Part shown: one piece after another, positions 1 to 64,000 of the stretch | How the letters are laid out: each line of letters begins with the position of its first letter | Numbering within the stretch: the stretch's first letter is position 1 | Assembly: GCA_014871385.1 (NCBI GenBank) | Contig: CM026426.1 | Span: forward strand, 64,461,877 to 64,525,876 | Reading direction: 5' to 3' | DNA length: 64,000 bases | Source of the DNA: Ceratodon purpureus | Taxonomy: Eukaryota; Streptophyta; Bryopsida; Pseudoditrichales; Ditrichaceae | The notes under the pieces: model-generated | Seen by the model: the letters and a program-made list of their open reading frames with translations, nothing else | Told to the model about the DNA's origin: nothing | Database searches by the model: none | Made by a program: the position numbers and the translations under genes

Positions 1-1324
1 ATTCGTCGCTTTAGGCATCACTTAGTGTGGGTTTTCTATATCTGGTACTACCGTAGTGACCAAGATTTTGGGAATTTGGCGATGGATTGAACCTCATTGT
101 CGGTTGAATTATACTGAATTCACCTAATACTGTGGGTGGGTGGGTGAACAATATGGGTTGATAATTTTTGTGGTTGATGTCATGGCTGTGATGTCTGTAG
201 TTTACTCAACAGAAATTAGGATTAAGTTCCATTTTGGTCATACCGACCTTTTTGGTCACACTCTTGACGTATTTGTTTAAGAGCAAAGATTTCAAGGTCA
301 CAGTGCTCTTGAACTTGACTAGAACTATTGTTACTTTGAACACTTTTTGGCTGTGGTATTTTCGAAAGATTGGAAATCCTGTAAAAATCAGCACTGCCTG
401 GGAAATTCAGAATTGCTGAGACCCATCGTAAATAATGTGGTCCATAATATATATGATTTAACGTAGTATGCTGTTACCGGATGCAGTTATTGTTGTTGCT
501 TTTTTTCGTCCAGTACATTTCATTCATCAGTACTGCATTAAGGAAAACACTTTCTGGATTATTTTATAAGTGTTGGATGAGCATGTACCCTAAGGACCTG
601 CAAACGTAGAATTGATTCAATTTGCCCGGGCTCTGAATCACTTCCATTAGACTGCATTTTATTACTTTGTGACTTCTAGTTTCTGCCATTGCTATGGTGT
701 AGATCGTTTATGTAATTAAATTTTTCCTTTGTGATGGTTTTCCGTCCAGGTTTTCAAAAGAGTATCACCTGAATTAGTTAGATTAAGTTGTCTATGGAGC
801 AGCCTTTATGTTTTAGGCACCATGGTGCCAATATGTGTTAACCCTTTACTGCCTGAAGGACCACTAAGTGGTCACTGAAATGTTGGAAATGTAAATAACA
901 TGTAATCAGTGAAGAACTGGAACTTCAGTTCTGAAGTTAAAATCCGCAAACTTACATTATACACCTTTTATCAAGACAAAGTTTCAATTTGGAGTTGTGT
1001 AAGTATTGAAATACCTATGAACAACATTTGAAAATATTGCAAATACTTACAAATAACATGTATTTAAGTGATTCGGGACAAAAAAAGTCCATAATTCAAA
1101 AACGGCATAATTAAGAAAGCATGGAATATATGGAGATGATTTAAAAATGATCCAATGACAACTCAGTTACTCAGCGGTCCGCCAATGATAAAAGGACATA
1201 AACATTTACTCTATGAGTACATGAATAGAATACAGTGTTTGGAATGCAAAAAAGGAATTCCAAATGTAGTTAGGAGGAATACGCGTTTGATAAATGAGGA
1301 TGCAAAATAAGAGTTACAATTAAT
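1..1324. other. Non-coding sequence, no gene recognised
   Basis: AT-rich sequence. The only open frames are about 60 codons and resemble nothing I recognise. I see no repeat, RNA gene or clear promoter. It ends where the repeat shared with 53.5 kb begins. Confidence 0.5.
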
Positions 1325-1962
1325 ATTGTAAAAAATATCATATTGATTCAAGAAGTAAAATGTATAATACAGAGTCACCATCCCGCAGATAATAGATCAA
1401 GCATGAATGTGTAGTCCCGTATAAGTATGGAACATTAAGTCCCAAAAGATGAAGTCTATTACTACTAGTAGAATCTTAGTCTACGTAAATCCTATCACAA
1501 TGTAACCTACTCCCTGAAGTATTATCCGCTGAATATAACCTACCCCGTGAGGTCTATAGGGACCAATGTATCCACGTAAGGGCACGCATGCCTGGATCCA
1601 GTCGGCAGGCAACCAATGGGAGGTATAAAGGTCACAATGTGGAGAAAGTGGAAGACATAGGTGATGAAGACCTTTGAATTTAGTTCTAGCACACTTCCGT
1701 CCAATCTACTCGTATACGTAAAAGTTGTCTCGCAACCTTAATTGCCCAGTGCACCTGTCCTGGCCTCTGCGCCTACGCCATATACTCCGATGTAGTTCCA
1801 AACTTGTGCAAAGATTATACCAGTGGAAAATAATTGTAGCAACGTTAGGTATAACGCTATCATCATTTGGAAAATTCAGATGACCCTGAAAAGGTCAAAG
1901 AATGTAGCACATACAGTTTGGTGTCGTCCTCAAGGACCTCTGGTTGACATCCACGAAGAGCA
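1325..1962 (+). repeat. Left half of a duplicated repeat (R), target of the giant element
   Basis: This stretch aligns with 53521-54160 at about 99%; only scattered differences were seen (for example ATAC/ATAT near 1370, a 2-bp indel near 1453, GACC/GATC near 1935). It stops abruptly at 1962, where the inverted terminus begins. The rest of the repeat resumes, in the same orientation, at 44469. On the minus strand its first bases match the start of the kinase relic at 53.5 kb, so R contains part of a kinase exon. Confidence 0.9.
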
Positions 1963-1984
1963 TAGGGTGTTGGCAAGCTACGCC
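1963..1984 (+). repeat. Left terminal inverted repeat of the giant element
   Basis: The terminus reads TA, then GGGTGTTGGCAAGCTAC, then GCC. It is inverted at 44447-44468 with two mismatches. It begins exactly where homology to the uninterrupted repeat at 54160 ends. Confidence 0.8.
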
Positions 1985-2839
1985 TATGGAAAAAGTATGT
2001 CAGAAAAGTACATTTTCCGAAGTACTCTTCATAAAGTACATCTTTTCTCTAGGAAATAGACATAGTTCTGAGGTGTTTATTATGAAATTAGCTTCGTCCA
2101 CTGCTATGCATTGTTGTTTAAAGTCAAAGATCAAGAGAAAATGTTTGGGCGCCTCTGTATGTAGTACTTTTCAAAAAAATTAAAGTATGTCAGATTGTAG
2201 AAATCTTGACAAAGTACTTATTTTCTTGCAACTGGAGTTTTGTATTGCTCTGATTTTCTTGCAGGGAGTGTGGCTTGTATGTCGCTATAGATCTCTATAA
2301 AGAAAGTAACCAAAAAATGAAAATCCTGGGAAAAATTTGATTAGGTGGCGGAAAAAATTATGCAGTCCAAAAGTCCACGAAAAAATGGGCGCAAAGTTGA
2401 TTCTTCTATGCAGGCGGCGTTCCTAACGTCTGCTCTTTGTTGGCTAACGACTGGATCTTCTATAAATTCTGTTTTCTGTAGACTTTAGGATCTCATGCGG
2501 CCGCCACTAAGAGTACTATGCGGGTTACTTTCTAGAAACAGAAGTACTCAGAGTACTTTATAGCGTAATCTCCATTGTCCAATATTGATGCCTTTCTATC
2601 TCAGCCGTACACATCATGATAAGATCCGAATATATTGGATCTGGGCTGTTTGAGTTCCGGTGAATTTTCTGTTCATCCGCTCCTATGGATGACGTCTCTT
2701 CTTTTCTGTTCATCTAGTTGTGGGTCGTCTTGCATGCGCACAGGCGCATGCAAGGATTTGCAACGTCGTTTTTCTTCTTCCTTGAGTGTTCTAGAGAGTG
2801 TGAGCTGCGGCGCTGCCGTTTCAAGGGTTTGCAATACCA
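1985..2839. other. Left subterminal region rich in AGTAC motifs
   Basis: No convincing gene. AGTAC or AGTACT occurs repeatedly (near 2006, 2021, 2036, 2163, 2212, 2511, 2542 and 2552). The same motif is dense at 40.95-41.6 kb and near 44.4 kb at the other end of the giant element. Subterminal motif clusters of this kind often bind a transposase; that role is inferred here. Confidence 0.5.
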
Positions 2840-3247
2840 ATGTCAGGAGAAGGTTGTCCCAACAACCCAGCATTAGTTCAGTCTCTAATAACGTCGTACT
2901 ATGTAGTTAGAGAACCTCCTCAACTTGTCCAACAACGAATTACTTACTACTTCCTTGCTTGCGATGGTGTCGATGAGGGTATTCAGAGTGTAGGTCAAGA
3001 GTTCACCGCCCCTTCATGCTATAGTCCAGATGATGATGTGTCAAGCACCTCGCACATTTCAGGTACACCAACTTCACGGCTTGGAGATATTGCATGGTAC
3101 CTCCATAGCGGAAACCAAGCAGTTCATGCCCATGAGCGTCTTGTCCGGAATTCGAAGACTCTGTTTGGATCAGAGGTCACTGAAGACGCACTGCCTCCTG
3201 AGGACTTCACCGCATACCCATCCACGACTCCTTCCCGTACGTGCTTG
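2840..3247 (+). other. Possible 5' exon, unknown product
   Basis: An open frame of about 136 codons begins at an ATG (MSGEGCPNNP) and runs to a good splice donor (TTG then GTGAGT) at 3248. It contains no domain I recognise. It lies directly upstream of the transposase-like exon at 3480 on the same strand and could be its first exon. However, joining it to the acceptor at 3478 would put the next exon in the wrong frame, so the link is unproven. Confidence 0.35.
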
Positions 3248-3479
3248 GTGAGTTTCATTCTCTTCATCATTCCGGTTCATTTGCTTGAAGTTCTCACTCC
3301 AGTTTCGATTCCTAGTTTTAGCTGCTGTAGACAACATGTTCCACATGTTGACAAATTTGTTTGCTCGTAGGTTTTCGAGATGGGTCTTTGCAGACTCTAT
3401 TTTCACAGACTGTCTCCTCCTTCTCTAACCGCGTAGTCTCTCCTTGTTGGTGTTCGCGGCTGTATTGGGGATTTGTAGG

Positions 3480-4271
3480 ATGGGCGACAAATTCCGAACA
3501 CAGAGGTCGAGCATGCGACGGCCTGGTCCTGCGGAGAGGGCGGCGTCAATGGAATCTGCAGAGGCTGCACGGTTAGAGAAAGCAGAGCGCAATCGTGTGT
3601 ACCAGCAACGCCATCAAGGGAAGTCTTGAGTGCGTTCGGAAGGAGGGGAGAAGGAGATATCGACGAAGGACACAACAAGTGATGAAGTCGATGAGATTTC
3701 GAATAGGGATGCATCCAGAGTTGCTCAGAAGATTGTCACAACCATATCTCATGAGCTGAATGCTCTCCCTGGACCTCAATGTCGACAAATTGTGCTTGAG
3801 AAGGTTCTGCGCCATAATCAAGTTTGGCCTCTCTTACCCTACTACTACCCTCGTCATTTAGAGGCAAAAAGTATCCATTATTTGATTCAAAGTTTTAGAT
3901 CTGAGTTACAGTCCCTATCTATACCATTTTCAAACAATATGTTAGTTAGAAAAGGGGCCTTGTTAGATGCTGCTGTGAGTGGCAGTGTAGGTGGTGTTAG
4001 GGCCCTTGCACGTGTTTTGGGAACTAAACCAGAAAATATTCAAGCCGCCCTGGAAAGGAGAGAAGAATACAAAGAGGGAGCCCCTCGGTTTGTACCACTA
4101 TGCAGGCAGAAACGAGCAGACACTACGACCACGTACACGGTTGAGGAAGTGAAGACTTGGTGGCACAGTCACACTAGAGTTAGCCCGAATAGGAAGGACG
4201 TGGTCAACAAAGGCGGTGGTGTGAAAAGGAGAGCAGAGACACATGCTAAGCACTACTTGACTGTCACGTTG
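3480..4271 (+). pseudogene. Transposase-like gene of the giant element, N-terminal exon
   Basis: The frame opens at ATG 3480 (MGDKFRTQRSS) after an acceptor-like TTTGTAG. It is open to a phase-0 donor at 4272 except for one stop, TGA at 3627-3629. It encodes a helical, basic N-terminal region ending with RADTTTTYTVEEVKTWW, HTRVSPNRKDV and AKHYLTVTL. The order fits the N-terminal part of a transposase-like family whose catalytic part follows at 5259. The intron 4272-5258 contains a MITE and an AGTAC-rich stretch. The domain boundary and family assignment come from memory of similar proteins. Confidence 0.6.
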
Positions 4272-4307
4272 GTATGGTTTCTGTACATTTCAATTATCCA
4301 TTCATTA

Positions 4308-4697
4308 GGTGTAATTTGGGGTCTCCAAAAGGCCGTGTAAGCGGCACGTGAGAGAAAAAAACAGGCGCTGCCCGCGCACTTTACCTCGTGGCTCCGGCTG
4401 TGCCACCGTGGTGCCAGCAACCGCTACGGGGGCTCGAACCAATGACCTCCGAGCGAGGCGTGTGGAGGGCACATCTACAGTGTCGGGCTGACACAACCTG
4501 CTCACTTAGGACCAAAGCCCGAGCCAAGGCATTCATGTCTCAACTAATATTCCGAGGACCTTTGTTGTGAGTGCGCCACGCAGTTCTGTGCGGGCAGCAA
4601 CTCTGGCATCCGCTGCCAGCGGCAGAGGTGCCCAAAGTAGGGAGTTCACCTAGAAAGGGCAGGCTTACACGGCCTTTTGGAGACCCCAAATTACACC
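4308..4697. mobile_element. MITE with 35-bp perfect terminal inverted repeats
   Basis: The ends (4308-4342 and 4663-4697) are perfect 35-bp inverted repeats beginning GGTGTAATTTGGGGTCTCC. They are flanked on both sides by TA (4306-4307, 4698-4699), which suggests a TA duplication as in mariner-like or Stowaway-type elements. The interior has no long ORF. On the minus strand it contains GGTTCGAGCCC, close to a tRNA B-box. It sits in an intron of the transposase-like gene. Confidence 0.8.
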
Positions 4698-4699
4698 TA

Positions 4700-5258
4700 A
4701 TGGTTGCACCGCATATATGCTAAGTATTGCCATGTACTATGAATCCCCATCGTTGGAGTACTTTGACACTGCTAGTAGTTTAACTACTAGTAAATAAGTA
4801 CTTCAAATACTGTGGATTGCCTTGTGCAGTACTCTTCTGATTTCGAATTGAGATAGTATGTTACTTGATGACTTGAATTTGTACTCGTAGTAGAGTGTGT
4901 ATTAGGTTTATTTGAAGTGTACTTGGTTAAGTACAACTTCGTAGGGGGGTTTATGTGCACTGTAATTCTGGTACTGCATGGTACAATTTACATGAATGTA
5001 TTAGAGTACACTATGTACTTGAACCATTTTGTGTTGTTGCCATAATACGTTTTTCTCAAGCGATGTACTTCCATTTAGTACTCATCGTAGAAGAGTACTT
5101 CGAAGAAGTATGTCGACAACTAATGTAGTACTTACAGAGAGTCGGCGTACAGACAATTTGTACTTTGAATCGGTACTTCCATTCGAAAATGTATTTCGAG
5201 GGTCACCTTCATGAGTACCGAAGTACTACTAATACTTCATATCGGTGGGTTGTTGCAG
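4700..5258 (+). other. Rest of the transposase intron, AGTAC-rich
   Basis: No gene. About fifteen AGTAC or GTACT motifs lie between 4735 and 5225, often as AAGTACTTC or GAGTACT. The intron ends at an acceptor GTTGTTGCAG, after which the reading frame resumes in phase. Confidence 0.5.
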
Positions 5259-6264
5259 ACGACCTTCTATCTGCAGTTCAAACAGGCTCACCCGGAGTGC
5301 AAGATAGGCCAACGAAGCTTCGAGAATCTCAAGCCCTGGTATGTGAAACCTCTAAGGGACCGTAATGTTTGTTGCTGTATCTACCACGTAGAAATGGATC
5401 TCATGAGGGTAGGTCTGAACACTCTACGGGAGGAGAAGAGGGGACTGCATGCCCAAAAGGGTTGCTCTTGTGCGCGTGAAGTTTGTTCTACTGTCGTGGA
5501 GGGTGCATCGGAGGAGAGTGTAGGCTGTAATGCTCATCACGGTGTTTACAAGCAAATCACTCTACTTGTGGGTAGCGTGCCTTTGTCCAAAACCGGAGTT
5601 GGCTGAATGGCACAGATTGAAATGTTTAATGGGTGAATGTAAGGACTGTGGGGTAGGACGGCTCCCAGTTTGCCCACATGAGTTGTCTTCGGAGAGTGAG
5701 CCGAAGCTACGTTGGAAGCATTTCTCTTACGTTCAGATTGGGGTGGATCTAGAGACAGGAAAGCCAAAGAAACGTTTGCAGGAGGTGAACTAGGAAACAA
5801 GTCCAGTACAATTCATCGACTACATGAAGCCGAAGGTGGAGGCTTTCATAAAGCACAACTTTATTGCGAATTGGCAAGATAATGAGTGCAAGGAAATGAT
5901 GGAAGGTTTGCCTGAGGGAGTTTTAGTTTCCCACATTGATTTTGCTGAGAATTATGAATTCCAGATTCAAAATGAAGTCCAAAGCATGTACTATATGTCT
6001 GAGTATGTTTCCTTGTTGGTCCACATCACTTTGCAGAGAGTCCGTGATGTGAGTGGTGATTTGATCACCATAAAACATACACACTACTATATTTCGGATG
6101 ACAAGAAACATGAGAGTTTGTTTGTTCAGCATTGTCTCATGCTTCACTGGAGGTGGTTGTGTGCTAACGGGGAAAAACCAAGGGAGCATTGGGTATTCTC
6201 TGATGGCTGTGCAGGTCAGTTTAAAGGGGCTACTGCAATGTATTTTGTTGCAAGGTATCCCAGT
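5259..6264 (+). pseudogene. Transposase-like gene, catalytic core (decayed)
   Basis: The exon starts at 5259 with TTFYLQFKQAHPECKIG, followed by RSFENLKPWYVKPLRDRN and a Cys/His-rich segment (CCCIYHVE, CSCAREVC, then after the shift CLCPKPE, CLMGECKDCGVG) that probably binds zinc. The RNase H-like core follows, with HIDFAENYEF (first Asp) and HWVFSDGCAGQFKGA (second Asp). Breaks are an apparent 1-nt loss near 5578, where the frame moves from 5211-5606 to 5530-5793, and an in-frame TAG at 5791. The exon is cut at codon boundary 6264 by the hAT insertion, and the frame resumes at 17775. The DDE/D reading rests on the motifs; I cannot name the superfamily. Confidence 0.7.
6257..6264. repeat. 8-bp target-site duplication of the hAT element, left copy
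   Basis: ATCCCAGT directly precedes CAGGGTTGT at 6265 and directly follows ACAACCCTG at 17767-17774. Eight base pairs is the standard hAT duplication length. Removing the element and one copy restores the disrupted transposase frame. Confidence 0.95.
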
Positions 6265-6498
6265 CAGGGTTGTTCATGGGACAAAAGGACCGGTCCGTCT
6301 GTCCGGTCCGCTCGTCCGTCCGTTAGGGGTCAGAGGAGGTCCGTTTGACCAGGAGTTACAGTTGACCACCCAAATGGTGAAATGGGAGTTACCTTGGCCA
6401 CCTAGGATGCCACGCGTCTGACATGTCACCCAATATTCTACATGTACAGTTGACTCGGGGGATGACGTGGCTAAGAGGAAGGGCGTCAACGCCTTGAG

Positions 6499-6640
6499 TG
6501 AGGGGGGCGCGAGCGGCTGAGAGGGGGGGCGCGAGCGTCTTGGGAAGGGGGGCGCGAGCGATTGGGAGGGGCGCGGGCGCCTGCGAAGGGGGGGGGGGCG
6601 CGAGCGCCTGCGATGGCGGGGGCGCGAGCGCCTGCGATGG

Positions 6641-6679
<39 letters not shown>

Positions 6680-6776
6680 GGGGGGGGGGCGCGAGCGCCT
6701 GCGATGGCAGGGGGGGCGCAAGCAAGGGGTTTAGGGTGGGGGCGCGAGCGCCTGCGAAGGGGGGCGCGAGCGGGGA
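6499..6776 (+). repeat. GC-rich array 1 (GGGCGCGAGC units), left subterminal
   Basis: About nine units of GGGGCGCGAGC followed by variable bases (often GCCTGCGATGG) are separated by G-runs, including an almost pure run of about 45 G at 6642-6688. The array lies 230-510 bp from the left hAT end. The array at 17408-17545 is inverted relative to it at the other end. Confidence 0.9.
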
Positions 6777-6933
6777 AGCATTGAAGGAAATTAAGACATG
6801 ACTGAAGTTTTCATAGTGACATAAATGAGAGAAGTTTCAATTCATGTCGAAACAAAATTACATTCAATAGCCTTAGCTAATGTTTTATGGACATTGACTA
6901 AGGTTAACATATAAGTATCTACGTATAAAATTT

Positions 6934-6935
<2 letters not shown>

Positions 6936-6988
<53 letters not shown>
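6936..6988. repeat. TA dinucleotide microsatellite
   Basis: An uninterrupted run of about 26 TA units lies between the left GC-rich array and the 3' end of the hAT transposase gene. Confidence 0.95.
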
Positions 6989-6991
<3 letters not shown>

Positions 6992-7041
6992 TTTTTGTGA
7001 TTTTTTAAAATTATTTTGGAGACATATATATTATACTTTCT

Positions 7042-10000
7042 CTATATAACTTCTATATGTAATATGCTAAAAGATGTATTACTTTTTTTATTTTTTTTGG
7101 TGGTGCGCCGCTCTGGATTCCTTCGAATACCGGGCATAGCCAATGGTACTCTTACAACAATGTCCTCATCATCAGGTGCTTCTTCACGGCTATCTTCCGA
7201 TAAGTAATATTCTTCTGTGGATTTCGAGCCTTCGTCATCTCCATCTCCCCCCTGATTAGGCACATACTCCTCCACTGTGGAATGAATGTTGCGCAATTCG
7301 TGGTCAATTGTACCATCCACCACGGTTGTCACAATTCTTTTGACCTTCCGTCTTTTGGTCTTATCGGTGATTCCGTCCACATTCATTACGGGTAATCTAC
7401 GTTTACCCACAGCCACAGGTAAAGACGGGGTAGTCCCAACAGTATATCCTGAAAAAAAAGGGCGAACGTTTGTTGGACCTTTCCGTGACCGTATCACTCC
7501 ACGACGCGTTGTAGAAGGTCTAGCTGGTAGACTTCGTCCAGAAGAAGTGAGTGGAATGCTTGTATTCGGTGTTGGAGTTAATGAACCACGCCCAGTAGAA
7601 GTGCTTGAACGAGGTGGGGGAGGTCGACCTAACCCTGCAAGTACTACTCCGATTGAAGGTGTACTCTGGGGCAAGGGTGTTTGAAACAATCGGCCAATAG
7701 GAATTTCATCATCTTGTCCATTTCTGACTGTCTCTGATTGTTCATTTCTTGGAGGGCTTTCATCCAAACCTCCAGACCTGATTGTTTCCTCAACATTTAC
7801 TGGCAGAGTGCCTGGGAGTTGTTCAACTTCTTCTCCTCCTTCAACGTCTTCTGGAATTGGAATTTGCTCTCCCATGTTGTTACCCCTTCCTTCATTGTCA
7901 TTGTTTGAAACGCGACGAACGGGGTGAATGTCATCATTATCGCCACCATCGTCGCTTTGATGCTGAGTCATTTCGACTTCAAATTCATCGTCAATATCAT
8001 CGTCTGCACGATCGTATGCGACCTCGCCTCTAGTTTGTATTTCATTGACAACGTGGTTAGGCGAAGTAGCTGCCTCTTCATCAAATCCTGCCCACTCAAA
8101 AACTCCATTCGGCTGGTTAACGGGTTCTGTGCGTGGCATGTCACCATCAGCATTGTCCACAGGTAACTCCTGATACTCATCATCCATAGTAGCAGGAGTG
8201 TAATAAACTCCACCGTCATCTCCATCGCCTTCATTATCTTCAAGTCCGTCGTGGAATCCTTCATCTCCATCATCATCACATACGTCTTCATCGTACATGG
8301 CTGGAACTTCTTCATCCGAGTCTTCGGAGAACGGTTGGTTCTCGTACCAAAGAACAGGATCCGCTCCACGTCGTTCTCGAAGGAGCTTACTGTTCGTGTA
8401 AATGTACACCAAGTCCTCTGCCTTCTTCACGGCCAATCGGTTGCGAACCTTAGTGTGAACAAAGGAATACATGCTCCAATTTCGCTCACATGATGATGCC
8501 GAGCATGTTAACAAAAGGATGCGCTTTGCTATCAACGGTAACGCATCGCCCCCAACCCGCTGCCACCATTGATGAGGTAGCATCTTAGTCTGTCGAATGT
8601 TTGGGGCCTCCTAAGGGCTGAATGGACCGGTGCGTTCCTCAAACTGTGTTAGCTCGAACAACACAGTATCGTGGTCCAGTTTAAGGGACTCACTCAAATG
8701 AATTAGCACTTGCAGGAGTGCACGCTTCGCAGCACTGTTAGTCAATAGCTCGTGGCTCTCCGGGAAAATGTAGGGATTCAAAATGGCGCCTGCGTAATGG
8801 AGATCTGTCAACATCATCTTCCATCTCTTCGTAAAATGTTTCTCAAAGCGCCCTGCTATAGCGGGGTCTAGGAAAAAAGGATCACCCCGTAGACGGAACA
8901 CATGCTTCTTCAAATTATTCATGGCCAACCATGCCCTCCCCATTGCCAGTGTTTGTCCATCAAAGGTCTTCAAGGTCACAACAGCCGGCTTCATAACATG
9001 CACAAGATCCTCACAACGTAACCAAAATGTCTCATCGAGAATGGTACTCCGTACTTGACATGCTAAGGCGTGAGCTCGATACCCGTTTGACCGATTGAAT
9101 AAAGTACCCACATATTCGTCCCATTTCGGACTGGCTACCACCTGGATTAGTGCCTCCCTCAGTTCAAGCAATCGAACAATCATCAAGTACTGGCATCCAA
9201 ATCTTGTCTCCGCTGGTAACAACAGAGACAACTTCGGGCTGAATTGGCGAAACAAAGCCATGGTCACATGACGGCGACGTATAAAATTCGGTATGCGTTT
9301 TGCCAAGACAATCAGCTCTTTGAAGGTTGCTTCCTTCCCCCAATCTTCTAGTAAGAGGTCCATGATGTGAGCTGCACAACCTTGCTTGTAAATGTGTGGA
9401 TAAGCTTCTACCACCTGGTCCATGGCTCCCAACATCGCACTGGCATTGTCAGAGCAAATCTGTACCACATTCTGCGGTCCAACTTCTTTGATGTACTCTT
9501 TCAATTTCCCAGCTATGTATGCCTTTGATTTCTTGTACCCCATTGTATCAATGGAACCCAGGAATATATCTCCTGCTGGACACACAAGCATGACATTCAT
9601 CAACGGCCGATGAACAACGTTGTCCCATCCATCCGAGCAAATAGTTGCCCCGTACAAGCTAATACACTGCTTCGTTCTCTCTTCTATTTTCATCTTGAGA
9701 AGCTGCTTTGTTGGCTGGATGTGCTTGGTTCGCATTGCGTTGTATGCTGGTGGACGGTAGACAAAACCTGCTTTCGATGTTGCCTCCACAGCTGCGATAA
9801 AAGATTGATGTCTAACCACATTGAAAGGCACATTTGCTTCGTAAAAAAAGGACGCCCATTTCTCATCCAATTCATTGCGCATTCCAATCTGATAGGCCTC
9901 GGGAAAACTTTGTTGCCGCATAGATCTTGGTGTACATGAATCGCCTATGCTTATAGGCGGAGTTGACTGAGACGGTTGAACTTGGGAAATCCTCTCCTCT

Positions 10001-10362
10001 TGGACCTCCTCCGTTCTTTGAGGCACTTCCGTAGATTGCTCAGCAGGCATAGACTGGCTAGAACATGGTGCCAAGTGTGCCAAGTGTGCCTCGCCATCAC
10101 CACCGTCAGTGCCGTATATCTCCGCATGTGTCATTCTTTTTGGTATTACATTACCACAATTGGCAAAGCGCCTAAATACGGTGGCAGGGGCCTTGGTACA
10201 ATGACTCTTGCTTGAACCTTCACCCCATCCATAGTGCTTCATAGCTCTTGCTTGTTTATAACGAAAAGTGAAATTGCACCACACACATTTAACATGGTCC
10301 TTATCAATGAACGTCCACCACGGAGCCCACTCAGCCGTCGACTGACGCTGTTGACCTGCCAT
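7042..10362 (-). pseudogene. hAT transposase (BED finger, DUF659, hATC), one in-frame stop
   Basis: The likely start is the ATG at 10362 (MAGQQRQSTAEW). Residues about 24-60 form a BED-type zinc finger (CVWCNF, then H and C ligands). A DUF659-like RNase H-fold segment follows (SDGWDNVVHRPLMNVM, QICSDNASAMLGAMDQ, GCAAHIMDLLLEDWGK). The hATC dimerisation region is at about residues 590-640 (WWQRV, SASSCERNWSMYSFVHTKVRNRL). A long acidic tail extends to 7042. TAG at 8611-8613 lies in frame between the core and hATC (FSP, stop, EAPNIRQ). Apart from that the frame is open for about 1,100 codons, with no splice sites around the stop. It probably encodes the element's own transposase, recently inactivated or read through. 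Confidence 0.88.
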
Positions 10363-10559
10363 TCTCCGTGTCTCTGAAAAAGTACAATGATCTCCTGTCT
10401 GCAAGTGTTAGTATGACACATGTGAGAAAAAAATGGTATGTGTAGACATCAACCACAGGCCAATGTGATGCACATAGTCTCAAGCAAGGAGCCCACAAGG
10501 AGTTCCGGGACTAGAGGCCATGATTTCAAATGATATTAGGCTTGGACTAAGTTGGTGGC

Positions 10560-10567
10560 ATTTATAC
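10560..10567 (-). promoter_or_regulatory. TATA box of the hAT transposase gene
   Basis: On the minus strand GTATAAAT lies within about 10 bp of GC-rich array 2, and the transposase ATG is about 200 bp downstream. The other two genes of this element have the same array-then-TATA layout. Confidence 0.6.
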
Positions 10568-10570
10568 TCG

Positions 10571-11003
10571 TGAGGGGGGGCGCGAGCTTCTCCAGGGGGG
10601 GGGGGGGGGGGGGCGCGAGCGTCTCCAGGGGGGGCGCGAGTTTCTCCAGGTGGGGGGGGCGCGAGCTTCTCCAGGGGGGGGGGGGGGCGCGAGCTCCTCC
10701 ATGGGGGGGCGCGAGCTCCTCCATGGGGGAAGGGGCGAGCTTCTCCAGGGGGGGGGCGCGAGCTTCTCCAGGGGGGGCGCGAGCTTCTCCAGGGGGGGGG
10801 GCGCGAGCTTCTCCAAGGGGGGGGGGGGGGCGCAACCTACTGCAAGGGGGGGGGGGCGCGAGCTTCTCAGAGGGGGGGCGCGAGCTTCTCAGAGGGGGGG
10901 TGCGAGCTTCTGGAAGGGGGGGGGCGCGAGCTTCCAGAGGGGGGGGGGGGGGGGCGCGAGCTTCCAGAGGAAGGGGGGGCGCGAGCTTCTGAAAGGGGGG
11001 GAG
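10571..11003 (+). repeat. GC-rich array 2 (about 17 GGGCGCGAGC units)
   Basis: About seventeen copies of GGGGCGCGAGCTTCTCCAGG or close variants are spaced by G-runs. The array lies between the transposase promoter and the 3' end of the kinase gene. ORFs across it on both strands are low-complexity Gly/Ala/Arg or Pro/Arg translations of the repeat and are not genes. Confidence 0.92.
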
Positions 11004-11219
11004 GCACCCTTGTACGAGGGGCAGTCTCGGTGAATGGGCCATACAGTTTTTTAATTTTTTTTTAAAAACATTTTTTCATTCCATTACAAAACCAACAATA
11101 CCATTTCATGTTCCACCAAGGCATGTATACGCCGAAAGAACGATTTATTAAAATATTAGAAATGTGCAAACAAGGCCACATGGGCAATCAAAATGTTCCA
11201 AACGTAATTCACTATGGAA

Positions 11220-12800
11220 CTACAATGTGTATCTAAAACAACCATTGGGAGCTTGGAAGTTGTAAGGGGGGCTCATCAAATCATTCACAACTTTTGCAAG
11301 TGAAAGCCTCTTTGTAGGATCTTCGTTAAGCAAGCCATCCAACTTTGATGAGAATACAATCTTTGAGATTGAATCCTTGAAGAGTTCTGGGCAATCTTCT
11401 TCTCTCCATATCTTCTTTGCCAAATGGCCTACCGAAAATGCATCAGATAGCGTCGTACATGGATGCATCCTCTTCATGCGCTCCAAATTCCGTTCCTCAT
11501 CATCTTTGTTGCCATATAAAAAGAACAACTCCGGTGCAACTCCTATCCTCCTCTCCTTTACTCGTACAAGATCATCGGGGTCCATCACACCATAAGGGGA
11601 GGCCTTCTTCTCAATGACTCTGCTTGCCATACCCCAATCGCACACACCAATATATACTTTATCCTTGTCATGAGGTGGAAAGTGGAGTAGAATGTTGGAT
11701 GGCGTTAAGTCGTTGTGGAGGATTTCAGCCTTATGGACTATGTCCATAACGTAGATGAGACTCCACGCCAACATTCCCCGGTTCTTTCGATAGGCAACAA
11801 TTCTTTGGCACTCTTCCATGGGCATTTCCCTCGACTTCAAAATTTCTTTGTAATCTGTTGCCTCGGTTGCCTTCTCATTTAATTTGAGGAAGTTGCAGAG
11901 GCAATCTCCATTCCACCACAGGGTATAAGCTTCCATGGTCTTAGAGTGAATGGCCCAAAATTTTATCACACCCGGATGCTCTACGGGGTTAACCGTGGCC
12001 TCAATCGCCCGTTGCTCTCGCTGCTGCACTTCAGTTTTAGCCTTGGAAAGTTTTCCCGCAAATTCTATGTGAATTGGAATTTTCTTCATATTGGCTATTC
12101 GCACTTTTCGCACTTTGCCATACCCCCCCTCGGCATTGAAGCCAGATAATGGCACAACTTTGGCCGTAACCGGAATCCATATCAATGCACCATACATGTG
12201 TGCTTCCAATGCTGAGTTCAATGCTTGCTCATTCCAAGGCATAATCTTTGTTTTCCCCTTAGAACATCTCTGACATGCCTCCTGAACCGTTGTCAGTTTT
12301 TGAATAAACACTTTGTCTTGGTTGCTCCATTCTTCGCCTTGTGGTTTCTTCACATGTGATTCAAACACATGAATGACATTTGTCGTAGCACTACTCACTT
12401 GTTGTGTCAACCACTTCGGGCTGTGAAAATACTTCGTCTTGCAATCCATGTACAACTCTGATCCTTCCAATGGGCTCCAAAATTCCCTTTCCAAATCACG
12501 TTGGAGGTTGTAGATACCATTCTCTCCTTGATCAAGGTACATTGCCTTCAACATTCGTATGGTACGGGCCCTGTAGTACTCGACGGTCACGTTCCTGATG
12601 AAATGCGTATACTCCAATGGTGGATAACCGTCATCCTTCTCGTGCGCCGCAATACTCTTCTTCTTTTTACCCTTCGAGCTAGATGAAGGAGTAGAACCAG
12701 TAGAACCATGAGGTCTTACGCAACTCATAGGGTCCACCGCATCTGGAGCATCCAAGTCCTCATAGATAGGCCGCTTGCCGGAGCCTTGTCTAGAAGACAT
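11220..12800 (-). CDS. Protein-kinase-like gene carried by the hAT element
   Basis: This is a single-exon ORF of 526 residues from the ATG at 12800 (MSSRQGSGKRPIYEDL). The upstream extension of the frame has no ATG and overlaps the promoter. The kinase fold is in the C-terminal 60%: glycine loop GGYGKVRKV (about residue 222), candidate ATP lysine in FAGKLSK, catalytic loop HNDLTPSNILL (about 361; HND replaces HRD, but Asp and Asn are kept), CDWG in place of DFG (about 388), and APELFF (about 422). The key acidic residues remain, so activity is possible. The N-terminal half resembles nothing I recognise. A relic of the same family (GVCDWGLASRV) lies at 53.1-53.6 kb. It is the only hAT-borne gene without a stop, which may mean selection or younger age. 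Confidence 0.85.
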   Translation of the reverse strand: MSSRQGSGKRPIYEDLDAPDAVDPMSCVRPHGSTGSTPSSSSKGKKKKSIAAHEKDDGYPPLEYTHFIRNVTVEYYRARTIRMLKAMYLDQGENGIYNLQRDLEREFWSPLEGSELYMDCKTKYFHSPKWLTQQVSSATTNVIHVFESHVKKPQGEEWSNQDKVFIQKLTTVQEACQRCSKGKTKIMPWNEQALNSALEAHMYGALIWIPVTAKVVPLSGFNAEGGYGKVRKVRIANMKKIPIHIEFAGKLSKAKTEVQQREQRAIEATVNPVEHPGVIKFWAIHSKTMEAYTLWWNGDCLCNFLKLNEKATEATDYKEILKSREMPMEECQRIVAYRKNRGMLAWSLIYVMDIVHKAEILHNDLTPSNILLHFPPHDKDKVYIGVCDWGMASRVIEKKASPYGVMDPDDLVRVKERRIGVAPELFFLYGNKDDEERNLERMKRMHPCTTLSDAFSVGHLAKKIWREEDCPELFKDSISKIVFSSKLDGLLNEDPTKRLSLAKVVNDLMSPPYNFQAPNGCFRYTL

Positions 12801-12955
12801 CGCAAAGTAAATCCCTGAAAAAAAAAAATCAACAACTTCCCCCCCCGCCCCAATGAAGACTTCCCACATAAGCAGTTCCAAGCAAGGCGTGTTTTCACAC
12901 GTCAGGACAAGGAGCCGCAGTGGGAAGGAGTGTGGGGGGCGAGAGCTTCTCCCCA

Positions 12956-12965
12956 CCTTATATAG
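12956..12965 (-). promoter_or_regulatory. TATA box of the kinase-like gene
   Basis: On the minus strand CTATATAAGG lies directly after GC-rich array 3 and about 160 bp before the kinase ATG at 12800. Here the array is in the opposite orientation relative to the gene, compared with the transposase and RING-like genes. Confidence 0.65.
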
Positions 12966-12967
12966 TC

Positions 12968-13195
12968 CCCCACGGACCCGCTCGCGCCCCCCCTGAACCC
13001 GCTCGCGCCCCCCCTATACCCGCTCGCGCCCCTCCCTATACCCGTTCGCGCCCCCCCTCGTACCCGCTCGCGCCCCCCGACCCGCTCGCGCCCCTGAACC
13101 CGCTCGCGCCCGTACCCGTCCGCGCCCCCTTCACCCGTTCGCGCCCCTTCGGACACTCTCGCCCCCCCCCCCCCCCCCCCCCCCCCCCCACCTTT
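12968..13195 (-). repeat. GC-rich array 3 (CCCGCTCGCGCCCC units on +)
   Basis: About ten copies of CCCGCTCGCGCCCCCC with linkers such as TGAA or TATA are followed by a long C-run (about 13167-13189). It is inverted relative to array 2, so arrays 2 and 3 flank the kinase gene as an inverted pair. Confidence 0.9.
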
Positions 13196-14242
13196 TGTTT
13201 TACAACTTCTTTTTTTATTTTCTATTTTTTCTTCTGGAAATAGTCAAATCTCTACACTACTTTCTAAGAGAAAAAAATAAAATAAATACTTAAAAAAACA
13301 AATTAAAAAATAGAAACTCTGGGGATTTTATACATGCACAACCTCTCATTCAGCTCTCTTCCACTCCATGCTATTGATTTAATTTTAAACCGTCTATCTG
13401 CTAAACCAATTGCATCGAGCCCCTTCTTAATGATTCTTTATATTTTTAATTATATGTTAGAGCATTGTAGGATCCGTATATACAATGAAATATATAGATT
13501 ATTTTTTTAAACTCTAATCCAATTGTCGTCCACACCATGCTATTCTTTTAATTTTAATCGCTTTATCTCTTCCACTCAATGCTTTTGATTTAATTTTATT
13601 CCGTTTATCTGCCAAACCAATTGCATCGAGCCCCTTCCTAATAATTATTTATTTTTTTAATTATATGTTAAAGCATTGTAGGATCCGTATGTACAATGCA
13701 ATATATAGATTATTTTTTTAAACTCTAATCCAATTGTCTTCCAGACCATGCTATTCTTTTAATTTTATTTCCTTTATCTCTTCCTCTCCATGATATTGAT
13801 TTTATTTTATTCCCTTCGTCTCTTCCAATGTTTTATCTTTTTTAGTTTTCCACATTTTTTCTATTATTAATGCACTATTTTTTTGTGGTCAACATTATAT
13901 TATTCATCGTGCATTAGATCAGTATTCCATTATGGCATAACTCAGTTTCTAATCATCATGGGATTTATTCGTCTTGATGACTTCTTTCATCCCATGTTAT
14001 TCATCCCTTTTTAGCCCGAGTCCCTTATTATAGTCATGATTGTTTTTCTATAATTTGATATCTCATCCCCAAATTATTCAAATCAGTATTCCTTATTTTA
14101 ATATCTTTTTGTAATTTTTTATTTTTTATTTTAATTTTGAGAGAAGTGGTGAAAAAATCAATTGCATTTCTTTGTACTATTGTCTTCCAACCTTCTTCAA
14201 TGCTACTCCTAAGTAAAATCAGAGATTTTTTCATGGTGCGGA
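13196..14242. other. AT-rich spacer inside the hAT element
   Basis: No gene is visible. The sequence is T-rich and contains the 212-bp tandem duplication listed separately. It separates the divergent promoters of the kinase gene (-) and the RING-like gene (+). Confidence 0.6.
13355..13778 (+). repeat. Tandem duplication of a ~212-bp AT-rich unit
   Basis: Two consecutive units begin CTCTTCCACTC (13355 and about 13567). Both contain CCAATTGCATCGAGCCCCTT, the segment GCATTGTAGGATCCGTAT, and CTCTAATCCAATTGTC. A third partial unit starts near 13779 (CTCTTCCTCTCCATG). Confidence 0.85.
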
Positions 14243-14428
14243 CCCTCTGGCGCCCACCCCTGGACCCGCTGGCGCCCCCCCCAAACCCGCTCGCGCCCCC
14301 TAACCCGCTCGCGCCCCCCCTCGAACCCGCTCGCGCCCCCCCTAAACCCGCTCGCGCCCCCCCGTTGATCCCGCTCGCGCCCCCCCTAAGCCGCTCGCGC
14401 CCCCCCTGACCCCGCTCGCGCCCCCCCC
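14243..14428 (-). repeat. GC-rich array 4, upstream of the RING-like gene
   Basis: About eight copies of CCCGCTCGCGCCCCCCC with short variable linkers (TAAA, TGAC, TTGAT) end 2 bp before a TATA box. Relative to the downstream gene, the array has the same orientation as array 2 has to the transposase gene. Confidence 0.9.
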
Positions 14429-14430
14429 GA

Positions 14431-14439
14431 CTATATAAG
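14431..14439 (+). promoter_or_regulatory. TATA box of the RING-like gene
   Basis: CTATATAAG follows array 4 directly and lies 330 bp before the ATG at 14771. No second candidate lies closer to the start. Confidence 0.6.
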
Positions 14440-14489
14440 TGAAGGGGGCGCCCTCCCCCCCCACTTTTTAAGCTCCACCTTGGCACTCA

Positions 14490-14657
14490 GGCCTTGAACT
14501 ACCTCGCGGTGGCTTATTGCTGAGTACTTGGGTGGGGTCTACAGCATTTTCACAACGCCACGTACCTCGTTCAACTGTATTTTGTACGCTCATCCGGGAA
14601 TTTGGGCCCTAAACTACCTCACGGTGGCTTATTGCTGAATACTTGGGTGGGCCACAA
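14490..14657 (+). repeat. Two ~50-bp direct repeats in the RING-like gene leader
   Basis: Sequences at about 14490-14541 and 14606-14657 both contain AACTACCTC, then CGGTGGCTTATTGCTGA, then TACTTGGGTGGG. They are about 116 bp apart, between the TATA box and the start codon. Their function is unknown. Confidence 0.8.
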
Positions 14658-14770
14658 AGTATAGTTAGAATAACATAATCAACCACGTACGAAATTTGTA
14701 AAATCATTTGGGGGAAGTTTTGAGGAGTTGGTGTGTTTTTTAACACACAAAACTGTACGAGTACACCACG

Positions 14771-17152
14771 ATGGAGGGAAACCCAGCTCCGGCAGCGGAA
14801 ACGCCACTCACCAAGGCGGAAAAGAAAAAAATCAGAGATCGTGAACGGAAGCGTGGTGGTAAGAAGATGAAGAAGCGGCTTCATGTGTTGAACAACCCGA
14901 CGAAGTTGGCATTTAGAGGTTGGCAAGATGAGCCGGAACCGTGGAAATATTCCACATGCGAGGAATTCATTGAGTGGTGCCACATCACAAAAATATTTCC
15001 ACACGATCGGCACAGAAAACACAGGATCTCAGACAAGGCTAACCTTTATTATTGCTTGAATGCGGAGTTTGTTGAACGTTCTATACAAGTATACCAGCAT
15101 CTATACAAGCAATCTTGTGTCGAACGCAATGAAGTACCATTGTTCATTTGCAGAATGGTGTATGCTGAGGTGGTGCTTCACAAAGTGGTGGATTGGTCCA
15201 CCATCAAATCCACGGCGAGTGTTAGGGCGCCGACAGAGCGTGACATTCCCAAACAAAGGAAATACGCAGATGGTGGCCTGGGGAAAAAAATGAAGGTAAA
15301 AACACAAGTGCGGGAGCCTGATACAGCAGAGTCTGAACCAGATTCTGATTCCGATGGTCGTCGTGGAGAAAGAGCGCCACGTAGAATTGCAGCACCAGCA
15401 AATATGGCTGTAGAGCCTCCAATGAACCATCCAGCGGACGTCATAGAACCTCACGACGATGCGAACACCATCTTCGTAGAAAACGATCCAAATACGGCAG
15501 CTAATTTGGAGGTGGTCGGAACTGAACCAACGATGGTTCTTGGCATGCCGGTTGTAGTTAGAAATGACCAGTCTAACCAAACCGAGGAGGTCGGGGAGTT
15601 GCAATTACAGGTTATAGAAAAGGATGGCTTCATTGCAGAGTTACAAGAGACCATCCGAAAACTACGATTGGAATCAACAGCAAAAGATGCAGTAATATGA
15701 GATTTGCGCAATCAATTGCAAGAACGAGAAAGACCTCAGTCTTCTCAAGCCAATGATAGACCTGTAGTTCAGGATCCAATGTTGGTGGATGAATCTTACA
15801 TCAACAACACAGTTGATGTTGCAACGGCCGGTGTGTTGGAGAATATTTCCACACCAGCAAAACGACGACGAGTTGGAGTGATATTGCCTCCACCAGCCCC
15901 ATACCCGCGACCCTATGTGGACATTGATGGACCATTAAGTCAAGATTCTTTGTCATTTCCACCCAATGCTCTAACGGGAGAAGTGGAGACATTGATGAGA
16001 GCCAATAATGATTTGCGGCTCCTTGTTTCTAAGTTTGCTAAAGCATACTACGAGTGGAAAGTGGCAACCATTCTCAGCGTTGATCGCGGTCGCCAAATTG
16101 CATTAGAGTTCAAGAAGATCGACGAATCGTACTTGCAACACAACAGACGAAGGAATTTTGGCCTCACTTCATGGACTAACGCAGAAGATATGTATCCAGA
16201 TGACATGCCAATGCAAGAATCGAATCCTAAACTCATAGATTGAGCCCAGTTGAATTTCGATGTGGAGAATGCAACTTCGTGCCATGATCTTCAAATGAAG
16301 GAAGGAGTTAATAGCAGAAAGCTTTGGCCAAATCCTCAACCGTGGGTGATGGATGGTTCAAAACAATGTATGGTGTGTCTAAACACATTTGGTCCTGAGG
16401 GTGGATGGGCAGTTGGATCATGTCCCCACATGTTCCATCCAATGTGTTTGATTAACATTTTTTTGGTAAGGAGATTTTGCCCGATGTGCAAATCCCCGTT
16501 CCATGAACGCTTGTACGAGGTTTTTGGACTCACTCCATACATGCCACCAAGCCATGAGAGAAATCCCGAAAACACACCAGGTGAACAGTACCGCAACATG
16601 TGGGGGGAAGATTTGATTTGGAGTTGGCGGGCCTAGACTCACTCGGTCTTCAAGAGCAATGTAAGTGACGAGTTGGGGTGGGAGGATGACCCCAATCAGA
16701 TTGTGAGGGTGGCAAAGAAGATAATTGGATCAAAGAAGGAGGACCAAGGGAAACGAAATTTCTTCTATCAGACTTTGAATGGATACTGGGATACGAAGAA
16801 TAGGAAGTTCCAACTTGGTAATCACCCAAAAGGCCTCATATGGAACAAGGACGGGGAATTGGTTACAGACCTCGAAGGTCAATTCTTGACTTTGACCGCC
16901 CGAGATGCAGTCCAAATGTCTCTTTTGGAGTGGAAGTTAATTTTCAAACATGAGGCTGTTGACTTTCTTCTGGAGGAACACTCTCCACAGACATTGCGTA
17001 CATTGAGAGAATTGAGGAACTCGCAAGTTCTGCGTTCTCTCAGTGAAAGTGATGGCCCATTCCGGCGGACACGGACGAGAGCCAGGCGCAGCTTGACGCT
17101 GGACGATGGAGCGGGACCAAGTGGCACAGCGGGTTTAGATGCAGATGAATAG
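14771..17152 (+). pseudogene. Coiled-coil/RING-like protein gene of the hAT element, three in-frame stops
   Basis: One frame runs 794 codons from ATG 14771 (MEGNPAPAAETPLTK) to TAG 17150-17152. It is broken only by TGA 15698, TGA 16241 and TAG 16634, with no frameshift. The N-terminus is very basic, followed by a globular segment (FRGWQDEPEPW, FIEWCHITKIFPHDR). An acidic/Ser-rich linker and a coiled coil (about residues 280-330) come next. A RING-like finger at about residues 535-590 has CMVCLNTF, SCPHMFHPMC and CPMCKSPF. The C-terminal domain has WNKDGELVTDLEGQF and an Arg-rich tail. A RING finger suggests a ubiquitin ligase. The minus-strand gene at 41.7-43.7 kb has a similar finger. The real function in the element is unknown. 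Confidence 0.7.
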
Positions 17153-17407
17153 GAATAGTTACAACTTAGTACTAAGTGACTAGTTTTCATATACTACAGT
17201 TTTTGTAATGTTTTGGTTTGAATTGGTAATGAAATGCATTTACTTTCATAAATGTATACAACATTGCAAAGTCCATGTATTTTGGCTCACGAGTATCTGA
17301 ATTTACACATTTGTCATTGCGCTTAGCCCCAATATATTATTCTGATGAAAATGTTAGGTTTTTTTGCATTGTCAAAAATTTACTATCTACAAAATGGGCC
17401 GCACAAA

Positions 17408-17545
17408 AAACCCGCTCGCGCCCCCCCCTGAACCCGCTCGCGCCCATTCCCCCCGAACCCGCTCGCGCCCCCCCCTGAACCCGCTCGCGCCCCCCCTGAA
17501 CCCGCTCGCGCCCCCCCTGTACCCGCTCTCGCCCCCCTACACATG
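17408..17545 (-). repeat. GC-rich array 5, right subterminal
   Basis: Six copies of ACCCGCTCGCGCCCCCC lie about 220 bp from the right hAT end, inverted relative to array 1 at the left end. A TTTCATAAATG-type AT-rich stretch separates the array from the RING-like stop codon. Confidence 0.9.
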
Positions 17546-17766
17546 CTGGCACCCCTTTTGCATATGTGGAATTCCCCGTCATCGTTCGTTGTCCATGTCA
17601 TCAATATGTTTCCCCTATAGGTAAGTTGTAAAAAAAAACAACTAACTTAGTAATTTTCCTCCTCCCCTCAATGTCCGATTATGTCCGGAGACCGACCGGT
17701 CCGTCCGTCCGTCCGTCCGTCTATGTCCGGAAATTTTGCCCATGTCCGTCCGATAAGACAACCCTG

Positions 17767-17774
17767 ATCCCAGT
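17767..17774. repeat. 8-bp target-site duplication of the hAT element, right copy
   Basis: ATCCCAGT follows the terminus ACAACCCTG and is identical to 6257-6264. Confidence 0.95.
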
Positions 17775-18495
17775 CTCACTGGAGGCTGCTCTATGATCTC
17801 GAATTTTTTCGCAACTGGACATGGGAAAGGTACTTGTTATTCAATACTTTTGTGCTACTTTGAGTGGAGTTCCCGTACTTTTGTATTTTTGTTAGTGGAG
17901 CGTAAGTACTTATGTACTTCTTGAGTGGTGACAATGTACTTATGTACTTTCCGAATGAAGCAGATTCTTTATTACGGTATGGGGATGATGTGTTATGCAG
18001 TCAATATGGATTTACAGAACAGTATTGGATGCAATTGTAGGTGAATGGGACGGTGCAGGAGCCGTAGTGAAGCGTGCTTTACGCATCGAACAGATTTGAA
18101 ACCCTGAGAGGCAGCTGCAAAACGCACTCCAATGCGTTGAGTTCCTATAGCAAGGCTTCTCTAATAGAGCGCCTTCTTCACATGCAGGGACCAGCAGTAG
18201 AGATATTCACCGTACCTTTTGGCACGTAGGTGAGAACGAGATCAGTAGGGAGTCATCGATGGCGTGTCACACTATTGCAGGCTCAAGATCTCTCTATTCC
18301 ATTATGGGAAATTCTACCAGCAATAAGACATGTTTGCTGGTTAGACCTCTGTCATGTTTCTGTGCATCGTGTATAGATAAAGACTGGGAGAATTGTGAGC
18401 AAACGGCCCATGTCCCTAGGTGGAGGGCAGTACAACTTCAGCCCAAAGCGCCGTCAGAGGAACTGGAGGCTCTAGATGATGATCCTACCGAGCAG
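17775..18495 (+). pseudogene. Transposase-like gene, continuation after the hAT insertion
   Basis: The frame broken at 6264 resumes here in phase: LTGGCSMISNFFATGHGKG, then an intron at 17830-18040 (donor GTACTT, acceptor TTGTAG), then EWDGAGAVVKRALRIEQ. The acidic residues in EWDGAG are candidates for the third catalytic position. TGA at 18097 and TAG at 18148 break the frame. After them follow RTFWHVGENEISRES, CHTIAGSRSLYSIMG and the Cys-containing CFCASC, to a donor at 18496. The fit across the hAT site confirms a single gene. The intron is again rich in GTACTT motifs. Confidence 0.75.
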
Positions 18496-18628
18496 GTATT
18501 GTTCTGTAATAGCATTAAGGTTGAATTTTTTATTTTTATTTTTAAATATCATTCAGATTTTTTTAATTTGGATCTTACCTGCACACCTGAAGAATAATAT
18601 GAGGTTCTGAATGTACTGATTTATCCAG

Positions 18629-19042
18629 GTTCACCGAGGAGAGAGGCTAGACGATGTCCTGGACATAGGTGACAATTTTGTGGTTCCAGCCGAACAACCA
18701 AATGAAGAGGGTGTCGGCTTCTATATCTTGCAATGCCAACGACGAAAATATAAACTACAGGCTCCTATTGTGTGTCCTTGGGGTGCCGAATTTGAAGCAG
18801 GGGGTTTTGTCATTGAAGGCACTTATTACAAAAAGTCTGGTCGGGGTGAATACACTTACACATATCTTGAAAAGTCAGTGGTAGCTCATGTTTCATCCCA
18901 CCTGGTTTTAGCCTGTAAGTTCAGAATGAAACTCGCCCCATACTGCCTGAAAGGTGGGGATCCAGTTTATAAGATCTCCTCAGAAGTAGTCGATGTTGTG
19001 AGACAAGCTTTATCACAGATGTGGGAAAATGACGATGCGTAA
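18629..19042 (+). pseudogene. Transposase-like gene, last exon
   Basis: The exon follows acceptor TTTATCCAG in phase 0 and is open for 138 codons to TAA 19040-19042. It begins VHRGERLDDVLDIGDNFVV and contains FYILQCQRRKYKL and IEGTYYKKSGRGEY. It is probably the C-terminal DNA-binding or accessory domain. No stop interrupts it. Confidence 0.65.
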
Positions 19043-20931
19043 TAGTTTTTGCACTTAAACCAGCTACTTTACAGCTTTGTCACTTTCATACTATTCCACT
19101 GGAATGATCCGACTATGCTCTGTATATGATATGTGAGAACGTTCCTGTTTGTTATCCATCTCTCCATGGAGGACGTTGATTGATTGGTCCAATATGCAAG
19201 TACTTGCATGCATACCATTTTTGTCCCTGAATCCTAGCAAATTATGGTCTTTAACCAGTCACACTGTCAGTTGAAGACGAACGGGGCAATAGAAATCAGA
19301 CAAGTATGATGCATACGAAGGTATTGTAGCAATATGGATGGATAACCTAGGTGGAACTGTGATGATGTTCACAGTTAATAGTAATCAGAAACCATTGGTT
19401 AAGTTGTTCCTCGGAAGGAATATCCCCAGAAAACACCCCAAAATTCACAAGACCGACATCTAGCATTTTCATGATCAATACTTTTTTTAACTCAAAAATC
19501 ATTCCATTCTGAAGTTTAAGACATACTGTCCAGTACCGCAGACGAGTCTCACTATAAATGGGGAGGAAATCCTTGTATTTTAACTCTGAAGTGCCTTTCT
19601 CTGATGTAGTGGAGGCACTTTCCTTTGTCGCTGACTGATCCAACAATAATGATCTAGCACATTCGAGCCAATATAGAGATGCTTTTGAGTAGGACTTGGG
19701 AGCACGGCATTATAATAGTATGATATGATGCACCAGTAGGTACGTCCTATGCTCAAAAAAGAACATGGATCTTGGGAAACAATGTAGAATGAGATATATG
19801 TTTGAGAGAAGAGTGAGGCTTACTGGAAAAGAAAATGACGCATTCTAATGAAATCATGAGCTCATGACTTGACATACAAGGAATTAGTTAAGAAATGTAC
19901 AAATTGGGAAAAAAAGGAAGATTCAAATTAATAAGAAATAATAAAGCAAGGAAAACTATTGAAAATACAAGAAAGTGATGATCTGAGAATGGAATGGACA
20001 ATTGGTTATTTCTTAGTTTAAAATATAGAAATAAAGGACATCAGTTTCATAAAAAATGAAATGAATCATGCAAGACGAAATATGAATTAAGAAATAAACA
20101 ATAAGTAAGATATAAAGAAAGAAAAATGTAAAGGTTCAAGAAAGGGAAGACATGATGGTATGAGGATGGGATGAAAAAAATAAAAAATAAAAAATGAAAT
20201 GTAAAGGTTAAAGAAAGAGGAAGACATGATAACCATATTTAATAGGATGAAAAAAATAAAAAATAAAAAAATTAAATGTAAAGGTTAAAGAAAGAGGAAG
20301 ACATGATGGTAGGAGAATGAGATGAAAAAAATAAATAAAATAAGAAAAATGTTAGTGTTAAGAAAGAGGAAGACATGATACTATGAGAGTGGGATGAAAA
20401 AAATAAAAAATAAAAAATAAAAAATGAAATGTAAAGGTTAAAGAAAGAGGAAGACATGATGGTAGGAGAATGAGATGAAAAAAGAATTTATAATAATTTA
20501 ACATGTCGTGGACAAAAAAGGATATGATGGATAAAACAAGGAATGAATTTTTTTAACAAATATAATAAATATATTCAATTCTGAAATAAAATTGAAAACA
20601 AAATATGACTCATGTAGGTAATAATAATATGAATGGAAATTGGCATCTATACAAAAGCATGTTAAAAAAAGCACCAATACATATATTAATCCAAACATTC
20701 ACCAAAGGAACATATTTTAAAGTAATGGAAAATATTGAAGCTATACTATATAACAAAAGTAGTGAATTGTATCTTAAATGATGACATTTATAAAACTAAA
20801 AAGTTTTGTATAGCAATGGAGTCAATATGTCAAGAACGTGCATGTCTAATTATGACGTACAATCAAAAAATTGGATATATATTTTCAATTCACAAGTAAC
20901 ATATCAATTGACACAATGCCATTTATCTTAC
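19043..20931. other. AT-rich non-coding part of the giant element
   Basis: No gene is recognised. A weak 99-codon minus frame at 19347-19646 has no known motif. The right half is purine-rich and contains the minisatellite listed next. The gypsy element begins at 20937. Confidence 0.5.
20105..20482 (+). repeat. Purine-rich minisatellite, about five ~75-bp units
   Basis: Units carry GTTAAAGAAAGAGGAAGACA then TGATGGTAGGAGAATG and an A-rich tail (ATGAAAAAAATAAAAAATAA). Copies begin near 20131, 20209, 20285, 20356 and 20437, with variable A-rich spacing. Confidence 0.85.
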
Positions 20932-20936
20932 TCCAT

Positions 20937-21556
20937 TGTTAAAGGGATTTTTTGCCTTTTTACCTAGGAGCAGTAACAGTAAACAGTTAGGAGCAGTAAA
21001 ACAGTTAGGAGCAGTAAAACAGTTAGTTACTGCGGATTTCCTAGTTACTGCGTTTTGGATGAAGTTTTGACAGTCGGATGAAAAATCGACTTGGATGAAA
21101 AACGGACAGCGGATGACGACGGCTAGGGTTTGGGGGGGGTTAGTGGGAAGGGGGTGGCGGCTCTCACTCTCTCTCACTCTCTTGCAGATTTTCAGAGCTA
21201 TGGAGGTTAGGAGGGGGACTTAGAGGTTAGGATGAGGAGGATGGTGTGGTAGAGCAGATCAGAATCTGCTAGGTACAGGACTGATTGTATGGAACAGACT
21301 TTAATGCTGAAAGTAGACTCTTTTGAGTACATTGAAGTATGTGTAATGATTACTAGGGATTTGTGGGAAATGGGGTGTTGGTTAGTTGCATTGAGAGCAG
21401 TTTGAATGGAGCAGGAACTGGGTTTGTTGAGTACAGCCTAGGAGCAGGATCTAGAGGTAGAAATAACTAGGTGGGTACTGAAATTTCTTGGGTTCTCCTT
21501 TAGATTTGGACAGTAGACTTAGCTTTTGAAGGGTGAAGCTAAATCACCCTTTAACA
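20937..21556 (+). repeat. 5' LTR of the gypsy element
   Basis: 620 bp, with perfect 10-bp terminal inverted repeats TGTTAAAGGG and CCCTTTAACA. It differs from the 3' LTR at position 3, near base 43 (AAACAG/AAATAG), at GGATGACG/GGAGGACG and at GGCGG/GGTGG. Confidence 0.97.
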
Positions 21557-21574
21557 TTGGCGACCATGCATTAA
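21557..21574 (+). other. Putative primer-binding site
   Basis: TTGGCGACCATGCATTAA follows the LTR end. TGGCGACC would pair with a tRNA 3' end GGTCGCCA. The primer tRNA is not identified. Confidence 0.5.
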
Positions 21575-21654
21575 GAACGGATCAGGTGGCTCTTGCTGCG
21601 AATCTGTACAGTCCAGGACAGTTCTGGAACAGGTAGACAGGCACAGTGGCCAAG

Positions 21655-21835
21655 GGAGAGATTACAGTCACAGATTCGCAGTTACAGGATTACAGTCACT
21701 GCTTTACAGTCACAGATTCGCAGTCACAGGATTACAGTCACTGCTTTACAGTCACAGAAGTACAGTCACAGGTTCAGAGTCACAGATTTACAGTTACAAG
21801 ATTACAGTTACAGGGTTACAGTAGTAGCAGTACCA
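21655..21835 (+). repeat. Short tandem repeats in the gypsy leader
   Basis: Repeated TTACAGTCACAG, GATTCGCAG and similar units (about 12-13 bp) give a periodic but probably untranslated frame. Confidence 0.8.
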
Positions 21836-22834
21836 CTGATGCTGCAGCAAAAGGACAGTTCGAAGCTGAGAGGATCAGGCTCCAGAATCCAATGAGGAGG
21901 AGCCAATGTCCAAGCAGTCAACGTTAGAAGAGGACCACAGATCCAGCAGTTGGAGCGCATTTCGAAACTGACGGTACCAAGTTCCAGAATCTCGTGGAAG
22001 AGGAGCCAATGCAAATCAGTCAACGGCACAGGAGCTGAGGACAGCTCCAAAGCAGAGGGAGGATAGTCATGGGTATCAGGTATGTTCCAAACCACTGTTG
22101 AATTCAGACAGTCAGGAAAGGAACAGTAGTTGCGTAAAAATGACCAGAAAAAAGTAGCAGTAAAAATCAAAAAAGTTACCGGCCAGTAAAAAACATTCAA
22201 GCAGTAAAAAAATATTGGTAAAAAGTTAAAAAGTTACTAGCCAGTAAAAAAGTAGCGGTAAAAAGTTGAAAATTTACCAGTCAGTAAAAACATACTCGAG
22301 CAGTAAAAAGTAATGATAAAAAGTTAAAAGTTATCAGTCAGTAAAAAACAGTGAAAACTAAGGGAAAAAAGTGCGAACAGTAAGGATAAAATAAGAGAAC
22401 AGTAACTGGCTTAAGCAGAAAACGGGAAAAATGGGGAAAATTGAAAAGTTAAAAACAAAACTGAATGGACAGTAGGGAACTAGGAAAAATCTGTGGTGAG
22501 AAGCTTGCAAAACTGTAATGTATGGAAGCTTGAAAAACTGAGACTATGCTAGAACTTGCGAAACTAGGGGCAGAAAACTGTCTACAGTAGGACAGTAAAG
22601 ACTGACAGGTCCCAAAGGAACCAAAGTGGAAGGGTGGAAAAAGGGATGGACTGGACAGGAACCAGGAAACAGGAGGACTAGCTTCCAACGGACCAGAGGA
22701 GGGCTGAGGACAAGGAACCGACAACACCTACCCAGGAGTTTTGAAGGAGCAGACTCAGTTACTGGAAGTACCAGCCAAACCAGAAGAGCACCTGACCAGA
22801 GAGTACCAAGGGAGGAGCAGCAAACTGTACTGCA
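21836..22834 (+). other. Gypsy leader region before gag
   Basis: No long frame with a recognisable domain. Between 22130 and 22400 the sequence repeats CAGTAAAAA at irregular spacing. From 22600 it becomes GA-rich like gag. It is probably the 5' untranslated leader, possibly with an earlier gag start. Confidence 0.5.
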
Positions 22835-25549
22835 ATGGACAGAGAATACCCAGGGTGGGACAAGGAGGAGATAGCCAGGAGACAAGCAGCAGAACGGTTG
22901 GCAAGATACGAACTCAGAGAGCAAAGAGCAGCAGCAGAAGTAGGAAAACCAATGGGAGGACAGTTGAGTTCAGAAGAAAGTATAGCTAAAGGGAGAACCA
23001 GGGACCTGATTGATATGGACCTAGTAGGAGAGAATTCGAGACAGGAAACAATACTTGGAATAAGCAGGAGGACAGGGTCAGCAAGAGGAGAACCTGGCCC
23101 AAGCTTCAAGAATTGGCAGGAGGATGAGGAAGAAATTCGGAAGTATGAGGGACATCCACTATCACCCAGGACCAGCAGGAGGGAATTCCCAAGGCCAGGT
23201 GAAGGAGACACACAGCATTGCTGGAACCCCCAGACCAGAATGGCATCAGCATATGACCATTTCCAGGAGGAGGAGAAGAAAGGAGGCAGCAGACCAGACA
23301 CACCGAAACCAGGGGAGAAAACACCAGGTGATTTGGTGGAGACATTGGAAACGCTGAAGAAGAAATTGGAGGAAGTTAACACTGGGGACAGAGTTCCGAC
23401 AGGAGCAGCAGCACTGTCAGAGATGTACAAAACGGGTAAGCCCACACAGGTGAATCCCAGGAGACCAGTGGTACATTTTGCACAAGAACAGTTCCAAGGA
23501 ATGGAGCTGGACGAAGATGAGGAGGACAGAAGACAACTGGAGCAGTTCAAGGCCCAACAGCAGGCTAGAAGGCAAGCAGAGAGAGAACGAAGAAACCAGC
23601 AGGCAACAGAGGACCTGTACAGGAGGCAGATGGAGGAGCTAGGCCAAGCAGCCCGGTTCAGAGAGACAATGGAGGCGTGGGAAGAAAAGAACCGGGAGGA
23701 GATCAAACTGAAGGAAGCCATGAAACTATGGCAGGAAACAAAGAGGCTTGAAGAGCAGGACCAGAAGAAGCAGAGACAGGAGGCTCTCAGAACCTGGCAG
23801 GAGACTCAAAGGAGAGAGGAGATGAAGCAGGCAGCAGAGAGAAAAGAAGCAATGCAGCAGGACTTGCTAAGACAGGAGGCTCTACGATTATTACAAGAGG
23901 CACAGAGATTGGAGGACCAGAAGAAGAAGGAGGAAGAAATGAAAGAAGCTACCCGGTAGGCGACCCTTTACAAATGGCAGGAGATACTGAGGGAAGAGAG
24001 CCAGAAACTCCAGGCCAAACCAAGGGCGGATCCGTGGGCAGCATATGACCATTCAATGGTTGAGGGGGATTGACCAGGTCAACTGAGGGAAGCAGAATTG
24101 ATGGGAGCACCCTACATTACATCTGTTATACCAGGAAGGCCAGGAACAGACCATTTCCCAACCTCGAGGACTCGGGTGAGCCCAACAGGAGGAGGAGGAG
24201 CACATTCTACCTATGTGGATCACCTCACAGGTGATGAGTACAGACCAGAAGTCAACAGAACTACCTACTGGCCAAGCGGAGGAGCAGAAGCCGGAGCAGG
24301 AGTTCCTGACATAGGAACAGGATACAGAAGACCAGCGGAGATAATGAGAGGGATGCCATATGACACTAGGCCACCTGCAGGAATAGGAGTACCAGGAGAT
24401 ACAGCGGATAGCAGTTATCCAGTGAGGCATGGTCCACCATCCTACCCACCAGCTGCTAGACCCAGAGTACCTCCAGTGACAGGACCAGTCCTTGTGGCAC
24501 AGAGGAAGCCGCTGACCTACTCCAAGTACAAGGAGGGGACGAATCCAGATGCTCACATACGGCAGTTTGAAAGGACCCTATGGCACAACGGAGAAACTGA
24601 TGAGCAGGTGATAATCAACCTGATGGGTACCACTTTGCTGGACAAGGTTGGTGCATGGTATGAGAATTTCCTGGAGAACCATGTCTACTGCTCATGGGAG
24701 GATGTTAAAGCTGCTTTCAGGAGGAGGTACAGAGACCAGACTAGTGGTGAGGCAGTATACAGGGAATTGAAGTCCTTCAAACAGGGGGACAGAGAGAAGG
24801 TACAGGACTACTATGATCGGTTTATGACATTAATTAAATGTCTACAATCTGATCCAGGAGAAGGGTTCCGAATCACTAACTTTCGAGCAGGACTGCTGGA
24901 GTATATCAAGATCACTACCAGTGTGGCACCCGTCAGGAGTTTGACAAAGTTGGTGGATGCAGCTTTGAGATGCGAGGAGAACTGCACTGATTCTAGTGGT
25001 AAACCCACTAAGATCGAAGTGAGAAAGGTGGAGACCAGCAGTAAGGCAGCCACACTGACCAGGAAGGAACCAGACCAGGAGGCTCCAAGGAAAGCCTGTG
25101 GTATTTGTAAGAAGCTGGGCCATGATGATAAGAACTGTTGGTACAACCCAGCTAACCAGAGGGGGTCAGGTGCAAAGAAGGAAGGAGAAGAACATGTTGG
25201 TATCAATGAAGTCTCTGCTTCTAAACCAGCAGAAACTTACAGTTACAACCAAGGATACCAGCGACCACCTAATCCCAGGGCAGGCAGCAGCCAACAAAGG
25301 AGTTATGGTGATCAACCACCAAGTTGTTTCTTGTGTGGAGGAGTAGATCACAGAAGCTGGAACTGCCCCAAGAAGGCACAATGGGACCAGTTTTTGGCAG
25401 ACCAAGAGAAGACCAACAAGAAGCAGGATCACCATGTCAGTAATGTGGAGATTGAGCTAATAGAAGAACCTGAAGAGTCAGTGGGGGTAGCTACCATGAC
25501 CAGAGCCCAGAGGCTGAAGGCAGGACTGTTACCTATCCAGGATGAATAA
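22835..25549 (+). pseudogene. gag: gag of the gypsy element, two internal in-frame stops
   Basis: One frame runs from ATG 22835 to TAA 25547-25549, broken by TAG 23957 and TGA 24071. The first 370 residues are a charged coiled coil (runs of EEEK, QREARR-like heptads). After the stops come a Pro-rich stretch and the retrotransposon gag core (LLDKVGAWYENFLENHVY, SWEDVKAAFRRRYRDQ). Two CCHC zinc knuckles follow, CGICKKLGHDDKNC and CFLCGGVDHRSWNC, which would bind RNA. pol starts 69 nt beyond the TAA in the same frame. The stops may be mutations, or the N-terminal coiled coil may be a separate product. Confidence 0.85.
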
Positions 25550-25618
25550 AGGGAACCTGAACCAAGAAAGGCCAGAACGAAGGAGGACTGGCAGGAGGAA
25601 GAGAGAATCGGGAATTCG

Positions 25619-28600
25619 ATGCTAGAAACCTTGAAGGAAATCGAGCTTCAAGAAGAGCAGGAGAAGGCAGAAGCAGAGAAACTCAGGGCGACTTTAAAAA
25701 CAGCAGAGAAGGAAGGAGATGGTGAAGTGCTGGATAATGAGTGGGCAGGATTCCCAGACTCAGATACACTAGCCTACAGCACCAAGACCGTCAAGCAGGA
25801 ATTGGGCGCAGAAGGGGAGACCAGTACAGAGAACAACCAGGAGCAGCACTATGCAACTGTAGTTGGAAGAAAAATACTGGACAGTCCCATCACAGTCTCA
25901 CTAGGACAGCTGCTGAAGATGGCTCCTAATTTGACAGAATTTGTGAAGGCCCACGTATTCCCAGAAATGATAGCAGACCAGCCAAGTCAGCCAGAGCCAG
26001 CACCAAGCAAGAAGCCAACAACCAGTCAACCAGGTAAGACCGATTTAATAGGCAGTCTAGCTATTGATGTTGACAGAGAACTGCCGGTGTTAACTGTGCA
26101 GATAGGCAATGGGACTCTGGAGAATGTCCTACTGGATGGAGGATCAGGTGCGAACTTGATAATTGAGGAGGAGCGAAAAAGACTGGGCCTCAAGGACTCC
26201 CAGCCTGCTCCTTTCAGATTAAGAATGGCGGACCAGACAGTCGTTGACCCGGTGGGGATGATTCGCAATGTGAAAATTCACATCCACGGTATTCCTTACC
26301 TTATTACCTTGACTGTTATTAAAAATAAAGAAGTTAACGAAGCCTATAGTATGCTGCTAGGCAGACCATGGTTGATTGATGCTAAGGTAAATCACGATTG
26401 GGGTAACAATCTGGTTACCATCAGAGGTAATGGTACTGTAAAAACCATCTCAGTCAGTCAGAGGAAGGGGCCCAGGCCTAAGTTACCTGAAGTCCTAGTC
26501 TGCTATAATTTTACTGAAGGACTGACAGATGAGGAGGAAGCCTTGTGGTTAGCTAGTGAGCAGGACTTGCTGGCCGTTGGGACAGTCACCCTGCCTCGAA
26601 TGGAGCAGAACAAGGACCAGGACAACAGAAAGGACCAGGACGACATCAAGAGCCCGACAAAGAACCAGGACCAGGACCAGGGACAAGAGGGGGGATCACA
26701 GCGAGCCTACCCAGACCATTTCTACAACTTTGAGGAGGGCGACATTGAAGTGGATGAGACACCAGCCCGGGAGAAAGTGAAGAAATTGAAGATAGCATCC
26801 TGGACCTTACCAGAGTCGGAGCAGTTGAGAAAAATTAACCTTGGAACAGAGGAGGAGCCCCAGTATCTGAAGATTAATGCAGCCATTAGTCCAGAACAGG
26901 CTATTGAAGCAGAGGCTCTGTTCAGGGAATTCAAGGATGTATTTGCCTGGACCTATAAGGACCTGAAGGGTATCCCACCCTCAATTGCACAGCACAGGAT
27001 TGAGTTGGAGAAGGATATCCCACCATCCCATCAGGCCAGATATCGCATGAATCCAAATTATGCCAGTATTGTGAAGCAGGACTTGGATAAACTGCTTCAG
27101 GCTGGATTCATTACACCAGTAGAGGATGCTACCTGGTTATCCCCTATTGTTATTGTTCCTAAGAAAAATGGGAAGTTGAGAATTTGTATTGATTTTCGCA
27201 AATTGAATGCTGCCACTAAAAAGGACCCGTATCCATTGCCATTTACTGAGGAAGTGTTGGATTCTGTGGCAGGACATGAGATGTATTCGTTTCTGGATGG
27301 GTACTCCGGGTACCACCAGATTCAGATAGCACCAGAGGACCGGCACAAGACTGCTTTTGTAACAGACTGGGGAGCATTTGTGTGGATAGTCATGCCTTTT
27401 GGGCTGAAAAACGCACCTCCCACATACCAGAGGGCAGTAAACAAAGCCTTTCGAGATTTTATTGGTGATTTTATGAAATTGTTTTTAGATGATTTCAGTG
27501 TGTACAGTGACATTATTAGCCATCTGGTCAAGCTGAGAAAGTGTTTTGAGAAATGCCGTGAGTATGGAATAAGTTTAAATCCTGAGAAATGTTTACTACT
27601 GGTCTTCTCTGGTATTATACTGGGCCACATTGTGTCTAAGGAAGGGAAATTTCCTGATCCTAAGAAAATTGAAGCAGTAGAGAATATGCCTAGACCAGAA
27701 AAGCCAGGAGATGTTCAGGTTTTTAACGGTTTTGCCCAGTTTAACAGGTGCTACATTAAGTCGTATGCACAAATCATGGAGCCAATCACCAGGCTCATGA
27801 GGAAGGCCGAGGAGTTCATCTGGTCAGACCAGTGTGAGCAGGCATGGAAGAAAATCAAGGAGCAGTACCAGAATGCGCCAATTCTCATTGCACCAAGATG
27901 GGACCTGGAGTTCCATGTGCATACAGATGCTTCGAATATAGCAGTAGGAGTGATGCTGGCCCAGAATCCAACAGGGAAGTGTGACCAGCCCATTTCTTAT
28001 GCTAGTAGACTGTTGAATTCTGCTGAGAGGAACTACAGTACTACTGAAAGGGAAGCTTTGGCAATGGTTTATGCTCTAAACAAGTATAGGCATTATCTGC
28101 TGGGAAATAAATTTGTTTTCTATGTTGACCATATGGCACTGGTGTATCTGGTCAATAAGCCGCAGGTGTCAGGACGGATAGCAAGGTGGCTACTGTTGTT
28201 TCAAGAATACGATTTCACAGTGGTGTATAAGCCAGGAAAGAATCATGGTGTGGCAGATGCGATGTCAAGACTGCCCAACGGAGAACCAGCAACTGGTGTC
28301 GAGGACCAGACCAAGGATGCAAGTTTGTTTTATATTAAACCAGAATGGTTAGAGGATGTACGTTCTTACCTGAAATCTGGTGTTGTACGACAGGACTTGT
28401 CTAAGGAGGAGCAGAGGAAGCTGATTCTGAAGTCACTGCCCTATACACTGGTCCAGGGAGTTCTGCACAAGCGAGGACATGATCTGGTAGTCAGGAGGGT
28501 ACTAGACCCAGTGCAGGCAGAGGTGGTGATGAAGGAGATGCACAATGGAGTAGCAGGTGGTCATTTTTCACAAGATATCACCAGCAGGAAGATACTGGAC

Positions 28601-30616
28601 GCCGGATACTGGTGGCCAGCGATACATCGGGATGTTGCAGAATACTGCAAGGCGTGTGACAGATGCCAGAGAGTGGGAGGCATGGCAAATACTGGTTTAG
28701 CTACCTTAGTGGCCAGTATGCCAGCAGAACCATTTATGAAATGGGGATTGGACTTTATCGGGCCCATTAAACCAACAGCATCCAGAACAGGGAACAGGTA
28801 CATACTGGTGGCTACAGATTATGCTACCAAGTGGGTGGAGGCAAGGGCGCTCAAAACCAACTCAGCAGCAGTTACTGCTAAGTTTTTGTATGAGCAGATC
28901 CTTTCAAGATACGGGTGTCCCTTGACACTTGTAAGTGACCAGGGTTCTCATTTTATAAATGAGGCTATAGAACACCTGGTGGAGCATTTTCTGCTCCAGC
29001 ATCGTATATCAACAACCTATTACCCCCAGGGTAATGGCCAGGCTGAATCAACAAACAAGGTGATTGGTCACCTACTGAGCAAGCTGGTCAATGATAGGCG
29101 AACAGATTGGGATGAGCATCTTCATATTGTACTGCTCTCCTACAGGACTGCTTACAAGGTGACTACAGGTTACACACCATTTCAACTGGTCTATGGCTTA
29201 CATCCGTTAATGCCAACAGAGTACATAATACCAACCAGGAAGACCAGCTCAGAAATTGATTATACACCAACCAGGGTGTTGGCAGCCAGGATTGCGGATT
29301 TGGAGCATATGGACACTTCAAGACTAGAGGCCCAGGAAGCAGTAGGGGCCAAGCAGTGGAACAGGGCACTTTGGAGCCAGCAACACTACAAACGAAAGGA
29401 TTTTCAAGTAGGCGATTATGTGCTCTGGTATCCCAAGGGCCATAAGGAGCATGTGGGGAAATTCAAAAGTCGGTGGTTTGGACCTTATAGGGTCCAGTAC
29501 AGGCTCCCCAACAACACTGCTCTGCTGGTCCAGGTAAAAAATTTTGAACCTGATCCAGTATTGGTAAACATCAATAAGTTAAAACCATACAAATTTTATG
29601 AAAAAGAAAACAGGGTAGTGGAAACCAGGACACCAGGACATTTGACTAGAGGACTGGTCAACGAGCAAAAGGGGGATAGTGTCCAGTCAGGGTTAGAAAA
29701 TACAGGGATAAAAAGTGAAAAAAACTGTGAAGAAGGAGGCAGTGAAGCAGTAAAACAGCAGAAGGATAAAGAAAACAGTGAGAGAAAAATGAAAAATCAA
29801 AAGAAAAATAAAAATGAGCAAGAGGAAGGACAGAAAGCAGGGGAAGGAGACATGGAGGAGATGATTGAAAAAAATAAAGGGAATGAAAAAAATAAAGAAG
29901 TAGTAAAAAAAGAAAAAACAAAAGAAAAAAAAGAGTTAGTGATAGTGGGATGTGGAATGATAGAAGTCATAAGGGGGAGAGAAAAAGGAATGGGACAGTT
30001 TAGAGGGCGGCCCATTAAGAAGGAGGACGGACAGAGTTCATCCGAACAGGATACTTCATCCATCCGACGGGAGGGAAGACTGGATGAAGTCCGAACGGGA
30101 CTGGAGGAGGACCTTGGACCGGGTCAGGGTATTAGGGGTTTAGAGCCGCAGCCAAGGAGAAGCGCCGACATTGCATTCTGGAGTTGCCAACAAAATAGGG
30201 CGAGCAGCGTGATTTGGAGAGAGGAAGAGGCGAGAGAAGGCCAAGGTGAGGAAGTTGAGAGAGAACTTAGAGCAGATCATAGCACAGGGATAGAGAACAG
30301 TGAGGCAGATACTTTCGGAGAAGCTAGGGAGAGAGAGTGGCGCAGTTTGGGGCAGGTAGGTGACTTCACTCACACGAGAGGACCAGCGCAGTTCAACCCG
30401 GAAGAGAGGGCGGCGCAGTTTCGGAAAGAAGAACAGCAGCAGCAGCGGCTCCAAGAGGAGCAGTGGCGCCGACACACCAAGGAGGAGCATCAGCAGCAGC
30501 GGCTCCAAGAGGAGCAGCGGCGCCGACACACCAAGGAGGAGCATCAACAGCAGCGGCTTCAAGAGGAGCAGCGGCGCCAACCCACCAACGAGGAGCACCA
30601 GCAGCAGCGGCTTTAA
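25619..30616 (+). CDS. pol: pol polyprotein of the gypsy element (PR-RT-RNaseH-IN)
   Basis: 1665 codons without a stop. The aspartic protease has [11 protein letters not shown] (about residue 170). Reverse transcriptase spans about 490-700, with FLDD as the catalytic motif (about 622). RNase H starts near HTDAS (about 768). Integrase has an HHCC zinc finger (about 971-1017) and a D-D-35-E triad in GLDFIGP, SDQGSHF and GQAEST (about 1043, 1105, 1141). A GPY-type C-terminal module (WFGPYRV) is near 1286. The last 330 residues are Lys/Glu-rich with Gln-rich repeats (QQQRLQEEQ). All catalytic motifs are intact, so the enzyme could be active if translated. No upstream ATG of its own is needed if the gag TAA is read through. 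Confidence 0.96.
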
Positions 30617-33600
30617 GAGAAGCGCGACAGCTCCGAGAGGAGCAGCAGCGCCAGTTCCAACTCAAGCAGCAACAGCTCAGGGAGGAGCAACAAAGCCAGC
30701 TTCAAGAGAAGCAGCGGCGACTTTGGGAGGAACAACAGTGCGAGTTTCAAGAGAAACAGCGGCTTCTACAGAAGGAGCACCAGCACCGAATCAAGGAGAA
30801 GTACCGGCAGCCTGATCGGGGAACCCTTCACTGCAGCGGGTTGGAAACCCTAAGGGGCGGCGACAGACAGGAAGAAGAAGGACACCGAGGCAGGGAAGAC
30901 GAGGATCAACAAGAGGCTGTATAGTTCAGAAGCAGTGGAAGAGAGATTCGGCTCATAGAGGAAGAACAAGGGCAGCAACATCAGGGCCAGCAAAGACATT
31001 CCACTCAGGTATTTTCCACGACAATTGAGTTTTGGCGCACATTGCAGATTGAGCACAGGAAGAGCAGGAAAGGTCATACTCCGAATGAGGGAACTATAGA
31101 GCCAAGGGGACTGGTCGGATCGGTGGAAAGGGAAAATCAGGTCAGAGAAGGAAGGGGAAACAGAGTGAAAGCAGAAGGAGTAGAGGATCACTTCGGGACT
31201 CAAGAACCGCGACTGACTTTCCAAGATTGGGCCAGGGAGGAGAATAGGGAAGGAGAAAAAACAGTAGGAGGGACAACCAGAATACAGGGAGGAACGATGG
31301 CGACGGAAGGAACCACAGGGCAGAGGGAAGGAAAGGAGCCAGCCCAGAAGCAGGGACAGTCTAAGAAAGGGACCCTGCACCAGTACATGAAGGGACCAGA
31401 GACAGCAGGGCAGGTCGAAGAGATGGAGACACAGGAGGGAGAGGAGGCTCCGCCACAGCCAACTCAAGCTACCTCCGAAGGGGACCGAAGGCCAGCACCA
31501 GTCTTGGAGCCAGAGCTGAAGAAAGCAGGAGCAGGAACCCGAAGAAAACAGACGGAGGCCATGGCCAGAGCTCCTAAGCAAATCATGGTAACCAGGAAGA
31601 AGAAGAGGGGAATGAAGCTTACCTTTCTTCCCCTAGAACACTGGAAAACTTGGAGAGATCTCATGGACGATGTCTGGGGTGAAAAGGTAAGCCTCGGGAA
31701 TTTCTATGAGTATACATGGCCAACCCCTAGGACAGAGTTAGTTGCAGATTTTATAGAGGGTTTCCAGTACATAAAAGGGGAGAAACCGGACAATACCACC
31801 CCGATCAGAGCCTCGGTGAGAGGAATTCCAGTGGAAATCACCGCATGGACTATACAGCAGGCATTAGGGCTAGAAGGGAGCAAGATCGCACCAAGTCCCA
31901 AGGCTAACGAAGAATTGGACACCCGACACATGAAGCAGTTTGGTCTCACCGGAGCAGATCACACTTCTGATGGGACCAGGATCAAGGGGTTCGTTGAACC
32001 ATATTAAGACAGAGTCAAGGCACTGGTGGAGATCATGTGCGTAAAGAAGAAGTCATTCTATGCTAGCAACGAACTGCTGGAAAACATATACCAGGCCGTG
32101 AGGAAGGGGGACCATAACTGGGCCCCATTGATTTTGTCCAGCCTACGCCGAATGCTAATTCGGGTCCACACCAGCGAGACCAGGGAGATCAAAGGGGGCG
32201 AACTTATAGATGCTCTGCTGAAAAACTGGTTCCCAGATGAGGAGCAGTATGTCGACCCGGAGCCAGGCCAGGAGGATGAGGAGGACGAGGACCAGGATAG
32301 CGAGGGTCAGCCTGATATAACACCTATCAGGCCGGAGGCAGACCTTCCACCAGATGGAATTAGCGAGGAGGGGACCACACTACGACGACTGACCAGGGGC
32401 AGAAAGGACCAGGAGAAGAAAGCCGAGGAGCAGCATTCTCCACCCCCACAGCAGGAACGAGGCACCAGGAAGCGCAAGAGGAAGGTTCAGTCCTCTCCCT
32501 CTACACAAAAAGATCAGGGGGCCACCTTCAAAAGATTGAGGAGGTAGAACAAGCAGCCAAGGTATAGGGACAGCACTACAGGATCTCTGGATTCAGTGGA
32601 GGCAGCAGAAGTTGAAAGAGGCGCTATCACCTCCAAGACTAGGCGAACCCCAAAAGCCAAGGCTAAGGAGCACCAGAAGGGAGGGATAGAGCAGCCACCA
32701 GCTGAGACACCCAGGGAGGCGTCCAGGACCTTGTTGACATTGAGAACCTCTCAGCATACCGGAGAGACCAGTAACCTAGAACCACCAGTATTGGAACAAC
32801 AAGGGAGTTTAGCACCGATGGCCGATCTTCAGGACCAGCAGCGGCCAGAGGAGGTAGTACACCAGACCGATGCTTTGCCACCAAGAAATCTGAGGGGGGC
32901 GTTTCAGTCGACAACCACTAGGAAGACAGAGGTGGCAGGTGGACTGGAGCAATTGTTGGACCAGATGCGTGTCTGGGTTGGGGAGATAGGGCGAATTAAG
33001 GAACTACAGGACCAGCAGGAGCAGCAGAATCCTACTTACGATGAGTTGGTTGCTAGGAACCAGGAGTTAGAAGGGAGGACGAACCAGCTAGCTACCCAAC
33101 TCTATGCTGCGGGCCAGGAGTTGACGGAGCTTAAGAAGACATGGGCAGAGACCAGGAGGAAGCTCACAGTTTTCACGGAAGAACAGCAACAGGAGCGAGC
33201 TAGGTGGGCAGCACAAGGTGTGGAGCTCGAAGGAAGGAGGCAGCAGCGACTGGACCTGGAATTGAAGACGAATGCAAGGCTTCAAGACTACGATCGACTG
33301 GCCCTTGAGAATCAACAGCTTCGGCTACAGTTAGAGGTGGCAGAAAGATCTGCCACTCCGGCTAGTCCTGGTCTAGCCGGTCACTTGCTAACCACTTCGA
33401 AGAAGCAGGTCTGCGAGGAATTGAAGACTTATACGGAGGACCAGGAGAGGCTTAATCGGTACTTAGTTCGTTTTGCAGATGCTTACCCTTCATTTGTGTA
33501 TTGGTCCGATGATGAGCAGGTGGCCACAGAGGAGGTAGCGACACCGGAACAGGCCGTAGGGGCAGAAGAGGCGAGTCTTTTGGCTCGGACAGCTGGGGTG

Positions 33601-33771
33601 GTTGAAGGGATACCCAGGGAATGCACACCAGTCTTGGCGGTTGGATCGGCCTCGGTAGCAGGACCACCCGCAACAACAGGGCCAGTAGCAAACAGGACAC
33701 TGCCCGGACCAGCACCGACACCAGGAATACCAGAAGGAGCAGCTACCGAGACTGCACCAGCTAGTGGCTAG
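30463..33771 (+). pseudogene. Third ORF (ORF3) of the gypsy element, downstream of pol
   Basis: A frame -1 to pol is open from about 30463, overlapping pol by 154 nt. It continues to TAG 33769-33771 with stops only at 30922, 32005 and 32545. Its start repeats the Gln/Arg-rich coiled coil of the pol tail (LREEQQRQFQLKQQQLREE), so pol and ORF3 may once have been continuous or may use frameshifting. The middle (LPLEHWKTWRDLMDDVW, YTWPTPRTELVADFIEGF, ASVRGIPVEITAWTIQQAL) resembles the plant transposon-protein domain found in other LTR elements; this is from memory. The C-terminal part is a long coiled coil. The position matches env-like ORFs, but I see no signal peptide or membrane segment. Confidence 0.65.
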
Positions 33772-33894
33772 AGTAGAACTAGGGGTTATACTGGTAGGAC
33801 CAGTAGTAGACTCTATTTAAATTTTTATTTCCTTTTTTATTTTTGGCTAACTACATAAAACTAGAAGCCAGAGCATCCGAGGGCAGATGCAGAC

Positions 33895-33907
33895 TAAAAG
33901 GGGGATA
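33895..33907 (+). other. Polypurine tract
   Basis: TAAAAGGGGGATA lies directly before the 3' LTR, where plus-strand priming occurs in LTR elements. Confidence 0.75.
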
Positions 33908-33908
33908 A

Positions 33909-34528
33909 TGATAAAGGGATTTTTTGCCTTTTTACCTAGGAGCAGTAACAGTAAATAGTTAGGAGCAGTAAAACAGTTAGGAGCAGTAAAACAGTTAGTT
34001 ACTGCGGATTTCCTAGTTACTGCGTTTTGGATGAAGTTTTGACAGTCGGATGAAAAATCGACTTGGATGAAAAACGGACAGCGGAGGACGACGGCTAGGG
34101 TTTGGGGGGGGTTAGTGGGAAGGGGGTGGTGGCTCTCACTCTCTCTCACTCTCTTGCAGATTTTCAGAGCTATGGAGGTTAGGAGGGGGACTTAGAGGTT
34201 AGGATGAGGAGGATGGTGTGGTAGAGCAGATCAGAATCTGCTAGGTACAGGACTGATTGTATGGAACAGACTTTAATGCTGAAAGTAGACTCTTTTGAGT
34301 ACATTGAAGTATGTGTAATGATTACTAGGGATTTGTGGGAAATGGGGTGTTGGTTAGTTGCATTGAGAGCAGTTTGAATGGAGCAGGAACTGGGTTTGTT
34401 GAGTACAGCCTAGGAGCAGGATCTAGAGGTAGAAATAACTAGGTGGGTACTGAAATTTCTTGGGTTCTCCTTTAGATTTGGACAGTAGACTTAGCTTTTG
34501 AAGGGTGAAGCTAAATCACCCTTTAACA
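33909..34528 (+). repeat. 3' LTR of the gypsy element
   Basis: 620 bp, beginning TGATAAAGGG and ending CCCTTTAACA, followed by the TCCAT duplication at 34529-34533. Confidence 0.97.
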
Positions 34529-34533
34529 TCCAT

Positions 34534-35835
34534 GGTGGAGAAATTTAAATAAAAGTTTAATAATACTTAGAAATGTGCATACCTTGAAAGTTCACTGCAA
34601 ATTCAATGTTCATATTAAATCAATAATTACATTTAATGACGATTCTCACAAATAAAGGCACCACGAAGATGTAATTTCCGTTGAACATCGAATACTAGGA
34701 AGAAACATGCATTTCATGGCTTTTGTGCTTAAATCAATTACAACTTCACTTATGAAAAATAATAAAATCAGATTATTAGAGATGGCGAGCCTTAATTGAA
34801 GCAACCTATTAGAGAATGGATTTTTAACACTTGAAAAGAAGACAGAGAAGTAAACTTCAAAGTAATGTATTCTGGATTACATGATATGACTTACCAAACA
34901 TTACAACTACCTTTATAATCAAATCTATAAATAAGAATCGGCTACATGTGGCGGGAGATCAGAAGCAGGAAGGTTGCTAGGTGAAGGAAAAGGTTTCTTT
35001 TTAAAGGCAAAGGACCGAGCGGGACGGAAACACGGCAGACCAAGTTCCCTCCAAATGTGTCCGTTCAGAAACCATCGAGGAAGATAGAGGGACAGTGAGA
35101 CTATTGCAGACTTTGCTTTTGCAGTGTCAATGTGTTCCCTGGGGGACAATTAGTGATCAATCAGCATCGATTGCATACGTATGTATGAGAAAACTCAATT
35201 AGCAGATCACATTGTACGTCGTCTGCGTGGGATTTTTGCTCTACAGTTAAACACGATTACGACACAGACGCATTGAACCAACTACCAACGAACTTCTTCC
35301 AGACAGGGTATGAAATTCACATAAACCATATCAAACTCGACAGTGACCAACAACAAGCATACTCAGACCCTACTGAAGAAACCATAGCCTACATACGATC
35401 AACAATTCTGGCATTAAAATTTTGGCTGCTCTGCGAACGGAATGGCGTCACCTCCCGAAACGGTGTTTACCGTAATGTTCTGTATTTCAAAGCGTCAGAA
35501 AATAAATCAGAGTCCCCTGTCTGCATTACACGGTCAGTTTAAAAGCCAATACTAGGAGAAACCCGCACGGCTGCAATTCTAACATTCCAGTTCGTTGAAT
35601 TCGGACATGCCCAGGTCAAAACAACGAATTGGTAAGCGGCTAAAGACCCTAATAAATAACATAAACCCTTTCAAGCAGGTTTACATAACATAATCCCCCG
35701 AAGCCATGCGGGGTTCATGTATACACACATATGCCCACATAGCCTTCCAACAAGTTGCGTGTCAATTCTATCTATGTATCACCCAGACATTGAGCTTAGG
35801 TCAACATGGTTCGATATAGAACAGGGAGTATTCAC
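34534..35835. other. Non-coding part of the giant element
   Basis: No gene with recognisable features. An 89-codon + frame at 35273 and a 74-codon - frame at 34925 are unremarkable. The minus-strand unknown gene's first block ends at a donor-like GTAAGTG near 35838, so further exons may lie here. Confidence 0.4.
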
Positions 35836-36516
35836 TTACATCTTAGGGGCAATGCCGCCGTTCTCTGCCTCGGCGACCCTTAGCATGTCGAGCACCCTGT
35901 CCTTCTTCTCCTCTGTGAAACGAAGAGTCTCACACCGAGCTCCAATCTGCCGACGATCCCGTAGATCTCCTCCCAGTCGTGTACTGTCTACACTGGGAAT
36001 GTGCTGGAGGTCATCCCATTTCATTCGGCAAGCCTCCTCTACTCTCCCATCTTTTGCCCACGCCGTGTACTGCTTCCGGCAAACATCATATGCAAATTTC
36101 GCCCAGTTAATCCTTGCTTTCCCATCCTTCTCTGCCAACCAGCTCCGTAAAAATTACCTTGCGTACTCCTTGTTCGGAGGCGAATGGTTGTAGATCGCAA
36201 AATACAGCTGGCACACTTTCGCACACTCTTCCTCCGTTATGAATTCATTTGGCGCCAACCTAATTCCACTTCCGCCCTTGTTTGGAAAGACTCGCTGCAG
36301 GTGGGCGTCAGTGACGTGGACTGTGCCGCACTCAGTCTTGCCGCAGATCCCGAAGTCCTCGAACTGAAGCTGCTCCGCAAAATCCTGCACACTCCACTTA
36401 CACCGTTCAGACAAGCCCTTCGCAAACTTCACCCTCTCCACGTTCTTTCTGTTTAGGTCAGGCTCCCCTTTCGGAACCACAGTACCCAACTCGCGTCGCG
36501 CCAATGCCATCCTCAC
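35836..36516 (-). pseudogene. Unrecognised gene of the giant element, one in-frame stop
   Basis: The frame starts at ATG 36516 or 36510 (MALARRELGTVVP) and runs to 35836 with a single TAA at 36154-36156. It encodes a mixed alpha-helical protein of about 225 residues with KWSVQDFAEQLQFEDFGIC, CGTVHVTDAHLQRVF, INWAKFAYDVCRKQY and a Lys/Asp-rich helix near the end. It ends at PKM next to a GTAAGTG donor, so the true gene may continue. A telo-box lies 56 bp upstream. I do not recognise the family and assign no function. Confidence 0.5.
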
Positions 36517-36571
36517 TGAACACCCGTCTCTCTGCCACGGACTCTACACAACCTCCGCATGTGGTGACGAT

Positions 36572-36583
36572 AAACCCTAAACC
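36572..36583 (+). promoter_or_regulatory. Telo-box upstream of the unknown minus-strand gene
   Basis: AAACCCTAAACC matches the plant telo-box (AAACCCTA) and lies 56 bp upstream of the ATG, probably in the 5' leader. Confidence 0.5.
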
Positions 36584-37672
36584 GTAACGACCCAAAAGAA
36601 GTTCAGAATTTCTCCAAAAGCGGAACAATTAGGGTACGGTGAAGTGCTTTGCACAGTTTGAACAATCTGCTCATGCGCAGAATTTCCTAATCAAGCTTCC
36701 GAGACTAAGACTGCAGCGGCGTAGTGGTTGGTCACTGCTCCAACACTTAGTATCATGTAATCCTAAACCTTTGACACTACATTACTCCTGAACTTTCACA
36801 ATACAACTCGGTTGCTCTCCCCGGAAGTGACCGAACAGTGAAGCGTGCATTGAGTCCATTCTAGCTCCTACTACCTGCAACCTATTCCAAATTCCCATCG
36901 TAGGCCACCAGAAGCATCAATGTGATCGGCTGCGCACCTGTAATGTTGAATTTCTTCCTTCCCCTCGGAACTGGAGCTGGCTTTGCTGGACTCTCAAAAC
37001 GGCTGCGCTGCATTCAACCCAACTCTAAGTTGGATTCGCAGCAATGAACGTCTCTCACTCGGCTTCTGTGTCCACTACAAAACCCATGGCCATGTGTCAC
37101 CCGAGACCCTTCATTGTGATTTGGGAGTTCAACCACCTCTCGCGTTCCCAAAGTCCCCACAGAGGGCACTGCAATTCCACTGCGAACCGCTCACAAATTG
37201 CACTTGCTGGTACACTTTACCATGCTTATGCCCAACATCAGCTCAGAGTCAAAAACTGGCCTAGGTATGCTTCTCTCACCTCCTTCTCTCCCTTCATCTG
37301 CTACTGTACTATCGTTATTTCTAAGAACAGTGCTTTGGGATATCGGTGGTTCAGTATTTGTACGAGACTGAACAACTTTACTCTAACTTCCCGAATCTGA
37401 TGAACTTGTATCCGTTCAAGCGTGCGTATTCTGTGTTTGTTGAGGGACGTAAGTGAATGCGGCTTTGGTTTTGCAGGGACCTGTTTCATACGTCGTCGTC
37501 TTTCAAGAATTCTGGATTGTAAGTGGTAGTATTTTTAGAATATTTAGTATACTATAATGTTCAGAATTTAAAAGAGTAGAGGTAAAGTCTCTCTAGTCCA
37601 AGCTCATTAGATTCAAAATTGAGGTTCTATGTATTCATACCCTACAACAACAGTTTTCCTATGTACTCAGGT
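36584..37672. other. Intergenic part of the giant element
   Basis: No gene supported. Short frames of 60-120 codons show no known motif. It separates the unknown gene from the 3' end of the SUVR-like gene; both are on the minus strand. Confidence 0.45.
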
Positions 37673-40600
37673 TTACTTGCTCCTGCTCCTTCTTAGCAAC
37701 CTGGTTGACTTCTCTACTGCATCCTTCTTAGGTATGTCACGTTGTGACTCTAATAATGACTGGTTTCCCTGGTCCCGGCACTTACTACTCCCACAGGTGT
37801 ATCTAAAGCTGGGTATATCCCGATCATCGGACTTGAAATCCTCGCCATAGACCTGCCACAAACGCCCCCCCCCCCCCCCCGGGTTAGTAATAGACTCTTA
37901 TGTCATTTAGCTTAGAAATTGAGACAAATAAATCCATCTTTTTGAAGGAAGAAAGTCAGCGCCTACTAATCGGTTTAGGTTCCTACCCATGTCAACTCTT
38001 CTCTTGGGTAGATGTCTCGATTGGCAAAGAATGCCACATGGTAGATACGCTCGTCTCCGGAGTCCAATTGCGTAGGCATGTCCATGACGTTAGCTCCCTC
38101 ACACCTGAAACAACGGCAGTCACAATTTCCGTAGTAAGGTTCTGTCCTTGACCTAGGCACTGTATTTGACTTTGCATAAAACAAATAGAGCTAGGACCGT
38201 CCGTGCCTGTGATTTAAAAACCTTGCAACATTGCCATAGTGAGTGGCATCGATACAGAGAGAGTTGTTGTCATTGGCCATTACTTCAGACCGCCAACAAG
38301 CATCCAGTTGGAGAGTGTAGATTTGACGGACACCAAGTAGCTTGTGTATGAGGTGGTTCCGCTCAATTAGCTCACCATTAGTCACAATCTCCCCGGCGAG
38401 CTCAAATAGAAACTTACCTGCCTGGATGTGCTCAAGTGTCCGGACACCCCAGCCGTGAGACGAAGTCATAAAAATCTGCGAGTGATAAACTACGTGTTAA
38501 AAAAGGTCAATATTAAAAATGGTCATCAATAACGAAAATGAGATCTCTCTAAAATAAAATAAGGCTTACCTGTACTCTAACCGTCATGCCATGTTGTATA
38601 ACGCGGTTCCCACACTTTAAGTGGCATGTACAGAAGGAGTTACATTCTGTAACAATGGTCCTTGGTTGGTAACCACGGCAAACAGCCTCGTCACCGCTGC
38701 TACTGTCTTCTGCAGGGAGATTTGCACAGAAACACCCGGTCCCCTCATTACAATATTCCAAGGGAAGTTTATCATCTAAATCCCTTATGATGTCAGCCCG
38801 AAGGAGGCCAGCTGTATTATATGCAAAATCCCCCGATTGAAGGGCGCACACGCAACCTCGGTTCCCAGAAGTCAGGCAATCCGTACCACAACCTTTACAA
38901 CTTGCTTTTGGTCTGAAACTTTTTCTCACAGTCCTCCACAAGTTGCCACCGTTAGGCTCTTCAACTAGTACCATACTGTCTTTGGTGTACCCAAAATCTG
39001 GTGGATGAATATGGGATCCAATTGGACTGACCACTTGTACAGGATACCGCTCCAAACCATACGAAATATCTTCAACCAATACAGTACCCTGTTTTTGACA
39101 AGGCAAGTGAAATCAGCAATGCAAATGGGAGGCTTGTGTGCGACCCCAGATCTTTTTTCCAAGTAATGGAATACATACAAAAATGTATTCTATAATAGTA
39201 CGATGCCATAGACCCAAAGGAGCCTACGTATATACCTCTCACGATACAAAATAGAGTGTGCAATGTTTTTTTGCCACACTCTAAACTGCCTACACAATCC
39301 TATACGACCCTACATAATCCTAGAACAGCAGTTAGTCAGAGGACGCCAACACAATATTCACCGGTTTCAACTTCTTTCCACTAGGGTTGCCTCCGGGACT
39401 TAGAACTTCGGGGCAGCTTCGACTAGTAGGGGTCTCTTTGTGCTTCCTTTTACTTGATTTCTTCTGCCCACCCTTCTCCACCGCACTATCCTTCTTCTGC
39501 TTCCGCGTCTTGGACTTCCGCTGGGTTGCCATATCTTCACCTTCTCCTCTGTGTGGGTTATCTAAAGCATCTAAGGATTTTCTGCTAGCCCGTGTCCTCT
39601 GAGCTGGCCCTTGCTCCATATCAACTCCTCTGACCATGTTCTGACCTTCCAGCTCTTCTTGGAGCCTCCGTCCCTCCTCCGACTTCCTCTTCCCCCTCAA
39701 TTGCTTAACCTCAGAGGGGACTTCGACTGCTGTGGCCCCCACGTCTTCCTCTGATCCGTTTGTTTTTGACATTCCTTCAAGCCTTCCAGACTTATGCTGA
39801 CTCTCAGGAGTCAGTGGCTTCCCTTGTATGGGGCAGTCCTTAACCTGGTCGGCAGTTGTCTCCGTGGCCATGTTCGACTGGACAAGCGCTGACCATGGCT
39901 TGCCCCATATCTCCATGCTTTCCTGTTCGAGCTCCACCTCCTGGCCCTCATCTAATCCCTCCTCTATGCCCGGTAGCTTCACTACCTCACCGCCCCCTCC
40001 TGCCTTCCCCTTGCTCTACCCTTCTCCTTCCACTTCGCTATCTAACTCCATATAACTCTCCCTCTTTTCTCCTACCGGCTCTCTAACTCCCTCACATCCC
40101 GCCCCCCCTACTCCTTCTACAACTGATGTGGGCACAGTCACACGTGGTATTTCCACGACCCCTACGTCCTGAGATATCTCCCTCTGAATGGGTTTAATAG
40201 TTAAACCCCCTTCCCTAAACCTCTTCTCCACCTCTAGCTTTCCAGTGTTCTCCTCCTTACCTTCTTCTTCTACTTCCTCGTCTGTTTTGCGACATTGGCC
40301 ACTGTTCCCCTTGTCTCCTTCATCCTCAGTGTCCTTGTTGCTCTCGCTACCAGTGCCACTAGCTGTAGTCCCGGAGCTTGATTTAAAATCGGGAGCATTA
40401 TCTGCAACAAATCCACCGTCGCAATTCATCAATCATCGTCGCCGAGCAGGGTCATGAATTGTCCAAAATATAAACAGTCACTTCGAACGACCTATGTACA
40501 ATCAAGACTATATACTACCGGAAATCAAACAGAGAGGTCGATAAACATACCTTCTTCTTCAGAGTCTTCCTCGTCCGAGGATTCTATCAACTCGGGCTCC

Positions 40601-40926
40601 CACACCCTTGACTTCCCTCGCAAATCTTCCACAAGACACTCGTAAACCTTCTCGGGATGTAGCTGCACGTGGGGCGAACGCTTCCTTCCATCTGCTCTCC
40701 CAATAGATGTGTCAGACCTTGTGGCAGCGGTTTTCGCCTTTTGTGGACTGTCCACCACAGTCTTCAGATTTTCCTCCCCTCTGATATGCATAAGGCTGCT
40801 AGTGAATGTTTCACCAGCAGTTGAGTCCCGTAACCGAGTTGAGCAAACTGCTTGACTTTGCTCACCGAAACTCCCAAGCCCGTGAGAAAGGGTAGACACA
40901 GGCTTCAATGACGATTCTGCAATAAT
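37673..40926 (-). pseudogene. SUVR-type SET-domain histone methyltransferase inside the giant element
   Basis: Exons, reading on -: 40926-40551 and 40401-39362 (disordered, acidic/basic), 39088-38570 (pre-SET), 38475-38207 and 38104-37987 (SET), 37852-37673 (post-SET). Pre-SET has CKGCGTDC and TECNSFCTCHLKCGNRV; SET has GWGVRTLEHIQAGKF, YTLQLDA, NVARFLNHR joined to CEGANV, and REELTW; post-SET has YGEDF and CGSSKC. The order matches plant SUVR proteins, which act on H3K9. Defects: TAG at 40016 in the second exon, Val for Asp in the TW-D-YG motif, and Tyr for the first Cys of the post-SET CxC. One SET intron appears to need a GC donor. No WIYLD domain was found. It is probably element cargo and no longer functional. 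Confidence 0.75.
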
Positions 40927-40949
40927 CTGAATTAACAAGCTGTTTTGAA

Positions 40950-41690
40950 TTAGATCACTATATCATAGGTACTTCTACTATTTCAAAAAATTCTAACAGT
41001 ACATTATTATGAATTAAACCTCGATGGTTGCCTACTATAACCTCGTACATTGTACTTTTGAGTACATAATAGTACTATTATGCGACGTAAGTACTATTAG
41101 TTCAGAAACGACCGAAGTACTATTACTACCTAAGTACAACTAGTAAAACTACTGAACGACTGAAGTACTAATACTATTGAACGACTTAAGTACTTTTAGT
41201 ACCGAATGGCCTAAGTAGGCTATGAGTTTAGTACTAGCAAAAATCTTTTCTACTATAAGTACTACAACGGGTCTGGCTAGGATATGTAAGTAAATACACA
41301 ATGTACAACATCGACAATGTGTAAACAAAAATTTACATTTAGTAGAAGTATTCAATGTACAGCAACAACGTGAAAAGACCAACAAGTACATGAAAGTACA
41401 CATAATATCGAAAGAATACAATAAGTGAACAAAACATTGAAACAGATAACGACTCCGGTTACAAAAAGTATAAACAATAGAGGGGAATGTATTCTTCCTT
41501 GAGCCTCTGCAACACAAGTAGTGATGGTTAGCGACTCTCGGTTGGACCAAAAAATACCAAGTTCAGTATGTAGTACATCTATGCTAATCCTGCTAATACA
41601 AAAACTACAAAAAGTATACTAAGCTCAACATCTCGAAGCAGCTGAAGTCTTTTCGGGAGTTTCACGAAACAACAAGACACATTGAAATCA
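40950..41690. repeat. AGTAC-rich stretch, right part of the giant element
   Basis: Between 40967 and 41400 AGTAC recurs about every 20-40 bp, mostly as TAAGTACTATTA or GAAGTACTA. It matches the motif at 1.99-2.56 kb, 4.73-5.23 kb and 17.83-17.96 kb. It lies between the SUVR-like gene and the RING-like gene. A 133-codon minus frame across it is low-complexity. Confidence 0.6.
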
Positions 41691-43691
41691 GATATTAAGT
41701 TCTAATATGTACTCACCTGTGTTGGGACATCGACGACGTGCTTGTTCAGCTCGTTCCGAAAGTAAACGCCCCACCTCCTCGTCAAACATACTCATCTGGG
41801 CAGCTACATCTTCATCGACAACACTCCTTGGACCTCCCCACCCAAAGCTACGATGCCAGTCTGGATCTACTAGTTTGTCACTACAGTTCGCCGCGGCACA
41901 CTTGAAACCACTTTCGTAAGTAACCTTTGCGCAGAAAGGGTGATACATGTGCTTACAAGATGCAATCACAATGTCACTCTTGGGGAAGTTAAAACCACAA
42001 AGAGCACACTTAGTGATTTTTAGAAACCTGCGTTCGGGAGAGTGGTCCTCTCCAAAGGCACTGTCAAGGTACACGAGGGGAACTGGGTTGAGACTGGCAG
42101 TGTCTCTTCCATACTTAATGCGCTCAATTTCGACCTTCACCCCTTTGCACATCCGGATCTTGTGCTCTCTTAGGCGCCGACACTCTGCAGCTCCTAAGCC
42201 CTTCTCCATCGCCTCGGACTCCTTCCTCGCTTTTGGTCCTCCAGGATCTCAGCAAGCACATTCCACTTTCCTTCATTTCCTGGATGCTCCACGTCACTGC
42301 TCTGAAGTTGAGCCAAGTTAGCCTCGTAGGATTCCACCATCAATAGCGCTAGTTGCTTGTCTTGCGCTGCTGATTCCTTAGCCTTCAGCGCCACCTCCTC
42401 GTCCATCTTCAATCCCTCAATTTCCATCAAGAGAATTGTATGCATTGTCTGGAAGTACTCTAGTTTGGACATCGATGCTATAGTCTGTTCTTCTACCTTC
42501 ACCGAGTGGTTGGCCAGAACTCCCTTCGTTCCCACCTTCCAAGTCGTATGCGTACTGTTCGGTGGCGGAACAGATCTCCTCTACAACAACATAGGCAACA
42601 GACAATAACATATAGTTAACTTCAAACAACGCTTTCAGATCTATTGCACCTAGAGTTTAAGTGAACGCAACGATACTATACCTTAAGATAACAAGAAGTA
42701 TATCACAAAACAATACAGTGCACTAGGATTGGACTTACAATGCTAAGTCTAAAAGCATTGACCACGTACGACAGGAAACCCTTCAATTTTTTCATTATAA
42801 ATTCTATATAGTGTATTCTTTACTCTAACAGTCTACAAACAAGCATTTCAGAATAACAGTAATCAAATGACACAAACAACAAACATTTCAGAATATCACT
42901 AATCTAATTACATAAACAACTCTAATCAAATAAAACATACAATTAAACTTGGTCGAGTTAGGATACTTACCTTTGTCGGCGTTGCGTCTTCCACCCCAAC
43001 ACCCGGCTCCAGCTTGACCGCGGCATTGACCTTCAAGCTCCTCCAAGTGCGCTTTGTCACCCTGGCCCCCGTGTTGATAGCGAATTGCAGCTTAGAAAGG
43101 TCCTGCTCATACTTTCTTCGCTGGGAGTTGTTTGTCTCTTGACCATACAACGCCCAATTCACTGAATTCTGTTGGTACTCCAACACGACACCTACTGCAA
43201 ACTGCTTCGTCACGCATCGAGGAATCTCCTCTGGTCTGTGCTGGTACACAATTGGATGCAGGTACCTGATGCGGTTGACGATCTCCCGAATCTTGCAATC
43301 GGACCAAAAGTATCCGCCGCGACCCTTAACTCCCTTCGCTCTAAAACCTAACTCCTGCATCGTCTTGTCGGAGATGTCCTTATCTTTCCGACATCAATGC
43401 GGGTTGATAGAGTTAGGGCTATACTCTAGATTGTATCAGTCGCGGAAGTCCTCCCATGTTAACAAATCCGGGGGGGACTTCAGAATCGCTATCAACTCCT
43501 GAAGATCTTTGATGTTCAAGAAGCGCTCCTCCTCCTTCACAGAAACCCCAACAACCTCACTACCCCCAGACTTAGCTTTCCCGACCTTCATTCCCAACCC
43601 AGATCCCACATTCCCTTTGGAATTAATCCGTCCATCCCGAGAACTAGTTCTCACTCCGTCTCCCCCCCCCGGACTTGGACCTCTTCGACAT
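41691..43691 (-). pseudogene. Coiled-coil/RING-like gene of the giant element
   Basis: It starts at ATG 43691 (MSKRSKSGGG), where a run of nine C on + shifts the frame; the next frame (DGVRTSSRDGRINSK) continues to 43437. Later exons encode KGRGGYFWSDCKIREIVNRI (about 43390-42970), a coiled coil (about 42535-42230), and after another 1-nt shift near 42235 the finger CALCGFNF, ASCKHMYHPFC, CAAANC, WHRSFGWGG. It ends near 41691. The finger layout matches the hAT gene at 16.4 kb (SCPHMFHPMC, then F-FGL). It is probably a ubiquitin-ligase-like protein. Two shifts suggest decay; the one in the homopolymer could be a sequencing artefact. Confidence 0.55.
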
Positions 43692-43765
43692 TGCGGACAC
43701 CCTAAACAAACTGATCTGCAACGTAAACCTATTGAGCGATACTCTGAAAACAGCAAGCCAACATG

Positions 43766-43773
43766 AAACCCTA
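43766..43773 (+). promoter_or_regulatory. Telo-box upstream of the RING-like gene
   Basis: AAACCCTA lies 75 bp upstream of the minus-strand ATG at 43691. CCCTAAAC also occurs at about 43782, with further CCCTAA variants to 44060. Confidence 0.5.
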
Positions 43774-44446
43774 GACCAACACCCTAAACATATCCTAAGT
43801 ACTCGCGACAAACTGAACCCTAAGCGCAACACATACTAAACACCTTAAACCAGAAACCCTCAATCCCCATCTCCCATATGCTCAATCCCCAAAAACAATG
43901 CTATTTTCCATCACTCCAACACCGTAAGCGATATCACAATACTCGAAAACTCCAACAACAAAGTGAACCCGGTTGCTCGACACAAGTATCTCACACAACC
44001 TCATACCCTCTAACCCTCTAACTCTCTATCTTTCTATCTCACCCTAAACCTCTAACCCTCTATCTGGATTTCCGCAAGAACAAAGAATACAAATACTCCT
44101 CTCTATGCTCCGAAGCCTTAGGTATGATGGAAACGCACAACACCAACGAGACAAAACAAACACCACCGAGACCAACAAACACCAAAGAGTCTAACCGGAG
44201 AATTCCAACGAGACCAGGGGGACGTTGGATGTGCGAGACGAAGACTACCGGCAACAGTAGGTACCACCCAATCCAAGCACCTACAACCACCGGTCAATTG
44301 ATTCTTTATTGGTCGATCTGAGATTGGGCACCGGTTGCTCGCTGCGACAATATGGACGGCCCGGATTATCCAGAAAAAGTACAATACCTACAAATGGGAA
44401 AAAATGTACAAGAGAAGTACTTCTGAAATTTGCCCAAAGTGTACCC

Positions 44447-44468
44447 GGTGTAGCTTGCCAACACCCCA
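44447..44468 (-). repeat. Right terminal inverted repeat of the giant element
   Basis: GTAGCTTGCCAACACCC is the exact complement of the left-end core. The next base, 44469, begins the sequence that continues the repeat interrupted at 1962. Confidence 0.8.
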
Positions 44469-44788
44469 CATGATCTAGTTTGCAAGCGTTTTGAGACTAT
44501 ACCTTGGAGCAGATTGAACCTAACGTATTATAACTCTTGGGGAACTCCTTCGCGTCGACGAGGTCACCTCTGATGTAGACGAAGGACAACCTCTCCATGA
44601 CACTGGGCGGAAGTATATATGAACGTAGAGGCTTTAGTTTTCCCATTGGCATCTTCGACCACATACCGACATGAAAATGCAAGAAAAGCATGTCAAATAG
44701 TTTTTTCATACCTGGGCCTTGCACAACATTCCGATGCAAATTGCATGGCAAGGTAGGAATACTGTGATCCACATGGCAATGATGGCCA
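44469..44788 (-). pseudogene. Right half of repeat R, encoding an FCP-type phosphatase fragment
   Basis: This aligns with 54161-54478, with four differences seen in the first 35 bases and none noticed after. On - it encodes DHSIPTLPCNLHRNVVQ, PGMKKLFDMLFLHFHVGMW and LSFVYIRGDLVDAKEF. The spacing resembles the N-terminal half of an FCP/NLI-interacting HAD phosphatase (helix, then W, then a strand). The catalytic DxDx motif is not in this fragment. It is followed to the right by related modules at 45.5 and 46.5 kb. Confidence 0.55.
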
Positions 44789-45475
44789 CTATTGCATAGG
44801 ACAACACATCGATTGATAGAATTGGGTGGACCTTTAAAGCATTTGAAATAAAAGGATGTGCAATAAAGAATATGAAGTGCATATAGTGGCGGAAATTAAT
44901 GATTAGGTGAAAGTATATGATGTGATGGACTATATTAAAAGTTGTCGGCGAACTGCCGGCAATTGGAAATATAAGAGCAACAACAGAAGAAAATTTGCAA
45001 GAAGGAGAACCTCATGTATAGGTCTATAGAAAACAAAAGATATAAAGAAGCATTGGATACAGATGTGTGGAGTAGGGATGTGTGGAATCGGAATGGTTCC
45101 TAGCGTTCTTAGCATAAATATGCAGTGTTTAATGTGAGTTCATAAAAACCTAGCAAAGTTAATAGACACCGTAAACAGTCGGCAAATGCTGGCGGTCGAA
45201 CAAGTCGGGGATGCAGCAGGACATGGTAAATTTACATGCCAAGTTCCGGGATCCCTTGGCACGTTAATCACGCTAGTGTGAGAAGGAATAACCTCTCTAA
45301 ACTTTTGGTGTTCGCTAGAACGAGGTAGGACGCGTGGCTTATCAACTCAAGAATTCCTACAGCAATACTCCTGGACATTCAATCGAGACTAATTAAGTCC
45401 TACAAGGAAGGGTGTTAGTACCCTAGTCTAATATGGAACGGAAGAAGGAGAAGATAATAAAGGCTTCTCAGAGTT
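44789..45475. other. Non-coding, between phosphatase-like fragments
   Basis: No gene seen. A short minus frame at 44930-45115 lacks motifs. Confidence 0.4.
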
Positions 45476-45840
45476 TCAAAAGAAAGTAGTAGGATGGACA
45501 ACATTGAATGGATTATTAAGGACATTTCCATAAGGCTGGTCATCTACGAGGAGGGTGTTCCAAACACTAGCATCTGTTCCACCCAATAGCCTAGTGTCGC
45601 AGAAAAGTCTATTCAAGCGTTTCAAAATGGTTTCTTGCTTCTCCGTGGGACTTATTGAGGTTGAAATATCACACCTGCATGCACTGAGGCGTTTGTAATT
45701 GTGTTTGAGCAAAGGTTAACTTGCTAAAAGCTTCTCGTAGTCACGCTTAAGATTCTTTTCATTTGTCGTGGACCAGTAGACGGCCTCAATATTTGCCGTG
45801 CAGAACTCTAGAAATTCAAGAAGTCCTGCTCTACCCCGGC
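45476..45840 (-). pseudogene. FCP-type phosphatase module, relic
   Basis: One minus frame reads RAGLLEFLEFCTANIEAVYW, then EKNLKRDYEKLLAS, a stop near 45721, then LKHNYKRLSACRCD and TLLVDDQPYGNVLNNPF. Helix-W followed by LLVDDxPY is typical of FCP-like HAD phosphatases, where the VDD aspartates bind Mg2+. One in-frame stop, and the catalytic DxDx block was not located. Confidence 0.55.
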
Positions 45841-46499
45841 AATAAAAGCTGTGTCTTCATATCTATATCGATATTCCCATGGTGCTTCGCTATGAGCAGT
45901 CCCTTAATCTTTAGGACAAAGTAGTATTGTAGAAGAGGTACCTGAATATTATGCGCGATAATTTCAGTGCTAATGCTGACGGCATTATCATGTGGAGAAA
46001 TGTTACTGTGAATCCCAATGTTGGTATCGACAAAATTGAAAGAAGCTACAGCACACACTACGGAGTTATGAGTTGAAGACATTGTCGGCGCATCGCCGAC
46101 TCAAGAGACGTTGTTGAATTCTCCATCACTTATATTATTGCCAAGCGCTGCCAAATATTCATCTTTGTGAACATCACCATCACGAGATGTTGGATTCTGC
46201 TTCAAAAGCGTACCAAATATGGAGGGTGGCCACATCGCTTGAAGTAAGGCATCATCCGCCAATGACTCTTGAACAATGAACATAAATTCAAAGTAAACAT
46301 GGGTGTCCAATCATATGCGTACTAGTAATACAGACTGTGGTGTACAAGAACGAATACCATAGAACATCCAGGACAAAATATACAGTCTCAAGGAGCGATT
46401 ACAAATATTATGGTTAAAACAGGAAGACTTTATTTATTGTATAGTTCTACATCATTGAAGAGCCCATCAGCGAGTCGCCGACTGTCACATTTACATTCT

Positions 46500-47075
46500 C
46501 TAGCGCCTAGATTCAACAGTCCTACTTTTAGAACGTTTATTACAAGTGTTATAATCAGAGAAGCGCTGACAGTCTTCGTCCCCTTCTACTAATTGATGCT
46601 GACCAAATTGTGAGTGTATATGATAGTAGTTGGGCACATGGAGTCCAAAGGCTTTCAACCGTACTAGCGAGGGCATCAATTCTCTGACCAAGTAGTTTCC
46701 CTTAATCTTTGATTCCTTCGGATAAAAAGAATATGGTGTAGGGTGCACAGCGATGCATGGACTATTTGCGACATTTTTATATGGGGAATCATTGACCAAA
46801 AGAGTGTTAATTGAAGAAGCCCGGGTCCCTTTCAACCTGTCATCAAGCTCAAAGAGGGTCTAGAGTCTCTTCAATAAATATTGCTTCTAGTTCTAATATA
46901 CGCAGATCTCGCAATAAGTCTCGTTGAACTTGTAGAGCACTTCAGCTAAACGAGGACCACGTTGCTTCAAGGCTGTCCAGAGGATTTCAAACTTTCGAGC
47001 CTGAATGCAGCCCCAGAACACCATCTCAAAATTGTTGAGGCAGAACTCTAAGAACTTTTCTAAACTCGGTCTCAT
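46500..47075 (-). pseudogene. Second FCP-type phosphatase module, relic
   Basis: Two minus frames form one module: RPSLEKFLEFCLNNFEMVFW and ALKQRGPRLAEVLYKFNET (47075-46893), then after a break NTLLVNDSPYKNVANSPC and AVHPTPYSF (46835-46500). The second Asp of VDD is Asn-Asp here. It is clearly related to the module at 45.5 kb, so these are tandem copies or exons of a multi-module gene. Confidence 0.55.
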
Positions 47076-48132
47076 CCTAGTGTTCCCCTGATTCCCCTGC
47101 TTCTCCTAAACTAATAGCAAGCCATTAATATCCGGTACCAAAAAATACTTCAACACTAGTTTAGATACTTGGATACTAGCATGTCCTTGGGCAACGTGAT
47201 CTGCACCTACATACGGAAGACACTACTCCTGACTTGCACGAGATAAGCTTTTGCAAGATTTACCTAGGACTTTCTTATACACGGACTCTTTAGTATAAGC
47301 ATACATCGACCACAAACGTGACAGTTAGGACGATAATCGGCGGACAATCGACATCTAATGAACAATGAAAAAAGGAAAGCATAGACATGGGCATATACCC
47401 ACGGTTTATTTAAATATGGTTTGATACATCTAACATAAACTTAGTGGCTGCATCCTTAACTAGATTTCAGTACAGGCTCCTAAAAGATGGTTGGGGCCAC
47501 CGCCTAGTAAACCAACATCCTTTGATCTTCTTAAACTTAGGACCTTTAGAGAATTTTACTTGAGGCGATAGTTCGACCTCAGGAGCGTCACCGTGAGTTG
47601 GGCTCATGGGCGCCTTCTGAGATGTGCCCTTCTTGAGGAAACCTTCTTAGAGGAAGCTTTCTGTTTCTTCCTCCTAGAAGACTCTTCTCCTTCCTGCCTC
47701 CGTGCAAGCTAGGTTAAAAGGTTGCTCTAAAGAGAAGTGGTCTACAACGGACTTGCGACCTTACTTCTCTTCCCGGAGCGAATTTTCGGGTCATGGTTCT
47801 CAGCTGGCCCAATCCGCCGAGGTACGCCCTTGACACTTTCCGATACAAATGAAATCTTCAACGCGCCCTTGCTCTTGCTGGATGGATTAGATGAATATTG
47901 CTCCTGGCCTGTCCGCGGACCTCCGACAAGTGCCCCAGGCCCCTAGCCCTCAATGCTAACTACTTGCTTCTAGGGAGGTACAACTCGGAAAACTTCCTCC
48001 TGTTCGGGCTCAATATAAGCGGTAGCTACATTGTTGTTGCGGGCCTCAAGTGGTCTACCTGAACTTGAGGTTCTACTGATGTAGTTTTGGGCTCATATAC
48101 AACGGATAAAGAGCCAACCAACCCAATTTCCT
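47076..48132. other. Mostly non-coding, possible 3' end of the next minus-strand relic
   Basis: No gene is supported. Basic low-complexity minus-strand codons near 47.5-47.7 kb (Lys/Ser-rich) may be the tail of the relic at 48.1-49.8 kb. Confidence 0.35.
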
Positions 48133-49753
48133 CTATTGCTTCTCCTCAACTTGCAACCCAGGACGTTTTTTGAAACATGGATTCGCATCTTGAGATATTT
48201 CCACTGCGTCATCTAGTTCATGCGGTTTGTAGTCCACCTCATCCTCGTCGACGTCCCGGGCCGTAGCTTCTCCCGTCTCGACGTAAACCTCATTGTCAAT
48301 TACATCTTTGTCCAAGTTCCTTGGCTCCTTATCCTCTGTACTAGAATCTTCTAACCTCACCGGAACTCCAGCAAACTTCCTAGCACCGAGAGCTTTGCAC
48401 TTCCCAATCAAATAGTCTTCTTCCGCATTTACACCTAGGTCAGCTGGTGTGAGAGTCGCTCCAATTGTCCTAGCAGTGGAGTGGACCAAAGGGCCGGCTT
48501 CATCTTGGGTACCCAGGAGTCAATTCTCCATTGGTACGCTGTACTTGTCCGGAATGATGGTCATGCTCCTCACCCGGCAGTGTGCGTCATACTTCTCTTC
48601 CTCACTCCGCACAATATCAACTACGGTTGCTTGGTTTCCCTGTAGAAGCACAAGATGGAAAGGTCATCGTAACTATGGAGAGTAGACAGAGGTCGGATGT
48701 AGTGAACGTCGGTTGTCCGCTCACGATGAAAGAGAGAACAATAACTACATAAGAGAAGAAGAGAACGTTGACTTACTGGAGCGATAGCGGTAACATTTCC
48801 ACCTCCCTAGACTTTGATCACCATGACGTCTAGTAACTTTGTTGTTGGCTCCAAAAGTGACAAGAGGCACGAGTAGCTTGCGTGGTAGTTCCCCTTGTCA
48901 GCCCAATCCTCTACAGTCTTCATAGCTGCTTTGTTCCAAACTAGCGGCAACGACCGTTTCAAGCCAGTGATTTCCAAGAAGTGCCGAAAAGTATCCCCGG
49001 CACTCTTGGCGTCCCATACATAATGGAAACTAAAATATTGGGCCTCGAATCAATTTGCAAGCTTCTTTGAGACCCGTTGGCGTGATCCAGAATGTACTCC
49101 ATTGTATGCACCGTCCACGAGCTATTCTTCACTCTGGACTCCACCTGAAGAAAGTGATTCAACTCCTAATGCAGAGGCCACATGGAGGTGGTAACAACGG
49201 TCGCCACCTTGGTTGGTTGCTGGTCTTCATCTTCCTTGTAGAGCTCCTCCTCTACCTCTCGCAAAACCTTCTTGGCAACAAGCTAGATCTTTTTTTGTAG
49301 AATGTACACAATGTTCCCCGCTCTATTATAGCCAAAAGTTACAAACATCTCTTAGGGACGTAGCGGTCAAAGGGGAAGGGTCCATTGTTGACAAGTACCT
49401 TCATTGACCTTGTCAAGAGTGAAGGCGACTCGGGCATCAAATTGCATCCCCGATTGCGACAAATCTTCCAGCTCAAGCTTGGGATACTCTTTAACCGCTT
49501 TGTTGAATATGTTTGGAGCTGGAGTAGTTGTTGGGGTCAAGCCATTATACCGCTCCAATAGCCAATATGATCCTACTTTGCTATTGAACACCTTAGCCCG
49601 GATGTTGCTGATCATGGCGTCGTTAAAACCCTTCTCGTTTTGAAGCAATTCCGATTTAGATATATTCCAATCCTTGTGGTTTGACTCCTCTAGTTTACAA
49701 AGCGGATAGTTCCTGTAAAAGAACATTAGCTCATTCCGGATCATGTCATCCAT
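48133..49753 (-). pseudogene. Unrecognised multi-exon gene, decayed
   Basis: Three minus-strand blocks look like exons of one gene. 49753-49395 has MDDMIRNELMFFYRNYPLCK and FNSKVGSYWLLERYNGLTP, ending at a GTACTTG donor. 48970-48800 has GLKRSLPLVWNKAAMKTVED and GNYHASYSCLLSLLEP. 48641-48133 has QATVVDIVRSEEEKYDAHC and RTIGATLTPADLGVNAEEDY, with an in-frame TGA near 48524. The last block is strongly acidic. I do not recognise the family. The blocks use different frames separated by intron-like sequence. Confidence 0.45.
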
Positions 49754-50260
49754 CTTTTTTTTCTCACACCACGTGTGTAAAGAGATTCCTTCCTGCTGGA
49801 CGACCTCCTTGCCCGTGGAAAGTGAATTCTACATGTGGTCGGGCGATAAAGTAATCCTGGCTCAAAAACAAAAAAATTAATAGTTTGGTACCTGATATGA
49901 TTAGAATAATTAGCGTAGGTAAGAATAATTAAATGTTAAGACGGTTGTCGCAAGAGATCATGTATTGGAAGGAAAACCGGAGGCGAGTTAAAGGTTCCGG
50001 TTGTGGAGCCAACCGTCTCCAGCTCTAAACCGGAGGTATCGGCATCCGGACGGATCACTAGCCGGAGAACAAAATTGTTGCGTAGACAAAGGCTGCGACA
50101 TTAAAGCGCCACCAACAACAGCTATTAAGAAATGGCTACTAATAATGTTTAACGGATTATGGCCACGGAGAAGGATGGGTGTAAAATGAGTACCAAAAAT
50201 CCAAGAGAATCTTTTGATTTGATCTTTTGTCGTGTAGTGAATCCTTAGGCACTTAGTTTT
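49754..50260. other. Non-coding, no feature recognised
   Basis: No gene, repeat or motif recognised. Confidence 0.4.
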
Positions 50261-51900
50261 CCCTTTAGACTATGAAGCTACGTACTTAGATGATGAAGAG
50301 AGATGGTGAGCCGGAAGTGTTTCCAGTAGAAGAGGGGCTCTATGGGGATTGTGCGTGCAGGTGCTCTCGGAGGGATTGTGAGGACGATAAGTGTCATGGC
50401 TGATCGGGGTTAGAAGAGTGGAGAGGGACCAGAAGTGAGTTGCCGGCATTGAAGATTCAGCGGGTTATGCCGCAGGTCCATGCAGAAGAGGACCGGGAGA
50501 AGCTCCGGATGTACCTGAAGATAATAGGGTGCAAGTTGCTCTTGGAGAAATCGTAGGGGTTGATGGATCCAAGATCGACGCAGGAGATATTGGTCCAGTA
50601 CAACGAGTGGTTCGAAACACTTAGGGGATTTCCAGAGTAGTGGACGGTGTAGCTCAGGAGGAAGGCTTACAACTTAAAGCTAGGAGATATTTTGACAGCG
50701 GAGATCCGGTCCGAGTTCATGGTCAATGCATTTTTAGATCGTGGTGATGCAAAGGAAGGATGGACGGTGAGAGACATTGTAAATTTAGACACCCGATTGG
50801 TGATCAGACTTCTTAATCTGATCTTCCACCTGGAAAAGCCCAAGAGGGTGACGGCCAATTGGGCATCGACTTCTCTTGGGGCAATGGCGGGAAAGATCCA
50901 AGTTGATTGGGCAATCATGATGAAGGAAATGGTCCACCGGAAGATTCAGGACCTCCGGAAGGTGAAGAAGCCCTGTATCCCATGCCGAGCTTCTTGGGTT
51001 ACTTATACTTTAGTGAAGGGCTCCTAATTGATATAGAGTTGGCGACGTTCAACCAAATAAAGTGCCACCAGAGGTACAAGGAAGAGGAGCAGTCGGAATC
51101 CTCCTTGGAGTCGGAGCTGAATTTGTATGAGATAATGTCATTGTCCTACAAGGCGATGAAGAAGAGCCGGCCAACTGAAACGGAAGTCAGACAACCATCT
51201 AGAACTACAGGACGACCAGGTCCGGCTACCCGGGTGTCAAAGCCGACCGGACCGCTGGCCTATATTGTAGAGCCCTACGAGGACATGAACGGCTTGGCCA
51301 CCCAGATGGCTCAGTACATCGCGTACTTTGCCAAAACATTGAAGGTCAATCGGGTGCTGGTCAATCGGGTACTATGCCGAAACATCAAAGGTCAATCGAA
51401 AGTCATTGACCTCACCCAAACAAATAAAGCCGATGAGTGTATTGCCAAGCAGAGGGGTTACCAGAATCTTGAGATTTGGTGGGAAGCTCATAATGAACAG
51501 ATGGAGGACATGCGGCTCCGTCTCCAAAAGGCCGAACACAATCTTCACGACGCTCAGACTGACTTTGACGAGGCTTGGGAATGAGCAGCAACTTTTGCCC
51601 GCCACTTAGTTGGGGTAAAGGACACTCTTGTCCTTCCGATTGACGTAGCAAACCAATGTGCGGTGTACCAAGAGTTTTTGGACCGGCAGACGGAATCCAT
51701 CATTGATTTCATGCATGACCGGACGGTCGCGCTTAAGGATAAATAGGAGAAGATGCCGGAGTTGGTGAAGGATCTTCTTGCGGCCATAGAGCCCACTTTG
51801 GATGCAACGGATCCTCCAGCCAATTTGGCAGGACAAGATCCTCCAACCAATCAGACCATCATTAGGAGAAAAATGGGGTCCTAAGAGGGCCCTTTGAGAC
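50261..51900 (+). pseudogene. Decayed retroelement-like ORF
   Basis: A + coding stretch with several stops and at least one shift (frames 50692-51027 and 50907-51584). Segments are EFMVNAFLDRGDAKEGWTVR, DIVNLDTRLVIRLLNLIF, QVDWAIMMKEMVHRKIQDLR and YPMPSFLGYLYFSEGLLI, then a coiled coil (MEDMRLRLQKAEHNLHDAQ). The order of a small helical domain then a coiled coil recalls ORF3 of the gypsy element (31.6-33.7 kb). It could be an old relative or another plant LTR-element protein. No RT, integrase or LTR was found nearby. Confidence 0.4.
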
Positions 51901-53070
51901 AGTCCGTGGCAGGTGAACTGCTACCAACACACTCCTCCCCATAAAAGTCCATTGGTCCATGTCGCTGCCCGCTAACAGCGACAGTAGCTACAATGCTGGC
52001 AGTAATGGCACTGTTGGCAGGGTTGATTGGCTTGACCCCTTGCTGGACCCACAAAACTTCACAGCTGTCAGCCAGATGGCACCATTGGTGCCACCATCAA
52101 AAGTGCATGCTTTGGGGCTAAATTGTTTTGCACGTGTGGATGTCAAAGGCCCCTTTCTGACCACAGTTTTCTCTAAATGGTAGGATCTTTTGGCTGACCT
52201 GCCACCCGATAGGTCATCCGTACTTTAGAAGCTAGAGTTGGATCCTAGAGGGGCAACTGGCCGTCTCCCGGAGTCGTTGGACGGCCTTCAAAAAATTGGG
52301 ATCCCAAATGGAGTTAAAATCTTTGAGACCCCAACGTTTCTTGAAGGAATGCCAACGACATGATGGCAGGGTCATCTCCGACTCCACCCCAATGAGTTTG
52401 ACAGCCGGTCTATTCGGTTCAGGGAACACCCTCATCATTGTCAAACTAGAGACGGGCCTTTATCAATGCCTCTTAGCTAGCCAGCCGGTTACCAGCATGA
52501 GAGAACTTGTCTGTGGCCTATTGTAACACCACTAGTTGCGCCCGGCCCAACAAGGGGGTGCAGGCGCAAACATCTGGAGAAATAGGAGAAGGTCCCTAGT
52601 TCGGAGTTTTAGGGATCCAAGATCCGGAATTACAGGATCTAAAATTGCTACTCAAGGTTGTCTACATAGACAGACCGTGTGTTAGTTGGTCTTTCTGTCT
52701 CGTTTGTCAAGTAGACCCCTCCATCCGTGTGATAAGGGTCGTTGACCGGTTGACTATTTGTAAAGGTATAATAAATTTCTTTAGCGCCGCAGAGGGCGCA
52801 CGCGGGTGGGCGCGAGCGCTTTAGGGAATATGGGGAAGTAGTGAGATTGGGCAACATCAAAAAGGTTACAAAAAATATTTGGAGAAGCCCATGGTGAAGC
52901 ATTATGTCATTTGAATTGTATTCCAAAATTGTGGCAAACAACCACTTACAAAAAATCTTTCGGTCATGTTAAGAACATGGAATATTACATTTCTACCACT
53001 ACATGTTGTAATTCTAAATTTTGTTGTAGTAGCAACAATTTGGAATTGAAAAATAAAAGGGAGATCCTAT
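51901..53070. other. Relic sequence, no gene recognised
   Basis: Short + frames at 51959 and 52296 continue the degraded coding look of the previous feature but show no motif. At 52809-52819 one isolated GGGCGCGAGCG occurs, the unit of the hAT arrays, 250 bp beyond the 3' end of the kinase relic. Confidence 0.35.
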
Positions 53071-53590
53071 CTAGCTGGAGAAGACCTTTGCCAAGGTAGA
53101 GCGGGACATGAGGTCTTCTGCTGTGAGCTCCTTCAACACCAATCCAAACCTAGACATCTCCACACTGTCCTTGAAAACATCCTTGTCAAATCTTCTGTTC
53201 CAAATGAGTTGTGCTATCTTCCCAACCGAGAAGGCATCAGCTGCTTGCACATATAAGTGTTTCATTTGCATACGTTGCAGTGAAGTCTTTGATTTTGGCT
53301 TACCATAAGTGTACCACAACTAAAGAGCTACAAACAATCCACGATGGCGTTGAGAAGCCTTCAATTCATGTTTACTGGGGAACCCATACTTTGAAGGTGT
53401 CTCCTCCTTCACTCGACTTGCGAGGCCCCAATCACATACTCCAATGTAGACTTTGGTAACTTTATCCTCTGGGAAGTGAAGCAAGACATTTCCTAGTGAA
53501 ATGTCATTGTGCATCATATTATTGTAAAAAATATCATATTGATTCAAGAAGTAAAATGTATAATATAGAGTCACCATCCCGCAGATAATA
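53071..53590 (-). pseudogene. Kinase relic related to the hAT-borne kinase
   Basis: The minus frame reads YNNMMHNDISLGNVLLHFPE, KVYIGVCDWGLASRVKEE, LWYTYGKPKS and QAADAFSVGKIAQLIWNRRF. It matches the hAT kinase segments HNDLTPSNILLHF, YIGVCDWGMASRV, LFFLYGN and SDAFSVGHLAKKIW. One in-frame TAG near 53320 replaces the residue before LW in the APE region. Only subdomains VI to XI are present; upstream sequence belongs to repeat R. Confidence 0.75.
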
Positions 53591-54478
53591 GATCAAGCAT
53601 GAATGTGTAGTCCCGTATAAGTATGGAACATTAAGTCCCAAAAGATGAAGAGTCTATTACTACTAGTAGAATCTTAGTCTACGTAAATCCTATCACAATG
53701 TAACCTACTCCCTGAAGTATTATCCGCTGAATATAACCTACCCCGTGAGGTCTATAGGGACCAATGTATCCACGTAAGGGCAAGCATGCCTGGATCCAGT
53801 CGGCAGGCAACCAATGGGAGGTATAAAGGTCACAATGTGGAGAAAGTGGAAGACATAGGTGATGAAGACCTTTGAATTTAGTTCTAGCACACTTCCGTCC
53901 AATCTACTCGTATACGTAAAAGTTGTCTCGCAACCTTAATTGCCCAATGCACCTGTCCTGGCCTCTGCGCCTACGCCATATACTCCGATGTAGTTCCAAA
54001 CTTGTGCAAAGATTATACCAGTGGAAAATAATTGTAGCAACGTTAGGTATAACGCTATCATCATTTGGAAAATTCAGATGACCCTGAAAAGGTCAAAGAA
54101 TGTAGCACATACAGTTTGGTGTCGTCCTCAAGGATCTCTGGTTGACATCCACGAAGAGCACATGATCTAGTTTACAGGTGTTTTGAGACTAGACCTTGGA
54201 GCAGATTGAACCTAACGTATTATAACTCTTGGGGAACTCCTTCGCGTCGACGAGGTCACCTCTGATGTAGACGAAGGACAACCTCTCCATGACACTGGGC
54301 GGAAGTATATATGAACGTAGAGGCTTTAGTTTTCCCATTGGCATCTTCGACCACATACCGACATGAAAATGCAAGAAAAGCATGTCAAATAGTTTTTTCA
54401 TACCTGGGCCTTGCACAACATTCCGATGCAAATTGCATGGCAAGGTAGGAATACTGTGATCCACATGGCAATGATGGA
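53521..54478 (+). repeat. Uninterrupted copy of repeat R (empty site of the giant element)
   Basis: 53521-54160 equals 1325-1962 and 54161-54478 equals 44469-44788, both at high identity. The junction GAAGAGCA/CATGATCTAG is what remains if the 42.5 kb element is removed. On - the repeat joins an FCP-type phosphatase exon to a kinase exon. Confidence 0.9.
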
Positions 54479-55194
54479 GAACATTGATTTTATGATCGCA
54501 GTAATTTTTTACTTGAGGACCAGTCTCGTTGTAACACGTGAACAAGAGTGTAATCAGAGTCAGATAGAATTCAGAGCTGCTCTGTTGCAGCAGATATCGA
54601 ACATTCCGCCGAGTCGAGGGGACTACCTTGACGTTTCTTTAATGCCGCCGCGACCCTAGTCAAGAATTTGTTTTTCTATGTCTGAGATGGAATTTCAAAA
54701 TGAGGTCAAGAGGATATGTGAACTCGACCAAGACACACATCAGTTGAGAGACCGCGGCAGAAAACAATTTCATGAATATTTAGGATATCAGGTTTTGTCT
54801 TTGACTTCACAAGTTGGTTAAGATTGCTACAATCTGACTCAAGTTTCAGAGTTTTAATTTTTCTCAAGTTGTGCACGTGATCGAACAGCCGGAAAAATAC
54901 GAGAAGTGCACAAATGTGAATACTAAATATCTACTTAAATATCACTAACACAGCGTCGGATGGATTATAAATTCTGGACAATGCTATCTTCAGCCTAACA
55001 CCTCACCAAGTCAGGTAAGTTTATAATGGTGAAAACTCCTCGAGACATGGCCCTGCAACTAAGTTAATCCCACCTCCCTACAAGAGCAACCCAATGCCGA
55101 CAATATTACAGGATGAAACGGACCAATACGTTGGCGTTGTTCGGTAAGCAATTCAAGGTACTGCAAACACCGACAGCCATGACAGATAGCTCAT
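54479..55194. other. Intergenic, no gene recognised
   Basis: No gene recognised. It lies downstream of the ASHH1-like gene and may hold its 3' untranslated region. Confidence 0.4.
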
Positions 55195-58100
55195 TTAAAA
55201 GACTTGAAACTCGAAACAGGCTAACTTGGGAGGTAATTTGTACTTAGGAACAGGAGCGCCAGCAGGGGCAGATGTTTCCTGCCGTTGTCGTTTTGGCTGT
55301 GCAGGCATCGCACTATCGTTCCAGACACCAGCAGCCACGTAGTACAGCCGAGTCAGAAGTTCTAGGTTGCTCAGGTCACCTTGATTACTCGTGACAAAGG
55401 TCTCCAGTCCAACATTTTCAACACTGCTCCTGTTCCAGACATCACTTATCAGCACGCAAACAGCAGACGGAAATAAACGGTCGACTCCATACCATTACAA
55501 TTGGTGCGTTATGGTATAGACAAGATAGCTTGAACTGCTAGATGTAATCTCAGAATACAAAAATATGGCACACACTTTGATTTGTTGTCCTCTGACTCAA
55601 CTGCTTCCTGCATCGAGGTGCCCTTACACTCAACTACTTCCTGCAGCATAATGAAAAATTCGTGAATTTCTCTTTCAGGTTCAAATGTTTCTTAAATTCT
55701 TGCAGAATAGTAAATATCACATAGCTATCTTCAGAGGGTTTCAATCTATAACTTGTTCGACAGCTGTAGCAGCATTACTTGCTATTCAATTCCACAAGAG
55801 CAAGTTGTGAAGCCAAGCGACAAGTTAAAAGAACACAAAAAGGTTTGAGATAAAAACCTGAGAAGCCTGAGACTTAATACCAAGTAAACCAACACACGAT
55901 GGAGATCCACATAGACACTTGATTTTAGTACCCTCATGCAATTGGAACCGATAATCATAAGTGAGCTCTTCGCCACTCTTAATATCTTTTACTGAAAAAA
56001 TACCAATGCGCAGCTCCCCTAGAACATGCCACTTCATCGTTTTGCAATTGGGCTCACTGCATGACACCACCCTTATTCTCAATCTTGTACCCTTGCTGAA
56101 GCAGTCACAAATGAAAGTGGAAAACTAAAAAACGCCTGTGCAAGCTAATGAGAAATGAAGAGTACAAGTAAGCTGAGCAGATGAGGGCTCATTTAAAATG
56201 CGGGGATTGTATTGAGTTCAGGATCTTCCCCAAGACCATCGACATCAGAATCGCATTAAGCATGATTCTGGGTTTCGGAAAACCTCATCACAAAGATTTC
56301 AAAAGCAATTGGGACATTTCTACGAATAAATTTAAAACGTCCATAAAGGAGCCGATGGTGGACAGTACCAGGAGTGGTTAATGAAGCGTGCAAGGTTGCC
56401 TTTTCGAGTGGCATCCAAGCATTCAGTACCATCTAGAAACATCATGTATGTTTCCTTCAGACCTACACAATATTTCCTCCATCTTATCACCATGGACAAA
56501 TTGTAAACATCCACTCATTTGCGAAAATAATATTTTGAAGTTAGAACAAAGATTTTATAGAGGCACATTAAAAATAGTTACAAATAGATCGGAATAAATA
56601 TACCTGCCATCTCATACGCACGTAGTCGAGAAAGAGCAACTGTGTCAGATACAACTTCGCCGCAGTACTCGATCACAAAATCTGACACCTAATCCACCAC
56701 CACAAGCAGAAATGAGGTCAGAAGTAGGCCAAGGATCAAATTCAAATGAAGTCCTGAGGAATCAAATAGATGTAACCCCGCATTCCGCACGGTTTTCTGA
56801 TTTGGTTACCTTCTTTGATCTCTGGACTACATGTATAAACCTGCTTCATTTCTGAAAGACCAACTCGAGAGATTTACGAACCTTGATATCTTGATCGGCA
56901 TAAAGACCCCAGCCACGATCATCTGATTTCTTTTTTCGCACTCTAGCATACTCACATTTTTGGAAATTCTGCAAGACAAGAAAACATGAGTTTCAAGACT
57001 AACATCGAACTCCTCGGCGCCCTAGACAACAAGACTAAATTGCTCCACATTATCGAGTTTCAGCACCACAATTCATACTTGGAATTTGCACAATACATGA
57101 TGAAGTGGCATACGCTCCACTTTAGGTTTTCGATGTCAACAAAATGCAGTCAATGAAAACTTCTGCCTATACCACGAAATCCTAAGTCTTAATTGGTCCA
57201 GTCAGGAAGAACAGACGTGCTCTCCGTAAATTTTATAAGGTTTTCTCACCTGATTTTGACAAAGAGCGCAACAGGGGCAATTATTAGGAGTACACTCATA
57301 GCTCAGCAGGGCATTTAAGCACCCTAGTTTGCATTCTGTTTGCGGAGAACACTCGCAGACATTAATATCAACCTCTTTCTGCACCGCATGCCTTCATACA
57401 TGCAACAACAATTGGGACAACGTTACGGCTTTGTGAGCGTTCTGGAACCAAAACATCTTACTGTCACATAAGTCCATTAGTCACAGGCTTCTCTTTAGTA
57501 CTAAATAGAAGATTTACTCGAGTAAATGATAAAGCTCTACAGAAATCTGAAACAAACGGTAGAACAAGTCGTAAGAAAAATATGATCTGGTCAAAAGGTT
57601 ATAAGAGGGCAAGAAAACTTAGATTTTTGTGAAATTCCACACCAATACATATCTCTAATTATCCCGATGAACACCACAACATGAAATGTTTAGACACATA
57701 CTGAACTCTCTATTGTCATAGAATAACCAAAGATCAATAATTGCAAGAGTACCAAGGATGTCGAAATATGTTGGCATCGAAGTTCTTTAAAAGGGTCCAG
57801 AACGAGAACATACTCTCTGAGAAAAAACTCGTTTTGTGATATGTTGTCATACTGAGAAATCATGGCCCATTCCTCGTCCTCTGGATAGTTCACGGTAATC
57901 TTCTCGAGCTCCTTCAATCGTTTCCACGATGCCACCTTCTCTGCTCGCTCCTTTTCAATCCATTTGTCTGAGTCCTCTGGAAACCATTTCTCCTTTATTG
58001 GAAAGGATGTCACATGGACCTCTATGATGTCCCGTACGAGTTAGTAACTGACTGTTGTCTAAACTGCCTTCTCCACTACAACATCTCTCATTTGCATAAA

Positions 58101-58615
58101 TAAAACACAGCGTTCTATGAGATCATACGAAACAAAAAGAATCTGATAACAAAGCTAAAAAAGATACAGTAACAAAGCATCATATGCACCATAATTGTTA
58201 TTAACACGTGATTTAAAAAGTAAGGGAAAGGAAGAGTAGATCTAGCCAATTTTTTAAGTGTTTCAAAGAGGATTGCGGTCTTCTATAGTATGGAAGGATT
58301 CACAGAGCACCAGGCCTGAGAGAGAGAAGCGAATGACTCAACGGAGATAGCAGTATTCAAGAGGAGTGGACATCGCGAAGGGATTAATCTAAACCATAAA
58401 GATGTGTCGCAAGAAGTAGTTGGAGAATGAACGTAGTATACAATACCTTCTTCTGTGAGAGAGGATGAGATATCTGAGGCGCCATAGGAAAAAAGTGGCG
58501 GAAGGCTCTTGAGACGATTGATACCCCACAGCATCTGTTTGTTTAGTGCCTGGATCTTCTTTAAACCTGGCGGACATCCGAAGGTTCGTAGCTGGATGTC
58601 CTTCGCCTGCGTCAT
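55195..58615 (-). CDS. ASHH1-like histone H3K36 methyltransferase (AWS, SET, post-SET)
   Basis: Exons on -: 58615-58447 (MTQAKDIQLRTFGCPP), 58021 to about 57813, 57378-57250 (AWS: VCECSPQTECKLGCLN, YECTPNNCPCCALCQNQ), 56968-56882 (FQKCEYARVRKK, RGWGLYADQDIK), 56688-56604 (DFVIEYCGEVV), 56462-56369 (TYMMFLDGTECLDATRKGN, RFINHS), 56056-55858 (CEPNCKTMKWHVLGELRIG, EELTYDYRF, CLCGSPSC), 55639-55577, about 55440-55195. Most exons join in phase at GT-AG sites and rebuild an uninterrupted SET domain with NHSC-EPNC and the post-SET CxCx4C. The order and the QYDNISQNEF segment before AWS resemble plant ASHH1/SDG26, nuclear enzymes acting on H3K36. No stop was found, so it is the best candidate functional host gene. 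The exon 2 donor and last two exons are approximate. Confidence 0.88.
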
Positions 58616-58989
58616 CTATCCCTTTCTCTTCCTCTAGTGACTTACTCTCTTTGCTCGTTCCTCTCTACACCATTACCCGTGCACAATCCTCTCGGCCTCG
58701 CCATCTATGAGAGTCATGATCGCTCGCTTCAGTTCTTCGAACAGTTAGCAATCCAGAATCGCTCGGAATAGTCGAGTTCCAAGGAAATGTGCATCACACA
58801 CGATACAAACGATTTCTAGATTTTGGTAAATCACACGTGATTCAAACAATTTTAGGCTCATATTCGCAGCTCGTCGATTCACAGCCTCAGAGTACCTACC
58901 TAAAATCGCTTGCATTTTTCTCACATCGATCACTACCTTATCCTACACACAAATCACGTTTGAACGGAGTCAGCAAAACCACGACAATA

Positions 58990-60150
58990 ATGGTCTAGTT
59001 AAACAATTCGACTAACCAAACACAGCACGGGAATAACAGTTTCGGCCATTACCGCATCTCTTGTCACAAGCTTCTGCACAAGTTCATCTGCCACGATATT
59101 TGATCCCAAATCCAAAAAACACAAACTATTCAAGGCGCTCGTAGGAACCAAAAATGAAGCTCAATCATTGCACTGCTAACACCACCCTCGAATAATAATA
59201 TCAGCCATTCCCGGCAAGTTAATTCTAAACCTCATCTCTTGTCTCAAGATTCTACACTAGTATGTCATCGAAAATTTTAATGCCAAAGCTTAGAAAACGG
59301 AAGACATTCAAGGTTCTGTAAGGAATCATAGAATGGCGATTGATCACAAATGATCAACGATGTGCTAGTTGAATAATCCGGCTACTAATACCGCGCTGGA
59401 ATAAATAACCAGTTTCCGCCATTGCCAATAGAATTCTAAATCGCATCGCTTGTCACAAGATTTTCCATAGGTCGTTCTATAGAAAATTTAATACCGAAGT
59501 GCAAACAACAAGCTATTCCAGGCGCTCGTAGGAACCGAAAATGGAGCCCAATCACTGCGCTGCTAGTTAAACAATCCGACTAACTTAATACCGCCCTCGA
59601 GTAACAACTTCAGCCATTCCCGGTACTCATTCTTAACCGCATCTCTTTCTCTAAAAGATTCCACCCAACTATCTCTCGAAAATTCCAAGCCCTAAATCCA
59701 AATCACAAGCTATTCACGGCGCTCACAGGAATCGAAGACGGAGCTCAATCACAAAGCACAAATAGCACATACCTGCACACAAATTACATTTAAACGGAGC
59801 CAATCCGACTAACTTCATACCGCGCTTCAATAACAGCATCGGCCATTCCCGGTACTAAATCCCGGCACTAAGATTCTTCAGAGTACGTATCTATTAAAAA
59901 CTTAACACCGAAATCCAAACAACCGTAAAATATTCAAGGCGCCAGACTTAGAAATCGGACCTGGAGCTCAATCACTGCACTCCTAGTTCCAAAATCGAAC
60001 TAACTTAACACAGAGCTCCAAGCAAACTCTCGGACATTCCCGCTGCTGCTTATCACAAAACTGCATCTCTTGTCACAAGATTCTGCACATGTATTGAAAA
60101 TTATAATCTCCAAATCTAAAAAAACACAGGATATTCAAGCCTAGAAAACC
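58990..60150. repeat. Degenerate tandem repeat, ~180-210-bp units
   Basis: Five to six diverged units carry the same blocks in order: CTAGTTAAACAATCCGACTA, then GGCCATTCCCGGTA, then GCATCTCTTGTCACAAG, then CAAGGCGCTCGTAGGAACC, then GGAGCTCAATCACTGC. GCATCTCTTGTC-like blocks occur near 59053, 59230, 59438, 59637 and 60064. The array is the upstream region of the ASHH1-like gene. Confidence 0.75.
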
Positions 60151-60429
60151 GACAATGGAGCATCAGCGAGATGATCAATTACCGCATGATGATGTTTGAT
60201 TGCGGCAGTGCCAACCCTCGTCACTAGCCAGCCTCGAAATCGAGGTCTGGATAGGGCGATCGGGGCCGTCCATCTGCCTTGAGCCATCCATCTGCTCCGT
60301 CCGTTCCTATGTCAATGGTCGGGGCCGGCAAACAGAAAGATGGAATCACGTCTTCACTGTATATATTAATCACATGTGGCAGAATGGCATGGGGATGGGT
60401 ATGCATGCGGATGGGTATGCTGAGGGCTG

Positions 60430-60960
60430 AGCGGGCAAATTGTACAGGGTGAGCCCTGCCCCGGGGGCTCCCGCGATGGGAGCCACCCCGAGGCGTAGGA
60501 CAAGGGCGAAGCTCGGCCCGAGGCGTGGGGGTGGCTCCCATTGCGGGAGCCCCTTCCGGGCGGGACTTGGCCTACGTAACCCCCTACAGGATTTTTTTCC
60601 GTTCAATCCAAAGGACCTCCCGCGAGGGAATCTCCCGCGGCGGTTCGCCTCCCGGGAATTCCGCCATAATTCCCCCCACGCCCAAAAACCCGCGAGCCAA
60701 AATGCCCGGGCACAAAGTAGAAATTTTTAATCAAAATCGGGCAGCCCATCACGCACAAGTCCCGCGGGAATCGAACCGAAGGCTTGCTGAGCCTGAGCCC
60801 ACGCACCTAATATGCAGAATTTAAGCTGAGAGATCCATATTCATCGTGCTACCTCGGATGTCAAGCATCGGGGCTGCCCTGGATTAAATGTTTTCCTTCG
60901 GGGGTTACGCCGGGTGAGCCCCCCGCAGGGGGGGCTCACCCTATACGTAACCCCCGGGAG
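60430..60960. other. GC-rich element with inverted ends and a tRNA-like part
   Basis: AGGGTGAGCCC near 60438 is inverted as GGGCTCACCCT near 60932, bounding about 500 bp of much higher GC content than its surroundings. On - near 60765 it contains GGTTCGATTCCCGCGGGAC, which matches a tRNA B-box and T-arm. It could be a SINE or a foldback element. No coding frame is convincing. Confidence 0.45.
60899..60955. repeat. Long GC hairpin
   Basis: GGGTGAGCCCCCC pairs with GGGGGGCTCACCC across a 4-5-nt loop, and outer arms GGGGGTTACG and CGTAACCCCC extend the stem. Confidence 0.85.
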
Positions 60961-62580
60961 AAGATTAGATTCCGGGCAGTTAGCTAAGTGCTCACTGCTC
61001 AGTGAAGCTAGCTCAGTGAGCATGGCGAGTGGTAGAGCGAGAGCGGGGGAGCGGGGGAGCGGGGCTCCGCGGCGATGGCGGAAAGAAGTGGGGGGCGGAG
61101 CTACCTTGTAGCATCGTCTTTTTGAGTCTTTTTTGCTGTAAATCGCGCGCTAGATTGTCACACGTTGGGGTTTAGTGTTTCTCGGGTTAGTCTGAGTGAT
61201 TCTAGGTCTTGGGTCGTTTTTCTTGTCGACTTCTGATCTGTAGTTTGAGATGTCGGAGTGTGGGAGGGTTGATCGTCTTGTTTCTTTTCCAGAGAGGTTT
61301 GTGAGTGTTTTGCCTGAAGGATTAGAGGGATAGGATTACCATGCTTCGGTCGAAGGACCGCAGGTTGTAATGAGAGATTCTGGGATCGTCCCCAACGAGG
61401 TATTCGTGTCTGCTATCGATACAGATCTTGGATCCCTACTGAAGTAGGCTGCTCAGCCGGAGTGTGTCGATGGAGTTGCTCACCTTTCAATTCTCACTTG
61501 AAGAATTATCTACTCTAGAGAAGTATCGCACTGATTCGGAAGAAAGAACAATCCTAGACCAGTTTTGATGTGGCAAATGAACATGAATCTTGCCGACCTT
61601 ACGTCCGCAAGGACGAGGGCGATCTAACCTTCTTGGTAGAATTTGCCACTTCAAGGGGAAACAATTCTTATCAAAGGATACATGAAAATGGGCAGCATGC
61701 CCTGAATCTTGAAGTGCGTGAGTAAAAGTGCTCCTCATGATGAAATTCTGTGTTGTACTGGAGGTGTGCGCCAGAGCTATGGTTCTTATTTGAGCTTGTT
61801 ATGTTGATCGGGTGATTGAGCTTCTCCTGGTTGGAAGTATTGAGGATAGCGCGAGTGGTTCCTGCGTGGTGTGGTCTGTGCGCTAGATCGGAGGAGTGCG
61901 CGAGATTTTCTTGCGGTGGCTCTCGCGAGAGAGAGTCTGTATAACCCTTAGCGGGTGGCAGTGCTTCTGGTTCTCAGGGATCGGAGGTGGGCGTCGAGCG
62001 TTGCTCGTACATGTGGGGGTGATGTCGAGCGTGGCGTAGTGTCGGATGGATATGTAACGGCGAAGTTGATTCATGGTGATGGAGTGGCGTCTGCTATTGC
62101 GATGGTGAAGAGTGCAATTGCAACGCCAGCAATGGCGTTGAGACGGTGACACAGAGGTCTATGCTGAAGAATAGTGACATGCACTGCCTTTATGAACACC
62201 TGTTGTGGTTTGGTCGCCGTGAGCGATGGTGTTGACGTCGAACATCCACATGGCAGATTAGCGTCTGTCATTGTGATGGAACACACTTTGTATGTAATAG
62301 GGTGTGGTTGATTTAGTTTGAGGTTGAAAGCGGAGTTTTCTCAAAAAAATAGCTGAATAGAACGTGAGGATTTTGTGCAAGTCCTCAGCAAAAAGCAAGA
62401 AGACCTTCGGTGGATGCGAAGGATGAGGGAGTATTGACTCCCCAGGACCTGTTGAGTATGATTCGTGGTGGTGGTGTGGGTCTGCTGATGCGATGTTGAA
62501 GACTACAATTACAACGCCAGCAATGGCGTTGAGACGGTGACAGAGATGTTGTTCAGCTAACTTAGGGAGGCTGATCATCT
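60961..62580. other. Non-coding or decayed region
   Basis: No gene with recognisable motifs. It contains a ~55-bp direct repeat (62101-62157 and 62490-62548). The string CTCAGTGAGCATGGC occurs at about 61012 and again at 63674. Confidence 0.4.
62101..62548 (+). repeat. Pair of ~55-bp direct repeats
   Basis: Both copies contain CAACGCCAGCAATGGCGTTG then AGACGGTGACA, preceded by GAAGA and CAATT. They are 389 bp apart. CAACGCCAGCAATGGCGTTG is itself a near palindrome. Confidence 0.8.
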
Positions 62581-62583
62581 TGC

Positions 62584-63000
62584 TAGAGCAATTGCAGCTG
62601 GTGGAGGATTCAGATCTTGAGGAACCGCTTGTGTGGCCGTCTCAAGATTTGGCTCTAGCTTTGCCTGCCGATTCTTTACCCTCTCAGGTTGAAGATACTT
62701 TAGTTGCGGCGTTGGTTGGTGGACAAGATTAGCGAGACAGAGCTGAAGAATTGGCTGACATTATTCTTCACCAATTTTATCAAGATATTACTCGAGATCT
62801 AGAACTGGAGAAGGAGCGCGAGGAGTTACATGAAGAGAATGATCTCGAAAAGGAGAGTGCAGGTGTTGACGGTGATGTTATGAGCTCTGATACGGAGGAC
62901 AGAGCTTTTAGAGTCGGAAGAGGAGGAGTCATCTTCTTCTTCGAGCAAGCGTTTGCCAAATATTTCAAGATTGTGCGAGAGATGTGGAGCTGGAGGAGAG
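62584..63000 (+). pseudogene. Acidic ORF relic, unknown
   Basis: The frame LEQLQLVEDSDLEEPLVWP, then a TAG near 62730, then RDRAEELADIILHQFYQDI, LELEKEREELHEENDLEKE, ending in an acidic Ser-rich segment. Strongly acidic and helical; no known domain. A frame change near 62930 gives EESSSSSSKRLPN. Confidence 0.35.
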
Positions 63001-63082
63001 TCAAGAAGGAGCGGTTCCTGCTAATTCGTCGAGCGAGAAGCAGGATGACAAATATGAAGATTTTTAAGTTCTGATTCTTTGG

Positions 63083-63740
63083 AAGGGATACTTCCGAGTG
63101 ATCTCCAAAGTCCGTCAGAACTTAGATTACAAGTTAGGTTTTGAGAGTCGATCTTTTGACTCTTAGGTTTTATTAAGTTAGGATCTTTTCTGACTTTTAT
63201 CCTCTGCGAAGGATTTTGAGAGTTGTTCTCTGTTTTCTCTCTTGAGATTACTTCTTGTTTTGCTACTAGAATTCAGGTTTTAGTAGTTGATCCTGTGGTT
63301 TGCTCTTTGCTTCCCAGGATTCTGTCTTCTTTTCTTTTTAGAAGATTCTTCTCTTTCAGATTAGTCTGTTTGAGAAATGAGACCAGTCTCCAGTGGATTT
63401 GATTTTAGTTTTCTTATTAAAATTCATGGTCTTAGTGAGGAAGCTTAGTTACTGTTCTTAGCCTTCTAAATTTTTTAGTTGGCTTTTCCTTCAGTTAGTT
63501 CTTTCTGATTGAAGTGATTTAGTGGTTTTCTTCTTAGATTTCCATTTGATTAGGAGTACCCTCTCCTGTGCCATGCATTTGGCCACCTTTGAGCCTGGCT
63601 CTTTGGTTTCTTTCTCGGATCATTCCCCGAGTTTGTTGGCTACTTGATTTTTAACTCGATGCGGGAAAATTGCTCAGTGAGCATGGCCAAAGCGGTCAGT
63701 TAGAGCGCACAGTAAGACTCCTGAGATCAATTTCCTTACA
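63083..63740. other. T-rich non-coding stretch, probably an intron or 5' leader
   Basis: Pyrimidine-rich sequence without ORFs, ending in a strong 3' splice acceptor TTTCCTTACAG at 63730-63740. Confidence 0.45.
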
Positions 63741-64000
63741 GATCAGATGCAGGATGCCCAGTCCCCTCCAGAGGAGACTGGCATTGTTCAGATCGGGACG
63801 GAACTAGTTCCGCTATTACCCGAGCCCACGCTCAATCCTCTGCCTCCAGAGGAGATAGCAACTCAGGAAATCCCGCTGCCCCCGGATAGGCCAACTAAGA
63901 AATCCAGCAGGATCAAGGACCGGCCACCGCCACTGGTGCACACGAATGCCACCTTAGCAAGCATTCGGCAACTTGACACCCGCCCACCCCAGACAAAACA
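63741..64000 (+). CDS. Start of an exon cut by the window end, unknown Pro-rich protein
   Basis: After the acceptor at 63740 a frame stays open to the window end, with ATG at 63747 (MQDAQSPPEETGIVQIG). It is Pro-rich (PLLPEPTLNPLPPEE, IPLPPDRPTKKSSRIKD). The KKSSRIKDRPPP segment resembles basic linkers in retroelement proteins, but I cannot identify it. Confidence 0.4.

Follow-up and report, generated by a model that had tools for sequence, protein, structure and literature searches.

In the moss Ceratodon purpureus, does a DNA transposon of 42.5 kb move as a single unit? The question is raised by a 64,000-nucleotide stretch of genomic DNA (here the window; bases 64,461,877-64,525,876 of contig C6, which appears to be the V (male) sex chromosome), in which an initial annotation recognised a giant transposon together with its empty site. 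The core of that finding is correct. The label 'giant', however, was an over-reading, and the cargo of the element is more interesting than its size.

An insertion in repeat R, enlarged by nesting

A 17-bp core, GGGTGTTGGCAAGCTAC, has two exact occurrences in the window, in inverted orientation, at 1965-1981 and 44450-44466. Outside these, the left flank (1321-1962) matches 53517-54160 at 98.9% identity and the right flank (44467-44785) matches 54159-54477 at 98.7%. The interval 53517-54477 is a copy of repeat R, of approximately 961 bp and without interruption, which matches both flanks continuously. The inverted cores and the matching flanks thus bear out the original proposal of a DNA transposon with terminal inverted repeats lying inside repeat R, whose flanks join as they do in the empty site. 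Taken by itself, the window is compatible with a target site duplication (TSD) of 0, 2 or, allowing one mismatch, 4 bp; the first two lengths are ruled out by the TSDs of other copies. Because the 4-bp register holds across other end pairs, the element is assigned to 1965-44466 with the TSD CATA/CACA, where the empty copy of repeat R has a single CACA. The insertion was rightly recognised, but its true ends lie 2 bp further in on each side, and the 22-bp inverted ends first described are exactly identical over only 17 bp. The features of the insertion are as follows.

1961-1964, no strand: left TSD, CATA (one mismatch to CACA)
1965-44466, + (orientation from the transposase gene): whole element, placed by the terminal cores and the 4-bp TSD register of 27 end pairs
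1965-1981, +: left terminal inverted repeat, 17-bp core, on the transposase side; core plus GCCTATG
44450-44466, -: right terminal inverted repeat, 17-bp core; core plus ACCGGGT
44467-44470, no strand: right TSD, CACA
53517-54477, +: repeat R, uninterrupted copy (empty site)

The element measures 42,502 bp in the window. Alignment to copies fetched whole from elsewhere in the genome allowed nested insertions to be recognised within it; a tandem repeat array of the element closes the list.

4303-4702, no strand: MITE-like insertion with inverted ends of about 39 bp; absent from copy C1
6265-17766, no strand: nested hAT element, 11.5 kb, flanked by the 8-bp TSD ATCCCAGT (6257-6264 and 17767-17774); C1 and C10_11.43 have the empty site
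20937-34528, +: Ty3-type LTR retrotransposon, 13.6 kb, LTRs 99.4% identical, flanked by TCCAT as its TSD; C1 has the empty site
35150-37232, no strand: fourth insertion, about 2.1 kb, with the 3-bp overlap CAA; V_37.20 has the empty site
20124-20483, +: tandem repeat array with a period of about 72 bp, lying where the 3' ends of the transposase unit and the second unit face each other; C1 and C10_11.43 have a matching, extended array

Younger elements had been correctly seen inside the insertion, but there are four of them rather than three, and their removal leaves approximately 14.9 kb, not 17 kb. Some 27.6 kb of the 42.5 kb is thus nested insertion. A candidate third gene of the element, at 35839-36543, was discarded, as it falls within the fourth insert.

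The nested elements have contents of their own. The hAT holds a DUF659/hAT transposase and G/C-rich tandem arrays, along with a protein-kinase-like frame (11223-13013, - strand) and a RING-type frame (14744-17149, + strand) with three in-frame stops. In the Ty3 element, long frames at 30925-33768, past pol, gave no Pfam match above cut-off. The pentamer AGTAC/GTACT is dense at 4703-6264 in the outer element (27 occurrences in 1.6 kb, against a shuffle mean of 4.2 and maximum of 9), which possibly reflects putative binding sites or an intron bias. It was rejected as a clean mark of the element: it tops 100 of 100 shuffles in all four of the element's own segments, but is also in slight excess in the nested hAT (22 occurrences, where shuffles reach at most 19).

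A family of ordinary size

The initial annotation had set, as a test that could refute it, a search of the genome for further inverted pairs of the terminus; the outcome was in its favour. Across 362.5 Mb in 151 contigs, of which C6 accounts for 110,524,308 bp, and allowing at most one mismatch, the core has at least 42 forward and at least 35 reverse matches (at least 77 in all), while the reversed-pattern control gave 0 and 1. Fifty-four of the 77 matches listed form 27 inverted pairs whose ends were read, 16 of these pairs, the window's included, being on C6; the other 23 lie outside these pairs, and two of them may make up a further pair on C2 (20.37-20.39 Mb). An exact 4-bp duplication lies directly outside the core in 19 of the 27 pairs and one with a single-base difference in four more, including the window, whereas no pair has a 5-bp duplication and shifting the register by between 1 and 8 bases gave 0 or 1 match of 27. 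The TSDs are only loosely A/T-rich.

Two of the eight inexact pairs are of a different nature. One inexact pair (L035/L036) is a duplicate of the window locus: the window element and its flanks form one arm of an inverted duplication whose arms lie about 30 kb apart. The second arm (C6:64376513-64435848), compared with window positions 1-1964, 44467-46466 and 53467-54198, is 99.9-100% identical over the approximately 4.7 kb of flank and both element ends that the comparison covered, and its element spans 47.6 kb, about 5 kb longer than that of the window. This second inverted copy of the insertion with both flanks is a duplication and not independent support. The other pair (L011/L012, C1:28570573 and 28643007) is not an element; it consists of two identical ends in an inverted duplication, 72.4 kb apart. 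The sequence just inside its core differs, CTACTCTGAAT, which may point to a second subfamily.

Misassembly is possible where, as here, a locus has a near-identical inverted copy some 30 kb away, and positions 1962 and 44469 might then be unlinked in the genome. Paired inverted termini, however, occur at 26 other places, of which 19 have exact TSDs and 14 were read over their full length, which makes an assembly artefact exceedingly improbable.

The spans of the pairs bear directly on the question of size. Sixteen of the 27 are 13.8-16.3 kb long, the remainder spanning 11.1, 16.9, 18.1, 19.4, 25.9, 28.1, 34.1, 42.5 (the window), 43.0, 47.6 and 72.4 kb. Fourteen of the 16 short-span pairs were fetched whole and measure 13,790-15,988 bp, diverging from the window copy by up to approximately 28% in aligned parts. 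There is hardly any room left for a truly giant plant transposon that moves as one 42.5-kb unit: pairs of ends at comparable distances exist on C8 (43.0 kb) and C6 (47.6 kb), with others at 34.1, 28.1 and 25.9 kb, all of which were read at their ends only, but the 47.6-kb pair repeats the window locus in inverted orientation, all four inserts are bounded by a duplication of their own or matched by an empty site elsewhere in the family, and the majority of pairs fall in the short class. Instead, the family is a DNA transposon of approximately 15 kb, and the insertion in the window is one swollen, dead copy, with stops and frameshifts in its genes. An apparent giant among plant transposons can thus be an ordinary-sized element swollen by nesting.

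Two copies, C2_9.93 and C13_13.35, share 99.7% identity along 15,145 bp and have different TSDs, TCAA and ATTA, and the family has therefore moved recently. The V chromosome holds a disproportionate share of copies, with 42 of the 77 terminus matches listed on 30% of the genome. Within ten exon pieces, eight V copies carry 46 stops between them, compared with five across six autosomal copies, and the autosomal copies C2_9.93, C4_20.71 and C13_13.35 carry none. It is as if the sex chromosome retained old copies.

The transposase and its superfamily

The left half of the element contains the transposase unit, the window version of which is interrupted by the nested hAT.

2840-3250, +: conserved open frame upstream of the transposase, with MSGEG as its first residues, end approximate; from the window frame and also copies C2 and C4
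3480-4270, +: transposase exon, N-terminal part; in-frame stop near 3627
5262-6256, +: transposase exon holding the predicted catalytic residues D1 (IDFAENY) and D2 (SDGCAGQFK); frameshift near 5555, stop near 5791
17775-17840, +: transposase exon resuming past the hAT insertion (SLTGG..GHGKG)
18041-18498, +: transposase exon holding the predicted catalytic residue D3 (GEWDGAG); interrupted by stops near 18097 and 18150
18629-19030, +: final transposase exon, closing at a stop

The MSGEG frame is perhaps the first exon of the transposase or a small separate gene, and its C2 version gave no relevant Pfam match. Among 45 relatives of the transposase, D323 is invariant and D415 and D463 are present in at least 90%, and the positions of the three residues fit the order of the RNase H fold in a predicted model. 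By text pattern, all three D motifs are present in 13 of 15 copies, the window's among them. The protein is thus predicted to be a transposase of the RNase H fold with a D-D-D catalytic triad. A Pfam search with the 45 relatives returned no transposase domain, only a single weak MURB-like match (E 0.13), and neither NCBIfam (5 members) nor PDB sequences gave a transposase match. The sequences P0100 and P0108-P0110 are distant relatives of the transposase, with an OTU-like stretch at the C-terminus of P0110. The transposase family may thus extend well outside the mosses.

Several known groups were considered and rejected. hAT was suggested by the TAGGG-looking left end, but the TSD is 4 rather than 8 bp and Pfam gave no hAT domain for the pieces of the outer transposase or for its 45 relatives; the nested hAT at 6265-17766 does itself have the 8-bp TSD and the hAT dimerisation domain. 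EnSpm/CACTA elements have CACTA-type termini, TSDs of 2-3 bp and transposase domains known to Pfam; here the termini are GGGTGTTGG, the TSD is 4 bp and no such Pfam match was obtained. Polinton/Maverick was dismissed since the open frames scanned gave no Pfam match to a protein-primed DNA polymerase B.

The initial annotation could not place the element in a superfamily. Its probable placement can now be narrowed to Sola, a superfamily reportedly founded by Bao et al. 2009. As described in a review, Sola elements have a DDD transposase, 4-bp TSDs and terminal inverted repeats of at least 11 bp, are mostly 2-9 kb long with some exceeding 15 kb, and are on record in the moss Physcomitrella (PMC10741241). 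The moss element resembles them in its DDD transposase, its 4-bp TSD, its size, given that some Sola elements exceed 15 kb, and its moss host, and it has an exact 17-bp inverted core and lengths of 13.8-16.0 kb in the 14 chosen copies. Because of this fit to the published description it is probably Sola-like. Sola2 elements of amoebae are also described as having 4-bp TSDs and accessory genes (PMC3627910), so that both they and the moss element carry such genes, Fanzor1 in the former and RING/SET in the latter; the amoeba TSD is AWWT, whereas that of the moss element is only loosely A/T-rich. Alternatively, the transposase could represent a new superfamily whose likeness to Sola in triad, TSD, size and moss host is coincidental. 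Searches of Pfam, NCBIfam and PDB sequences returned no transposase domain beyond the weak MURB-like match, and short TSDs are common to several superfamilies; against this, all of the published Sola features that could be checked are present, and we regard a new superfamily as unlikely.

A conserved RING/SET cargo

The right half is occupied by a second unit, convergent with the first.

42929-43691, -: exon 1, no known domain; two stops
41691-42577, -: exon 2, carrying the RING-like zinc finger (Pfam search with the C2 version); frameshift
40528-40920, -: linker exon (..SSLKP..), ends approximate; from the window frame and copies C2 and C4
39335-40432, -: acidic exon ending GKKLKP; stop near 40016-40018
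38570-39088, -: Pre-SET exon
38207-38475, -: SET exon with FLNH
37987-38104, -: SET exon with CEGAN and EELTW
37676-37852, -: SET/post-SET exon (YGEDF..CGSSKCRD)

In a translation joined from open exons, Pre-SET (E 2.4e-12) and SET (E 3.7e-18) are above Pfam cut-offs, while the matches to the RING-like finger fall below them. Exons of both the transposase and the second unit are present in all 14 copies fetched whole; in V_70.06 one SET exon is missing and two others are inverted. The second unit may encode one protein or two. In the C4 copy the splice sites keep exon 1, exon 2, the linker and the acidic exon in phase (0, 1, 1); the linker exon of C2, which is outside the ten exon pieces, closes early. 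Ahead of the Pre-SET exon, 15 of 15 copies share a possible phase-0 donor, with a conserved stop just past it. Because the frame meets this stop beyond the donor, two separate genes are possible. A relative of the RING unit (P0113) and one of the SET unit (P0139) come from similar sources, both with a longest contig of 5,844 bp, and could be neighbours in another moss-like genome.

Selection was estimated by the Nei-Gojobori method from ten copies; the pairs are not independent, and those with dS of 0.02 or less were excluded from medians. The lowest median dN/dS is that of the RING part (0.14, 45 pairs), followed by the transposase (0.18, 43), the SET part (0.28, 45) and the acidic exon (0.38, 44), with dS ranging up to approximately 0.9 and close pairs reaching higher ratios, up to 0.87. 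These substitution patterns indicate purifying selection on both the transposase and the RING/SET unit.

The closest named relative of the SET part is a Ceratodon SUVR protein (41% identity over 66% of the query). In a tree of 22 rows, the six element SETs cluster together (100/99), on a long branch apart from Ceratodon SUVR, and fall on the SUVR side of a 100/100 split between SUVR and SUVH; the tree is midpoint-rooted, and long branches can attract one another spuriously. A single, ancient capture from a plant SUVR gene is the probable origin of the SET part. Like plant SUVR1/2/4, the unit combines Pre-SET and SET and gave no SRA match. Unlike them, it has no detected WIYLD (PF10440; no match up to E 5 in the exon pieces of C2 and C4, where an unrecognised exon is possible), lies beside or fused with a RING-like finger, and occupies its separate long branch. 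In Arabidopsis, the WIYLD domain of SUVR4 is described as binding ubiquitin and aiding conversion of H3K9me1 to me3, and SUVR2 as having no activity seen (PMC4260354). As no activity was seen for SUVR2 and WIYLD was not found in the element, activity of its SET domain cannot be assumed, and the link to the RING finger is a suggestion.

It could be argued that the RING/SET block is a passively captured host gene that hitch-hikes without a role for the transposon, since plant DNA transposons often hold fragments of host genes, as in the Pack-MULEs (PMC6431247), and the block carries stops in the window and in most V copies. Its presence in every one of the 14 full copies fetched, up to about 28% divergent from the window copy, its low dN/dS at dS of up to approximately 0.9 and the grouping of its SETs apart from Ceratodon SUVR make this quite improbable. 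It is instead very likely that the family is a mobile, cut-and-paste element of approximately 15 kb with a conserved cargo. The transposase would pair both termini and excise the element, which would be joined to a target cut with a 4-bp stagger, repair then generating the TSD. With less assurance, the RING/SET product, perhaps one spliced protein, may act on the element's own chromatin, the finger contributing ubiquitin ligation or docking and the SET domain adding methyl groups to H3K9 or to a different lysine, with the outcome that host silencing would be tuned or evaded. That there is a single RING-SET protein, uniting a ubiquitin ligase with a SUVR-type methyltransferase to write or rewrite the chromatin of the element's own copies, is a real possibility that we hold tentatively; a chromatin role for the RING/SET product is slightly more doubtful again. 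If true, this would be a heterochromatin writer owned by a transposon, captured in plants once, in the distant past, and kept by selection ever since.

DNA transposons that carry SET genes are known from oomycetes: HarbingerS and MuDR elements of Phytophthora encode SET histone methyltransferases (PMC12730594). The moss element is a new plant variant, like these in being a DNA transposon with a SET methyltransferase gene and unlike them in superfamily, in host and in its RING partner, none being mentioned for Phytophthora in the part of that account drawn on here. The same source describes epigenetic enzymes or regulators in fungal TET/JBP transposons and plant Vandal, and such genes are mostly proposed there to remove or counter silencing (PMC12730594). 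Where TET/JBP and Vandal are thought to remove or regulate silencing marks, the moss element has a would-be writer of histone methylation, and its cargo poses the opposite question, namely why an element would write marks at all, whether for self-restraint, for hiding or to hijack host machinery. With open-frame copies present beside many decayed ones, in a moss, that question is testable.
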